A stretch of DNA of 64,000 bases from Hermatobates lingyangjiaoensis (GCA_026182355.1 JAPFBL010000316.1:62001-126000); one strand, 5' to 3'; shown: positions 1-64,000, numbered from the stretch's first letter. Numbers and translations are program-made. The notes: generated by a model from the sequence alone, not told the origin.

Positions 1-2530
1 AATTACATGTTTTGAGGTCCCAGAAGTCGTTTTATGACGTTTTTACGATGATGTCTGTGTGTGTGTGGGTGGGTGGGTGGGTGGGTGGGTGGGTGGGTGC
101 GTGGGTGGGTGCGTGTGTTAGCATTGCTTGTTACCACGCTACGGTCCAGAATCTTTGATGGATCAAGTTGATATTTTACACAAAAATGGGCCCCATTTAG
201 ACGAAGATCCCTATTGTTTGGGAAGAATTATGCATGATGGGAAAGTCACTTTTTTTGCCAAAAACCGTTTTTTTTAAAACATTTATTTCTCATAAACTGA
301 TAACCCTAGAGTTTTGAAATTTTGACATTATCTTTGAAGTTACAAATGCAACAAACGAAAAATATATTCAAAATTTTATATCAACAGGAAATATTTTTTT
401 TTCAATAAAATGTACAAATTTTGACTTATAAATCAATCTCAAACCTTGTGAGAGCGATACAAGCCATACTGTTTGACGGACAAGAATGAAACTATGCCTA
501 TAAATAGAACATTATATGGACAATGAGTTGAGATATTTTTTCTAAAATTACATTCGCTAAAGGGGCGTTAGAGTACGATTTGTGTTTTCAGAAAATGTTT
601 TTTTGACGCTAAACGGCTCGTTAAAAAATTATGAAAATTTGACCAAAAATGGAACGACAAATTAACAATTCATAAAAAAAAAATCATGAAGTTTCAATTA
701 CGGAAAAGAGCAATAACGATATAAAAACTGTTTGTTTATTCTAGACTAAGAGATCACCTGCTATACTTGTCGAATTTTTTGTATTTTTACTTTACTATAA
801 GTAAAGTATAGTGATCGTGAAAAAATTCGATCTCGAGATTTTGACGGAATTACATGTTTTGAGGTCCCAGAAGTCGTTTTATGAAGTTTTTACGATGATG
901 TCTGTGTGTGTGTGGGTGGGTGGGTGGGTGGGTGGGTGGATGGGTGGGTGGGTGGGTGCGTGGGTGGGTGCGTGTGTTAGCATTGCTTGTTACCACGCTA
1001 CGGTCCAGAATCTTTGATGGATCAAGTTGATATTTTACACAAAAATGGGCCCCATTTAGACGAAGATCCCTATTGTTTGGGAAGAATTATGCATGATGGG
1101 AAAGACACTTTTTTTGCCAAAAACCGTTTTTTTTAAAACATTTATTTCTCCTAAACTACTAACCCTAGAGTTTTGAGATTTTGACATTATCTTTGAGGTT
1201 ACAAATGGAACAAACGAAAAATATATTCAAAATTTTATATCAACAGGAAATATTTTTTTTTCAATAAAATGTACAAATTTTGACTTATAAATCAATCTCA
1301 AACCTTGTGAGAGCGATACAAGCCATACTGTTTGACGGACAAGAATGAAACTATGCCTATAAATAGAACATTATATGGACAATGAGTTGAGATATTTTTT
1401 CTAAAATTACATTCGCTAAAGGGGCGTTAGAGTACGATTTGTGTTTTCAGAAAATGTTTTTTTGACGCTAAACGGCTCGTTAAAAAATTATGAAAATTTG
1501 ACCAAAAATGGAACGACAAATTAGCAATTCATAAAAAAAAAATCATGAAGTTTCAATTACGGAAAAGAGCAATAACGATATAAAAACTCTTTGTTTATCC
1601 TAGACTAAGAGATCACCTGCTATACTTGTCGAATTTTTTGTATTTTTTTACATTGTTTACTTATAAGTAAATTGTATAGTGATCGTGAAAAAATTCGATC
1701 TCGAGATTTTGACGGAATTACATGTTTTAGAGGTCCCAGAAGTCGTTTTATGAAGTAATTTTACGATGATAAAAAAGTCTGTGTGTGTGTGGGTGGGTGG
1801 TGGGTGGGTGGGTGGATGGGTGGGTGGGTGGGTGCGTGGGTGGGTGCGTGTGTTAGCATTGCTTGTTACCACGCTACGGTCCAGAATCTTTGATGGATCA
1901 AGTTGATATTTTACACAAAAATGGGCCCCATTTAGACGAAGATCCCTATTGTTTGGGAAGAATTATGCATGATGGGAAAGACACTTTTTTTGCCAAAAAC
2001 CGTTTTTTTTAAAACATTTATTTCTCCTAAACTACTAACCCTAGAGTTTTGAGATTTTGACATTATCTTTGAGGTTACAAATGGAACAAACGAAAAATAT
2101 ATTCAAAATTTTATATCAACAGGAAATATTTTTTTTTCAATAAAATGTACAAATTTTGACTTATAAATCAATCTCAAACCTTGTGAGAGCGATACAAGCC
2201 ATACTGTTTGACGGACAAGAATGAAACTATGCCTATAAATAGAACATTATATGGACAATGAGTTGAGATATTTTTTCTAAAATTACATTCGCTAAAGGGG
2301 CGTTAGAGTACGATTTGTGTTTTCAGAAAATGTTTTTTTGACGCTAAACGGCTCGTTAAAAAATTATGAAAATTTGACCAAAAATGGAACGACAAATTAG
2401 CAATTCATAAAAAAAAAATCATGAAGTTTCAATTACGGAAAAGAGCAATAACGATATAAAAACTCTTTGTTTATCCTAGACTAAGAGATCACCTGCTATA
2501 CTTGTCGAATTTTTTGTATTTTTTTACATT
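1..2530 (+). repeat. Repeat R1: three tandem ~850-bp units
   Basis: Three nearly identical direct copies start at about 1 (cut by the window edge), 848 and 1716, giving periods of 847 and 868 bp. Each holds a (GGGT)n core, a conserved non-coding body with poly-A/T runs, and ends near a short palindrome of the form TTACTATAAGTAA. The third copy lacks that palindrome and runs into repeat R2. No frame is conserved; the short open frames crossing the GGGT tract are artefacts. Diverged copies lie at 15545-16000 and 22735-22960, with a possible fragment at 47035-47100, so this is a dispersed repeat that has been tandemly amplified here. I do not recognise the family. Confidence 0.85.
57..118 (+). 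repeat. (GGGT)n minisatellite in R1 unit 1
   Basis: A TGTG run leads into about ten GGGT units with occasional GCGT. Homologous tracts lie at about 903-975 and 1789-1852 and differ in copy number. G-runs of three at regular 4-bp spacing could form G-quadruplexes on the plus strand. Confidence 0.85.
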
Positions 2531-4066
2531 GTTTACATTGACTTAGAAATTTTTTGAGCGAATCCACTGAGATAAAATTGATGTTTCTAATGGAAAAATG
2601 AAAGTATATTATTTACTTATAAGAGATGTAAGAGGAATATTATTGTGCAGGTAAATGATAACACTCATTAAAAAAAAATCGTATATATGTTATTTGACAA
2701 AGGGGAAGGAAAATGATCTTATTAAAAACTAAGAAGCCATAAAATTCCCAGTATAATAATTCTGTTAAAAACCAAAAATGTAAAAGATAATTCAAAATAT
2801 AAATCTTTCGTTTAGAGATTAATAACTGTAATTATCGTACATCTTTAATTAACAAATCACCTTAAAACAACATTTTCTTCGCTGTTTAAGATGTTTTTCA
2901 GAGAAAAAAAGGGTATTTTACTGTTTTAAATTTGAAAATTTTACATTAATATTCAATGTAGAAGGATGTTAAGTAAACGATGTAAGAAATCTACTGGCTA
3001 TTTGAACAATAGCCATGTTCTCTTGTAGGATAATATTTCGTTTCAAGAAATGTTCACATTGGTTTTTCAAAAATGATATTACTGCTGTAATTATACTAAT
3101 GAAATTATTTGCAAATAATAAATTATTTGTGATGTACAAAAATAAGCTTATAAATTGATATGTCCTTCAATCACTATCTGTACTACCTCACGAATGCAAT
3201 GCTAATAATTATATCCCATTTAGATATTTATGTTATGCTTAAATGATACGTTATGTTTTATATACTCAAGAAATTTGACATTCAGTTACTTATAGTAAAG
3301 TAGAGTGTAGGCCACTCCAGATTTTTTTACATTGTTTACATTGACTTAGAAATTTTTTGAGCGAATCCACTGAGATAAAATGATGTTTCTAATGGAAAAA
3401 TGAAAATATATTATTGACTTATAAGAGATGTAGGAGGAATAATATTGTGCAGGTAAATGATAACACTCATTAAAAAAAAATTCGTATATATGTTATTTGA
3501 CAAAGGGGAAGGAAAATGATCTTATTAAGATAATTCAAAATTGAAATCTTTCGTTTAGAGATTAATAACTGTAATTATCGTACATCTTTAATTAACAAAT
3601 CACCTTAAAACAACATTTTCTTCGCTGTTTAAGAAGTTTTTCAGAGAAAAAAAGAGTATTTTACTGTTTCAAATTTGAAAATTTTACATTAATATTCAAT
3701 GTAGAAGGATGTCAAATAAACGATGTAAGAAATCTACTGGCTATTTGAACAATAGCCATGTTCTCTTGTAGGATACTATTTCGTTTCAAGAAATGTTCAC
3801 TTTGGTTTTTCAAAAATGTTATTACTGCTGTAGTTATACTAATGAAATTATTTGCAAATAATAAATTATTTGTGATGTAGAAAAATAAGTTTATAAATTG
3901 ATATGTCCTTCAATCACTATCTGTACTACCTCAGGAATGACAGGCTAATAATTATATCCCATTTAGATGTTTACGTTATGCTTAAATGAGACGTTATGTT
4001 TTATATACTCAATAAATTTGACATTAAGTTACTTATAGTAAAGTAGAGTGTAGGCCACTCCAGATT
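2526..4066 (+). repeat. Repeat R2: two tandem ~750-800-bp units
   Basis: Unit 1 (about 2526-3324) and unit 2 (about 3325-4066) both begin TTTTTTACATTGTTTACA and end with a shared tail containing GTAGGCCACTCCAG. Unit 2 carries a roughly 60-bp internal deletion and scattered substitutions. The junction bases resemble the R1 border (GTAAAGTA followed by AGTG), so R1 and R2 may be parts of one element. No coding frame. An inverted, diverged copy is at 15131-15520. Confidence 0.8.
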
Positions 4067-4193
4067 TTTTATAATACGATAAATCCATGGCAATATAAAC
4101 TAAGATAACATTGCAACATTAACTATTTATAATGGAACTACAATTTATATATATATATAGTTATGATTAAACCACAATAAGAATGGGAAACAA

Positions 4194-4236
4194 GACTAAG
4201 ATCTTTCAACCGTAACAAGCGGTCTTCGTCAGAGTC
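4194..4236 (-). ncRNA. Hammerhead-like ribozyme, family A
   Basis: Mirror of the plus-strand motif at 4264-4306. Stem I is GACT/AGTC, core CTGACGA, one extra A, stem II GACCG/CGGTT, then GAA, palindromic stem III AGATCT and T as the residue before the cleavage point. Activity is inferred only. Confidence 0.7.
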
Positions 4237-4263
4237 AAAAACCCAACTGTCAGTTGGGTTTTT

Positions 4264-4306
4264 GACTCTGACGAAGACCGCTTGTTACGGTTGAAAGATC
4301 TTAGTC
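4264..4306 (+). ncRNA. Hammerhead-like ribozyme, family A
   Basis: Complete family A motif: stem I GACT/AGTC, core CTGACGA, extra A, stem II GACCG with CGGTT around loop CTTGTTA, GAA, stem III AGATCT, then T. Because stem III is self-complementary and has no loop, pairing would require two RNA molecules, as described for PLE-linked hammerhead variants. Confidence 0.72.
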
Positions 4307-4466
4307 TTGTTTCCCATTCTTATTGTGGTTTAATCATTGATTGTTGTTTCACGTGTTTATGTGAAATCTTTTTATATATATAGTTATATATAGTTTATAT
4401 AAAATAAGTTACACACATGAACAAGTATGTTCTAAAGGGCAATCTCATCGTGTAAACTTTATTAGT

Positions 4467-4999
4467 GATGTAAGTATTTGGTAAGTATTTGGTAAGTATT
4501 TGGTAAGTGTCATGCAAAACGCAAGACTTACTAAATACTATACTAGTATCATGAAAAGCGTAAACTTTTCCGTTTTTTTTCCCGCAAGAAAATGAAATTC
4601 CTAAGATTCAACTAAGACAGGATAAATTTCATCCGACCATTCATGCCAGTATTGAATAAAAAACACATTGTTATAATGCCTTTGTACAATCACAATATTA
4701 CAGTTCTGTAAATAATCATTGAGCATTTCAAATGCAAGATTATAATCTACAAAACATATTAAAAATTTTCAGAGTTCACCAAGAAGAATCTTTTAAAAAA
4801 CCTCATATTCATTCATAAGTTACCAATTTTTTCTCTTTCATTGTTCTACTAGAAAAAAAGGTTTTAAAAAAACTGCTTTCTCAAGTTTAAAAGAATAATC
4901 TCAGTAAAGAAAATTTACACTTTGCATGATACTAGTATAGTATTTAGTAAGTCTTGCGTTTTGCATGACAAAACACAACACTTACCAAATACTTACATC
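4467..4999. mobile_element. MITE-like element with ~90-bp terminal inverted repeats
   Basis: The left end begins GATGTAAGTATTTGGTAAGT and the right end is its reverse complement. Matching continues through a segment containing ATGCAAAACGCAAGACTT and ACTATACTAGTATCATG. The left arm carries an extra triplication of an 11-bp GTATTTGG-type unit and lacks a stretch present in the right arm. The interior is AT-rich with no coding frame. Target duplication is unclear. Probably a non-autonomous DNA transposon; superfamily not assigned. Confidence 0.65.
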
Positions 5000-6660
5000 A
5001 AAAATAAGAATACATGAAAGATATCTCTTTTCGCATCCACAACATACTATTTGCTTAGGATTTGAGTTATTTCAATTATATAGTATATACTTATTATCAC
5101 ATTTTTTGCATACTTAATTGTTATATAATATATACATTTTCTTATTACATTTATTGTAACAAAATATACCTAAACTCCTCAACTCACTAGTTTATAACGT
5201 AGTTTTTAACCAAAAAATGTATTTAAATATTTTTTTGTTTTCCTGATATTTATCTTATTATTGAATACATTTGTCTGTGAAATATAAAAATACCGCTGCG
5301 GCATGAGTGACTTTTTGCAAAAAAAAACAACTTGCAGTAATTTTTGGAAGTAGGTTTCAGATAAATGATTGCTATTCTTCAGACGTTGACAATGGCTGAA
5401 ATCTGAACAACCCTGCTAAAATATCTAAGTTGGCTTGACTGAACTCATAGGTTACTCCTTTGAACTGTTTAGCCCTGAGTTGTTTTCTAAGACAAAACAT
5501 TGTACAGATAACTTCATATAAAATAAGTAAGCTACCTGTCATAAATTTTGATAGGTAAAACAGTCAAACTCTAATGAGAATACAGTAGATGATTTTTGTT
5601 ATTGTTCTGACACTAAATAAAAATTTAATATTTATGTATGGATAATAATGTTATAGCAATATTTATTCTTTCAAACCAAGATAATAAAAATTTATAAAAA
5701 AACATAAATATATGTTTTTAATTTTCTGTGAATGAGTTAGGGTATGTACATCTATTCAAAATTATAACTTGACTTATCAGTTTCATGTATTGATCGATTG
5801 ATCAATGCTGGCCAAGTTTGTCTGCAGGTGTAAGTTCTTTATAGTTTGAATCATCGAGGAAAATGTTTTCAAGTGAAGTATAACAGCAGTTATGGTTGTA
5901 GTGTTATCTGTCTACCTCAAACTTTTGTTATTCGTGAAGCCCCATTCAGATCTAATGATGCCTTTCTTAAAGCAAATACTTCTTATTGTTATTTCGTAGA
6001 AGTATTTTTCACTCATTCAGAAGTTAAGTTACATTCTACTTATAAGTAAAGTAGGTTTTAAAATGTACTTAATCATCTTTTGTTTTTACTTCAGTTTTTG
6101 TCCCAGCTTTTGACAGAATCAATGTCTTTACAATCTATTGAAAGGCAAACATCGGAAATTTAGCGAATGGTATTGTCCTGTATATGCATTATTGTTCGAT
6201 AATTGAATTATTGAATGCATTGTCTGTAATAGTTAAATACCCAATGATAATAAAACACTAAAGTTTTATATCAAAGCAATCCAGCCAACAGTATAGCGTG
6301 ACATGCTCTGCAATAGTAATTAATTCTCTGCAACATATTTAAACACAAATATAAAAACTCCGTAATTTTAGAAGTAAAGTCATATCTAAAATGAATCTTT
6401 AGTACATATAAAAGAGGTGACCATGGCCTAGCAGCAAGAAGTCTCCAACAGGAAAGTATGGAAACATTGCTTCAATAAAGGATTCTATTACGCTTTCCTG
6501 AAAGGAATTTACAGCTAACTTTAGGATGGTGATCAAAAATGATTATATACAGCCAGGCCTTTCTAGAATCGGAGTCAAATCTAACTTTGCCTGCCCACTG
6601 TGTGGAATTAGGGAAGATATGTCCACTGTACATATACAAAGATGTCCTAATTAAGTGCAG
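5000..6660. other. No gene seen; AT-rich
   Basis: AT-rich DNA with no supported coding region. Short open frames here (for example 5846-6049) show no recognisable motif. A piece at 6028-6050 resembles the R1/R2 border palindrome. Confidence 0.6.
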
Positions 6661-6903
6661 GTCCAGGTTAGGTCAGCGACAACGTGTGCGCCTCTGAACT
6701 GGTGGGTCCAGGGTTCGATACCCACTCTGGCCCTCGATTTATTTACAAGGGAGTTGAATAAATCTGAACTAAGTCGTCTCTCGGAGAGGGCGTTTAAACC
6801 TTCGGTTTCAAGCCTTTACGATGTTAGGTCCTCGTTAAAGACTCCTACTTTTTAAATACAATTGAGTTAGGCAAAATTTAAGACTCTCAATGTAGATTCA
6901 ATG
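6661..6903 (+). mobile_element. tRNA-derived SINE, 3'-truncated
   Basis: The head is tRNA-like with a recognisable B-box GGTTCGATAC and is followed by the same body as the complete SINE at 18909-19233, including a CTCGATTTATT segment, a CTCGGAGAGG segment and a GAGTTAGGCAAAATTTA segment. It ends about 80-90 bp short of the full element. Box A is eroded. Not a functional tRNA gene. Confidence 0.75.
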
Positions 6904-7983
6904 AAAAATGGAATATTTCTCCGAACAATTAGCATCAAAGGGTTGCCTTTATCAGGCCCTTAGTTCTATAAAAAAAAGGGAAAAAAACTGTTCCTAAAGA
7001 GAAATGGCGACAAAAAAAAAATTATCGGTATGCAACGAGGGAAATGCACTTTAATTTGTTAAATAACACATTTTATTTCCTTTCTCTAGAGTTTGAAAAA
7101 CAAAATTATGGTACATAAAACGGACCATTTTCAGAAATACTTCATTTTGCAGTCATTGACACGTTATTCATTCAAGATATCAGATCCCATATCAGCTTTC
7201 CTTGACTTCAAACCTTTTGTACAAATACTGTAAGGTTATATTAATTACAGTAATAATGTATCAATGGCTGAAAGGATATGTAAATTAGACAAATTGTTTA
7301 CTATTTGATTAATTTTATAAAACAAATATTCAAAAACATGAAAATCTTGTTTTTACGATAGGTATAATTAATTTTCATTTGAATTGCACTCAACAAACAA
7401 TAAGCGCTGTGAAATTAATTGAAGTGGTCGTTTATTAAAATTGTCAAAATAATCAATGATGACGGAATTCTCAGTAAAAAATAATTAAAACTCGCCTGAT
7501 GAGTGTTTTTTAGTTGCGTATTTTAATATTGGATTGATTAATTAAGACGCCAGGTTTTCAAGAGCCTAGGTGATCACAGAATAAATTTGAATCTATCTCC
7601 ATGTTTGAAATATTTTACATACTTTAGATTTTCTATTGAAGGATATTTTTTTCTGGAAAAAATAAAACAATTCTTTTTTTTTATCTTTATTATAAATTTC
7701 ATGGAGTACATTTTTTCTTCAGCATAACTTAATTTGTTTTATACATATATGTTAATATTTAGTGAAAAATACAAAACCATGTTGGAAAAAAATTGACAAT
7801 AAGTAAGTACTTTCAATTTTTTGTAGTTATATGGGAAATATATTTAAGCATACATTAATTTTTAGCTAATATTTTCAGGTTATTGTTTATGTATTATATA
7901 CCATAATTTATCCATTTCATTCAACTATATTCTTAATGATTCGTGCAAAAAGTATCTTGTCGCTCCAAAAAGCTCACACGACT
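6904..7983. other. No gene seen
   Basis: AT-rich sequence without coding frames, repeats or RNA genes I can support. Confidence 0.6.
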
Positions 7984-8211
7984 ACTGTTACATAAAAAGA
8001 TTTCACATAAACACGTGAAATAACAATCAATGATCAAACCACAATACGAAATGGGAAAACAAGACTAAGATCTTTCAACCGTAACAAGCGTAACAACCCA
8101 ACAGTTGAGTTTTTGACTCTGACTCTGACAAAGACCGCTTGTTACGGTTGAAGGATCTTAGTCTTATATTCTCATTTTCATATTGTGGTTTGATCATTGA
8201 CTGTTACATAA
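7984..8211. mobile_element. Family A insert with 12-bp target-site duplication
   Basis: The insert 7996-8199 is flanked by the identical 12-mer ACTGTTACATAA at 7984-7995 and 8200-8211. The left part is family A in minus orientation with the ribozyme interrupted after stem II. The right part is family A in plus orientation with a near-complete ribozyme. The target is not a TA tract. The duplication is direct evidence of insertion with staggered cleavage, as expected of endonuclease-bearing retroelements. Confidence 0.8.
8121..8163 (+). ncRNA. Hammerhead-like ribozyme, family A, mutated
   Basis: Same layout as other family A motifs, but the core reads CTGACAA (G8 changed) and stem III is AGGATCT with GAAG, so it is probably inactive. 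The GACTCT stretch is duplicated just upstream. Confidence 0.5.
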
Positions 8212-8479
8212 CTGGTGGTTTCATTTATGGAGATATGGTTGAATAGAGGATTTTAAGAAGCTAATATGAACCAGTTTGGTCTATCATGCACGCAATGCTA
8301 TACGAGCCTTGAAGAGGAACACAGAAGTTAAAAACTTTATAGAATGAGAGGTTCTCTGTAGACTGACAGACACTATTACAGCTTTTTTCAAATGAGGATA
8401 CTTGTACAACGGATTACTGAAGGCTCACAATATCGTAATGAGTTATTTGCTAAGTATAGAAAAGAAATGGAGCTTGCAA

Positions 8480-8640
8480 AACCCTAGTGTCTGAGTACTC
8501 GCCTTTTGATTGATAAATCCATGTTCGATATTCGCTGTCGCTCTCGTGAAGAGTTAACAAAAATCTGTACATGTATTCACTCGAAAAGAGCGTCAAACTA
8601 TTGGGTCTGAGGCTGTACGATGTAAGAAGAATAGAATAAG
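8480..8640 (+). mobile_element. Decayed tRNA-derived SINE fragment
   Basis: Diverged relative of the SINEs at 6661 and 18909: TGTTCGATATTCGCT in the B-box region, a TATTCACTCG segment and the GGCTGTACGATGT segment occur in the same order. No target duplication seen. Confidence 0.45.
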
Positions 8641-8739
8641 ATTTAAGAAGAAATCTTCTCCTAATATACTTATATCGAAAATACTAATAATATATGAAAC
8701 TACTAATACACGATATACGATAATTTACGATAAATATAC

Positions 8740-8822
8740 GAAATATAGAAGTGAGTTTTGTAGTGATTTTCTCGGTTCTTTGCTATGTGTTAAAGTGTTT
8801 AGTGTGCACACGGACCTTTCAT
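8740..8822 (+). mobile_element. Family F PLE 3' terminus, fragment
   Basis: Contains GAAGTGAGTTTTGTAGTG, a TGTGTTAAAGTGTTTA stretch and a CACGGACCTTTCAT end. The last also appears inverted at 10350-10380, which defines the family F terminus. Confidence 0.5.
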
Positions 8823-8840
8823 CTCAATCGAATAATAATT

Positions 8841-8874
<34 letters not shown>

Positions 8875-8940
8875 AAGATTTCATATAAACACGTGAAATA
8901 ACAATCAATGATCAAACCACAATAAGAAATGGGAAAACAA

Positions 8941-8983
8941 GACTAAGATCTTTCAACCGTAACAAGCGGTCTTCGTCAGAGTT
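8941..8983 (-). ncRNA. Hammerhead-like ribozyme, family A
   Basis: Core CTGACGA, stem II GACCG/CGGTT, GAA, stem III AGATCT all intact. Stem I is AACT/AGTC, one mismatch away from perfect. Confidence 0.65.
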
Positions 8984-8991
8984 GTGTTCTT

Positions 8992-9034
8992 GACTCTGAC
9001 GAAGACCGCTTGTTACGGTTGAAAGATCTTAGCC
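8992..9034 (+). ncRNA. Hammerhead-like ribozyme, family A
   Basis: Core, stem II and stem III intact; stem I GACT faces AGCC, so one pair is a G-U/mismatch. Confidence 0.62.
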
Positions 9035-9087
9035 TTGTTTTCCCATTTCTTATTGTGGTTTAATCATTTATATATATATATATATAT

Positions 9088-9445
9088 ACCACAATTAAAA
9101 GAAACGGTCCAGCGACTTTTTGAAATAAAATAAATTCAAAACGAAGGAAACACACAGAAAGACACAGACATAATAATAATTCGAAGTCGCTGCCCTGTCT
9201 TCTACAAATTTGAGTTTGTAAGTGTGTTTCTTTTACTTTCTGTGTTACCTATCTTCAAATTTGAACTGTTATTGTGTCCAGTTTGGATCGTCTTTCCGTT
9301 TATTAAGTGAATATATATATGACTTGCCGTTGCGTCTACAACGTGCTTGGTCTCCCTTTCTCCTTTCTCCTGAACACGGATTGCCCGAAAATTTGAGTTT
9401 GTAAGTGTGTTTCTTTATTTTGTGTGCTACCTATCTTCAATTTGA
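9088..9445. mobile_element. Mosaic of family B (minus) and family D (plus) PLE ends
   Basis: 9088-9180 matches the family B terminus (AAACGGTCCAGCG, ACGAAGGAAACACACAG) in minus orientation. 9205-9440 is family D, with TTTGAGTTTGTAAGTGTG repeated twice and the tail that includes CAGTTTGGATCGTC. The D ribozyme at about 9367-9400 has CTGAACA for the core, so it is mutated. (TA)n tracts bound the mosaic. Confidence 0.6.
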
Positions 9446-9454
9446 ACTGTTTTA

Positions 9455-9492
<38 letters not shown>

Positions 9493-9496
9493 TTAA

Positions 9497-9960
9497 AATT
9501 AACCGCATTCTCGGCATTCACGATCTTAAGACTGAGAGATTCGATCCTACGAACTAACCTCCTGCTAACAGGGTTCAACTAGAAAAGGAGTTGGCCAAAT
9601 GACATGTTAAATTAAAATCGATGACTCATGCTTAGTCATTGCTATAAATAGATTAAAAGGATAGTACAGGTTAATATAAAGAGAAGGTCAAAGGTCAATA
9701 ATGAACAAGAAACAAGCGGTTGGAATAAAAGAGTTGAAAGGTCAACGGTATAACTGGACTAATAGAGAATAAATAGATTAAGAATATTAAAGTAAATGAA
9801 GGATAAAAGATTATTAAAGGACAAGAAAATGTATTAAAATAAGAGAGTTGAATGAAAGTAAGAATTAATAGGGAAGTGAACCCTGTTAGCAGGAGGTTAG
9901 TTCGTAGGATCGAATCTCTCAGTCTTCAGATCTTGAATGTTGAGACTAAAAGAGGCTCTG
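9497..9960. mobile_element. Family S inverted PLE-like insert
   Basis: A 60-bp segment containing GTTAGCAGGAGGTTAG and AGGATCGAATCTCTCAG occurs inverted at 9510-9575 and direct at 9880-9940, around a spacer that is single copy. The plus end finishes with CTGCTGCCTATTTATACC next to (TA)n. A single-orientation copy is at 45072-45372 and matches both the end and the spacer. I could not draw a convincing hammerhead in this family. Confidence 0.6.
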
Positions 9961-9984
9961 CTGCCTATTTATACCAATATATAT

Positions 9985-10085
9985 ATATAGTTTACACAGG
10001 AAAGAGAAAAACAAATAAAGACACACACAAAAGACTCACAACGATATTTTGACAGTCGTCGTTATCGGGCAGAAGTAGTCCCTTT
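9985..10085 (-). mobile_element. Degraded family F-like PLE terminus
   Basis: On the minus strand a CCGATAACGACGAC core-like stretch, a GTCAAAATATCG stretch and then TTGTGAGTC give a decayed hammerhead of the F type. Confidence 0.4.
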
Positions 10086-10106
10086 GAGTAGCTGAAGCTA
10101 ACTCAT

Positions 10107-10345
10107 ATATATATATAGTTCAATATAGACAAAGAAACCTAGAGAAATCAAAAGAACACACAGTCTCTGGGTCTCCAACCGTCTCTGAACCAGTGCGCTT
10201 GGTTTCCCTCTCTTATCTCTCCTGAAGACGGTTTAAACCGAAAATTAGAGACTGTAAGTGTGTTCTTTTGATTTTTCTATGTTTCTTTGTCTATATTGAA
10301 CTATATTTGTCCGTTTTGGATCGTATTTCCAACGAAAAAGTATAT
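10107..10345. mobile_element. Family C PLE-derived palindrome
   Basis: Outer arms 10108-10163 and 10244-10305 mirror each other (TTCAATATAGACAAAGAAAC and its complement). The plus arm carries the ribozyme and a tail ending TTTGTCCGTTTTGGATCG. Flanked by (TA)n on both sides. Confidence 0.65.
10218..10251 (+). ncRNA. Hammerhead-like ribozyme, family C
   Basis: Stem I TCTC/GAGA, core CTGAAGA, extra C, stem II from GGTTTAAACC, GAA, palindromic stem III AATT, A before the cleavage point. Confidence 0.65.
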
Positions 10346-10347
10346 AT

Positions 10348-10455
10348 ATATAATGAAAGGTCCGTGTGAACAATAAACACTTTAACACATAGAAAAGAAT
10401 ACAGAAAATTTTCTGTGTTCTTTTCTATGTGTTAAAGTGTATATATATATACACG
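10348..10455. mobile_element. Family F terminus, collapsed palindrome
   Basis: 10377-10440 is a near-perfect inverted repeat of the F tail (ACACTTTAACACATAGAAAAG) lacking the ribozyme. The left side adds the full terminus with ACGGACCTTTCAT inverted. Confidence 0.55.
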
Positions 10456-10544
10456 GTACTGTTTTCTTGACCACAAAATATTCACAAAACACTTTTTCTT
10501 TTTCTCGGAGTTTGGTCAGGGTAAATATATGGAATCACCTTTTT

Positions 10545-10582
10545 GCCAACGTTTCGTCTTTATTTCAAGACATCCTCAGGGC
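10545..10582 (-). ncRNA. Hammerhead-like ribozyme, family E
   Basis: Stem I GCC/GGC, core CTGAGGA, extra T, stem II GTCTT/AAGAC with a GAAATA loop, GAA, stem III ACGT, T. It lies about 340 bp downstream of the endonuclease stop, which ties the ribozyme to the PLE 3' terminal repeat. Confidence 0.72.
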
Positions 10583-10923
10583 TATAAACTTACAAAAAAC
10601 AATAAACAATGGACATTTTTTCATTTCTACTTTAAAAACATCATAAACAAATTGTACTTACAAAAAAGTACTTACTGAAGGCTTGGTTCTGTTACATTTA
10701 CAAACAACCGTTAACTGTCATTACATGTGCTGTTCCAAGCGACAAATTATTGAACCACTGTTTTTTTAGTATAATCCATTATATATAAACATATATACTT
10801 ATACACATATTATAATATATATCTATTATAATATGTATCACCATAATATATATCTATAATACATTTATAATAAATTATTATTTTAACAATCCTTAAAAAT
10901 ATAAACTAGATAACATTGCATCT

Positions 10924-12121
10924 TTAACTATTTATGATGGAACTATAAATCCTACTTAAATTGTCTGTATCTGTTTTTCTATTGCAAGTATTATTAGTAT
11001 TTTTGATATGTATCATTTCTTTTATCAATCTTTTATTGTATGAAGTTTCATAATCTAAAATTGATGCATTCTCAAATTGAAATGTGTGTTGATTTTTAAT
11101 TGCATGCGAGGCTAGGGCACAAAACATTTTTTTATTTTTAAAATTCGATTTGTGTAAAGCTAATCTATCTTTTAGATATTGTTTGGTTTGACCTATGTAT
11201 ACATTATTACAATTATTGCAAGGAATAGAATATATTATATTGCTTTTAATTAGTTTGTTGATAGGTGATTTGGTGTTCGTAAAAATGCATGTATTTAATT
11301 TTTTCTTTACTTTATATGTTATTTTAAAGTTAGCTTCCTTAAGTATTTTTCCAATCTGTTCTGTCAGTCCTTTCACATATGTCACTGATCTATACTGTGG
11401 TGAGTTGGTGAGGCCATTATTACTGGAGTGCTGATTTATTTCATTACCTTCTTCAGTGTTTAAATCCGGTGTTATATTTCTATTAGCGTCTACCTGTGGA
11501 GTTATTTCATTATGGTTACTAACTGTTGATCGCATTATTTTATTTATTAAATGGTGCGGGTAATTGTTTTGTTTCAATATATTTTTTACTATATTTAAAT
11601 TTTTCTGTATAAATTGATTATCACATAAATGTATGGCTCTATGTTTCAAAGCTAATGCAGTGTTAATTTTGTGTTTTAGAGGGTGGTGGGATAAAAAATT
11701 TAGGTATCTATCAGATTTTTGTGGTTTACGCCACCAATCGACAACTAGGCTACCCTCCGGATTTCTGTATACTATTGTATCTAGAAATGGGAGGCTACGA
11801 TCTTTTTCTAATTCTATTACAAATTTTAATTTTGAATGGAACGAATTGAAATGGTCCAGTACTGTATCAACCGACTCTTGGGGAATTGTTAAAAACAGGT
11901 CATCTACATATTTATAAATGAAAGGCATTGGAAAAGGTATTACATTAATTACTGTATCAAGAAGGTAATCCATCACTAAATCTGCCAAAATGGGGGCACA
12001 TGGACTACCCATTGCTACTCCATCTATAATTCTGTAATGTTCATTTTCATATAGGAAATAACCCTCTGATGTGCATAACCTAATAATGTTCATAAAGTCT
12101 ATTATAGTTAATTTGGTGCGT
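10924..12121 (-). CDS. Penelope-like reverse transcriptase + GIY-YIG endonuclease, 5'-truncated
   Basis: The frame is open from about 12121 (first Met at 12093) to the stop at 10924 and gives about 399 residues. It copies RNA into DNA at a nick made by its endonuclease. From the first Met: RT motif GVAMGSPCAPILADLVM at residues 25-41, catalytic YVDD at about 62-65, and thumb-like text ending LALKHRAIHL near 156. After a linker comes the endonuclease with IPCNNCNNVYIGQT (Cys pair plus the YIG of GIY-YIG), the arginine in LKDRLALH, and a downstream RLIKEMIHIK with a glutamate in the expected place. The N-terminal RT fingers are missing, lost at the junction with the inverted arm. The C-terminal frame is intact, with no stops, so the copy is young. 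It could not act alone. Expression is not shown. Confidence 0.9.
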
Positions 12122-12125
12122 TAAC

Positions 12126-12382
12126 AATATCTAAAAGATAGATTAGCTTTACACAAATCGAATTTTAAAAATAAAAAAATGTTTTGTGCCCTAGCCTCGC
12201 ATGCAATTAAAAATCAACACACATTTCAATTTGAGAATGCATCAATTTTAGATTATGAAACTTCATACAATAAAAGATTGATAAAAGAAATGATACATAT
12301 CAAAAATACTAATAATACTTGCAATAGAAAAACAGATACAGACAATTTAAGTAGGATTTATAGTTCCATCATAAATAGTTAA
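12126..12382 (+). pseudogene. Inverted duplicate of the PLE E endonuclease C-terminus
   Basis: The plus strand repeats the last ~85 codons of the 10924-12121 frame, from KDRLALHKSNF through the identical C-terminus ending YSSIINS. It is part of the inverted arm and not an independent gene. Near-identity of the two arms implies that they arose in one insertion or by recent conversion. Confidence 0.85.
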
Positions 12383-12722
12383 AGATGCAATGTTATCTAG
12401 TTTATATTTTTAAGGATTGTTAAAATAATAATTTATTATAAATGTATTATAGATATATATTATGGTGATACATATTATAATAGATATATATTATAATATG
12501 TGTATAAGTATATATGTTTATATATAATGGATTATACTAAAAAAACAGTGGTTCAATAATTTGTCGCTTGGAACAGCACATGTAATGACAGTTAACGGTT
12601 GTTTGTAAATGTAACAGAACCAAGCCTTCAGTAAGTACTTTTTTCAATTTGTTTATGATGTTTTTAAAGTACGAGTAGAAATGAAAAAATGTCCATTGTT
12701 TATTGTTTTTTGTTAGTTTATA

Positions 12723-12760
12723 GCCCTGAGGATGTCTTGAAATAAAGACGAAACGTTGGC
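12723..12760 (+). ncRNA. Hammerhead-like ribozyme, family E, inverted arm
   Basis: Exact mirror of 10545-10582: GCC/GGC stem I, CTGAGGA, extra T, GTCTT/AAGAC, GAA, ACGT, T. Confidence 0.7.
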
Positions 12761-12818
12761 AAAAAGGTGATTCCATATATTTACCCTGACCAAACTCCGA
12801 GAAAAAGAAAAAGTGTTT

Positions 12819-12820
<2 letters not shown>

Positions 12821-12861
<41 letters not shown>
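12821..12861. repeat. (TA)n microsatellite
   Basis: Pure TA run directly abutting the right end of PLE E. Similar tracts border most PLE inserts in this window, for example 9059-9088, 14341-14367, 29399-29444, 39248-39288, 43081-43121 and 59600-59641. Confidence 0.9.
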
Positions 12862-12867
<6 letters not shown>

Positions 12868-13131
12868 CATGCAGGATTACTGTTATATCATTATGTTACC
12901 ACTTACTCTTCTGAAGTTGGTTAGTTATATCATCAAACTATTCAATCAAAAAAGTCTCCAAGTATTGTTTTTTCATATCTTTCATCCTATTATTAAATTA
13001 TATTTACATATATAAATGTATATTAGCAGCCTTTTATCATTCATTACATATTTTATCTCTCTCATACTCTAAGTTATTACAAAAAAACTTAAACTTGAAG
13101 GCAGTTTTAATTGTTGTTGAAATTTGTTGAA

Positions 13132-13389
13132 TCAATTGGATGTGTAAGACAGATTTGAAAAAGGCTGAAAGAGGGTGGGATAGGCTGGAGTGGTGTTGTG
13201 TGGTGACCCTGATAAATCCAGAGGCCTAGGAGTAGATTGCATCAAGCATTGAGAAGGCAAGGCAGAGAGTTGTGAGATATCTCTGTCTCGCTCTCTGTCC
13301 AGCAGGACCAAAGTGTCTTTTTCACCGGCTTGACTGAAATATGGTCTCCATGGGATCATCCTACCCATGGGTCTATCTCCCCATTCCAT
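13132..13389 (-). other. Open frame of unknown nature, possible exon
   Basis: An 85-codon minus-strand frame in a locally GC-richer stretch, rich in Pro, Ser and Leu near its end. It has a polar N-terminal half with RERDRD. I see no domain, and no convincing splice sites; the upstream CTGTAG could be an acceptor. It may be a chance frame or part of an unrecognised repeat. Confidence 0.2.
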
Positions 13390-13912
13390 TCTCTACAGTG
13401 CTTTCAATAATACTCCTTCAATGAAATGAATTCAGTCTTTGTTTGCTAAATGCTTCTTTTTTTTTTAACCTAGTTCGAAGGATTTTAGAAAACGTATTTA
13501 TATACCGTCGATGTTCCATTTATAGCAAACATTGCGTTAACAGCTATCCCTAGGCATGAATAAGAAGATTTATTCTAAAAAAAAAAGAAACTCTTATCCA
13601 CTAAAATTAATTCTTTTTTTTTCCAGTAACGAGAAAATAGTGTTATACAATGATTTTCATAACGATTAAAGTAGTGACTATCGGATTTATCAGTGACCAA
13701 GAAAACCTGTTAGTAAAGTTATAAATAAAATGGATATGTTATCTCGTGACAAAAAAAATTAACTCAACATAAAAATAGAAAATTATTGCAATTGGCATAA
13801 ATACATAACACAGGACATTTAATATATATTAATTTCATATATTCGAATGTTTTTCTTACCTCGACCACATATATTTAACACTATTTTTCGTTCAATAATA
13901 CAACACCTTTAA

Positions 13913-13950
13913 GCCGACGTTTCGTCTATACTTGTAGATATCTTCAGGGC
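13913..13950 (-). ncRNA. Hammerhead-like ribozyme, family U
   Basis: Stem I GCC/GGC, core CTGAAGA, weak stem II (TCTA/TAGA with flanking mispairs), GAA, stem III ACGT, C. Confidence 0.55.
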
Positions 13951-13995
13951 TACATCAAGACAGAATTTTGTATTCTGTAATTCTGTATTGATGTA

Positions 13996-14033
13996 GCCCT
14001 GAAGATATCTATAAATATAGACGAAATGTCGGT
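13996..14033 (+). ncRNA. Hammerhead-like ribozyme, family U
   Basis: As the minus partner, but stem III is ATGT and stem I ends GGT, so it is slightly decayed. Confidence 0.5.
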
Positions 14034-14093
14034 TTAAAGGGGTTGTATTATTGAAGCTAGACCAAACCTTGATAAAAAAGAAAAATAATGTTA

Positions 14094-14124
<31 letters not shown>

Positions 14125-14168
14125 GAACGTATAAGCCACAAGGAAAAGTAAAAAAACACAGAAAATAT

Positions 14169-14204
14169 GCTCTAAGGCCTTTCAATTATATGTCATCAGA
14201 GAGC
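14169..14204 (-). ncRNA. Hammerhead-like ribozyme, family G
   Basis: Stem I GCTCT/AGAGC (5 bp), core CTGATGA, extra C, minimal stem II, GAA, 6-bp palindromic stem III AGGCCT, T. Confidence 0.65.
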
Positions 14205-14224
14205 AAAAAGCTCTCTGATTATTT

Positions 14225-14260
14225 GCTCTCTGATGACATATAATTGAAAGGCCTTAGAGC
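14225..14260 (+). ncRNA. Hammerhead-like ribozyme, family G
   Basis: Mirror of 14169-14204; all conserved parts are intact, but stem II is only about two base pairs. Confidence 0.65.
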
Positions 14261-14339
14261 ATATTTTCTGTGTTTTTTTACTTTTCCTTGTGGCTTATAC
14301 GTTCATTAGTTTCATCACGTGTTTATTGTGATTATATAG

Positions 14340-14370
<31 letters not shown>

Positions 14371-14407
14371 GAAATTAATCATATGTATCATATATATATG
14401 ATTATAT

Positions 14408-14438
<31 letters not shown>

Positions 14439-14689
14439 CATATGGTGTTAATCAATAATTTTAATAATAATTTAACTTACATTTTAACAGCAAATTTAAG
14501 GAAATTTGAAACTTTTAAAATAAATAAAACCTTAAATTAAAATTCATCACCGTTGTTTCTCAATGAGCAAATTCTGGGCTGTCCAAATTTTTTTAAATTG
14601 TTTGTATGAGATATGATTAATCCAAAAAATAAATAAGGACTCATTCCTTTAAAATAGTATTGTATGACTTGCTTTATGACACTTGACTG

Positions 14690-14985
14690 TTTTTAGGCAT
14701 ACCAAATCCTTTGTCACCTTATCTTTTGACTACCCCTCTCACTATCTCACATGACCTAATTACATCAGTGAACGTTACACTGTTCGGTCCTTCATTCCTT
14801 CCATTACGTATGTCATTTTTTGTCTTTCATTTTAATGTATATAATTCTCTTTTATTTTTGTTACTTTTAATTTGTAATTTTTATTATAGAAGTTTACCTG
14901 ACGAAGAACATAAAGTGTTCGAGACGCTTTTTTTTGTGTGGAAACTTTCTTTTGTCTATTTACCCCACTATAATCAATAATACTT
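14690..14985 (+). mobile_element. Family I PLE 3' region, single orientation
   Basis: Matches 34890-35240 over an untranslated stretch (ATCCTTTGTCACCTTATC) and ends in the family I ribozyme region (CTGACGA core, AGTGTTCGAGACGC) and tail TTTTTTGTGTGGAAACTT. The ribozyme's stem III is broken (ACGCTT). Confidence 0.6.
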
Positions 14986-15130
14986 TAAAACTAAGCTCTA
15001 CGGAATTACTGCTCTGATGGGATTTGTTTACAAATTTCATAGTCCATTTCTAATTCTCTCTCTTAATTACTTTTCTAGCAATCTAAGAAATATTATAATG
15101 GGTTATTTAATTATTCATTCCACAAACAAT

Positions 15131-15520
15131 AAAACAAAATCTGCAGTGGCCTACATTCAACCTTATTATAAGTAAACATAATAGCATAAAATTTGGTATA
15201 TAATATATATTGTTCCATTTACGTGTAATATAAATGTCTAAATGGGAGATGTTTATTAGTCTTTCATTCCTGGAGGTAGTACAGATAGTGATTGATCCAC
15301 TTATCAATATATACGCTTATTTCTATATATCGCTTCACTGATGTGATATATCATACATTAGTACAACTGCAGTAGTAATACAATTTTTGAAAAGGGAAAG
15401 TGTAGATTTCGTGTTACGATATAATCTCTTACAGCAGAACATGGCTTTTGTTCCAATACCCAGTGGATTTCTTACATAGTTTACCTGACCTCCTCCTACA
15501 TTGAATCATTTAAACCATTA
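15131..15520 (-). repeat. Inverted diverged copy of repeat R2
   Basis: Reverse complement of the R2 units at 2526-4066: CTGCAGTGGCCTACATTCA at the left matches the R2 tail, and GAGGTAGTACAGATAGTGATTG lies at the matching position. Divergence is moderate. Confidence 0.7.
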
Positions 15521-15544
15521 TTATTTGTATAAATGATTATTAGA

Positions 15545-16010
15545 AGTTATATAATTTTTTACTTTACTATAAGTAAAGTATAGTGATCGTGAAAAAATTC
15601 GATCTCGAGATTTTGACGGAATTACATGTTTTGAGGTCCCAGAAGTCGTTTTATGAAGTTTATTCGATGATGTCTGTGTAAGTGTGGGTGGGTGGGTGGG
15701 TGAGTGTGTTAGCATTGCTTGTTACCACACTACGGTCCAGAATCTTTGATAGATCAAGTTGATATTTTACAAAAAAATGGACCTTATAGTGTAGATGAGC
15801 CCTATTGTTTAGGAGCAATTATTCATGAAGGGAAAGTCACTTGTTTGGCCAAAAACCTGTTTTTAGACTACATTATTTTTCTACTAAACTACTATTTCTA
15901 AAGTTTTGAAATTTTGGTATTAACTTTGTGGTTACAAATGTAATAAACAAAAAAAAATATATTCAGATTATTAAAACAACGGGAATACTTTTTTTTTTAA
16001 TAAAAAGTAA
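15545..16010 (+). repeat. Diverged single copy of repeat R1
   Basis: Begins with the TTTACTATAAGTAAAG border and continues with GTGAAAAAATTCGATCTCG. It has a much shorter GGGT tract than the copies at the window start. Together with 15131-15520 it forms an R2-inverted/R1-direct composite joined at the border palindrome. Confidence 0.75.
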
Positions 16011-16770
16011 AAATTTTGACTTATAATTCAATCTGAAAGCTTGTTTACAATGTACAGTGATATATATTTTCGCCAAGGTTCTGTCAGTATAAGTCGCAGA
16101 GGATGTTATTGAAAATAGTTGCAATACAATTCTAAAAAGCAATAACATAGAGAAGATGGCTATATTTTTCTATAAAGGAAAGGTTTTGCAATATAGGGAG
16201 TCGGGATATTATTCATTATAAAGGAAGCAATAAATAGAAATCAATACTGGTGCGTCAATATGAGTGTGACACAATGAAACGTCAGGTATTAAACTAAAGG
16301 GTGATTTAAGTTGATGGGGGAAGGTTTTAATTAAAGAGGGAAAATGATTTAGGAGCTCAAGAGAGGTCAAATCAGGTCTCTGCAATGAGATATTGGCGTT
16401 GCGACTTAATGGTGTTACCCCTGCTCTTTATAGGTGCGACAAAATTATTTATTTCCTTTCCAATAAGTTTTTGCTCACTTCACAACCCGCCCTGTTAACA
16501 AAGTTACCCGATTTATTGACTTCTTCAATTGAATCATGTTACTTGATAACTCGAGACTTTTAAAGCATAAATCATTGCTTCTAAAAACATTATTTTATTC
16601 TTTGTTTTTGTTTGGGGGATTGTTTTTTTATATTAATGTGAGCGTCATTAACGCGGTAGGGACTGACTTTTTATAGAATATTTTCGTGATTTTAGAGTCG
16701 CGATTTTCACCAAACAGCAATGAAGAAAGAACAAAATTTAAACAAGTTAGCAATTTTTTCTAAAAACTTA
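16011..16770. other. No gene seen
   Basis: AT-rich DNA without supported features. Confidence 0.55.
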
Positions 16771-16771
16771 T

Positions 16772-17440
16772 ATTGTGTTGAATAATTTATCAAACAACAT
16801 TTCTTGCAGATTAATAGTTAAATGATCAGAAAGTCAGTAAAAATTTTAAATTAAAATGATACTTTTCTAAGCGAATTCATACTGGAAACTGTTGAATAGT
16901 TTGACGGACAACATTTTAATAAAATTAATGTTAAATGATCAGGAAGTCAATAAAAAGTTTTAATTAAAATGATACTTTTCTAAGCGAATTCATACTGGAA
17001 ACTGTTGAATAGTTTGACGGACAACATTTTAATAAAATTAATGTTAAATGATCAGGAAGTCAATAAAAAGTTTTAATTAAAATGATACTTTTCTAAGCGA
17101 ATTCATACTGGAAACTGTTGAATAGTTTGACGGACAACATTTTAATAAAATTAATGTTAAATGATCAGGAAGTCAATAAAAAGTTTTAATTAAAATGATA
17201 CTTTTCTAAGCGAATTCATACTGGAAACTGTTGAATAGTTTGACGGACAACATTTTAATAAAATTAATGTTATATGATCAGGAAGTCAATAAAAAGTTTT
17301 AATTAAAATGATACTTTTCTAAGCGAATTCATACTGGAAACTGTTGAATAGTTTGACGGACAACATTTTAATAAAATTAATGTTAAATGATCAGGAAGTC
17401 AATAAAAAGTTTCATTTGAAATAATGCTTTTCTAATTTCA
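16772..17440. repeat. 113-bp tandem repeat array, ~6 copies
   Basis: The anchor ATGATCAGGAAGTCAATAA recurs at 16822, 16935, 17048, 17161, 17274 and 17387, exactly 113 bp apart. Inner copies are virtually identical, while the first and last are diverged. That pattern fits recent local amplification by unequal exchange. Non-coding. Confidence 0.92.
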
Positions 17441-18174
17441 TACTGAAAACTGTGTATATTGACGCATTCTGATAGTACCATGTAGAAGTGAATTATAGAC
17501 TCTAATCCAGAATTATTGATAATGCTAATTATCATTTTGTTGGGGTTATATAACAAGTTCCATTTTTATACGATTTTTGTTTCTTTCTGAATCAGTCCTG
17601 ATAATAATAATGTTTTAAAAATTTAAATTATTATAAACATTTTAGTAATTGTAAATTATAATGAATTACATCCTTAGAATGTTGTGACTGTATGTTGATA
17701 GAGAAAGAGATGCATACAATTATCGTCCATGCACTAAGAATGAACAGAAAACTTAATTTAATTAAGAACTTGGCACTGACTTAACACAATGTTTAGTTAA
17801 CCAACATAATAGAATTCAGTGATTCATATAATATATTCACTGATTTTCCACCAGGGTGCTCTACTTTTATTATCAGAAACATTTTTAGTAGGTTACTAAT
17901 ACTACTAATACTAGTACAGTCACTAATACTAATAATTAGTGCAAAGGAAAATAAGTTAATTATACAAATCTTTATTAAAATTCGACACTCTGTATCCACT
18001 GTTATCCATTTTGACACAAATATTTCGCTGGTTAATAAGGTGCGAGAACAAAGGAAAAGTTGATAATACAGCGCGTACTAAAACACTGGTGGATAATATA
18101 AGAACTGCAGGTTTTTAAGGGAATTAGAGTAAACTGATTTTTATTTTATTTTTTTTATAATAATGTAGATTTAT
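17441..18174. other. No gene seen
   Basis: AT-rich; only a short ACTAATACT-type local repeat at about 17897-17935. Confidence 0.5.
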
Positions 18175-18243
18175 CCCCCGGGCCGGACTGAACCCCCAGG
18201 TAGGCCGGATCCGGCCCGCGGGCCGTATGTTTGACACCTGTGA
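18175..18243 (-). mobile_element. GC-rich terminal fragment, possibly hAT-type
   Basis: A GC-rich patch in AT-rich DNA. On the minus strand it reads CACAGGTGTCAAACATACGG followed by a CCCGCGGGCC palindrome-like block. From memory this resembles ends of widespread non-autonomous hAT elements. The other end is not found. Low certainty. Confidence 0.35.
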
Positions 18244-18895
18244 CCTAAACCATTTAAAATTCAGAAATAACATAAACAACTGATCCTTATCAGTCAGAGT
18301 CTCACTCAAATGGACTCCTAGTGAAGTTAACAATTTATTGTAAAATCAAAATTAACGTCTAAACCTGAGTGAAAAAAATTGTAAAGTTACGTAGATATTT
18401 AAATATATTGACGTCATCCAGAGAGGAGACATGATCTTCTTGAGGCGGGAAACGACATTTTGTAGAGGCGAAGGAGAAACACCAACCAAACCTCATTTAA
18501 ATATAATCATCATTCATCATCATACATAATTAGGAAAATTTAACAAACTAAGAATGTAATTAAGATGATGTGTTAGGATGATATAGTGGACCACAGATTT
18601 CGAAATATTGAAACCTGACTTTGTTGATGTTTTTCATCTGTGTGTTTATGTCGTACTTCATTTAATTATACTTATTATGGACTGTTTACACGTTTTAACA
18701 AAAGAAAGTGTTTTTATACTTTTCTAAACAAAATTAGTTAAAAAATATATAACCATTTAAGAAAAATTATGGTTACTTTATTTCCATTTACTTTTTAAAT
18801 CAGGATAAATTATTAATGAAATAAATAATGCTTACATAGAATTCTGTTAATGAGAAGAACTGGATGGAATTTGAGATCAAAATATTGCAAACAAA
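18244..18895. other. No gene seen
   Basis: AT-rich DNA without supported features. Confidence 0.5.
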
Positions 18896-19246
18896 TTCTG
18901 ATGTCGTTACGTTAGGTTAGGTTGCAGTGGCAGTCCCACAAGGGAACACACGTAGTCCAAGCATTGGCCCTTTGTGATACCACACAATGAAGATTGATTC
19001 TACAATGGGAGTCCTAAATTTTGCCTAACTCAAATGTATTTTGAATAGGGATCTTTAACGAGTACCTGACATCGTACAGGCTCGGAACCAACGGTTTAAC
19101 GTCCTTCTCCGAGGGACGACGTGCTCAGATTTATTCACCTCCCGCGTGAATAAATCGAGGGCCAGGTGAGGATCGAACCCCGGTCCTATCAGTTCAGAGG
19201 TGAGCACGTAACCACTGAGCTAGCCTGGCCCCTTTCTGATGTCGTT
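18896..19246 (-). mobile_element. Complete tRNA-derived SINE with 13-bp target duplication
   Basis: The element 18909-19233 is flanked by the identical 13-mer TTCTGATGTCGTT at 18896-18908 and 19234-19246. On the minus strand the head carries box A TAGCTCAGTGG and box B GGTTCGATCC of an RNA polymerase III promoter. A body of about 200 bp follows, and the 3' end is a short CCTAACCTAACG tail. Length is about 325 bp. SINEs move with enzymes supplied by a LINE; none is visible here. The tRNA-like part lacks a proper acceptor stem, so it is not a tRNA gene. Confidence 0.9.
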
Positions 19247-19800
19247 TGTCATGTATCATTTTTAATGTTCTCATTTTATTTCTAAACACAGAAGGATGGC
19301 AGCATTTTCTACATTCTTTTTAACAAAAGCAAACAATGCAACACACTGCACTTCCCCCACGAATTAGGGCTTGCATTATTACCAAAGAACGCCTTCAGCA
19401 TAGAACGATTTGTTTATCCCGAATAAACTGACACATCCATCCCAATACTGAAATTAATTTTTTGTCTCTGCATATATTTGAATCCTCATTCGACTATTAC
19501 TATTTATTGCGTTTCAAGTTAAATCGTTAATAAATTTGATTGCAATTTAATGATAGATTCCCTCAGATATACCAACAGCTACTCAAAATTGCGAATAAAA
19601 TACGAGAATCGTTGATATAATTTTTGTATAAGAAACTGTTAGGTTTTTTTCACAATAGAGTTACAAAATTATTTTGGTAGAACGCCATCTATCAATACTG
19701 AAAGTAAGCAACTTATGACAGTTTTTTTTTGTTCATATGAAATGTTTGAAAAGATATCGCAAAATTCTTATCATTCATTCTTTTACAGTGTTGTTTTTAC
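19247..19800. other. No gene seen
   Basis: AT-rich DNA without supported features. Confidence 0.5.
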
Positions 19801-19912
19801 TCACACTAAAGTGAATTTTAAAAGTTCTGTTTCTACACAAAAAGATTTTTATGTCAAAACTGAGAACGCGTTTCGTACATTAGTGTTCTTCAGGTTTACA
19901 TCCTGAATACAT
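19801..19912 (-). mobile_element. Family I PLE terminus, decayed
   Basis: Minus-strand ribozyme remnant at about 19865-19898: AAC, core CTGAAGA, shortened stem II, GAA, stem III ACGCGT, T. The TCTACACAAAAAG end is typical of family I. Confidence 0.5.
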
Positions 19913-20284
19913 GCACTGTTGAGGTAGTTATCGCAATAGTGACCTAGGAAGGACTGGGAAAGTACAGTCAGTGGAAAAGGAATTGATCTTATGAAGCGTT
20001 CAGTCTTTAAACAGGAACATTTTTTGCAATAAAAACATTTTTGTCAAGATTCCATCCAAAAAGACTGAACGGCAGAAGGAATACTAATATACATTAATTC
20101 ATAGCAGTATATACATATATTGAAGTAAATTGATGGGGTTGGTCATAATTCTCATTCCCTACAAATATTTCTGAAGGTGATACTAATCTGTGAAAGACAC
20201 AATTAATAACCTTATATATTTTACAATATTATTTTATTTCACAATATCGTTATATCACAATATTCACAAAATATCTGTTAATTA

Positions 20285-20400
20285 TGATGAAAAATTTAAA
20301 AATGTACGTCTCCTCACAAAAAAGAGTTTAATATGAAAACTAAAAACGTGTTTCGGACACTTAATGTTCTTCTTCAAGTGTACAACTTTTTTTGAAAATT
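20285..20400 (-). mobile_element. Family I PLE terminus, decayed
   Basis: Minus-strand remnant with GAAGAAGAACATTAAGTGTCC and GAAACACG-type stem III; the core start is TTGAAGA, so it is probably dead. Confidence 0.45.
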
Positions 20401-20679
20401 TTGTAAATTTTTGAAATATTTAAAAAAATTTAAAAACTTTTTTTGAAAATTTTGAAATATCCCATCATGAGTAAATATCATACTATTACAGATTGCACAA
20501 GTAATACACCTGTTAATTGGATTTGTTTCAAGGAAGGTTTCTATTAGTAATCAACAACTTGAATTTTAATGACTTTTTTAATGTCATGTCTTTAATTTTA
20601 ATTTTTAATGTCTTTTTTAATACTATGAATGTATAGTAACTTATATCAAGTACATACACGTATATCATAATACGATTTC

Positions 20680-20885
20680 AACATAAACAAGTATCAACGT
20701 CAAACCACAGTCAGAAATTCGAAAAATGACTACGATATTTCAACCAAAACAGGTGGGCTTCGTCAAAGTCCATTGATGAACAGAATCAGTATCTGTTGGA
20801 CTCTGACGAACACAACTTGTTTGATTGAAAGATGTGACTCATTTTTCTGATTTCTAAGTGTGGTTTTAGACGTTGAGGTATTATA
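20680..20885. mobile_element. Old family A-like palindrome
   Basis: Same plan as family A but well diverged: outer arms end in an AACGTCAAACCACA-type motif with complement TGTGGTTTTAGACGTT. The plus ribozyme at 20799-20840 keeps GACT and CTGACGA but has lost stem II pairing (GAACACAACTTGTTTGATT). A sister copy is at 50450-50655. Confidence 0.6.
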
Positions 20886-20929
20886 ATATATTAGAAAAAG
20901 TAAACAAACATTAAGTTATACTAAGGGGA

Positions 20930-21130
20930 AAACGATAATTGAAAGTCTCCACACAAAAAATTTTTATGCTAGAGTAAATACCATATAATTACGGATTGCA
21001 CAACTAATGAGATTTTTTTATTTAAACGAAGCGTTTCAAACGTATGAAAACTTTCAATTATCGTTTTACCCCCAATATGAGTATATGACAAACAAATACG
21101 GACTGCAGAACCTAATGAGTTGCAATATAA
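20930..21130. mobile_element. Family I terminal fragments
   Basis: Inverted pieces of GAAAACTTTCAATTATCG, TCCACACAAAAAATTTT and ACGGATTGCACAACTAATGA, which recur at other family I loci (34764-34806, 47452-47480, 61540-61580). No ribozyme core remains. Confidence 0.45.
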
Positions 21131-21199
21131 AGTTAGTTTCTTTGATATTATTATTCATTTGTAAAATAAAAATTATGAGAATTCAACAAGAAATGTAAT

Positions 21200-22730
21200 T
21201 TATTTATTGGCCTTCTTTTTTATAATGTTTAAATGATGAGCAGAGAGGGATTGAGGTTTGATGAGGTCATGGTCATGATCAATGGAGCTAAATGACTCCC
21301 TTTATATGTAAAGCTGGACCATGTCATCCATTCTCAATATTATTGTGCGAATTCATGATATATTGTAATCGATGGGCTTCACACATATCTAAAGTCAATC
21401 GAGCATGACTTTAGGGGGAAATACATTTGCTCTAGGTCTATTATCGCTCAAATAATAGAGTATGAAAGTCTACTTTTTAATTACAAACGCCTTTTTAATA
21501 ACATAAATAATAATATATTGATATAGCTTCTCAATCATTGATTCTTGAAATTCAAAATAGATTTCTTGAGGATTTGGTTCAAAGAATGAACTACTCCTGA
21601 TGATAAGCCGAAGTTTCCCTGAAAATTGTTCGGCATTTTGAAGGATAATAAACAATTTATTGAAAACATAAATGCTGAAAACAAATACATACGTCTACAG
21701 AATATTAAAGAATATTAGTACTAATATATAAGAATATTAGCTAAGTTAGAATAGCACATTACTCAAAGAGTAGAAGGCATCTGGTTTGGAACTGCTAGTT
21801 ACTTTCGTGCACTATACCTGTTTTGATCGCTGTGCTCTCTAGCCTTCCGGCCATAACACCTAAAGATCAAATCAGGCCGACGATTTAACGTGTTACCCTT
21901 TTGTCACCTCCAAGTTTAGCCACCCGAACTTCGTGCACTATACCATAGTAGTTGGTCGTAACCCACAGTCTTGGTCAAAAACAACTCGACTATTGCTTCT
22001 AAGCGACTTGACCCCTCTTCTTTGCTACTCCTTAGAAAGAAAATTTATTTCTACAAATAACAAATGAGCTAAATTTAGATTTTTATGTGAAAACTACTAT
22101 AGTTATTTTTAACAGCCGGTCATCACGATTCAAAACAATTTTGTTGAGATATTTTGTCTGAATTTATCAATAAACCGGTTTTAAATTGATTGTTATAAAA
22201 GCAAATATAATTATATAAAACATTTCATTGAACACTTTACCATTAGTAATTTCTTTCTCTTATCACAGCAAGTGATAACTTTATATAGCTTCATTCTAGA
22301 TTATTATTACCCATAACAGAAGTTACTAATTTGAAATACATGTTATAATTGCAATTTTGTTAACTAAACGAAGGCTACCTCTCTAGTTATTGTCTACAGT
22401 TGCAATAATGGTTATTTTTAATATTACCCGATTATTATGATTAATTGACAGCATTTGTCACATAACTGAAGAAAACAGTTTTTATTAATTATGTGTAATT
22501 ATTACTAGTAATTAGTTTCAGTATATCGATGATAATATCATTTGTTACCACTCTCAACCGGAGTTTCCTTCTTTACAAGATGCCAACTGATTTATTACTT
22601 TTTAAATGATAGTTTAGGGTTCACTGACGCTTTATTGCCTTCTCTATAATTCTAGGGCATAAAGTCATAAGATCAATTGTATCATTTCAGAAGATTGAAA
22701 AGATTGCAGCTAATAACTCTTTCAAGTTTG
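21200..22730. other. No gene seen
   Basis: AT-rich, with a GC-richer patch at 21780-22040 that has no recognisable frame or RNA. The motif TTCGTGCACTATACC occurs twice in it (21813 and 21932, approximately). Confidence 0.45.
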
Positions 22731-22734
22731 CTAT

Positions 22735-22960
22735 AAGTATAAGTAGATATAAGTAAAAATTTAATCTCTCGATTTTGATCGATTTACATGTTTTGAGATT
22801 CGTAAAGTCCTTCTTTGATGTTTTTCGTTTATGTGTGTTGTGTGGTGTGTGTTTGTGTGACTTTTATTACATTTTTCAAACATTAAATTTCATGTTTATT
22901 AAAGGATGCAATAAATATGAGGTCATCCACAGCCCTCTGCCCCAACAATGCGGCCCAATC
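22735..22960 (+). repeat. Diverged R1 fragment
   Basis: AAATTTAATCTCTCGATTTT followed by TTTACATGTTTTGAGATTCG parallels the R1 start, and the GGGT tract is replaced by a GTGTGT-rich run. Confidence 0.5.
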
Positions 22961-22977
22961 AATGCATAATGCAATTC

Positions 22978-23218
22978 AAATCAATGATCAAACCACAATA
23001 AGAAATGGGAAAACAAGACTTAAGATCTTTCAATCGTAACAAGCAGTCTTCGTCCAGAGTCAAAAACCCAACTCAAAACCCAACAGCTGGGTTTTTGACT
23101 CTGATGAAGACCGCTTGTTACGATTAAAAGATTTTAGTCTTTGTTTTCCCATTTCTTATTATGGTTTGATCATTGATTGTTTTTTCACGTGTTTATATGA
23201 AATCTTTTTAGCAATACA
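22978..23218. mobile_element. Family A palindrome, decayed
   Basis: Both arms are present with a longer loop in which AACCCAAC is repeated. The minus ribozyme (about 23017-23061) has two extra bases. The plus one (23097-23139) has CTGATGA but AAA in place of GAA, and stem III AGATTT. Probably inactive. Confidence 0.65.
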
Positions 23219-23221
23219 TAT

Positions 23222-23330
23222 GCATAAGTGGTTAGTTGGGATTTAACTCTGTCGAAGATTGCTTACTACGGTTCAAAGATCTTCGTCTTTTTTCTCATTT
23301 CTTATTGTGTTTTGAATGTTGGTTGTTATT
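23222..23330 (+). mobile_element. Family A single plus copy, decayed
   Basis: TTAACTCTGTCGAAGATTGC then GGTTCAAAGATCTTCGTC: stem III AGATCT remains, but core and GAA have changed. Confidence 0.5.
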
Positions 23331-23399
23331 TATATGTTTTTTTGTTAAATCTTGTTTCTTCATAGGTATTAAAAGACTGACTTAATAATAAAATCCTGA

Positions 23400-24178
23400 A
23401 TAGGAGTTTAATTTTCAACGATATTTAGTAAAGGCCTAAGACAGTACTAATGTGGGTGTGTAATAATATTGTTTAAAACAGCGGAAAGCCGTAGGGTGGG
23501 CGAGAAGATAAATGGCGGGTGCAGATCGGGCTTTGTCGCCTTTTGGCACCCCTCCGCCGTCTGGAGCTCCCGTTCAGCTGATACTCGCCAGCATTCCACT
23601 GAGTTATACCCCACCTTTTTTTCCCCATCACAAGGCCACATGATCACCTCCACATACATTTCACCCTTTTAATGCTCTCCTATTACATCATACCTTTTTG
23701 TAACATACAAGAGCACTCTTATCTTTATTACGTCTCTACTTTGTTCCGTTGGTCTATTCACCGTTTCAAATTACACTAATATTTCTTTAAGAAAAGAGAC
23801 AGGTTATTTTACTACGACAATAGGTGTCGATTTCAACAAAATGTCTGTTTAATATAGTATTCAATAAGATATATCCAAAAATATCTTTTGCACTTTCTAT
23901 TGAACCAGTAGGTCCCCGCTTCAGCCGAGTCAGCCAATAATAATTCATGACCTGAGTTTCCATGTTTCAAATCCTGATAAATGTAGGGTACCTATGTTTA
24001 ATGCCAAGAACATTCCAACACGAATAAAATTAATGCATGCTATTCAATAGAAAGTTTAACTAAGAATGTATGGTTTTATACACTATTTGCGAAATGAATA
24101 TTACTTAAAATTACCATCAATTAATCATCGGTTCATTACTAGCGCAATCTATTATAGTATTTAATCAAATTGATGGAA
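23400..24178. other. No gene assigned; GC-rich island
   Basis: 23470-23660 is markedly GC-richer than its surroundings and is open in both directions (70 aa minus, 67 aa plus). Neither product shows a domain. It may be an exon relic or repeat piece; I cannot tell. The rest is AT-rich. Confidence 0.3.
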
Positions 24179-24312
24179 TTCAATGGTTTTTGACTCTGAC
24201 GAAGACCGCTTGTTACGATTGAAAGTTCTTAGTCTTGTTTTCACATTTCTTATTGTTGGTTTGATCATTGATTGTTATTTCACGTGTTTATGTGAAATTT
24301 ATGTGAAGTTTA
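24179..24312 (+). mobile_element. Family A single plus copy
   Basis: Ribozyme region 24192-24234 then the full family A end with CACGTGTTTATGTGAAAT. There is no inverted partner. Confidence 0.65.
24192..24234 (+). ncRNA. Hammerhead-like ribozyme, family A, mutated
   Basis: GACT, CTGACGA and extra A are intact; stem II is GACCG/CGATT with one mispair, and stem III is AGTTCT, no longer palindromic. Confidence 0.5.
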
Positions 24313-24329
24313 TGTGTTTTTTTTATTTG

Positions 24330-25640
24330 GTGACATAATTTTTGAGTTCCCTCAATAATTTAGGGTTCTTTATTTCACAAAATAAAATGAACTGCGAACG
24401 AGTGAGACTTTTTCATATCTTAAACTAAAGAATTATTTATGTAAAAAATGCATTTTAAAATATCATTGTAACTTAGAGGAAATAGTCAAAAACAAATCAA
24501 ATGGTAAAAACCAATTTTAAAGCCTAAAGATATCAATTTTGACACTTGTATTTGTGGGTTTTCAATAAAGGAAAAGTTTTTTTTTTTTTTGTTTAGAATT
24601 AATATCATTCTGATATCACAGTAAATGTTCGTCAAGGAAGCTCCCAATAAAACAGGATTTGTATATAAATATTACAAGGGCATTTACACAGATTAATACA
24701 AAAATAATCTGTTTATTGCGTATGAATAAACCACACGTCATGAATTACGAAAAGGTTTTAAAGCAGGAAAAGGTGGTGAACTGTAGGTATTAGTGTCGAC
24801 CGTTTAAATGCCTTCAAACTGCCTGCGAAATCGATTTCCTTTTAACTAACCATTTCATGAATACTTTCAACTGCTAAAAACAAATTACCTCTGAACCTTT
24901 AAAAATATTAACTTCCAGAATTATAATCACTGACATTCAAAGTTATTTTATAAAAAAAAAAAAAAAAGAAATCAATTTTGAATACAGCTTCCAGCAAAAT
25001 AAATACAATTTTCTGTGAAATATCTCATACTTTATTTATTATTCCCTTCATGATATATAGCTTACCTTTTAATGAAATCTGGAATGTATTACACTCATCT
25101 CTTCTGTAAGTAAAAATATTATCAAACTTGGTAACACTCAATTGAGATTTGGTTTTGTTTAATGTAACTGTCTTGCAAACTTTTACCATTATTTTGTTTT
25201 ATTGTGGTTCTGTTAATATGAGTTGTGACAAACGTAAAATCATTAAGCTAGAACAATCTGTTTTATCGTTATTATTATTTATTATGAACTTATTACCTGA
25301 GTTTCATAGGACTCGTGCACACCGCGGTCGATCATCCTATAGTCCTATTAAACTATTAAGCACAATATGTTATTTTTCCCAGATATTTACCTCTGACTTA
25401 TTGGTTTTAAGTATGCTTGTTGAAAAATAACTAACTGCTTAAATACAATTCGCACACATTTAAAGCCATTATGATCAAAGGTTTCTGCTTCATTCAAACA
25501 GTCTTTATTAGAGTTACAATGTTAGTAGGAGCTGTCGTAACTAGTACTTAGGAGATCGGACGTCTGGATAAATTCAAATAAATCTGGTAAAAGAATTTGG
25601 TTTAAACTTATTAATGATTATTAATAACTATATTTTATCA
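24330..25640. other. No gene seen
   Basis: AT-rich. A 93-codon plus frame at 25149-25430 has no recognisable motif and reads like chance translation. Confidence 0.5.
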
Positions 25641-25644
25641 AACG

Positions 25645-25922
25645 ATTACAAGAAAAGATCAAACGCGTAGAAAAAAAAAAACAAAATAAAATACAACTCA
25701 CTTAAATATTTCGACCTCATCGCCATCAGGAGAAGGAAAAAAGGAGAATATGATGAGTTCTGCTCGTCTCGTGAACAGCAAATAGTAATCCTACTGTTTC
25801 CAGCCCAGTAAAACTCCTCTCCTTCTTCATCATTTTTTCCTTCTCGTGATGACGTGATGTCAAATTATTGAAGTGAGTTTATATTATTCTTTTCTATGCT
25901 TTCTTTTCTTGTAATCCTTTAA
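25645..25922. mobile_element. Family L ribozyme-like palindrome
   Basis: Outer arms CAAGAAAAGATCAAA-type and complement. The minus motif (about 25693-25732) has CTC, CTGATGG (A9 changed), GAA, ATAT. The plus motif has GTGATGACG and CAAATTATT. Both are decayed. The loop is about 110 bp. Confidence 0.5.
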
Positions 25923-26069
25923 TATGTTGTCCTAACGAACTATTTCATAGTTTTTTAACTATATTTTCTAATTTTCAAAACAATTCCTGATTGATAAGTA
26001 TTAATCAAACGAATACAATTCAAATATAAACTACATGAAGTTCTTGATTTCATATAAATATTTATATAA

Positions 26070-26276
26070 ATATATGATCAAACCACAATAAGATAATGGG
26101 AAAACAAGATTAAGATCTTTCACCGTAACAGGCGGTCTTCGTCAAAGTCAAAAACCCAACTGAGAGTTTTTTGCAAACATTTTTTTGCTTGTTACGGTGA
26201 AAGATCTTAGTCTTGTTTTCCCATTTCTTATTGTGGTTTGATCATTGATTGTTATTTCACGTATTTATGTGAAATA
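26070..26276. mobile_element. Family A palindrome, partly deleted
   Basis: The minus arm is complete (about 26108-26149, stem II altered by deletion). The plus arm has lost the core and starts at GCTTGTTACGG. The family A end with TTATTTCACGTATTTATGTG follows. (TA)-rich flanks. Confidence 0.6.
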
Positions 26277-26289
26277 TTATTTTTTATAT

Positions 26290-27100
26290 AAATATGTATA
26301 TAAAATAAATATTTATACAATTTATTACAATTTTTTACAATATTTTCAAATATTTATAAAATATAAATATTTATTTTCAAATATTTAAAGAAATACTCAA
26401 ACTAATATGTAATTAATACAATATTTAGAAGTAACATTGTGTTTAAGACAAACTATTTATATAAATAAAAAAAAAAAGGTAACTTTTATTCTTCTAAATG
26501 TCTGGTGTATTACTTAAACTTATCGGAGCAACCTCTTTATACATTATTAGTTGTGCAATTAGTTGGTTTATCCATTTTACTTCTTTATACATGTTCTTTG
26601 AAACAAAAAAAAAATCTAACTAGCTAACTGTGTTTCTATATGAGATATAAAAATAACAACACATAAATTAACGCACACTTTGAAATTAAGTAGAAATTAT
26701 ATAAAATAAATATTAATTTATTATGCTGATTAATGGTTTAGAAAACGATGTTTAGGACGGTGTTTGCTAAGAGAAAAGATCGCTGATGACCTTTCGATTG
26801 GTACTTTGGGAGGGAACCTTGATAGTTTCATAATAATGTGTCTCCACCACAGGCATCTTGAAATCCATCATCAGCGGTGTGTAAAGGTTGAAAGGGATTG
26901 ATCTCTTAATCAGCTAATGGGTGTCTCACTGTCATCTCTTAATGCCTTACTTAACACATCCAAGGTTCAACTTCATGTTAAATAATATGATATTCTTCAT
27001 AAAATGAAAACCACGTGCAAGTGGTTAATACTCATCAGTAAAGTATATTAACGATAAAACAATAATTAACATGTTTATTATTTGAATTTGTACAGACAAT
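26290..27100. other. No gene seen
   Basis: AT-rich DNA with no supported feature. Confidence 0.5.
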
Positions 27101-27104
27101 TGAA

Positions 27105-27300
27105 ATACCCATAGTTTGTTATATTCTCAACGCGAGTACTTCGCACTTCTTCCCGATGACGATGGATGTCGAAATATCAAAGTGAGTTCTGTAGTGACTT
27201 TCTGTGTTCTCTCCTATGTGTTAAAGTGTATATATATAACTTTAAATTACACAAAGGACGACATCGAAAAGAGACTAAAAAGAACACTTACAGAATTCAT

Positions 27301-27310
<10 letters not shown>
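27105..27310 (+). mobile_element. Family F terminus followed by family M fragment
   Basis: 27115-27235 is the F 3' end on the plus strand with CCGATGA in the core position and TGTGTTAAAGTG tail. 27236-27300 is an inverted piece of the family M tail (AACTTTAAATTACACAAAG). (TA)n follows. Confidence 0.5.
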
Positions 27311-27330
<20 letters not shown>

Positions 27331-27333
<3 letters not shown>

Positions 27334-27470
27334 AAGACTTCACATAAACATGTGAAATAGCAATCAATGATCAAACCACAATATGAACTGGGAAAACAAG
27401 ACTAAGATCTTTCAACAATAACAAGCTGTCTCCGTCAGAGTCAAAAACCCAACTCAATGGTTTCATCATT
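27331..27470 (-). mobile_element. Family A single minus copy
   Basis: Complete family A end and a decayed ribozyme (27402-27444): AACAATAACAAGCTGTC in stem II, stem III AGATCT kept. It is then cut and flanked by (TA)n. Confidence 0.6.
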
Positions 27471-27471
27471 G

Positions 27472-27499
<28 letters not shown>

Positions 27500-27504
<5 letters not shown>

Positions 27505-28030
27505 CAAAACTAAAGTTTATCGGTACTCAGTCGGTTCTTCAGGTTCAAATTAAAATCTCAATGCCAACGTTTTGGTTTTATTTAAAACCTTTTTCATAGG
27601 CTTATATCACATCCATATGTTCTTCTTATATCCTCATAGAAATCAAATTATCATACCAATCCCTAATTATTATCCCAAAATATATAAATTTTTATCCTGA
27701 AGAACTGAGCGAGTCCCGATAAACTTAAGTTTTCTTTCTATTCCACCGTCGATACTTTTATCAATATATATATATATATATATATATAACAGATTCAATA
27801 ATATATCGACCGTTTGATAGAATAGGTGTGTTCTCTAATCGGGGTTCGGTCAATTTTCCAGGATAAAAAATCAAACTCTCGTTGCCAACGTTTCGGTTTT
27901 ATTTAAAACGTTTTTCATAGGCAGAAGTAAGAATTTTTTAACTAAGAAAATGAAATTTACATTATTTAAAGGAACAACAATGTTAACCGGACAAAACCTT
28001 CGACTAGACTGTCGACAGTCTAGTCGAATT
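27500..28030. mobile_element. Family J inserts (two)
   Basis: 27505-27770 has a minus arm with AACTAAAGTTTATCGGTACT and a plus arm with GTCCCGATAAACTTAAGTTT, ending at (TA)n. 27800-28020 is a second copy with GCCAACGTTTCGGTTTTATT. On the minus strand this gives GAA, ACGT and T before GGC, like family E, but the expected CTGANGA is TATGAAA, so this is a degenerate hammerhead family. A better-paired copy is at 51535-51805. Confidence 0.5.
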
Positions 28031-28039
28031 TCATTGCTT

Positions 28040-28856
28040 AAATTAACTCAATTGAACAGGAAAGTGTTTTTACGCCGCATGTGATTCATTGCTTCTGTAA
28101 AAATATCTAATAAATGTTCAGAAAAAGAATGATGGGTCAAACATTCAGTAAAAACAATGTAATATTTTAAAAAATATATGATAGGAAAAAATAAGCATAC
28201 TCGTATTCCATGCCTTGAAACCTATAGCCATAAATATTGACAGTTTGTTTAACTAGATATACAAAATTGAATACATAAAATGTTGCAAATAAATTAAAAA
28301 TAAAAATGGTTAAATTAAAAATGATAAATATACGTAATTGAATAGTGAGGATGAATACCTGCCTTCTGTACAGACTCAGCTCAATTCACGCTTTTAGGTG
28401 GAGAAAGCCAGTACATTTTAGGCACATCAAATAATTTACTAGCTTGGTGGATTTTATAGTAGTCATTACTATGCACTGATCTACCTGATACTGCATACCA
28501 TATCAGCTTACATTAAAGTGGGCAGAATCATAAATGCTTATATACTCTGTTGATACGTCAAATAGATGTATACGATGTATACGATCAATACACTTCCTAG
28601 ATGTATGAATAAAAAAAATACTCTACCTCACTTCTACTTTATATTAAAACAGTTTTAGTAAACTTAAAATCAATTAATTCAGCGATTTAAATCAATAACA
28701 AAATTTAAATTAATATAACAAAAATAGGAATTTTGTATAACCTCAATTGAATAAACTCCAATTCAGACAGGTTTTGATTTCGAAATTTCCATGCTAATGA
28801 AATGAATGAAAACAATATTACAAATTGTTTTGTAATTATGTGTAATTGTTTTGAGA
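28040..28856. other. No gene seen
   Basis: AT-rich DNA without supported features. 28964-29389 is likewise empty of genes, with a GC-rich patch around 29190-29330. Confidence 0.45.
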
Positions 28857-28963
28857 TTATTGGAGCACGAAACGCGTTGTTGTTTATTGTTTGCGATCAA
28901 AGCATGACAATATCGTCTCCCCTCATACTCGTAGCTGTCGTGTCAGTATGTTTGATCTGATGC
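28857..28963 (+). repeat. Dispersed repeat, copy 1
   Basis: ATTATTGGAGCACGAAACGC through AGTATGTTTGATCTGATG, about 107 bp, recurs at 30938-31041 with a few changes. The GAAACGCGTTGTTG piece resembles the family I ribozyme 3' half. Confidence 0.6.
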
Positions 28964-29399
28964 AATATTAAACTAAAGCAATTGATTAATCAGTAAGTGA
29001 TTAATATTTAATTTGTATATCAACTGTTAAATTTTAAGATCCCTAGATTCCACTTGCCCCGCTTGGTTAGAGTTTCAAATTTTATATTAGTGTATTTCTT
29101 ATAAGCTTTTTTTTTTAAACTGTAAGATAAGTTTGTTTCTTTAATTTAGTACTATTTTTATTTGAAATATGGCAGCAATTTATTATTATTGGGCCTGTCC
29201 CTTAGCTAGGACGAACCGGGACAACTGCCATAGGTTCTAAGGTTATAGGGGCCCCGCGGTACGACGGTAGTGTCCTCGGACAAATCACCTGTTCACTTTT
29301 ATGCCGGTGGCAGGACAAATTAACAGCTGCCGCAACCGTTTATTTTTGTTTCTAATACTTGCAGAATATAACCAATATAACTATGCTTATATATATGTA

Positions 29400-29449
<50 letters not shown>

Positions 29450-29536
29450 CACAATTAAAAGAAACGGTCCAGCGGACTTTTTTAAAATAAAATAAATTTA
29501 AAACGAAGGAAACAACAGAAAGACACAGACATAACT

Positions 29537-29574
29537 CACATCGATAATTCGACCATCGTCGTCATCAGGAGGTG
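29537..29574 (-). ncRNA. Hammerhead-like ribozyme, family B
   Basis: Stem I CACCTC/GATGTG, core CTGATGA, stem II GAC/GTC with GATG loop, GAA, but stem III reads TTAT rather than ATAT. Confidence 0.55.
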
Positions 29575-29641
29575 CGAAGAGCGAAGAGTCCCGCAGGAAG
29601 ACAGGGCGGTACTCAGTACCTGCGGGACTCTTCGCTCTTCG

Positions 29642-29679
29642 CACCTCCTGATGACGACGATGGTCGAAATATCGATGTG
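29642..29679 (+). ncRNA. Hammerhead-like ribozyme, family B
   Basis: Stem I CACCTC/GATGTG (5 of 6 pairs), core CTGATGA, extra C, stem II GAC/GTC, GAA, stem III ATAT, C. Confidence 0.68.
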
Positions 29680-29754
29680 AGTTATGTCTGTGTCTTTCTG
29701 TGTGTTTCCTTCGTTTTAAATTTATTTTATTATATATATATATATATATATATT

Positions 29755-29850
29755 TGCCGTTACTTGCCGTTGCGCCTACAACGTGCTTGGTCTCCCATTC
29801 TCTTTTCTCCTGAAGACGGATTACCCGAAAATTTGAGTCTGTAAGTGTGT
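29755..29850 (+). mobile_element. Family D terminus
   Basis: CTTGCCGTTGCGCCTACAAC through TAAGTGTGTTTC with the ribozyme at 29807-29837: stem I CTC/GAG, CTGAAGA, extra C, GG..CC stem II, GAA, AATT, T. Confidence 0.6.
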
Positions 29851-30135
29851 TTCCCTACACACTTACGGTCTCTAATTTTCGGTTTCAACCGTCCTCAGGA
29901 GAGATAAGACAGGGAAACCAAGCGCACTGGTTCAAAGACGGTTGGAGACCGTCTCCAACAGTCTCTGAACCAGTGTGCTTGATTTCCCTCTCTTATCTCT
30001 CCTGAAGACGGTTCAAAGCAAACATTAGAGACTGTAAGTGCGTTCTTTTGATTTCTCTATGTTTCTTTGCCTATATTTTACTCTTTGTCCGTTTTGGATC
30101 GTATTTCCAATGAAAAAGCGTATATATATATATAT
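29850..30135. mobile_element. Family C palindrome
   Basis: The minus arm (CACACTTACGGTCTCTAATT, then CGGTTTCAACCG) faces a plus arm with a CTGAAGA core. The minus core reads CTGAGGA. The plus copy has lost GAA (GCAAAC), so it is dead. The centre is GACGGTTGGAGACCGTCTCC. The plus tail ends TTTTGGATCGTATTTCC before (TA)n. Confidence 0.6.
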
Positions 30136-30144
30136 ATATATATA

Positions 30145-30262
30145 TCAATGTTCAAACCACAATAAGAAATGGGAAAACAAGACTAAGATCTTTCAACCGT
30201 AACAAGCGGTCTTCGTCAGAGTCAAAAACCCAACCGAGGTTGGGTTTGACTCTGACGAAGTT
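30145..30262 (-). mobile_element. Family A copy with short inverted remnant
   Basis: Complete minus ribozyme (30181-30223) with intact core, stems and AGATCT. The plus partner stops after TTTGACTCTGACGAAG. (TA)n lies on the left only; on the right it joins the transposase remnant. Confidence 0.65.
30181..30223 (-). ncRNA. Hammerhead-like ribozyme, family A
   Basis: All parts intact: GACT/AGTC, CTGACGA, GACCG/CGGTT, GAA, AGATCT, T. Confidence 0.7.
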
Positions 30263-30560
30263 GTTGAATTTGACCACTAACAAATATTGTGGTGCACTAT
30301 CCTGCATGAAATAATCTAACTAAGGTACTCATTCTGTAGCTGAGGTAGTAGAAATTCACGTAGCTTCGTAAGGTACGTCTCCCCGGTAACTGTATCTTTC
30401 CAAAAAATAGGGTCTTAGTACACCGGAATGTCGAATAGCTGCCCAAACACACACTCCAGGAGATTGAGCTCTTTTTCCTTCCATTAGAAGACGGGGATTA
30501 CCTTCAGCATAATAAACTCAGTTGTTTCGATTAGCTTGCACGTTTAAATGAAATGGGTTT
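30263..30560 (-). pseudogene. DDE transposase fragment (IS630/Tc1-mariner type)
   Basis: The minus strand shows transposase-like text in three frames. First comes YYAEGNPRLLMEGKRAQ and then VCVWAAIRHSGVLRPYF. After a shift, DTVTGETYLTKLREFLLPQL follows, and after another shift FMQDSAPQY. The TVTG-TYL-LLPQL order and the QD-AP motif match DDE/D transposases of this superfamily, where the Asp of QD is catalytic. At least two frameshifts and several stops make it a dead fragment. Such enzymes cut and paste their own element at TA. No terminal repeats were found. Confidence 0.72.
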
Positions 30561-30937
30561 GCATGCGTACAGCGAGCCGATTGAACAAAGTTCTCTAATA
30601 TTGATTTATTGAAGTCAGCTGTACTCTAGATTGCACTCTCGATTATGCTAGAATGTTAAACTGTGCAATTGTAACATAATCGCAATAATTAATAATTTTA
30701 CATTTTGGTGAAATCAAGTGTAAATCACATGATTGTGATTGTGAATACCTGATAGTTAAAGTAATCATCGGGCATCATTGCTTGTGCGTAAAAATTAAAA
30801 ATGCCAGATATTTAACATATAGTTGGAAACATTCATAAGTTTATTTTTCCTTTAACTAGGTAATCATTTTAAACTTGTGCACAGAAGCAAAGGACCAAAG
30901 AGTGAAACAAGGCCCCGTTAGGGTTTCCGTATTACAG

Positions 30938-31041
30938 AGATTATTGGAGCACGAAATGCGTTGTTGTGTATTGTTTGCGATCAAAGCATGCCAATATCGT
31001 TTCCCCTTCATCGCTGCCAAGTCAGTATGTTTGATCTGATG
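30938..31041 (+). repeat. Dispersed repeat, copy 2
   Basis: Second copy of the 28857-28963 repeat (GATTATTGGAGCACGAAATG to TGTTTGATCTGATG), with small deletions. Confidence 0.6.
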
Positions 31042-31049
31042 TCAACCTG

Positions 31050-31510
31050 CTCTACACATATTTATCCTCTGCCTGCTAATATTCCATTGCATCATTGTTA
31101 TTCAATTAGTTCTCAGTGACTACAGAGTTATTTAGTTCATGCATAATTAAGTTAGAGCGATGCTTTAACCAAATATTACTCTATACGCATACTGTTAGTG
31201 TTACATAATACATAGTCCAGTGTAAGTTACAATGAGAAATGAATAAACCATTTGACATTATGCCCTGGTGTGTTGAGTTGATCAGTTTTGAGAAACTCAA
31301 ATACTAATATGGAGAATGCAGTTTTTTAATTTGTCCATATAAATACAAATCTCTTAAATAAGAGAGATGAAGGAAATATTCCATTAAATCTACACATTTT
31401 AACATTCATTTAGAGTTTCTTTTTTATAAACATATTTTGAACTTTTTTTTAGAAACTATTGTTTTTACAAAAGTGTCGTTTAGGTTCTCTTGTTATTGAT
31501 GTTGACAAGA
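31050..31510. other. No gene seen
   Basis: AT-rich DNA with no supported feature. Confidence 0.5.
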
Positions 31511-31522
31511 TAATTTGTTATA

Positions 31523-31650
31523 TATATATATATATAAACTAGAATTTAAAAAGAACACATAGAAAGGAAATCACTGAACTCACTACTATATTTCGATGTC
31601 CTCGTCTTCAGGAAAAGAAGTGAATCGCTCCAAAGGCTGATAACGACTCA
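31523..31650 (-). mobile_element. Family W PLE terminus between (TA)n tracts
   Basis: The minus strand holds TTCACTTCTTTTC, core CTGAAGA, a weak stem II, then GAAATATAGTAGTGAG. Stem III is ATAT. The same text lies on the plus strand at 47965-48092, and a collapsed palindrome of its tail is at 48676-48765. Confidence 0.55.
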
Positions 31651-31758
31651 TATATATATATATATATATATATACACAATTAAAAGAAACGGTCCAGCGG
31701 ACTTTTTTACAATAAAATAAAAAACGAAGGAAACACACAGAAAGACACAGACATAACT

Positions 31759-31796
31759 CACATCGATATTTCGACAATCGTCGTCATCAGGAGGTG
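31759..31796 (-). ncRNA. Hammerhead-like ribozyme, family B
   Basis: CACCTC/GATGTG stem I, CTGATGA, extra C, GAC/GTC stem II, GAA, ATAT, C. It lies about 300 bp downstream of the endonuclease end. Confidence 0.68.
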
Positions 31797-31989
31797 CGAA
31801 GAGCGAAGAGCGAAGAGTCCCGCAGGAAGACAGGGCGGTACTGAACTCGGAAACCGCAGCCAGTACCCCACCACTTACCACCAAGCGGGGGAAGGGAGGG
31901 AAGGAAATGAAGAGCCAAATTAAGACGTAAAAGGAACGAGTAAAAATTATAACTATAAAAAATTATAAAAAAGTAGATAAATCAAATTA

Positions 31990-32100
31990 AAATTAATAAA
32001 AATAATAAATAAAAAGTAAAATAAAAAATAATAAATAAATAAATAAAAAATAATAAATAAATAAATAAAAAATAATAAATAAATAAATAAATCATAAATA
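31990..32100. repeat. AATAAATA-type microsatellite within PLE B
   Basis: AT-rich 4- to 8-bp repeats; mirrored at 32690-32800 by the inverted arm. It comes directly after the endonuclease stop, so it is a 3' untranslated feature of this family. Confidence 0.8.
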
Positions 32101-32102
32101 AA

Positions 32103-32518
32103 TTATCGGTTGAGGTTGAGTCCGGGGAAGAGCGAGCATCAAGTAAGCATATGTATGCCTCCTCTGAAGCTCTTAGGGTAACTTTATTGTTGGATTCGGG
32201 GATCTGTTTCAGGATCTGAACCCTGAAACAGTCATTGAAACTGAGTCCATGCGAGTTCGCATGGATGGCTACAGGATAGTTACTGCGTTGACCGACTGAA
32301 GCCCTATGACCATTCATACGAAGGCTCAACTTATTAGAAGTTAAGCCAACGCAAAAGGAGTCACACTGAGTGCAATCCAGTCGGTAAACACAGTTGCTCG
32401 AGTTACAGGAGGAATTGACCTGAACCGGGTAGGAACTATGGTGGAGAGGGGAATCGAAGGAAGGATTAGGATTAACAATCAGGCAAGTTTGACAGCCACG
32501 GCGTCCACATTGTTTCAT
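32103..32518 (-). pseudogene. GIY-YIG endonuclease C-terminal part of PLE B
   Basis: Open from the Met at 32518. It begins MKQCGRRGCQTCLIV, then CVYRLDCTQCDSFCVGLTSN, where the Cys pair and the position of YIG (here CVG) match PLE endonucleases, then LRMNGHRASV with the conserved Arg. PVAIHANSHGLSF follows and a C-terminus containing LRASEEAYICLLDAR with a Glu in the expected catalytic place. One G is missing in the run at 32124-32127. The inverted copy has five and ends PGLNLNR then stop, whereas this frame runs into the AT repeat. The upstream RT is lost. Confidence 0.82.
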
Positions 32519-32564
32519 TCCAGGAACAGGATTGGAAGGCTGAGGGGAAGGCTGAGGTGGTTTC

Positions 32565-32690
32565 AGGGTTCAGATCCTGAAACAGATCCCCGAATCCAAC
32601 AATAAAGTTACCCTAAGAGCTTCAGAGGAGGCATACATATGCTTACTTGATGCTCGCTCTTCCCCCGGACTCAACCTCAACCGATAATTT
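32565..32690 (+). pseudogene. Inverted duplicate of the PLE B endonuclease C-terminus
   Basis: The plus strand encodes the last ~40 residues (FRVQILKQIPESN to GLNLNR stop). The frame is intact here, unlike in the minus arm. Confidence 0.8.
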
Positions 32691-32996
32691 ATTTATGATT
32701 TATTTATTTATTTATTATTTTTTATTTATTTATTTATTATTTTTTATTTATTTATTTATTATTTTTTATTTTACTTTTTATTTATTATTTTTTTTATTAA
32801 TTTTAATTTGATTTATCTACTTTTTTATAATTTTTTATAGTTATAATTTTTACTCGTTCCTTTTACGTCTTAATTTGGCTCTTCATTTCCTTCCCTCCCT
32901 TCCCCCGCTTGGTGGTAAGTGGTGGGGTACTGGCTGCGGTTTCCGAGTTCAGTACCGCCCTGTCTTCCTGCGGGACTCTTCGCTCTTCGCTCTTCG

Positions 32997-33034
32997 CACC
33001 TCCTGATGACGACGATTGTCGAAATATCGATGTG
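32997..33034 (+). ncRNA. Hammerhead-like ribozyme, family B, inverted arm
   Basis: Mirror of 31759-31796 with the same parts. Confidence 0.66.
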
Positions 33035-33145
33035 AGTTATGTCTGTGTCTTTCTGTGTGTTTCCTTCGTTTTTTATTTTATTGTATATATATATATATAC
33101 ACTTTAACACATAGAAAAGAACACAGAAAGACACTACAGAACTCA

Positions 33146-33179
33146 CTTCGATATTTCGACATCCGTCGTCATCGGGAAG
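33146..33179 (-). ncRNA. Hammerhead-like ribozyme, family F (core variant)
   Basis: Stem I CTTC/GAAG, stem II GAC/GTC, GAA, ATAT and C are present, but the core reads CCGATGA, with the invariant U4 changed to C. The same change occurs at 53758-53791 and 27155. Confidence 0.5.
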
Positions 33180-33417
33180 AAGTGCGAAGTACTCGCGTTG
33201 AGAAGCAAACTGCTACTGGCCACCAGAGTAACTCGTGGAACCACCGCAATGCTGCTCCCCAGCGGAGGAGAGGAAAAATAGAAATCCCTCCAATATTTAT
33301 TTAGAAAACAAGATAAAAAATATATATAAAAAAAATATATAAAATACGAAATAATAATAATAAAAAAAATAAATAATAATAATAAAAAAATAATAATAAT
33401 AATAAAATAAAGTATAA

Positions 33418-33530
33418 TTAACGGTACAGGTTGAGACCAGGAGGAGAACGAGCCCCAAGGAGGTATATGAATGCCTCTTCGGAAGCTCTAAGGGTGACAT
33501 GGGAATTAGACTCGGGGATTTGTTTGAGGA
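33418..33530 (-). pseudogene. PLE F endonuclease C-terminal fragment
   Basis: Encodes about 37 residues, LKQIPESNSHVTLRASEEAF then IYLLGARSPPGLNLYR and stop. The upstream part is cut off by the insertion boundary near 33530. Confidence 0.75.
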
Positions 33531-33539
33531 AACGTCACA

Positions 33540-34690
33540 AAAAAAACGTCACAAATGCCAGGCATTTAAACATTGTGTAAGAACATTCATTAAAAAATTC
33601 CCAACAACAATTATTTATACTAGAATAATTTAATTATATTGAACGCTCAGATAAAATAATGTGAAGGTTAATTAAGAAATAGGTACCTAAGTAACTTATT
33701 CAGTAAGTTATTAACTCTTGCAATAATCGAAAACACGTGACATTCCAATCATTATATAATCTTATAAATACATTAAGAACATCAAGTTTTGATCTACTAC
33801 AATCATCGCAACAGTTGTAACAAAATATTGCTTTCTTCCATGTATACTATATATCTAGTATATAACAAATATTATATATCTAGCGAATTTCATTGAGATA
33901 TATAAGAGGTGTCTTGTACAGTCATTACATTTTAGATATATAACCACTCATCCGCATATATTACAGTAAAATCTTCAAAAATGTATTTGAAATTTGTGAA
34001 TTTGAAATGTTCATGGTTTGTATACTTTATTTAGAGAAGGAGTTTTTTTGAGTCACGAATCTGGTGGAAGTTACGAACCATTTTCCTAGAGAAATGACAA
34101 AAAAAATATAACATCGCTTTCAATTAATATACTATATTAAATCTTATTTCATATATGACATGGACAAAGTATGCAAAAATTAAGTAATGTCCTAACTGAA
34201 ATATAGTTATCCTGTGCAAAATAAAGAAACAAGAACTTCAATTTTTGCTGTTAGTTAATTTTTAATTTCATCTTCAATAACCATCTGAGGTTAGTTGATT
34301 AGGGCGTGAATGTTAGCAAATTCAGTACTTCTTGACATATTTCTAAGAGACCACATAAATTTATGAGGGAACACCACACACACACACACGCACACTCACC
34401 TATGCTCACACATAGATACATATCCTCTCTCTTTCTCTCTCGTACACCACATAGGTTTACACAGACCGTTCAAGGTTTTTATCCTGGTAATCCTTGATAG
34501 ATATATAAACCACCTTGCAAATTATGTGTCAACCGTGAAAATATACAACTGGCATTTTGTTATACTACTGTCCATTGACCCGTAACCATAAAACCCATTA
34601 AGTTGAAACTTAATTGGTTAAGTTAAGAACCAATGATTTTGAGTTAATTTGAAAATAATTAACCAGTTAATAAGTACTACTTTACTAGTT
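33540..34690. other. No gene seen
   Basis: AT-rich; a short (CA)n at 34374-34390 and CT-rich run at 34426-34442 only. Confidence 0.5.
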
Positions 34691-34754
34691 TATTATTTGT
34701 GATATCATTTATATCTTGCATATATATAAATGTTATGTTTAGCAATCAATTAAA

Positions 34755-34830
34755 ATTAATATTTGAAATCATTAGTTGTGCAATCCGTAATTGTGTGGTA
34801 TTTACTCATGGATAAACAAACAAAAAAATT
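34755..34830 (-). mobile_element. Family I terminal fragment
   Basis: ATCATTAGTTGTGCAATCCG followed by GTATTTACTCATGG matches 61538-61580 at the family I left end. Confidence 0.5.
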
Positions 34831-34889
34831 CTTAAACTGTTTCCAGAATCACAAAGAATAAATTTAAAAAAAAAAAGTTTCTTTCCTCT

Positions 34890-35240
34890 AAATTAGTGTT
34901 TCTGGCCTTCTGCAATTCAGTTAACGGTTTTCAATCATACCCGAAACCTTTGTCACCTTATCTCCTAACTGCCTTATCTCTTTCGCAGCGGATCTATTTC
35001 CTACATGTTGTTTTCACTGGACCAACCCATCAGCACCATATCCTTGGCATATCTTCAATTCTCTTAATCGAATTTTATTATTTCACTCTGATTTTGTAAC
35101 TGATTAGGTATAATTTTTATTATAGTGTATTCTTGATGAAGAACACAAAGTGTTTGAAACGCGTTGTTGCTGTGGAATAAAACTTTTTTTGTGTGGAGAC
35201 TTCTGTTTGTTTATCCATTTTACCTCGGAATTAGTATTTG
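34890..35240 (+). mobile_element. Family I PLE 3' region
   Basis: Untranslated segment with CCTTTGTCACCTTATCTCC, then a ribozyme region at about 35131-35170 with TTGATGA (C3 changed), extra A, GAACAC/GTGTTT stem II, GAA, ACGCGT, T. Tail TTTTTTGTGTGGAGACTT. Homologous to 14690-14985. Confidence 0.6.
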
Positions 35241-35244
35241 ATTT

Positions 35245-35835
35245 AAAAAATATATTCTTGGATTCATATACGATTTCAAATAATTTGGTAGATGGCCGAA
35301 ATGATAAAAGGTTGAGAACTCGGTAATACCGCATCTGTTAAAACATACTTGGTTTTAACAACCACAATGGGTAGTTACTCCCAAATTAATCTGAACATCC
35401 AAGAGACAGTTAAGTTTTAATTAACGTAAAATAAAACAAGTTGGCTTGCCGCTTCATCCTGTCACTGGCATTTAATATTAAATGCTCAATTAATGTAAAT
35501 TAATTAACATAAGCCGCAATTGGCTGCCATTGAAATTGAAAACTGACAACTGGTTACCAACTGAAGTTTATAATTAAGCGCCCCCCCCCCCCCCCAATGC
35601 GCAGCTCTCCCTTAAGTATCTCTCTTGCCTCAACAGTCCATATTCCCCTATATCTATTTGGATCAGTTTATGTTTATTAGTAAGACCACTAGATAAGCCA
35701 CCCTAATGCAAACTTCTTTGAAAAATCTTTGATTTTTTAGGTATTTTTTTAGTCAGTCTCCTCCCGGGGTTTACTAATGCCTTGCTAACTAAGCATTTAT
35801 TTCTAATTCAAAGGTAGTGCAATAACTTATTATGT
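35245..35835. other. No gene seen; poly-C tract
   Basis: 35580-35596 is a run of about 17 C, unusual in this AT-rich window. Nothing else supported. Confidence 0.6.
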
Positions 35836-35839
35836 CATA

Positions 35840-36272
35840 TTTACTCATTGTAAGGTAAAAAAGTTAATGAAATAGTCTCCACATGTATAAGTTTAATAAT
35901 ATAAACAACGCGTTTGGAACACGTAGTGTTCTCCTTCAGGTAGACAACTAAAAAATACAATGAAATCAGAGAGTTATCTATGGTACAAAATAAAATAAGG
36001 AAACAGAGATGTACATACCGAAAGTATGAGTGAGTGTTACAGCTGACTAGAAATAGAATATAGTTGTACCACACACACTCAGCCTTGTGTATGTACATTT
36101 ATATTTCCTTATTTTATATCGTATTATTTTATACTAGAGATAGCTTTCGTATCCCATTGTATTGTTTAGTTTTATACCTGAAGAAGAACGCTACTTATTC
36201 GAAACGCGTTGTTTATATTGTAAAAACTTGTACATGTAGAGACTACTTCATTAAATTTTTCACGACATACTA
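35840..36272. mobile_element. Family X (I-like) ribozyme palindrome
   Basis: Minus motif about 35904-35943 and plus motif about 36176-36214. The plus reads CTGAAGA, extra A, stem II with GAAC/TATTC ends, GAA, ACGCGT, T, GTT. Arms share TACATATACA-like and TTCCTTATTTTAT blocks around a 60-bp loop. Confidence 0.6.
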
Positions 36273-36497
36273 AGGATTTTTTGTATGCACTCGCACTGGA
36301 CTGACTGGTGTCATTAATAATCTATCCTTATGTCATAACCATCATTTGATTAAAGTTAAATAACAATAAAACATTCTGAACAACTTTTTACTTATATTTC
36401 ATATCATAAAAAGTGGTTGATTCAGTTGTTTAGGGCGTACATGTTAGAAAAAATAAATACTTTTGGATATATTTCTAGAGACCCTAACACGTACATA

Positions 36498-36500
36498 CCG

Positions 36501-36532
<32 letters not shown>

Positions 36533-36557
36533 ACACACACGCACGCGCACACACACA

Positions 36558-36590
<33 letters not shown>

Positions 36591-36594
36591 ACAC

Positions 36595-36642
<48 letters not shown>

Positions 36643-36644
36643 AG
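36498..36644. repeat. (CA)n microsatellite, segment 1
   Basis: CA dinucleotides with GCGC and CACACTC interruptions. The long frames of His-Thr or Cys-Val across it are artefacts. Confidence 0.95.
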
Positions 36645-36645
36645 A

Positions 36646-36735
36646 CAATGATCAAACCACAATAAGGAATGGGAAAACAAGACTAAGATCTTTCAATCGT
36701 AACAAGCGGTCTTCGTCAGAGTCAAAAACCCAACA
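36646..36735 (-). mobile_element. Family A segment in (CA)n, copy 1
   Basis: About 90 bp of the family A end: AATGATCAAACCACAATAAG to CAAAAACCCAAC. The ribozyme is at 36681-36723 (GATT/CGGTC-type variation in stem II; AGATCT intact). There is no inverted partner and (CA)n lies on both sides. Confidence 0.8.
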
Positions 36736-36754
36736 CACACACACACACACACAC

Positions 36755-36850
36755 TCAATGATCAAACCATAATAAGAAATGGGAAACCAAGACTAAGATC
36801 TTTCAGTCGTAACAAGCGGTCTTCGTCAGAGTCAAAAATCCAAAAACCCG
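36755..36850 (-). mobile_element. Family A segment in (CA)n, copy 2
   Basis: Same segment with GGGAAACCAAGACT and a doubled CAAAAA tail ending ACCCGACAC. Ribozyme 36791-36833. Confidence 0.8.
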
Positions 36851-36933
36851 ACACACACACACGCGCACGCGCACACGAACACACACACACACACACGCGC
36901 GCACATGAACACACACACACACACACACACACA

Positions 36934-37031
36934 ATCAATGATCAAACCTTAATAAGAAATGGGAAACCAAGACTAAAATCTTTCAATCGTAACAAGCGGT
37001 CTTCGTCAGAGCCAAAAATTCAAAAACCCGA
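36934..37031 (-). mobile_element. Family A segment in (CA)n, copy 3
   Basis: Shares the GGGAAACCAAGACT variant and ACCCGACAC tail with copy 2, so the two probably arose by local duplication. Ribozyme 36971-37013 with stem III broken (AAATCT on the plus strand). Confidence 0.8.
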
Positions 37032-37432
<401 letters not shown>

Positions 37433-37439
37433 CTCATAC

Positions 37440-39240
37440 ACCACATAACACATTGCACAGACTTTTCCAGTTATCCTGGTATCCCATGATCTATAAACCC
37501 CATTGCAAATAATATTTCAATAATACAAATATATAGCTCATATTTTATTACACTACTGCCCTTCTTAACAAGTAATCCATCAATTAGAAGATCTTATGTT
37601 TTGTTTTATTGACATACCTGGCAGATATCTTATTATCTTCAAACAGTTTTAACTAATAACATCTTATAAACGTTAACTTAAATACATTTATCATAAGAGT
37701 ATTTAGTAACTTTTGAAAATAAATAACAGTTTATTTTATTTCTTTTTCATATTTATTTTTAGGAGCTATTAAAACTAAAAGCAGGTTTATATTCGTATAC
37801 CATCTACAGTTATTAAACAGCAGCTCAATATAAAATCACTGTACATTGCATATTAAATTTTTTTGTACAGTTACTTCAACATTTATTGGCACCAAATAAT
37901 ATATTTCCTTCCTTAAATAGGAACCAGGATTATGAAATATTGTTACGTAATTAGAGCATAAGGAACTTAAAAATGAAATTTGACTAAAGTTAGGTATAGG
38001 TAGTAGGTATAACTGAAGATCCGATAGCAAGTTCAAACACTCAGGCCTATCTACGAAATACAACAACTAACTACATGTTTAACATGAATTAACTAACTTG
38101 ATAATTTAAGATTGAAATTAAAGATTTAATTTTATACAAATGTTATTTATTATCAATTAATAACATATTATATAAATAATAATGTCCAATTCATTTTAAA
38201 AAAAGAACTTCTTTTTTTAAATTATTTTCAATGAAATTTTAAGTTGTTTGGGGGAAAAAATTGCTCTTTGTTGTCAAAGGAACGTTGATCAGTATTGCCA
38301 ACATATCGCGTTTTGATTCCTTTTCTCACAGTTCTGCCAACCTTAAATTTATACAATCATTTTAAGAAATGACCCTATCTTCAATCATTCTCTGTAATGC
38401 ATTGTTCTACTGAATTATTCCGTAATAATAATTTAATAACGATTAATTATCAATTGAAATTTTTAATGGTAAACATGAAAAACACTATTCTACGTTTGTG
38501 AATAAATAATAAATAATGTATTTTAAACATTTATTATTAATAATTAATGGCACTGCGTATTTTTGTAATTATTTATCAGAAAGGTCAATCGTTTTTTTTT
38601 TTAGTGTGGTGAAATATATTTGTTAGTAATATTTTAAACGGAATCACATGAATCGTCATATGGATGAGTTTGCGAAACCTGTTCGCCCACTGTCTGGCAA
38701 GTACGAATAAAAAATGACCTTGATCAGGCGAACAACAACTGTCGTCAAACTAAGGTCGCCAGCCTAACGGTCAGAGCTTTGACCTTTAGGTCTTCCTTTG
38801 ACTTACTTCATTCAAACTTGTAAGCAAGGCATTTAAACACACGCTTAAAGGACACTCTGTTCTACTTTGAAAACATAAGTTCATGTTCCTTTAATTTAAT
38901 TAAAATGAATTTTTATTTTTAAGAATTTTTTTCTGCAATGTATAATTAGTATGAATTATGTGCTAAATCTGACTAGCACTTAGTATATATATATATCTGC
39001 TAGCGATAGTTGAAAATACACCATTCCTGAAAACTCATCACAATCACAGAGCCTCTAAATGCCAAATCATGCAATTTGGTGAACTCTTAACAGGAAATTC
39101 ATACTTTAACTAGTTTTTATAATTTATAGTAGGTATAAATTGAAGTTCATTTAAACTGACCATAGCTTATAATTTAAGTCGAAAGAATACTATTTATTGT
39201 GCTATCAGCAAATTATCAATTTAACGATAATACACTACTT
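37440..39240. other. No gene seen
   Basis: AT-rich. A 76-codon minus frame at 37836-38066 has no recognisable motif. A GC-richer patch at 38660-38830 could be an old SINE-like fragment, but I could not align it. Confidence 0.45.
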
Positions 39241-39243
39241 AGA

Positions 39244-39288
<45 letters not shown>

Positions 39289-39289
39289 C

Positions 39290-39385
39290 ATGATTTCACA
39301 TAAACACGTGAAATAACAATCTATGATCAAAACACAATATGAAATGGGAACAAAGACTAAGATCTAGTCTTTTTTCCCTATTGGA
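39290..39385 (-). mobile_element. Family A terminus fragment
   Basis: TTTCACATAAACACGTGAAA followed by CAAAACACAATATG and GGGAACAAAGACTAAGATC, truncated before the ribozyme core. (TA)n on the left. Confidence 0.6.
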
Positions 39386-39433
39386 TATACATAAATTAAA
39401 CACCACAATAAACAAATATATATTAATTACAGT

Positions 39434-39469
39434 GCTCTAAGGCCTTTCGTTACAACATCATCAGAGAGA
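39434..39469 (-). ncRNA. Hammerhead-like ribozyme, family G
   Basis: Core CTGATGA, extra T, GTT/AAC stem II, GAA, AGGCCT stem III, T. Stem I AGAGC faces ATCTCT, one mispair. Confidence 0.65.
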
Positions 39470-39543
39470 TAAATGAACAAAACAAAAAATATAATACCAT
39501 ATATAATAAACATCGTTATTATATTTTTTGTTTGGTTCATTTA

Positions 39544-39579
39544 GCTCTCTGATGATGTTGTAACGAAAGGCCTAAGAGC
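39544..39579 (+). ncRNA. Hammerhead-like ribozyme, family G
   Basis: Stem I GCTCT/AGAGC perfect, CTGATGA, extra T, GTT/AAC, GAA, AGGCCT, A. One of the best-preserved copies. Confidence 0.7.
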
Positions 39580-39653
39580 ATTGTAATTAATATATATTTA
39601 TTTATTGTGGTGTTTAATTCATATATTATATCCAGAGTTATTGTTGATTATTA

Positions 39654-39687
<34 letters not shown>

Positions 39688-39691
<4 letters not shown>

Positions 39692-39855
39692 CAGATTTCA
39701 CATAAACACGTGAAATAACTCACTCTTCTCAACTCCTCACCAGATGTTTTCTGCATCTAGTGATTAGTTGGGTTTTTGACTCTGACGAAGACCGCTTGTT
39801 ACGGTTGAAAGATCTTAGTCTTGTTTTCCCATTTTCTTATTGTGGTTTGATCATA
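39688..39855 (+). mobile_element. Family A insert with PLE 3' untranslated segment
   Basis: Left: short inverted family A end with AACACGTGAAATAA. Then CACTCTTCTCAACTCCTCAC, which matches the segment at the extreme right of the window (63970-64000) downstream of the PLE endonuclease. Then ribozyme 39778-39820 and the plus end at (TA)n. It links family A ribozymes to that PLE. Confidence 0.75.
39778..39820 (+). ncRNA. Hammerhead-like ribozyme, family A
   Basis: All conserved parts intact (GACT/AGTC, CTGACGA, GACCG/CGGTT, GAA, AGATCT, T). Confidence 0.72.
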
Positions 39856-39932
39856 TATATATAAAAAGATTTCACATAAACACGTGAAATAACAATCAAT
39901 GATCAAACCACAATAAGAAAATGGGAAAACAA

Positions 39933-39975
39933 GACTAAGATCTTTCAACCGTAACAAGCGGTCTTCGTCAGAGTT
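39933..39975 (-). ncRNA. Hammerhead-like ribozyme, family A
   Basis: Core, stem II, GAA and AGATCT intact; stem I AACT/AGTC. Confidence 0.68.
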
Positions 39976-39983
39976 GGGTTTTT

Positions 39984-40026
39984 AACTCTGACGAAGACCG
40001 CTTGTTACGGTTGAAAGATCTTAGTC
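39984..40026 (+). ncRNA. Hammerhead-like ribozyme, family A
   Basis: Mirror of 39933-39975. Confidence 0.68.
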
Positions 40027-40069
40027 TTGTTTTCCCATTTTCTTATTGTGGTTTGATCATTGATATATA

Positions 40070-40985
40070 TATACAAAAGAACGTAGGAATTGTATTTTTT
40101 ATGTAATGTGACTGTAGTTTTTTAAATAATACAACCACAGTATCAATTTAATCAACTGTACCTCCTTCATTGGTAATAAGAATATGAATTGTCATATATT
40201 TAAATAATATTTGAAAATTTCAATTATACTCTGACTTTAACAGAGGAATTAGCGAGTTACGAGGTGTTGAAATAAATGATAGTGAACCAGTCAGTCATGT
40301 ATTTAGTTTTCTTTACTTTGTAAGTTGTTTGTGGCATGAGTCAAATTGAGTTGATTATTTCTTTCTAAGTTGTAAGATGAGCGCAAGTCAAAAGTGAATA
40401 TGGAATGTCAAATATATGGCTGGGAACCAGAAAAAGGCTTTTCTTCACTTCTTCTTCAAGAACGACATCTTTAAAATCCCATCAATTTTTTTTTTAACAG
40501 TAGCATCGACGTAACATAGTTCATTCTTTTAATTTAATCTGATTTAAAAGGTGTGTGTTTTTAAAGACACAGGTTAAATGAGTCTTTAATATTGACAAAT
40601 TTAGGGAATCGTTTTATTTTCTATATTATTTTTTTTGCGGTTTCATGAATCTCGTAAGGACGTAGCTATTGTTAAAGAGACCAAACCATTAGTTGATGAA
40701 AGTAAACTTTTCCCCTGTTTTAGGTTTCAAAGGGGGCGTGTAACATAGGTCTGACAACTGCTCAGTGGAATTCAAGGTTGTATGTCTCCCTTTACAAGCA
40801 TAAACAGTGGGGGTCCTTAGTAGTGGAGCGTAACAAAAGGGCATGGCCCAGACCCTAACGTAAGTCATGCCGTCTGACAGTAATCCCTTCATTCTCCCTG
40901 GTAATTATAATATCTGTAGGCTTATTGATTTACTAAGGGACAAACAGAGGCACAATGAAGACAATAACTCAAGTAGTTAACAAGA
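40070..40985. other. No gene seen
   Basis: AT-rich, with a GC-richer patch 40715-40890 holding a 67-codon minus frame without recognisable motif. Confidence 0.45.
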
Positions 40986-40992
40986 AAATGTT

Positions 40993-41425
40993 AGGGGGAT
41001 TTCAAGAATTACGTCTCCAAACAAAAAAAAGTTTAATATGAAACCAACAACGCGTTTCAAACACTTACTGTTCTTCTTCAGGTTAGCATCTAAAATATAT
41101 ACATATCCACGAGCTTTAAGAAGATTACAGTGAATTATTTGAAATTGAATACAATATATGAATGTTGAATTGAACTATTGTGGGGGAATTAATAGTCATT
41201 TTTTATACTAATTCCCTATTTAAAAACTCAATACTTCAATTCAACATTCATATATTGAATTCAATATATGAGCTTTCTTAAGCTCAGAGATACGAGTATG
41301 TATATTTTTTTCAATGATGTTAACCTGAAGAGAAACACTTAAGTGTTCAAAACGCGTTGTTAGTTCCTTATTAAACTTTTTTTTTTGTGTGAAGACGTAA
41401 TTCTTAAAATCCCCTTACATCAGTA
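40993..41425. mobile_element. Family I ribozyme palindrome
   Basis: Arms mirror across about 41209; outer sequence TTCAAGAATTACGTCTCC and complement. The loop region contains nested inverted TATATGAATGTTGAATTG. Ribozymes at 41045-41087 (minus) and 41321-41363 (plus, GAA changed to AAA). Confidence 0.72.
41045..41087 (-). ncRNA. Hammerhead-like ribozyme, family I
   Basis: Stem I CTAAC/GTTGG, core CTGAAGA, extra A, stem II AACA(C)/GTGTT, GAA, 6-bp palindromic stem III ACGCGT, T. Confidence 0.68.
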
Positions 41426-41429
41426 AAAG

Positions 41430-42955
41430 CCACACTATAACAGATTTCACGAGTAAAGTATGAAAAAGAAAATGTTTTTTCACAACATACGAAATACGCT
41501 ATAAATATCTACTTGAATACATTATCATTTATTTATCTATTAATGTGAGGCTTAAGCAGTATTTGTATATTTTCGGTTCAATTAAGTAAATATGATCATA
41601 TATTTATAGCATAATTATTGTTACATGTGTATTTACAATTTGATATTTATATGGCCGTTACCAGAAGTACATCGCGTCTTTATTTGTGGATGTCATGTTA
41701 ATTAATTGATAATCGAGTTTTAAACATATATGCTCGCTGTACTCATGCAGATACCAATTTCGATAATTATTATTTACACTGTACAACCACCTACTTAATA
41801 TTTCTGTCAAATTAGTCGTATTGTTTTAAAATTAGTAAAATTCTACTCCGGAATTTTTTTCAAACTTTTCATCTTTAAAGCCAGTTTTTATGTAATTCAT
41901 ACGATACATATATATTAAATATCGACAAAAAAGCTAATCGGCAAAAGTTTTAAAGATGATATAATGAGAATGTATTTACCATACTCAACACAGAAATTGT
42001 TATATATAGTGTATGTCCTATATTATAGTGTATCAATACCTACAATTCACCTCAGACACTGATACCGACCTAAATATGAAATTTATTAATATAACTGCTT
42101 TAGTTTTTAAGGAAAAATGTTAATACAGCTGCATACCGTAGAGCACAAACATACAGAAACGCACATGCGCAGATTAACTTTTAAACTCAATTTTCTTGAT
42201 CTTTTGGATAAATCAAAAAAGTAATTCTGTTGAAAAACTTGATATCAAAATTTTTATCCCTTTAATATTTTTTTATTATTCATTTAATACAGATATGGTA
42301 ATTGAAAATAATAGTTAATAATACGCAATTGTAGGAAGATATTTGTTAATAAAGTAATAAGTAATCTCCATGTATTAATTAAGTTAAACTAACCATCTTA
42401 AATAGTTTTAAAGTTGTTAAATATTACTTCATAGAGTAATGAGAGTTTAAAATGAAACCAGTTAGAAATAGCATACAATCGTACTTTTGAAACAATGGAA
42501 ACTCTTCGAGTAAACCGGTAATATACAACTTGAAAAGAAGTTTGAGAACAGAATACTTCGAGAGGCATGCTTTTAAGGCTTAACTCTGATTGTATTTAGC
42601 GAGTTGTTGAAAATTATAGAGGTTTTTTTTTTCAAGTGGGTTTTCTCCAGCATTCATTAATTAAATAACATTAATGCCTGAAGAAATAAAAGAATATTAC
42701 GGAATGAGATGTGCTCTATTCTAAAATGCAAGTCTCATGGTATTTTGCTATACAATCATATTTTGTAACTAAATTATAAAATATGACGCACAAATCTAAT
42801 TTTTTTTTGGTTTTATTGAAAATTTTTTTGATTTTTAATTTGATCTACTAATAGATTCCTTAACATTCGCAATTTTTTTCAATTATAGAATGATTTACTT
42901 CAAAAATATTAAAATAAAACTGAATATATTATTAAAATTAAAAGAACTAACGTTC
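41430..42955. other. No gene seen
   Basis: AT-rich DNA with no supported feature. Confidence 0.5.
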
Positions 42956-42958
42956 TCC

Positions 42959-42988
<30 letters not shown>

Positions 42989-42989
<1 letters not shown>

Positions 42990-43049
42990 GATGTAATTTT
43001 CTTGAGGTTTGAGGTCCAATTGGACCTCAAACCTCAAGAAAATTACATC
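42989..43049. repeat. Short perfect palindrome, family Y
   Basis: About 60 bp: GATGTAATTTTCTTGAGG facing its complement around GGTCCAATTGGACC. (TA)n on the left. A piece of the same sequence is at 52913-52952. Possibly the collapsed terminus of another PLE family; no ribozyme core. Confidence 0.7.
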
Positions 43050-43079
43050 ATATAAATATTGGGTCAAGAAAACAAATCA

Positions 43080-43120
<41 letters not shown>

Positions 43121-43123
<3 letters not shown>

Positions 43124-43400
43124 TTGAACAACTGACCGTATTTCACTGATGTCATTTTCTTCACCAGTTTTTCAAGGTTTCTGAATACCTCGATTTCTTT
43201 CTTCTTTCCTTCATCCAAACGTTTCGACCACCAGTCGAAACATGTCGGTTCCCACTTAATTAACATTCTCCAACGTTTGGATGAAGGAAAGAACAAGGTA
43301 TTCAGAAACCTTGAAAAACTGGTGAAGAAAATGACATCAGTGAAATACGGTCAGTTGTTCAACGAAATATGCTTAAAGGACTGCTTCCAAATTTTACGAT
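43121..43400. pseudogene. PLE ORF N-terminal region as an inverted duplication
   Basis: Arms 43121-43225 (minus) and 43271-43365 (plus) both encode LDEG, then VFRNLEKLVKKMTSVKYGQL and FN. The plus strand continues EICLK and, after a one-base shift, GLLPNFTI. Text of the kind LEKL-K, FN-ICL-EGLLP-T is familiar from the region before the RT in Penelope-like proteins, so I read this as PLE 5' coding sequence. The minus arm has two extra codons (KKEIE versus NK). A CGACCACCAGTCG hairpin lies in the spacer. (TA)n lies on the left and a family A 3' end on the right. Unlike other inserts, the duplicated part is 5' rather than 3'. Confidence 0.58.
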
Positions 43401-43404
43401 ATAT

Positions 43405-43487
43405 ATATTTGACTCCGACGAAGACCGCTTGTTACGGTTGATGAATGATCTTAGTCTTCTTTTCCCATTTCGTATTGCGGTTTGATC

Positions 43488-43488
<1 letters not shown>
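43405..43488 (+). mobile_element. Family A 3' end, decayed
   Basis: TTTGACTCCGACGAAGACCG: core CTGACGA reads CCGACGA. An insertion GATGAAT disrupts the GAA region. The end runs into (TA)n. Confidence 0.6.
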
Positions 43489-43519
<31 letters not shown>

Positions 43520-43521
<2 letters not shown>

Positions 43522-43682
43522 CATTCGCGCTCCGTTCTTCGACGTGGGGAGATCTCTCTCACTTCGTCCTCTCTACTAGTCTACTCTCCTGATGACGAAC
43601 AACAGTTCGAAATATTGAATTCTGTAAGTTTTCTTTGTATTCTCTTTTCTGTGTCGTGCTTTGTGTAATTTAAAGTTATATA
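43520..43682 (+). mobile_element. Family M PLE 3' end, single orientation
   Basis: Unique segment with CTTCGACGTGGGGAG, ribozyme, then a tail GTGTCGTGCTTTGTGTAAT ending at (TA)n. An inverted piece of the tail is at 27236-27262. Confidence 0.65.
43586..43619 (+). ncRNA. Hammerhead-like ribozyme, family M
   Basis: Stem I (C)TC/GA, core CTGATGA, extra C, stem II GAAC/GTTC with AACA loop, GAA, ATAT, T. Confidence 0.62.
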
Positions 43683-43699
43683 TATATATATATATATTA

Positions 43700-44740
43700 A
43701 TTAAAATTCATGACCATTTGGAATTATGACACACATGTTCACCGAATCGTTATTTTAGTTCAAGAGTTGTAAATAAAATTACAGTTAATTCCCGTAGAAT
43801 TAGAATAGAAAAAAAATTTGTCATATTGATGTAAAAACAAAAGCAATAATTAATGTTTGAACAGAAACGAAAGGCCAGTTGTGATGTAAGTGTGGCATGG
43901 ATTTGGCAAACGCCCTTGGGCCCTATCCAGTTCCATTGAAAATGTAAATGATCTTATAACCTGGCGGCCGTAAATTCCGTTTATCTCAACGCCGATTAAT
44001 TATTCTTTCCTAAATTACTTTCCAATACCATCAAACAATTTTATGTTTTAGTAGTTTGGTCAAGAATAATAAAGGTTTTTTTTTTTTCTAATCGCCCTGG
44101 TAACGTTGAAAATAAGGGAGAAAATAGAACAGGTATAATGTCAGAGGTTATAGTATAGGAAAATAAATAGAAGAAATGCTTATAATAAATAAAGGAAAGA
44201 ACTCATAACATTGTATTTTATTTGAGTAATTTCTTTTCAATTACTGTGAAAGCAGTTCTTTTTTATTGAAAATAAGACAAATGAACAATTTATCTTCAAT
44301 ATTGTTACAATAACAAAATAAAATAATGAGATAATCATTTCGCAGACAACATCGTCTCTTAATAATCATTATTTTTCATGTTAATATGTTTATTAAACCT
44401 TATTTTACACGTGCTTAAAATTATCTACCATTAATGTTGACATCAAAGATGTTATCTCCAAAATGAGAGATTTAATGGAGACTTTCGTAAGAAAATAGAT
44501 TAATTCCTTGGTGGTGTGACTAGAAATTAATGGTGATTGTTCTGGTAAGATGTTCTCACATCTAATCTACAGTATGCAGTTTAGAAATGGGACGAAGATC
44601 ACTCAAGCAAAACAACTGGTATTTCTGAGTCAGTTAAATTGCCACTTCAAGCGTAACTCTGACGACACCAGTTGCTTTATTTGAATCATCTAAGTTCCGT
44701 CTTTGTACTAGTATAAGTAAAACAATAATAATAACAATAT
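43700..44740. other. No gene seen
   Basis: AT-rich DNA without supported features. Confidence 0.5.
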
Positions 44741-44744
44741 GTAT

Positions 44745-44950
44745 ATATAATTAAATGGAACTGTCCCGCGGGTTTTAAATAAAAACCAATTATAAAGAAG
44801 GTAGCACACAGATAGACAAAGGAAGGTATAGCCACTCTACCTTCCTGTGGGACTCTTCACCTCCTGATGACGACGATAGTCGAAATATAGAGGTGAGTTA
44901 TTCCTTTGTTTATTTCTATGCTACTTTCATTATAATTGGTTTATATATAT
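44745..44950. mobile_element. Family H ribozyme insert
   Basis: The left arm (GAAGGTAGCACACAGATAG) mirrors the right (TATTTCTATGCTACTTTC), but the minus ribozyme has been deleted: the arm stops at GGAAGGTATAGCCACTC. The plus arm is complete. (TA)n on the right. Confidence 0.68.
44858..44895 (+). ncRNA. Hammerhead-like ribozyme, family H, best preserved
   Basis: Stem I CACCTC/GAGGTG is perfectly paired over 6 bp. Core CTGATGA, extra C, stem II GAC/GTC with GATA loop, GAA, palindromic stem III ATAT, then A. Every conserved position matches. Confidence 0.75.
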
Positions 44951-44974
44951 ATAAAACCAATTTTTTTTGGTTTT

Positions 44975-45068
44975 TGTGTTGGGTTTTTAACTCTGACGAA
45001 GACCGCTTGTTACGGTTGAAAGATCTTAGTCTTGTTTTCCCATTTCTTACTGTGGTTTGATCATATAT
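44975..45068 (+). mobile_element. Family A single plus copy
   Basis: GTTGGGTTTTTAACT then complete ribozyme 44989-45031 and the end TGTGGTTTGATCAT at TA-rich DNA. Confidence 0.7.
44989..45031 (+). ncRNA. Hammerhead-like ribozyme, family A
   Basis: CTGACGA, GACCG/CGGTT, GAA, AGATCT intact; stem I AACT/AGTC. Confidence 0.68.
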
Positions 45069-45071
45069 GTA

Positions 45072-45374
45072 TATTTATTCTCTATTAGTCCAATTATACC
45101 GTTGACCTTTCAATTCATTTATTCTAACCGCTTGTTTCTTGTTCATTATTGACCTTTGACCTTCTCTTTATATTAACCTGTACTAATCCTTTTAATCTAT
45201 TAATAGCAATGACTAAGCATGAGTCATCGATTTTAATTTAACATGTCACTTGGCCAACTGCTTTTCCAGTTGAACCCTGTTAGCAGGAGGTTAAATCGTA
45301 GGATCGAATCTCTCAGTCTTAAGATCGTGAATCGGGTATAAAGAGGACCTGCTGCCTATTTATACCAATATATA
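45072..45374 (+). mobile_element. Family S PLE-like insert, single orientation
   Basis: The reverse complement of 9497-9770, including the AATGACTAAGCATGAGTC piece, then GTTAGCAGGAGGTTA, AGGATCGAATCTCTCAG and the end CTGCTGCCTATTTATACC. It shows that the 9497-9960 locus is this element plus a short inverted arm. Confidence 0.65.
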
Positions 45375-45375
45375 T

Positions 45376-45675
45376 AAAGTTCAAAATTGAAGATAGGTAG
45401 CACAGAAAGTAAAAGAAACACACTTACAGACTCAAATTTTCGCGTAATCCGTCTTCAAGGAGAAAAGAGAAAGGGAGACCAAGCACATTGTAGACCCAAC
45501 GGCTAGTAACAGTTACGGTCTACAATGTTCCTGGTCACCCTTTCTCTTCTCTCTTGAAGAAGGATTGCCAAAAATTAGACTTTGTATGAGTATTTCTTCA
45601 CTCTGTGTATTACTCTTCTTAGATTTTGAGCATATATTGGTCCAGTTTGGACTGTCTTTTCGATTTAATGGTATA
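45376..45675. mobile_element. Family D palindrome
   Basis: Minus arm with ACACTTACAGACTCAAATTT and plus arm with a changed core (TTGAAGA) and GCCAAAAATTAG. Centre near 45505. Tail GTCCAGTTTGGACTG ends near (TA)n. Confidence 0.6.
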
Positions 45676-45739
45676 TATATATATATACACTTCAATGTAC
45701 ATAAAGAAACATAGGGAAATTAAAAACACAAACTTGCAG

Positions 45740-45772
45740 TCTCTAATTTTCGTTTGAACCGTCTTCAGGAGA
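45740..45772 (-). ncRNA. Hammerhead-like ribozyme, family C
   Basis: TCTC/GAGA stem I, CTGAAGA, extra C, GGTT/AAAC stem II with an altered base, GAA, AATT, A. Confidence 0.6.
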
Positions 45773-45858
45773 GATAAGAGAGGGAAACCAAGCGCACTGG
45801 TACAGAGACGGTTGGGTCTCCAACACTGTACCAGTGCTTTTGGTTTCCCTCTCTTATC

Positions 45859-45891
45859 ACTCCTGAAGACGGTTCAACCGAAAATTAGAGA
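45859..45891 (+). ncRNA. Hammerhead-like ribozyme, family C
   Basis: CTGAAGA, extra C, GGTT/AACC stem II with single-base loop, GAA, AATT, A, GAGA; stem I 5' strand ACTC pairs in three of four positions. Confidence 0.62.
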
Positions 45892-46289
45892 CTGTAACTT
45901 TGTGTTTTTAATTTCTCTATGTTTCTTTATGCACATTGAAGTGTATTTGTCCATTTCGGATCGTATTTTTATCGCAAAAGTTTAAATATATATACACGAT
46001 ATATATATTATTATATTACATATATAATAGATCTGATTGGTCAATGACTTAAGATGGTGATATAAACTCACCAAAATGTGTTGGGAATAACTCATTAAAC
46101 AAAAACTATTGTGAGCTTACTTTTAAACTAAAAAACCCTCGAATAAAAGGAGAGTTTCACAAGAGTGGAGAAATTTTGTATACAAGTATAGAGATATTTT
46201 GGGTAAAAGGAGATATATCTTTTCTAAATTTTTGTATCCAAGAAGGGCTGCTCCCAACATTTACAAATTTATGTATATCTACCTTTCAA

Positions 46290-46420
46290 AGTCAAATATA
46301 GGTACACTATAAATAAAAAAACTGACTTACAGTCTCTAATTTTTGGTTAAACCCTAATCAGGAGAGTAGAGATAGGGACACCAAGCGCACTTACGAAGCA
46401 ATGGTTGGAGTTATCTATAA
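46290..46420 (-). mobile_element. Family C terminus, decayed
   Basis: ACTTACAGTCTCTAATTTTTG then ACCCTAATCAGGAGAG: the core is CTGATTA and GAA is changed. Flanked by TA-rich DNA. Confidence 0.5.
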
Positions 46421-47310
46421 TATATTTATTAATATATATATATCTATATATATATATTAATAAATTATGTATTTTATTTGTCAGTGTAAACATGTGCAAA
46501 ATTTTAGAGAAGGGATATATTATAAAATAACTTTGTGTGTGTATGTGTGTTCTGAGCTTGGCTGAGATTATTAAACTGACTGGTGATAAATTGTTGCCTC
46601 TCACTATATATATCCATTAGTGTGATTGATACTTTCACTTTATTTGTTTTAATTGCTAAGTTGGCTGGTCTCTGTAGAGTGCTAGGTAAATACAGTAAAG
46701 GTTCAATGTCGATGACACGGTTAGCGCAAGAGTCCACCACTGCCTTTCCCCCTCAGCCTAACAGACTTTTGACTATTTGCTCTAGTAAATGAATTGAGTA
46801 CATAAAACTAATACTCATGCCTTCAAATTGTTGTTTAGTTGATAACTCTAAGCGTTATTTAAAAAAAAAATCAAGATCAATCAAATGCCAATATATTAAA
46901 ATTACATTCATTCATTCAATTCAATTCTTGAAAGAAGTTCATTCGTCAATTTTATTCGAGAATTGTTTCTTTTTACTCTTAATATAAGTTAACTATATAT
47001 AAAATAAATTATATATGAAAGTTATTTAAATGAATTATAGTAGTCATGAAAATTTTGATCTGGAGGTAAATAGATGTTTTGAGCTACCAGATATGATACC
47101 TGGATACATATACACTCCATAAACAAGAAAGAAAAAACTTCCAGTATTTCCTACCAGCTGCATCATTTCTGTATTCCATTGTTTCCAGGTATTCAAATGA
47201 AAGTTAAATTAAGTTATTTCATTAGTTAATGAATTAACATATAATGCAAATGTATTTAATAGTTCTTCATGAATATCTTGCATCATTTTAAAAGATAATC
47301 TATTTATTCT
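46421..47310. other. No gene seen
   Basis: AT-rich. Two overlapping minus frames (46347-46604, 46504-46740) and a plus frame lack motifs. 47035-47100 may be a diverged R1 piece (TTTTGATCTGGAGGTAAATA). Confidence 0.4.
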
Positions 47311-47314
47311 AAAG

Positions 47315-47495
47315 TAAAATGGATAAACAAACAAGTCTCCACACAAATGAAGTTTTATTCAACAGCAATAACGCGTTTCGAACACTTTGTGTTCATCATT
47401 GTGTGAAGCTTTTGTTTTTTTATCCATTTTACTTCAGAATGAGTAAATACTATACAAATACAGATTGTACAACTAATGATTTAATCTATTTAATT
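47315..47495. mobile_element. Family I collapsed palindrome
   Basis: AAAATGGATAAACAAACAAG and complement at the two ends. The minus ribozyme is cut after GTTCATCATTGTG; stem III ACGCGT and GAA remain. End ACAGATTGTACAACTAATGA. Confidence 0.6.
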
Positions 47496-47499
47496 TTCA

Positions 47500-47940
47500 G
47501 TTAATAAAAAAATGTATTAAACAGCTTAACTTTTGATTATTAATTCATTTGATTATTAAATGTAACTGAATTATAATATTTTTTTATTATACTTCTTTTA
47601 GTATTTGATATATCCGGACACACATACATACAGGCACAAATAAATTTTCCTAAACTTATTTTATTCGACTCAAAAGAACTTAAAAATATATATTTTCATT
47701 GAAAACTTGATATACAAACTTTGAGCCAAACATATAATGTAATTATAATATAATAAATATAATTTAAATTAATATAAACATAATTTAAATATGTAATATA
47801 AATGCAATAGTAAACATATAAGTATATATCAATAATCTGAGAAGCTTGTCATTATATGTATGCAAAAGAAATCGTATGTTTTTAGTAATTTTTTCCTGAT
47901 AGTTTTCATGTTCATGCAATATATTAATTTCCAACCCTTG
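47500..47940. other. No gene seen
   Basis: Very AT-rich; no supported feature. Confidence 0.5.
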
Positions 47941-47964
47941 TAAATATATATATATATATATATA

Positions 47965-48098
47965 TATAAATATATGAGTCGTTATCAGCCTTTGGAGCGA
48001 TTCACTTCTTTTCCTGAAGACGAGGACATCGAAATATAGTAGTGAGTTCAGTGGTTTCCTTTCTATGTGTTCTTTTTTAAATTCCAGTTTATATATAT
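47965..48098 (+). mobile_element. Family W PLE terminus
   Basis: Between (TA)n tracts. Plus-strand counterpart of 31523-31650: TCGTTATCAGCCTTTGGAGC, core CTGAAGA at about 48013, GAAATATAGTAGTGAG, tail TTCTTTTTTAAATTCCAG. Confidence 0.6.
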
Positions 48099-48099
48099 A

Positions 48100-48410
48100 T
48101 ATATATCAGCTCAAAAACGAAGAAAAGCAACACACAGAGAAAGAGACACACTTACAAACTCAAATTTTCGGATGATCCGTCTTCAGGAGAAAATAGAAAG
48201 GGCAACCATGCATGCCGGAAACACAACGGCAGGAAACCGTCCCGGCCGGGACGTTTCCAGCGTGCTTGGTTTCCCTTTCTATTTTCTCTTAAAGACGGAT
48301 CATCCGAAAATTTGAGTTTGTAGGTGTGTCTCTTTCTCTGTGTGTTGCTTTTCTTCGTTGTTGAGCTGATTTGCGTCCAGTTTGGACCGTTTTTTCGAAT
48401 TTTGAGATAT
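48100..48410. mobile_element. Family D ribozyme palindrome
   Basis: Minus ribozyme 48159-48189 intact; the plus partner has TTAAAGA for its core. GC-rich centre near CCCGGCCGGGAC. Arms share AGAGAAAGAGACACACTT. Bounded by (TA)n. Confidence 0.68.
48159..48189 (-). ncRNA. Hammerhead-like ribozyme, family D
   Basis: CTC/GAG stem I, CTGAAGA, extra C, GGAT/ATCC stem II with one-base loop, GAA, AATT, T. Confidence 0.63.
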
Positions 48411-48419
48411 ATATATATA

Positions 48420-48515
48420 TATACTTTAACACTGGGAAAAGAACACAGAAAGACACTATTTCGATATTTCGAAAGAACTCACTTCGATATTTCGACATCC
48501 GTCGTCATCATATAT
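48420..48515 (-). mobile_element. Family F terminus
   Basis: ACTTTAACACTGGGAAAAG, a small internal duplication of ATTTCGATATTTCGA, then ACATCCGTCGTCATC. The core is cut by (TA)n. Confidence 0.5.
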
Positions 48516-48525
48516 ATGCATACAT

Positions 48526-48555
<30 letters not shown>

Positions 48556-48556
<1 letters not shown>

Positions 48557-48655
48557 CAATGATCAAACCACAATAAGAAAATGGGAAAACAAGACTAAGA
48601 TCTTTCAACCGTAACAGGCGGTCTTCGTCAGAGTCAAAAACCCAACTGACTCTTT
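48556..48655 (-). mobile_element. Family A single minus copy in (TA)n
   Basis: Complete end and ribozyme (48593-48635), no inverted partner, (TA)n on both sides. Confidence 0.7.
48593..48635 (-). ncRNA. Hammerhead-like ribozyme, family A
   Basis: GACT/AGTC, CTGACGA, GACCG/CGGTT, GAA, AGATCT all intact; the stem II loop is CCTGTTA. Confidence 0.7.
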
Positions 48656-48675
48656 TTATACATATATATATATAT

Positions 48676-48768
48676 ATATATATAAACTAGAATTTAAAAA
48701 GAGCACAAATGTGTTCTTTTTTAAATTCTAGTTTATTCAGTTCGAAGAGTCGTTTCTTCTAATTATAT
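48676..48768. mobile_element. Family W tail, collapsed palindrome
   Basis: AAACTAGAATTTAAAAAG and complement around ATGTG; no ribozyme. (TA)n on both sides. Confidence 0.6.
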
Positions 48769-48784
48769 ATATATATATATATAC

Positions 48785-49640
48785 TGTCATTTTTGCTACC
48801 TTACAGAAGGAGGGGATATGCACAAAAAATAATGAATAAAGATAATATTGAACATACATATATACATATACATACATTGAAGCATAGAACATACAAGAAA
48901 GAATTTAAACGCATATATTTATGCAAAATTTTTAAAATAAATCTTCCACATTGTTTTTTAATGCAGGAATAATGTAGACTGAGAGCAATTCGAAGAATTA
49001 ATGTCTGTAAATTAAGCGCTCAGCAGCGGCTCCATTCGGAAGCCTATTGCAGATAAAATGCCAGGATTTAGAGGGAAAATTTATGTGTCACTTATTCTCC
49101 AATTGAATGGCCTAGCTATAGAGTCTACAATGACTGTTGTACAGTTATTATTCAGTCACATGCTTTTTTTGGGATATAAAACAGACTTTAAAACAGAAGA
49201 AATTTAAATGGATTAAGTTGATGTAATAATTTTAATTATATTATTACTGGTTATAATTAAAAAGTTTTAATATTATTATTATTACCGGTTGTAATAGTTT
49301 CTGTATATTTGAATAATATATGTCTGTAAATTAAGCGTTACAGTAGCGGCTCCATGTCGGACTTTTAAGAATAAAAATGCTAGGTATTTTAGTATAAATT
49401 TTTGCTGTTTCACTGGTATGTCTGCAACTTGAATGGCCTAGCTTCATATGATTTCTACAATGACTAGTAAAATATTTCAGTTTTTCAATTCAAACATGCT
49501 TTTTTTACGGGATATAAAACTGACCTTGTTCATCTTATGCAAACAAGTGATTTGTTCAGTTTTATCGTATCATAAACTGGCATTGTTGTTACCTTACCGA
49601 AGGAGAATATGCAAAATACAAACAAAGGTCTATTATATAT
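48785..49640 (+). repeat. Diverged tandem duplication
   Basis: 48999-49195 and 49318-49530 align: TGTCTGTAAATTAAGCG, GCGGCTCCAT, GAATGGCCTAGCT and GGGATATAAAAC in the same order. A third partial copy may lie at 49875-49980. Flanking TTACAGAAGGAG/TTACCGAAGGAG also recurs. No gene. Confidence 0.6.
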
Positions 49641-49649
49641 ATATATTAT

Positions 49650-49790
49650 TATGAGTAGCAGTTTGCTTCTCAACGCGAGTACTTCTGTACTATCTTCGAA
49701 TGACGACGGATTTTTAAATATCGTAGCAGTTCTGTAAATGTCTTTCATGCGATTCTTTTCTATGTGTAAAGTGTATAATATTGTCATATA
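49650..49790 (+). mobile_element. Family F terminus, decayed
   Basis: GCTTCTCAACGCGAGTACTT, GAATGACGACGG in place of the core, tail ATTCTTTTCTATGTG. Between (TA)n tracts. Confidence 0.5.
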
Positions 49791-49799
49791 TATATGTTA

Positions 49800-50440
49800 T
49801 ATATATATATATAATACTCCTTCTTCAAACTGGTTGTCTGTTTCCACTTGATTCAATTTCGTCTTCATATTGATTTCTAGAAGCTAGTAAAATATTTCAT
49901 TTTTCAATTCAGAACTCACTTAAAAATTAAATCACCATAACTGATTTGTTCATTTTATGCATTGAACAAGTGATTTCGGTGTCACGTTCACATCTATCAG
50001 TAAAAACACAATTAAATTACAATGTACACTAACAAATGAATCTAGTACTTAAAATTACATTGCAAGGAGACAGATAAGTGCAACAAGGTAACTGAAGGTT
50101 ACACAGCCAGGTTAGGGGTTTTACAAATATATATATAAATAAATCAGACACAAATAAATAAAATAATTTAAATATTTTTAAAATATAAAGTAAATAAAAA
50201 ATTTTATTTATTAATAATTATGTGTGGGGCAGTTCAGCGTGTGGAAGCCTACTTTGTATAAGGTTTACATTTTAAGGCCTTAACTCTTCTGAACTATGAA
50301 TGGTCGTCAGCTAAAGCTGGTACAAAAGTTTTTTTTTCTGGGCGTTATCGTGAAACGCATTTAAACTATCTCTGTTCAGAATGTGCTGGTTAGTTGTTTT
50401 TTTTTACTTTTTTTCTGTTATAGAGGTCAATTACAGTTAT
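49800..50440. other. No gene seen
   Basis: AT-rich DNA without supported features. Confidence 0.45.
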
Positions 50441-50449
50441 ATATTAACA

Positions 50450-50660
50450 AGATTTCATAATAAACACGTAATATAACAATCCACGTCCAAACCACCGTAA
50501 GAAATCAGAAAAAGATTTCTCAACTGTAACAAGGGGTCTTCGTCAGAGTCAATAAGATACTGATTGACAGTCAGTATCTGTTTAACTCTGACGAAGAAAT
50601 CTTAGTCTATTTTCTGATTTCTTACTGTAGTTCAGACGTTGACTATTTATTTAGACGTTG
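50450..50660. mobile_element. Old family A-like palindrome
   Basis: Sister of 20680-20885: outer ACGTCCAAACCACCG and complement. Minus: AACTGTAACAAGGGGTC, core CTGACGA. Plus: AACTCTGACGAAG then deletion. Centre CTGATTGACAGTCAG. Confidence 0.6.
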
Positions 50661-50854
50661 GTAGGGATGGGGGTTCAAGAGAAATGTAGGAACTACTAGC
50701 AGGTATATTTGCCTAACTGTACAGAGAACACATGACTGTTGGAACGGAAACACATCTTTCAAATTATATAAAAACATCAAAAAATTTTGAACAACTCGGT
50801 ATTTATCGTTCAGACATAGGAATCAATTTATTTTAAAGGATTTATTACATACTG

Positions 50855-51155
50855 TTAATATCTAAAATTTTTAAGTCGTTATTTGGGTCAAAACTGTGGT
50901 TGTTTGTTATGAAGTGTTTAGCAAAGTCGGAAACAAAATGGTTCACGTTGTTTAATAAATTCTTTTCTGTTCTTTAATCTGTTTTCAAAATTCACTAAAC
51001 TTCTAATTTGTTTTTCTCTGATTTTCTAAAACCACAGTTACAATTTCCATAGAATATTTGGAAACTCTTCTTTGTGATCAAAAGGTGCCCACTATTTTGG
51101 AGGGTAATGAAGTTCTTAAGTTTCGGGGTGTTCTAACACTGACTCTGAAGTTATA
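50855..51155 (-). pseudogene. Possible PLE endonuclease remnant
   Basis: The minus strand reads, across shifts and stops, TPKLKNFITLQNSGH, FYGNCNCGFRKSEKN, then NNVNHFVSDFAKHFITNNHS and FDPNNDLKILD. The Cys-x-Cys patch and an AKHF-NNHSFD-ILD order resemble the distal part of GIY-YIG domains in retroelements. At least two frame changes; dead. Assignment is by eye and uncertain. Confidence 0.42.
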
Positions 51156-51261
51156 TTTTATATTTAATACGTATATGTGTGTAACCCACTTAGTGGACCT
51201 TTCCTGAGAACAAAGGTGGGTGAGAAATTATTGTATTTATTTTTGTTAAAACTATATATAT

Positions 51262-51525
51262 ATATATATAAACCATTAAAAAAGATAGCACACAGATAGA
51301 CACAGGAATAACCCACTTCTATATTTCGACCATCGTCGTTCATCAGGAGGCGAAGAGTTCAGCAGGAAGGCAGAGCGGCGACCTACCTTCCTGCGGAACT
51401 CTTCGCCTCCTGATGACGACGATGGTCTAAATATAGAAGTGAGTTATTCCTGTGTCTATCTGTGTGCTATCTTTTTTAATTGGTTTTTATTTAAAAGTCC
51501 GTTGGACCGTTTCATTTAATTATAT
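51262..51525. mobile_element. Family H ribozyme palindrome
   Basis: Arms from AACCATTAAAAAAGATAGC to complement. Minus motif about 51309-51347 has one extra base in the core region (CTGATGAAC). The plus one (about 51406-51443) has CTGATGA but TAA in place of GAA. GC-rich centre. (TA)n on both sides. Confidence 0.65.
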
Positions 51526-51534
51526 ATATATATA

Positions 51535-51808
51535 TACTAAACTAAAATTTATCGGGACTCGGTCAGTTCTTCAGGTTCAAATTAAACTCTCATTGCCAAC
51601 GTTTCGGTCTTTATTTAAAACATGTTTAATAGGCAAAGGTATATATTTTGAAACAGTAAAACTAACGATTACATTACAAATTATTTTACGAAGGTTCCAA
51701 ATAAAGACCGAAACGTTGGCAATGAGAGTTTAATTTGAATCTGAAGAACTGACCGAGTCACGATAAACTTTAGTTTTGTTTCCACGGTCGATACTTTTAT
51801 CAATATAT
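51535..51808. mobile_element. Family J palindrome
   Basis: Arms: AAACTAAAATTTATCGGGAC and complement ending GTTTCCACGGTCGATAC. Both contain GAA then ACGT, T, GGC; the minus core site is TATTAAA. (TA)n on both sides. Confidence 0.6.
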
Positions 51809-51829
51809 ATATATATATATATATATACC

Positions 51830-52072
51830 ACAATTAAAAGAAACGGTCCAGCGGACTGTCATAAAGACAATCATAAAGACACAGACATAACTCACATCGA
51901 TATTTCGACCATCGTCGTCATCAGAGGTGTGAAGAGTGAAGAGTCTGTCGCCGCCTTGCCTTCCTGCGGACTTTTCGCTCTTCACACCTCCTCATGACGA
52001 CGATGGCGAAATATCGATGTGAGTTAGTCTAGTCTTTATGTGTTTTCCTTCGTTTTGAATTTATTTTATAAT
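51830..52072. mobile_element. Family B ribozyme palindrome
   Basis: Minus motif about 51895-51931 has lost a base in the core (CTGATGA preceded by CCTC shortened). The plus has CTCATGA and GGCGAAA. Both probably dead. (TA)n on both sides. Confidence 0.65.
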
Positions 52073-52345
52073 ATATATATATATATATATATCGTTGAAT
52101 CTTTTGAAGTCTGTACACGTGTGCTTCTTCTTATTTTTCGTCTCCCCGTCTCATTAAAGCGGTAATAACACCAAAATCAAAGAGATTTGAGAGTATTTTT
52201 TGTGTTTTCTAGTTAATACTTTAGTTTTATATATATAATAATTATTTAAAGGGATATGGTGATCAGTGAATTATTTATTTTCTTAGTAAACTTATAAACT
52301 GCTGTTCGATGGTAAAACCCTATTGGTCTCTACAAACAATAAACT

Positions 52346-52648
52346 ATGGTTCAGGCAGTTGTATTTATTTTCCTCCATAAAGGATACATTTCCAGTCTGA
52401 TATACGAGTATATTACATGTCAATTTTCATTTTGGTGGAACAAGAGTTACGGTTACTCTCTCGACCCGGTCAATATGCTCGACTTCATAGCAGGCCAGCC
52501 AAGGGCTGTGTGGCGCACCGATTCATATTTCACAGTCAACCATTCTAGCCCAATGCAACGCCTTGCATTCGTTTTAAGTAATACATTCCATTCTGTTTCA
52601 CAATGTTTCGAAAAAAAAAGATATCGAGCGACCTATAATATGAAATAA
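52346..52648 (+). other. Unrecognised 100-codon open frame
   Basis: Locally GC-richer at 52450-52600. The frame has two hydrophobic/aromatic stretches near its start and no motif I know. It could be a repeat fragment or an exon relic. No supporting start context. Confidence 0.2.
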
Positions 52649-52983
52649 CATTGATCCTTTCCAAAAAAAAGAAAAAAATATAATGCATTTCATTTTAATG
52701 TTAATATTTCGTAAAATACTTGCCTGTTGAATATGATTTAGTCCCTGATTCAGATTGGAAATGACATTTCAACATTTGTTTTATTATTTATTAAAATTGT
52801 AATAAAAGGATGCATACTGTTTTTTTTTTTTATAAATTCATTATCAAATCCATTTATAAAACATGCAAATACTTTATACTATTCTGTTTATAAATTAAAT
52901 ATATATATAAATACATTGGACCTCAAACTCAAAAAAATTACATCTATTATATATATTTTATATAAATATAGTATATATATATA

Positions 52984-52984
<1 letters not shown>

Positions 52985-53052
<68 letters not shown>
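52985..53052. repeat. (GT)n(AG)n compound microsatellite
   Basis: About 22 GT units then about 14 AG units. Leu-Ser and His-Thr frames across it are artefacts. Confidence 0.95.
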
Positions 53053-53054
53053 TT

Positions 53055-53335
53055 GAATTTACGGCCTATTGTTCTTTTAATTGATTTTTTGGATAACCCT
53101 ACCAAAGGCCTTAAGAGTCTTTTAACTCCATGAGGAAGTGGGTACATCAACTCACCATACGTTTTGTTTTCAATGATTATATTTTTTCCGACGTTTCGGT
53201 CATCTTCGACCATCTTCAGGGTATAAAACGTATATACACTATCTTAAAACCTATTCTTTAATTCAGCAGGTAAATTCAATCTCGCATGTATTAAGGAAGG
53301 ACTGTTTCCTAAATATTCCAATTTCAAACTATATA
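53055..53335 (-). mobile_element. Family K PLE 3' region
   Basis: On the minus strand, text GNSPSLIHARLNLPAELKNRF then stop (about 53320-53252) resembles a PLE C-terminus. The ribozyme at 53188-53221 and an untranslated tail to the microsatellite follow. No inverted partner. Confidence 0.5.
53188..53221 (-). ncRNA. Hammerhead-like ribozyme, family K
   Basis: Stem I CC/GG, core CTGAAGA, extra T, stem II GGTC/GACC, GAA, ACGT, C. Confidence 0.6.
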
Positions 53336-53384
53336 TATATATATATATAGTTTGAAATTCGAATATTTATATATTCGAATATAT

Positions 53385-53500
53385 ATAACACAAGAAAAAG
53401 AACTAACACTCACGATTCTCGATAATTTCGGCGTCTTGCCGTCTTCAGGAATGAAGGAACGGAGACGTAAATGGGTCCACTGGCCGATACAAATATATAT
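53385..53500 (-). mobile_element. Family Q PLE terminus
   Basis: Ribozyme about 53415-53451: ATTC, CTGAAGA, extra C, GGC/GCC stem II, GAA, then ATTATC in place of a palindrome. Outer AACACAAGAAAAAGAACTA. Between TA-rich tracts. Confidence 0.55.
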
Positions 53501-53512
53501 GTATATATATTT

Positions 53513-53695
53513 GTAAAATTTAGGAGCAGTCCTTCATTGAAACATATTTCATTGAAATATGTTAGACTTACAGTCTCTAATATTTCGTTGAACCTTCATC
53601 AGGAGAGTAGAGATGCTTTTCCTTATCTCTAACCTAAAATTAAAGACTATAAGTTTGTTCACCCCTTTACTCTGTATCTATAGTTTTCTATGATG
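53513..53695. mobile_element. Family C palindrome, decayed
   Basis: Minus: ACTTACAGTCTCTAATATTT, core CTGATGA. Plus: CTTATCTCTAACC without core. (TA)n on the right. Confidence 0.5.
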
Positions 53696-53757
53696 CATAT
53701 ATATATATATACACTTTAACACATAGAAAAGAACACAGAAAGACACTACAGAACTCA

Positions 53758-53791
53758 CTTCGATATTTCGACATCCGTCGTCATCGGGAAG
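53758..53791 (-). ncRNA. Hammerhead-like ribozyme, family F (core variant)
   Basis: Same as 33146-33179, including CCGATGA in place of CTGATGA. Confidence 0.5.
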
Positions 53792-54083
53792 AAGTGCGAA
53801 GTACTCACGTTGAGAAGCAAACTACTACTGGCCTCCAGAGTAACTCGTGGAACCACCGCAATGCTGCTCCCCAGCGGAGGAGAGGAAAAATAGAAATCCT
53901 TCCAATATTTATTTAGAAAACAAGATAAAAAATATATAAAAAATACGAAATAATAATAATAAAAAATAAATAATAATAATAAAATAATAATAATAATAAT
54001 AAAATAATAATAATAATAATAATAAAAAATATAATAATAATAATAATAATAAAATAATAATAATAAAATAAAATAAAAAATAA

Positions 54084-54214
54084 TTAACGGTACAGGTTGA
54101 GACCAGGAAGAGAACGAGCCCCAAGGAGGCATATGAATGCCTCTTCGGAAGCTCTAAGGGTGACATGGGGATTAGACTCGGGGATTTGTTTGAGGATTTG
54201 TACCCTGAAACAAT
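54084..54214 (-). pseudogene. PLE F endonuclease C-terminal fragment
   Basis: FRVQILKQIPESNPHVTLRA then SEEAFICLLGARSLPGLNLYR and stop, about 43 residues and intact in frame. Close to the PLE B C-terminus (LRASEEAYICLLDAR), so B and F are sister families. Confidence 0.78.
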
Positions 54215-54226
54215 CTATATAATATA

Positions 54227-54257
<31 letters not shown>

Positions 54258-54259
54258 AT

Positions 54260-56020
54260 TATTATGAAGAAAAAGATCCACAAAAGACAACATTAATAAA
54301 TACTCATTTATTCCAATACATTAGGTATTAGCAATTCGGTAAAATATGTTGAATTTCTGAATAATGTCTAATGTATGATAAAAAATTAATTTTAATAATA
54401 ACATTTTTTTTTAGGTAAGGAGGTGAAATCCATTTACAAACGTAGTTCTGGCCTCCCAGTTAAGCCAGAATACCATTTCTACATTACTTCCGACTAGGAC
54501 TCTTTTCATGAGGTTAGCAAGCCTTACTTTAGTATTTCTTATATTAATTTTTGTAAGTGATAATAATATATCAATGTTTAATATACACTTTATTGTTGCC
54601 AAACTTTTTCTAAGTTGCGGTTCTCCTTTTGGATATTTTTTGTTGTCTATTCTCCCTCTATGGACAGGTATTATTTTAGCAAATAAGAAAGTGCACGAAG
54701 CTGATTTCCATACATGACAAAATATTCATTTCGAGTTATAAATAGTTGATCAGAGTGCAAATTTTCTCAAACTATAACCAAACTGGGTAAAACAGTCATT
54801 TCCCTTTTCTGGTTGATATCTGATTGAAACATACTGTTTATCCAGTCAACATCGAAAACCGATCTTCTCACAAATATCATGGCTGAAACACAATTAAAAC
54901 TCCCTGAGCTTTATCACTGAGGATGCTTCATTTTTTTTTTTTCAAATCCAGATATTTCAAGTTCTTTTTGTCAAAATCATGTTCTAGTCCTCATCGCTGG
55001 CCACCTGGGCTAAATTGTTTTCATCTTGAGAAAGAATTTAATTAGAGCAGCAGTAGTGTTATTAGTGTTATTGATATGGAGTCAACACAATACTGACTTT
55101 ATGATTTCTAATGTCGTTACCAAATCACATTATCTGTCTTAAGTCTTCTTCAAAACATACTTTATAATTTTTAAAAAACTATACTCTCATTCAAATAAAT
55201 TTCATTTCTTTTTTTTTTTTGACTTAAATAAATTCAAAACGATTCATACGTATTGTTCCCTAGTTGTAGTCTTACAACTTACCTTACTTACAAATGTTAT
55301 TAACATTTGTTAATAACTAGTTATTCATTTTTGTGTTCAGGTTTTTAAATTGTTTGTTTCTATCGTTCAAAATATCTACTCTCTCTTTCCAACATTGCAC
55401 CTTTTTATAATCAAATCTCATGTGCTCTCTTATGATTTAAAAATATAATACTGATTGTTTCTTCTCTTATGAACTTTAAACGATATAACTATAGCTGCTG
55501 TTTTTAATTCAATAGTTACAGCTTTTTTGTGTAGACTCCGGAATTGCGGACTTTGTGAATCGATCCTTCGACTTATTTATTTAAACAAAAATCAATTTTA
55601 GACTGAAAATGAAATGAAAACATGGCTTACTTATTACAAAATAATAAAAATGTTACATTTTGCCTTCACTAGAACAGTAGCGAAAGCCTGAAATGTGGGC
55701 GTTGGACAAGAATTCTGGACTTGTGTAGGTATAACATACCTTATCGACGGGCCACTATCTTGTTGATAAAAGTAACATAAATCCCTCTTACGATCATATA
55801 TAAATGCCTGATTGATATAACATCCATTTATAAATACAACTTGTATAAATAAAGGCTGTTTACAGAATTATAAATAAATTTATCCGTCACTGTTTGGTTG
55901 TTGTGTTAAAAATTTGTCATGTTTTTTGGAATTTTAGTGTTGACGAAAAGAGGTTTTATAACCCTTGGTTATTTGTTGTTACCCTGAATTAGAATAAAAT
56001 AGAGTAGTATCTTGACTTTG
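54260..56020. other. No gene seen
   Basis: AT-rich; overlapping frames at 54411-54717 lack motifs. Confidence 0.5.
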
Positions 56021-56021
56021 A

Positions 56022-56054
56022 ACTCGTACAAATGGAGTTCGACAGAGGTGTCGA

Positions 56055-56088
<34 letters not shown>

Positions 56089-56215
56089 CGCCCTACAAAA
56101 ATTCGAACATATTTTGAAACTGGAACAGTCATGAACTCGAACAAATGGAGTTCGACCATGGAAATTGCACACCCCTACCCAGAATTCGAACATAATTTTG
56201 AAACTCGAACAATCG
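56022..56215 (+). repeat. 110-bp tandem duplication with (AC)n
   Basis: ACAAATGGAGTTCGAC occurs about 110 bp apart (56027, 56139), as does ATTCGAACATA then TTTTGAAACT. The first copy holds an (AC)n run at 56060-56085. Confidence 0.7.
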
Positions 56216-56269
56216 TCCAAAGCAGACTAAAACCAAATATAGTCGAGAGACGAAAAGCTGCTAGTTGAC

Positions 56270-57500
56270 CCGAACACTGTTCGGCCAACAGTTTTCACCA
56301 GTTATATTTACTTATAATACATCAGATTTAATATTGTACTTTTGTTATTTTATATATTTTTAAAGAAATAACACCTGTATATGATCTGACAGGACGGATT
56401 ATTCCATTTCCTATTATATATTACTTATGAGATAACGAGTTTTGTTTTTCGTCCAAATCGGTTATCAACTAAAATTCTGGAACGAATTTATAGTCCAGAG
56501 CTAAGGTACCAGTGTATTTGATGTGACCTTTAGAAATGTAATGATCCTAGCAAGAAATGGAGTGGGTTGATTACTGTATGATTGGTCGAGCAAATGCCGC
56601 CCACATATACAGAGAATTAGATCCTGCAAATTATATCCCTTTTAAATTTCTTAAATAGAAAACATAATTATAGCTTAATCACGATAAACAGAATTGTTAT
56701 ATCGTTTATTTATGTAATATATTTTATTATTTTAGTTATACGGCCATATAAGTACTCCATATAAGTAAAATTTTATAATAAGAATCAAAGTATAAATTCA
56801 ATCAACTGGAAAAAGCAACAGAGCGAAATTAAATGCGGCTTAACTATCACTTTCGTAAATGGAAGTGATTTCTTAAACTCCCACTAGAATCGTTGAACCG
56901 GTCAACTGGGAAAGAAAAACAAAGAATACATAGCCCACGTAATGCCAGGATACGTGTCCTAACGGCTAATGCTTTTCCCCTCCCAGAGTTCCGTGCGTCC
57001 TTGGAGCTTCTTACTCCGTATCATTGTTATTGCAGTGCAACTTACATTTTAAATTTAACCCGTTTTTTTTATCAGTAAAAACACGTATACGTCATTTGTT
57101 AAAATATGTTTATTAAATATATCCAGTTTAATTGTCTACTCCTACTAAAGTCCGTCTGTTTTCTTTACTACAAGTGAAGTATAGCAAACACGAGATATCA
57201 ATTACTTTAAAACCAAAACTAAATTAATTGTTGAACATGTTGATATTATAATCGCTAATAGTAAAAGTAGAGGCCACACCATATTTCTTTAAGAGTTCGT
57301 AGCATTTTGCCTGCGACTCTGAATGAAACTTAACCTATGTCGTTTTTTAATTCCTAGAAGTTTCTTTCCTTCGGTATATACATCTATATCTTTCCGAGAG
57401 TTGAATGATGGGTTTGCAGTAGAATATATATTTATGAAAGAACAATCATGGTTAAGGATTCGGGAGTTTTACTGTTTGTTTTATTAAAGCATTTGAAGAA
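56270..57500. other. No gene seen
   Basis: AT-rich. 57170-57290 carries pieces like the R1/R2 border (GAAGTATAGCAAACACGAGA, AGTAGAGGCCACACCA). Confidence 0.45.
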
Positions 57501-57510
57501 ACCTGTCTCA

Positions 57511-57768
57511 CTAAACGATATCATGAATAATACCAAGAACTGTTGTCGCCTTATAGACTGTTTGAGTTAGGTGTTCAAACGTCGTGAATAAAAATTCCTT
57601 TTGAAAGGAGTGGTGATTTATAAAGATAAGACCCGAAACACTGTGGTCCGAACCCGCTGAAGTCGAATAGGGTGTACAGAACTTCAAAGTATCCCCTCTG
57701 TCTGAGGTTATTGAAAGATAATGATGAACAGATGTTGTGAAATTACCTTCAAAACATTGGCACATCAC
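57511..57768 (-). other. 85-codon frame, possible retroelement endonuclease scrap
   Basis: Contains PYSTSAGSDHSVSG and NHHSFQKEF with HLTQTVYKATTV. Phrases of the type SDHS and LTQ-V--T-V occur in apurinic-type endonucleases of LINEs, but the order here is not right and catalytic residues are not evident. Very uncertain. Confidence 0.22.
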
Positions 57769-57779
57769 TCCTTTTTATG

Positions 57780-58360
57780 ATAACAAACGTCACTGCTTTT
57801 ACAATAAATTTTAAATATTGGTTAATGAGAATTTGTTCGTACAAGGAAACTGGATCGCGGATAATTCCTCACCGAATAAGAAAAAGTAGAGAAATAACAT
57901 TAATTTTCATGAATAGCTATAATAATATAAGTTAGCATGCATAGAAAGCAGTTAATTATTTTACAAGACACTCTTTCTCTGTTTCACACAATGCTCTTTG
58001 ATCATTCCTTCTCAGTATCTATCCCCCCTACACTGTCGACTCGTACTAGACATAACAGTCATTGAGTTGCTCTTTGCCAGGCGAGCAGAGCTGTTCTTCT
58101 TCTAATGATGTCGAAGGTGAAATACTGAAGTGAATTCTGTTGTTGTTTCCCAGTGTTCCTTCTTCTTGATAGTTTTAGAAGCTGTCATAATAGACTGTTT
58201 CTCTTGTTCTTAATTATGTATATATATTTTGATGTACGGAAATGCAGTCGAACTGTTCTTTACAAAACTTTTAAATATTAATATTAATAACCGGTTTTAT
58301 CCTGTTTTGTGTTCTATGTATTTTGGTATACATGTATTTTTGATGTATTTTATATATATA
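57780..58360. other. No gene; decayed ribozyme-like scrap
   Basis: 58090-58170 has CTTCTTCTAATGATGTCG then GTGAAATACTGAAGTGAAT, a likely dead family M/F motif on the plus strand. Confidence 0.35.
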
Positions 58361-58365
58361 TATGA

Positions 58366-58468
58366 ATAAAGTTGGGTTTTTGACTCTGACGAAGACCGCT
58401 TATTACGGTTGAAAGATCTTAGTCTTGTTTTCACATATTCTTATTGTTGTTTGATCATTGATTATATA
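58366..58468 (+). mobile_element. Family A single plus copy
   Basis: GTTGGGTTTTTGACT, ribozyme 58382-58424, end TTGTTTGATCATTGATTAT. TA-rich flanks. Confidence 0.7.
58382..58424 (+). ncRNA. Hammerhead-like ribozyme, family A
   Basis: GACT/AGTC, CTGACGA, GACCG/CGGTT, GAA, AGATCT intact; loop CTTATTA. Confidence 0.7.
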
Positions 58469-58519
58469 AAAATTATATTATATATATATATATAATATAT
58501 AATATATAAATATATAAAT

Positions 58520-58818
58520 AACATACTAAACAGTCCAAACTGGACAGATAAATCAATGGAAAAGACAAAACATAAAAGAAACGAGAACACATACTGAACA
58601 ATATTTCGAACTGAAGTTCGTCATCAGGAAGAGAGTAGAAAGAAGAAGAAGAGGTACGTGCGTAAGGAGTGAGGATGGAAGGTGAGTCGCCTCACTCCTT
58701 ACGCACGTACCTCTTCTTCTTCTTTCTACTCTCTTCCTGATGATGAACTTGAGTTTGAAATATTGATCCAGTATGTGTTCTCGTTTCTTTTATGTGTTGT
58801 CTTTTTCATTTGTATTAT
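58520..58818. mobile_element. Family M ribozyme palindrome
   Basis: The left arm AAAGAAACGAGAACACATAC mirrors the right. A long central inverted segment GAAGAAGAAGAGGTACGTGC surrounds GTGAGTCGCCTCAC. The minus ribozyme is 58595-58630. The plus one (about 58735-58770) has CTGATGA and GAAC but TTGAGTTT in stem II. (TA)n on both sides. Confidence 0.7.
58595..58630 (-). ncRNA. Hammerhead-like ribozyme, family M
   Basis: CTTC, CTGATGA, extra C, GAAC/GTTC with TTCA loop, GAA, ATAT, T, then GTTC; stem I is weak. Confidence 0.55.
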
Positions 58819-58834
58819 ATATATATATATATAT

Positions 58835-59596
58835 CAGTGGCGATTTCTCAGGGAATGCAACACATGCATTGCATGCATAGAATTCATCTTTAAAGAAACC
58901 AAAATGTTCGAGACTCGAAATATTTAAAGGAACCCCTTTTTTTTTATTCCACTACACGCTAAGGAACCATTTTCTATGATTGCGCTAAGCTTCCCAATGC
59001 AGGGGATTTACTCTTATCATTTCTGGTTAATGAAAATGGTCTTAATTGCCATTTGAGCTCCTCAAATACATACTGGAAAGTGATTTGCACACAGGTCTTC
59101 CGGAAATTTATAAACTCATGAATTTGGTTATGACTATTCCCATAACAACAGCAAGTGTTGAGAGATCGTTTTCTGCCCTCAAAAGAATTAAAAGTTATTT
59201 ACGAAGCTCCCAAAGTGAAGAGTGATTGTCTAATTTATCCCTAATTTCAATTGAAAGACATTTACTTAAAGATCTCATGGCAGATAGAGAGAAGTTTTAT
59301 GGTTTTGTTATCGGAGAATTTTGCAAGAAGTTTTTATTCAAATGATGCATTGTGTATCTCTTTCTTTAATAAAAACATTTTTTGCCTATTTTTATTGTAT
59401 TGGTTAATAAAAGTTAATGTTAAAAGTATTTCCAAATAAAACCTGATTCAAATCCCCATAAAATGTTTTTAATACATCATTATCCTTTTGTGCAACATGA
59501 AAAGACTGAACATGAGAATTAGAAGGGTATTTCTCTGTATTTCTTTTATTCTTTGAAAATTGCATGCCTAAAGAAAAAGGTCAGGAGTCGCCACTG
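58835..59596 (+). mobile_element. hAT element, internally deleted
   Basis: Terminal inverted repeats CAGTGGCGATTTCTCA and, at the right end, CAGTGGCGACTCCTGA on the minus strand (13 of 16 match). The interior keeps the C-terminal transposase part at 59049-59345. Length 762 bp, versus several kb for autonomous hAT elements. An 8-bp target duplication cannot be judged in the flanking (TA)n. Confidence 0.82.
59049..59345 (+). pseudogene. hAT transposase C-terminal (dimerisation) fragment
   Basis: 99 codons in one frame: PFELLKYILESDLHTGLPEI, then YKLMNLVMTIPITTASVERS and FSALKRIKSYLRSSQSEE, an in-frame TGA at 59223-59225, then LSNLSLISIERHLLKDL. The P-TTASVERSFSALKRIK-YLRSS block is the classic hAT C-terminal dimerisation signature, close to the ZMYM/KRAB-O type. 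The catalytic core is missing, so the copy is dead. Confidence 0.9.
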
Positions 59597-59597
59597 A

Positions 59598-59644
<47 letters not shown>

Positions 59645-59654
59645 CCATGAAAAC

Positions 59655-59888
59655 GAAAAACGGTCCGGCAGGACAAATAACAATTAAAATAAGCAGTGAC
59701 ACATAAACAGAAACACAACAAAGACTCACTTTTCAATATTTCGACCGTAATATTGACTCTGTTGACTGTCGTCCCTCCGTCAATTCACTTCTTCTCCTGA
59801 GGACGACCGCCATTACGGTCGAAATATTGAAAAGTGAGTCTTTGTTGTGTTTCTGTTTATGTGTCACTGCTTATTTTAATTGTTATAT
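59655..59888. mobile_element. Family N ribozyme palindrome
   Basis: Arms AACAATTAAAATAAGCAGTG and complement. Minus half: CTTTTCAATATTTCGACCG, then cut. Plus ribozyme about 59792-59832: TTCTC, CTGAGGA, extra C, GACCG/CGGTC, GAA, ATAT, T, GA. (TA)n on both sides. Confidence 0.7.
59792..59832 (+). ncRNA. Hammerhead-like ribozyme, family N
   Basis: Core CTGAGGA, strong 5-bp stem II GACCG/CGGTC, GAA, ATAT, T; stem I only two to three pairs. Confidence 0.6.
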
Positions 59889-59899
59889 ATATATATATG

Positions 59900-60890
59900 T
59901 ATATATTACCGTATATATATTTATACATATATATAGTAAATAATCTTAGCTGAAGTTATATTTAAAAGATAGATAATAATTCTATCTTTAGTTTTAAAAT
60001 GTAAGAATGTTTATGTATTAATGTTTATATATACATGTGTTTGAACTGTATATATATCCAGTATACATATCTTGAATACTGGATACCTAATTGAATGAGT
60101 ATTCTTTAATACTTTAATATCAAGAAATGTTTCTAGGATTCGATATTACAATTATTTTTCAATTTGTGTAATAATTTTTCTTCAGAATCTTACTATGAAT
60201 ATGGTTCCTGTTATTTCGTCTTATATTTGAAAAAAGATAATTAAAAAGATGGTTACTTTACATTGAAGATGTTTTACAATATTTCCTCGCTAAGGAAGTA
60301 TGAATGATTTGAAGGAGACTTTCCTTTTGACGGGGAATTGCTTGTTATGTGAATAGTGGTCTAAATATCTCGCACGACTGAGTAAGTTCTATTCCTGACA
60401 AGGTTTTGCCGATACTGCTATTCTTTTATCAACATTTCTTAGTCGTTCTGTTGATGTTGGAAACTTTCTTTATTCATCTGCAAATGAAATGGCAACTTGA
60501 ATAAATATTTAAGACAATTCAAACTCACATTATTAAAAATGTGCAATAAGTTTGTTCATTTTTCTTTGATTACAAATTATATTCATCTGATTTAGATTGC
60601 TACTTTTTTTATTGTTTTGGTTTTAAAATAGATGAATAAAACAGATGTATTTGATAAAGATAATATATCAAAACATTTTTTTTTTCAAAAATGCAAAATT
60701 TATTTGAAGAATCAACAGCATAGGAAAAGTAAGTGTTGTGTTAGGGTAGCTTTCATCGGAATACTTTTCTTATATTTGACGGAAAATTAAATAACCATGT
60801 TTTGATTTGATTATCATACTTTCAAAATTATTGTTAATTATTTTTTATACTTATTCATTCCAAACAAATTGAGTTATAATTCATCGGCAC
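59900..60890. other. No gene seen
   Basis: AT-rich DNA without supported features. Confidence 0.5.
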
Positions 60891-60895
60891 AAATA

Positions 60896-61522
60896 CAGTG
60901 ATACCTCAGTTATCGCGGTTAATAGGGACCAGAACCGGCCGAGATAAGTAAAAAACGAAAAGTAGTGTCCTCCTCTCATTTTTTAAAAACCGTACATTTC
61001 TTGTGTATGCATAATGTTAATAAGCCATATATGACAGTATTTGCTACACTTATACTAATATTGAAACCATATAAGTGCATATGTTATCATTTGAACATTA
61101 AAGAATAATTTTAAACATGTAAATAAAATATTAATAGTATAAATAATATATGTAATGTATAAATAATATAAATATGATCTGTATGATATGTATGTAAAAT
61201 ACGTAGATGTAACCAAAGCGTAAATACTCTAAATGTGTTTTTAGAACTCTTTTATTCTAATAACAATTTTTCTTTTGTTAACAAGTACGTCAAGGTACGT
61301 AACTTGATCACGTCTGGCAATAGCCTTTCTTTGCTCGATCTTTATAAATGTTGATGAATCACGTGGAAATGTCAATCAAAGATCGGGATTTTCAGTTCTA
61401 TGGAGTGCGGGCAACTTTCGCGCCACAATTAATCAATTTTGAATTTTCGATAGTTATTTTTGAACCATCGGCGATGTACTAAAGCTGCAATAAATGAACC
61501 GTTATTTAGCGACGGATGACTG
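60896..61522. mobile_element. pogo/Tigger-like non-autonomous element
   Basis: The left end CAGTGATACCTCAGTTATCG followed by GGTTAATAGGGACC and AGAACCGGCC has the look of widespread pogo-family ends. The right end on the minus strand begins CAGTCATCCGTCGCTA and shares CGGTT further in. TA lies immediately outside both ends (60894-60895 and 61523-61524), as expected of TA-targeting Tc1/mariner elements. No transposase frame is left in 627 bp. Confidence 0.68.
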
Positions 61523-61633
61523 TAATAATGTTTGTTATCATTAGTTGTGCAATCCGTAATTGTATGGTATTTACTCATTCAGAGTTAAAATGGATATAAA
61601 CAAACAAAAGTCTCCACACAAATGAAGTTTTAT

Positions 61634-61668
61634 ACGCGTTTCGAACACTTTGTGTTCATCATCAGGAA
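61634..61668 (-). ncRNA. Hammerhead-like ribozyme, family I
   Basis: CTGATGA, extra T, GAACAC/GTGTTC, GAA, ACGCGT; sequence after stem III is truncated, so stem I is missing. Confidence 0.5.
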
Positions 61669-61710
61669 CACACTATAATACTGATTAGATATAATTTGTA
61701 TTATAGTGTC

Positions 61711-61751
61711 TTCCTGATGATGAACACAAAGTGTTCGAAACGCATTGTTGC
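61711..61751 (+). ncRNA. Hammerhead-like ribozyme, family I
   Basis: CTGATGA, extra T, GAACAC/GTGTTC, GAA, stem III ACGCAT (one change), T, GTTGC; stem I weak. Confidence 0.52.
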
Positions 61752-62129
61752 TGTTGAATAAAACTTCATTTGTGTGGAAACTTTTGTTTGTTTATCCATT
61801 TTAACTCAAAATGTTTGTTATTTCTGACAATTTCTAAGAATCTATGTTAAGTAGTCCACCTTCTTCAGAGTATCCCGAGTCTTCTTAAATGCCCCAATAG
61901 CGGATCTACATATTTTTTATTAACTTCTTGATTCTAGCTCAAATTTTAATTTTTATTAACTTTTCAAACTATTAGTCTTTTAACTTTTGTCTTAGTTCTC
62001 TTTTTCTTTCATTTCTTGTTTCTTTTATTTATTACTTGTCAGCTTTCGTTATTCTATTTTTCCTGTACTTTTCCTTCGTATATTAACAGTACTTGCTGTT
62101 GCTGCAGAACATGTTTTCTTTAGTGTTTA

Positions 62130-62235
62130 TGTTCACTTCTTAGATAAGTCAAATGTGTTCTTCTGATGACGATGATGGTCGAAATATTGAGGTGCGTTCT
62201 TGTAATGGTTTTTGAAGTGTTCTCATATTATAATT
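62130..62235 (+). mobile_element. Family O PLE terminus with ribozyme-like motif
   Basis: TTCTTCTGATGACGATGATG, then GTCGAAATATTGAGGTGCG: CTGATGA, stem II GAT/GTC weak, GAA, ATAT, T. Stem I 3' strand GAGGTG has no good partner. Not bounded by TA. Confidence 0.45.
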
Positions 62236-62239
62236 TATA

Positions 62240-63410
62240 TGAAAATCTATATGCCTATCTTTTGATAGCAGTCCATCGTAGTAGGTAGGACTTCCTTTTT
62301 ATAGCGGCAAATCAAAATAAACGCAAATGAAATTAAAATCAACTAAGGATACCTACTCGGTACAGTATTAGACACTTAATAGTACCCGTGTATTTATACC
62401 TATATACTATACTTGGGTAGCTAGCCAAACATAGCTTAAAGTCCATAACAATGCTTCTACGTTGAATTGCCGATCCATTCCAATTCTTAGCTTTTAAGTA
62501 AGACCTACACAAATTTAGGTCTCAGTTTCAGTTTGCTATGACTTAAAACTGGCTGAGTTTGCTTGAAACAAAAATTTTTGGAACATAAAAAATAGAAATT
62601 TTTCTAAAAAATGATTCGGTTTCTGTAATGGATAAAATGTAAATGTAATGATAACTTGAAATAAGTCAGTTCTAAGCAATTTTACAGACGAAACCTTTCT
62701 TTTATTTATATAGGTAACGTTATGGGTATTTATGGTTTTAATAAATTATTTAGGTGGTAGAAGTATCCATTCACTGTGTCTTGTTAGATAATGTATTATA
62801 TGGCAAAAATGCGTGCATTCGCTTTTGTCTAAGGTTGAAAATGCTTTGTGTTGTTTCTAGATTTCAAGAAATATATATATAATATAGCAGGAGAGTAACG
62901 ATTCACAGGGGCATTTCAAGTTTCTGAGAAAGTTAAATCTCCAGTGAAGTGATTCAAAGGAGACTCAGATCTTTCTCTTCATTGGTTGTAAATCAAGTGT
63001 TATGATGATCAACAGGTTTCCAACTCAAATCAACTTGAAGTTTCACTACTGTACGCTAAATGCTTCTTTACTAAAAGGTGAAAGAAACTTATTTTGAACA
63101 ATCTAGATCCAAGTTAGAACAAAAGATAATAACAGAAAAGGATAGTTAGAATGTGAGAGAGGAATCAAGAGTTGTGACAAGGAAGAGAGAGAATAAGAGA
63201 GAGTAAGGAAGAGTATGTGAGACAGAATATAAAGGAAAAGGGAGAGAGTGAATATGGAGTGATATTGAATATTCCACTTTTGTTACCAAAGATCGAAGAC
63301 AAAATAACAGTAAAGCCTCAATTTTCTAAAACTCCTCAAACATTTTATTGAACAAATAACTAACGAAATTAATTATGCTAGTGAAAATGATTCACCTAAC
63401 ACACATGAAC
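62240..63410. other. No gene seen
   Basis: AT-rich; GA-rich run 63125-63250. No coding support. Confidence 0.45.
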
Positions 63411-63414
63411 GTGA

Positions 63415-63864
63415 TCTTTTGAGATGTTTATTATTATTGAGGCATTCAACATAACTCAGAATAAACATAATCGTAACAACGTGGGTAATATGTTAATAAA
63501 AAACTCTCCCAGTGAATTGGAGTCCGCTGGTATTTATAAAATTCCGTGCAAAAATTGCCATACAATTTATATTGGTTAAACTGGTAAATCATTAAAGACA
63601 CGTGTAAAACAACACCAATACAACGTAAGTAGCCAGAAAAAAAGTAGTGCCTTATTCTTGCATATAAAAAATGAAAATCATCATATTGATTGGACAGGAG
63701 CTAAATTTATTACCTATGAAAAATCAATGTTGTTAAGAAATATTATTGAATCGTCTCTAATTAAATTTAATAGATCAAATATTATAAACATTAGTAACGG
63801 TCTCTTCAAACTTGATAATTTCGTCACGAGGGCAATAGCCTCTTCAAAGAGGGTTGACAGCTAG
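63415..63864 (+). pseudogene. Penelope-like GIY-YIG endonuclease, one in-frame stop
   Basis: Open on the plus strand after a TGA at 63412, first Met at 63424, ends TAG at 63862-63864. GIYKIPCKNCHTIYIG carries the GIY and YIG signatures and the Cys pair of PLE endonucleases. A TAA at 63577-63579 follows where related proteins have Gln, so a single change explains it. After that LKTRVKQHQYN holds the conserved Arg. The C-terminal part with NIIESSLIKFNRSNIINISN places a Glu at the catalytic position. The RT domain is absent upstream. The 3' untranslated stretch to 64000 matches the segment before a family A ribozyme at 39721-39750, so this is probably the protein-coding partner of family A. Confidence 0.85.
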
Positions 63865-64000
63865 CGGATAGTTTTTTACTTTTTCTTACTGTACTCCTTT
63901 GTTTCCCAAACATCCCTTTCTGGACATTAGTCCTTTCCTGCGCTTTCACCCTTTAAAATACCACTCTTCCCTCCCACTCTTCTCAACTTCTCACCAGATG
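63865..64000 (+). mobile_element. PLE A 3' untranslated region, cut by the window end
   Basis: Contains CCACTCTTCTCAACTTCTCA and CCAGATG at the edge, matching 39721-39748, where GTTTTCTGCATC, a short loop and the family A ribozyme follow. The ribozyme is expected just beyond the window. Confidence 0.65.

Follow-up and report, generated by a model that had tools for sequence, protein, structure and literature searches.

Densely packed minimal hammerhead-like motifs in pseudo-LTR remnants of Penelope-like elements

A field of hammerhead-like copies extends from position 4189 to 62197 of the window, the whole 64-kb stretch of DNA that was analysed, and very probably consists of pseudo-LTR remnants of Penelope-like elements (PLEs) that carry a minimal, reportedly dimeric hammerhead and owe their density to repeated insertion. 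Hammerheads of this kind are already known; what is unusual is how densely they lie here and how often they form mirror-image pairs. A preliminary description had placed roughly forty copies at 4162..61818. The field is real and runs slightly beyond that end, and the copies are real and were undercounted: 75 matches were obtained at E<0.01, and 38 copies combine an intact core with a stem II of at least 3 bp, a figure close to the forty or so first given.

The covariance-model search that had been proposed was carried out over the 64 kb with a custom model built from 15 copies of the window. It gave 75 matches at E<0.01 (about one per 0.85 kb), 15 of which are the training copies, and 83 at E<=1, whereas the Rfam search of the window returned no hammerhead family at gathering score or E<=10, and the copies are in this sense not canonical hammerheads. 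With the same 15-copy model, no match at E<0.01 was found in 100 kb of control DNA (phage T4 and phage K), where 14 matches at E<1 scored 15.7 bits at most, against at least 17.0 bits for all 75 window matches. The hammerhead-like copies recovered by the covariance model are as follows (coordinates, strand, lineage, peculiarities).

4189..4240, -, lineage A
4260..4311, +, lineage A
8117..8168, +, lineage A, core broken
8936..8987, -, lineage A
8988..9039, +, lineage A
9362..9403, +, lineage B, core broken
10214..10256, +, lineage B
10539..10587, -, lineage E, 3' of the RT-endonuclease ORF
12718..12766, +, lineage E, 3' of an inverted endonuclease fragment
13907..13955, -, lineage E
13991..14039, +, lineage E, stem III non-palindromic
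14165..14207, -, lineage H
14222..14264, +, lineage H
14890..14938, +, lineage G, GAG for GAA
20332..20385, -, lineage G, core broken
23012..23065, -, lineage A, core broken
23093..23144, +, lineage A, GAA lost
24188..24239, +, lineage A, stem III non-palindromic
26103..26153, -, lineage A, core broken
27145..27187, +, lineage C, core U4 changed
27395..27446, -, lineage A, core A9 changed
29534..29576, -, lineage C, base after GAA changed (A15.1)
29640..29682, +, lineage C
29802..29843, +, lineage B
29864..29906, -, lineage B
29994..30036, +, lineage B, 3' core broken
30176..30227, -, lineage A
31578..31619, -, lineage C
31756..31798, -, lineage C, 3' of an endonuclease fragment
32995..33037, +, lineage C, 3' of an inverted endonuclease fragment
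33141..33183, -, lineage C, core U4 changed, 3' of an endonuclease fragment
35125..35174, +, lineage G, core C3 changed
35898..35947, -, lineage G, core broken
36170..36219, +, lineage G
36676..36727, -, lineage A, direct array in (GT)n
36786..36837, -, lineage A, direct array in (GT)n
36966..37017, -, lineage A, direct array in (GT)n, stem III non-palindromic
37323..37374, -, lineage A, direct array in (GT)n
39430..39472, -, lineage H
39541..39583, +, lineage H
39774..39825, +, lineage A
39928..39979, -, lineage A
39980..40031, +, lineage A
41040..41089, -, lineage G
41317..41367, +, lineage G, GAA lost
43407..43461, +, lineage A, core broken
43581..43625, +, lineage B
44856..44898, +, lineage C, 8-bp stem I, also matched by the descriptor
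44985..45036, +, lineage A
45425..45467, -, lineage B, core broken
45735..45776, -, lineage B
45855..45896, +, lineage B
46328..46369, -, lineage B, core broken
47361..47405, -, lineage G, 5' core lost
48006..48047, +, lineage C
48153..48194, -, lineage B
48281..48322, +, lineage B, core broken
48486..48510, -, lineage C, partial
48588..48639, -, lineage A
51311..51354, -, lineage C
51402..51444, +, lineage C, GAA lost
51890..51933, -, lineage C
51983..52024, +, lineage C, core broken
53181..53227, -, lineage E
53412..53456, -, lineage C, 5-nt stem III, non-palindromic
53569..53610, -, lineage B
53753..53795, -, lineage C, core U4 changed, 3' of an endonuclease fragment
58094..58136, +, lineage C, core broken
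58378..58429, +, lineage A
58591..58635, -, lineage B
58729..58773, +, lineage B
59789..59837, +, lineage C
61622..61673, -, lineage G
61706..61755, +, lineage G, stem III non-palindromic
62155..62197, +, lineage C

The order of stems given in the preliminary description holds. A descriptor of that order (CTGANGA, 0 or 1 nt, stem II, GAA, palindrome A..T, H, stem I) matched 21 times with a stem I of at least 3 bp and 30 times with at least 2 bp, and found nothing in 40 shuffles or in the reversed window. The linker is exactly one base in all 30 descriptor matches listed; dropping the palindrome requirement, with stem I of at least 3 bp, again gave 21 matches and gained none, and a version with no linker and an ordinary stem III yielded two weak candidates only. 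CTGANGA alone was counted 82 times, whereas dinucleotide shuffles contain 19.0 +- 4.4; because phage K DNA also exceeds its own shuffles (27 against 16.2), this excess by itself is weak evidence. Chance matches in AT-rich repeats draw on that phage excess and on six chance-like clusters among 26 defined by sequence only, but they have a negligible probability as an explanation and are ruled out for the bulk of the field by the empty shuffles, the empty reversed window and the control DNA at E<0.01.

An intact core (CTGANGA, GAA, the A-U pair closing stem III, H at the predicted cleavage site) is present in 50 of the 75 copies, 12718-12766 and 44856-44898 being examples of intact representatives. 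Stem II reaches at least 3 bp in 38 of these 50, 34 of the 38 having a stem I of at least 2 bp, and stem III is self-complementary in 44 of the 50, with six different palindromes. Among the 15 model copies, which were chosen with pairing in view, pairing is seen in 89.6% of cells. The covariation score, 0.548, compares with 0.213 for shuffles (0 of 500) and a maximum of 0.126 after sliding. By two of the five shuffle measures the result is less extreme (9 of 500 and 10 of 500), the outer pairs of stem I are missing from 4/15 and 7/15 copies, and the sole stem III pair is invariant and so provides no test of covariation. In 24 clusters picked by sequence only, stem II pairing is significant with a one-base linker (p=0.0005, 2000 permutations), as against p=0.19 with linker 0 and p=0.06 with linker 2. 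The view that structure is conserved where sequence is not is thereby sustained by compensatory changes: stems I and II covary, and stem II does so also in the sequence-only clusters.

It is conceivable, though unlikely, that the motif serves as a protein-binding or template-folding signal for the PLE protein, its shape being kept and cleavage being weak or incidental. The weak stem I of many families fits such a signal, as do data from an anole element, in which mutation of the hammerhead had no effect on insertion and cleavage required protein (sections of PMC11167929). However, the catalytic-core bases (CTGA, G8, A9, GAA, A15.1 and U16.1) are invariant in 15 aligned copies, and this conservation exceeds what a binding hairpin would be expected to need.

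Clustering at 70% identity by sequence only gave 26 clusters, of which 20 are hammerhead-like in the analyst's reading. The earlier count of at least a dozen families agrees with these 20 of 26, but the number shifts with the threshold chosen, and by shared tail and flank roughly four lineages (A/H, B/C, E and G) are recognized by eye. Of the other lineages, a model built from B/C alone recovered a single copy at E<0.01 and a further three at E 0.015-0.13, none of them from lineage A.

The coding remnants in the window are the following.

10927..12117, -, PLE reverse transcriptase (RT) and GIY-YIG endonuclease ORF, 5'-truncated, from domains and related proteins
12125..12379, +, inverted fragment of the endonuclease end of ORF 10927..12117
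32102..32521, -, PLE GIY-YIG endonuclease fragment, similar to PLE proteins by weak tblastn matches (best E 4.9e-5)
32562..32666, +, inverted fragment of the endonuclease end of ORF 32102..32521
33439..33561, -, endonuclease C-terminal fragment matching only ORF 32102-32521
54105..54215, -, endonuclease C-terminal fragment matching only ORF 32102-32521
63433..63828, +, PLE endonuclease fragment, its 3' side leaving the window

The ORF at 10927..12117 matches RVT_1 (E 1.8e-7) and GIY-YIG (E 5.4e-4, the score falling short of its cut-off), and some relatives of its protein are listed with both domains; although 5'-truncated, it has the RT and GIY-YIG combination of a Penelope-like element. The fragment at 32102..32521 has no Pfam match. 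As had been proposed, hammerhead-like copies lie 3' of the endonuclease, 264-348 nt downstream of all six testable fragments, and together with the RT and GIY-YIG ORF this upholds the reading of PLE-borne hammerheads. No full-length PLE ORF was found within the 64-kb window. The stretch is AT-rich, probably of animal origin, and crowded with dozens of short Penelope-type remnants.

The 75 matches include 17 head-to-head pairs of copies less than 250 nt apart; the arms are at least 0.77 identical (ungapped) in nine of these and 0.28 to 0.61 in the remainder, and arms in pairs are up to 100% complementary. Among 22 compared pairs, a tail motif is carried by exactly one arm in 13, by neither in seven and by both in two, and most head-to-head pseudo-LTR pairs have no ORF between the arms. 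A (TA)5 no farther than 170 nt away is found 3' of 46 of the 75 copies and 5' of 29, the expectation at random places being 11.6 +- 3.1. The (TA)n at many ends would mask a target-site duplication.

Under the preferred explanation, the window would have received many PLE insertions, nearly all cut down to pseudo-LTRs whose motif would be a minimal type I hammerhead, with CTGANGA and a single unpaired base followed by a short stem II, then GAA, a palindrome of 4 or 6 nt as stem III, the cleavage base and a short stem I. Since stem III consists of one pair and two loop bases and cannot be closed intramolecularly, two copies would pair through the palindrome. They may then cleave as a double hammerhead, which in a tandem PLE transcript would release unit-length RNA. 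The density would result from insertion time and again into (TA)n tracts, among them tracts adjoining earlier insertions, and many insertion events would leave two inverted pseudo-LTRs and hence two motifs each.

Non-autonomous retrozymes, in which tandem hammerhead units yield small circular RNAs, are a highly improbable alternative. Four lineage A copies do stand in direct order within (GT)n (36676-37374), but many copies form inverted pairs, the motif has a minimal stem III, and the Rfam search matched no hammerhead family; in place of directly repeated units of 150-450 bp, each with a canonical hammerhead, the window holds one irregular minimal-motif array, the only direct array noticed. 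Metazoan retrozymes resemble the window in being hammerhead-bearing repeats and differ in being tandem repeats with canonical type I hammerheads, as against its frequent inverted pairs and minimal motif (excerpts of PMC7229834).

The 25 copies that fail the core test, a stem I that is often 2-4 bp long, and a palindromic locus (4163-4370) that folds as a hairpin of about 85 bp (z -27.8) and buries the motif are evidence against an active field. The stem I duplex has a z below -2 against shuffled 26-nt flanks in only 4 of 26 representatives, and several of 16 unconstrained folds depart from the hammerhead. It is somewhat probable that the copies are fossils of a few multiplied ribozyme-bearing pseudo-LTRs, the density saying nothing of activity in the locus. 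The core failures, the buried motif and the lack of a full-length PLE ORF in the window favour this, whereas the fifty intact cores and the arms of up to 100% complementarity suggest that some insertions are recent. Fossil status concerns present activity only and is compatible with the pseudo-LTR explanation.

Minimal hammerheads of Penelope-like elements were reportedly treated by Cervera and De la Pena in 2014 and by Lunse, Weinberg and Breaker in 2017. Such hammerheads are described in passages of PMC6155905, PMC7229834 and PMC6466107, and one in PMC11167929; they share with the window the core, the diminished palindromic stem III, the PLE context and the expected action as dimers, and the window differs in its density of about one match per 0.85 kb and in having several lineages side by side. 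For the coral Acropora millepora, a genome-wide total above 6000 type I hammerheads, in 16 families, is reported (PMC7229834). For Penelope, inverted pseudo-LTRs of which one bears a 31-bp tail are described in PMC3846280. The head-to-head arrangement, one-sided tail and junction palindromes of this architecture (Adineta vaga) recur in the window, whose pairs, in contrast, mostly lack an ORF and often adjoin (TA)n. In Poseidon of Anolis carolinensis (PAc), according to portions of PMC11167929, the hammerhead cleaved only with protein, in vitro insertion continued after its mutation, and the start codon lies 26 bp from the cut site. That distance would fit a start at A9-linker-G, which the letters of lineage E would allow. 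PAc carries its hammerhead within the element, as in the window, which for its part holds no intact ORF.

In lineage B/C, a splice-donor consensus, GTRAGT, occurs 4-8 nt past the predicted cleavage site in 13 of 17 representatives (related to one another and not independent), inside or beside the 3' strand of stem I. It is found at that place in none of nine representatives of other lineages, and its background is 0.00065 per position. By eye, the pseudo-LTR beyond the donor looks pyrimidine-rich and AG-poor, and no convincing splice acceptor was found in most B/C copies. A coupling of the B/C ribozyme to splicing, suggested by this placement, is doubtful. If the coupling is real, the donor would be masked whenever stem I folds and would be separated from its exon by cleavage, so that one transcript would give either a spliced mRNA or a cut template RNA, never both. 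PLE introns as such are on record, in a 2003 title cited by PMC3846280.

The window is a case of minimal hammerheads in Penelope-like elements (PLEs) with striking local density, packed as they are into 64 kb. Minimal hammerheads in PLEs are already established, the preliminary description too having called PLE-borne hammerheads known, and a coral genome reportedly holds over 6000 type I hammerheads, spread over 16 families (PMC7229834). The window is AT-rich (GC 0.28-0.34 in 4-kb steps), has retroelements of a sort that would point to an animal, and contains 82 CTGANGA sites versus 19.0 ± 4.4 expected, but this excess alone proves little because phage K also exceeds its expectation (27 versus 16.2). 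The sites mostly fall in repeated families of a common design, in which stem I leads into CTGANGA, a single unpaired base and stem II, followed by GAA, a short stretch A..T, a non-G cleavage base and stem I again. A descriptor built on this design picks up 21 sites or 30, according to how strict it is on stem I, and none in 40 shuffles or in the reversed sequence. A covariance-model search, proposed in the preliminary description as a check on its dense and strikingly diverse hammerhead field, upholds that density: the model R1, built from 15 window copies (alignment A2, without row C6 and with row A one base longer), yields 83 matches with E<=1, of which 75, training copies included, have E<0.01, versus none at E<0.01 (14 at E<1) in 100 kb of DNA from phages T4 and K. 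Rfam listed no hammerhead family in the window at two thresholds; several of its best weak matches are microRNA precursors, placed on long inverted repeats. A descriptor lacking the linker and having an ordinary stem III returned two weak candidates only. One viral-contig match to a degenerate pattern was taken as chance, the surrounding DNA being read as phage-like, and a search for PLE relatives in viral contigs found none.

Conservation of structure beyond sequence, as first claimed from reading the DNA, is borne out by covariation. Among the 15 copies, standard pairs occupy 89.6% of pair cells, and the covariation score is 0.548 versus 0.213 ± 0.031 in shuffles, with 0 of 500 shuffles reaching it and a score of at most 0.126 when the pairing partner is slid. 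Two other shuffle measures are less extreme (9/500 and 10/500), the two outer pairs of stem I do not form in 4 and 7 of the 15 copies, and the stem III pair is invariant. Because these copies were chosen with pairing in view, the stem II test was redone on clusters chosen by sequence alone: 59 sites with CTGANGA then GAAA were grouped at 70% identity into 26 clusters, and the 24 of sufficient length were tested, chance-like ones included. With one linker base, stem II forms 2.00 of 3 pairs versus 1.59 ± 0.12 expected (p=0.0005), and other linkers give p=0.19 (none) and p=0.06 (two bases). Cluster verdicts and lineage assignments were made by eye. A second model, R2, built from lineage B/C only and intended as cross-validation, extends weakly to other lineages, where it detects a single copy at E<0.01 and another three at E 0.015-0.13, and finds no lineage A copy in the window. 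It adds three places outside the E<0.01 set of R1, at 25696 (-), 25835 (+) and 10034 (-), which are excluded from the counts.

Seven coding fragments were mapped. The ORF at 10927-12117 (-), for which 24 relatives were found, matches reverse transcriptase and also GIY-YIG, the latter scoring below the cut-off; two of the seven match only fragment 32102-32521, which itself weakly matches PLE proteins. The 3' side lies inside the window for six, and each has a hammerhead-like copy 264-348 nt downstream, the distance being taken between the BLAST match end and the C that opens CTGANGA (or its variant):

10579 (-), copy 3' of a coding fragment
12726 (+), copy 3' of a coding fragment
31790 (-), copy 3' of a coding fragment
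33003 (+), copy 3' of a coding fragment
33175 (-), copy 3' of a coding fragment
53787 (-), copy 3' of a coding fragment

With a copy downstream in all six testable fragments, the early remark that hammerheads sit 3' of the GIY-YIG endonuclease is therefore right; U4 is changed in two of these copies. Inverted endonuclease fragments are also flanked by 134-nt AT-rich arms, 99% complementary, at 31994-32127 and 32663-32796.

An intact core (CTGANGA, GAA, A-U closing stem III, cleavage base H) is present in 50 of the 75 copies, a count that favours palindromic readings on ties, and a third of the copies fail. Stem III is palindromic in 44 of the 50:

AGATCT, 14 copies
ATAT, 13 copies
AATT, 6 copies
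ACGT, 4 copies
AGGCCT, 4 copies
ACGCGT, 3 copies

In 38 of the 50, stem II has at least 3 bp, with a one-base linker in 35 and a two-base linker in 3; among these 38, stem I reaches 2 bp or more in 34. A hairpin cannot close over the two loop bases that a four-base palindrome leaves, so stem III would need a second copy; double-hammerhead behaviour is reported for PLE ribozymes (PMC6466107), and the two-base loop leads to the same expectation here. Stem I is the weak point of the motif. Over 26-nt flanks, the stem I z falls below -2 in only 4 of 26 representatives, and several of 16 unconstrained single-copy folds depart from the hammerhead. Of the palindromic loci, 4163-4370 was folded and gave a hairpin of ~85 bp (-161.6 kcal/mol, z -27.8) in which the ribozyme pairs with its own antisense, after which the idea of palindromic copies working in place was dropped. 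In an anole element, the hammerhead required protein, and insertion in vitro did not depend on the ribozyme (PMC11167929). The core failures, the hairpin, the divergent folds and the anole precedent all speak against reading the field as one of active ribozymes.

Orientations are balanced over 74 neighbouring matches (29 same, 23 head to head, 22 tail to tail), and neighbours less than 300 nt apart comprise 17 head to head, 12 same and 9 tail to tail. Arms are at least 0.77 identical without gaps in 9 of the 17 close head-to-head pairs and 0.28-0.61 in the others. Among 22 compared pairs (these 17 plus five further ones), a recognised tail motif occurs on exactly one arm in 13, on both in 2 and on neither in 7; in both two-tailed pairs at least one tail lies beyond the TA tract, and one of the 13 single-arm motifs sits in an adjoining copy. 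Both arms reach a (TA)4 tract in 15 pairs, differing by 32-43 nt in 10 and by 16-69 in the rest, and in clear-tail pairs 73-83 nt mostly separate the start of the core from the (TA)n on the arm without a tail. A (TA)5 is present no more than 170 nt away 3' of 46/75 copies and 5' of 29/75, compared with 11.6 ± 3.1 for random places. These pairs match the arrangement described for Penelope of Adineta vaga, with inverted pseudo-LTRs, a 31-bp tail on one of them and head-to-head palindromes that are attributed to self-priming (PMC3846280). The local density would be explained if elements inserted into (TA)n next to earlier insertions; a rough BLAST estimate puts repeats around the copies at ~21% of the window. 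A single direct hammerhead array was noticed, at 36676-37374 (-), with four lineage A copies in direct order and (GT)n between them (spacing 110, 180 and 357 nt). The 75-bp inverted arms at 59677-59886 are 100% complementary; since the minus arm has just the 3' half of a lineage C hammerhead, their junction falls inside the motif. Inverted arms of 75 bp at 43116-43370, separated by a CGAAACGTTTGG-type stretch with no CTGANGA, are perhaps a truncated pseudo-LTR pair.

In lineage B/C, the splice-donor consensus GTRAGT stands 4-8 nt past the predicted cut in 13 of 17 representatives, a non-independent set containing close relatives; none of the 9 representatives of other lineages has it there. 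Examples are:

33032-33037 (+), GTRAGT donor consensus
10254-10259 (+), GTRAGT donor consensus

For representatives C6 and B6 (2 of 26), the 3' flank starts one base late and donors lie one base further on than computed. The stretch downstream looks pyrimidine-rich, and a plausible nearby acceptor was found in few copies. Open-licence literature, mostly in titles and abstract openings, yielded no splice donor beside a PLE hammerhead and no ORF-less head-to-head hammerhead pairs; its sole 'splice donor' match deals with gene capture (PMC6431247).

A very small hammerhead occurs here in many natural variants packed into one locus, with stems changed and core unchanged, which makes good material for asking which stem I and palindrome lengths still permit cleavage. 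The head-to-head pairs, often with a one-arm tail and (TA)n beyond, bear on the PLE copying mechanism, which the accounts in PMC3846280 and PMC11167929 leave open. If transcribed, the ORF-less palindromes would yield long double-stranded RNA, a possible source of small RNAs against PLEs.

Other repeats were seen alongside. Family X, at 27542 (-), 27697 (+), 51574 (-) and 51741 (+) (spans 27518-27726 and 51560-51760), carries CTGAAGA without GAA and was left out of the hammerhead counts; a GAAACGTTGG or AAAACGTTGG half-motif lies upstream in 3 of its 4 copies. A tRNA-like stretch recognized by eye at ~6670-6740, in which ARAGORN found no tRNA, may be a SINE head. A 113-bp satellite occupies 16810-17435 (5.5 copies, 97% alike), and three (GTGG)n arrays are nearly evenly spaced at 57-115, 904-974 and 1781-1850.
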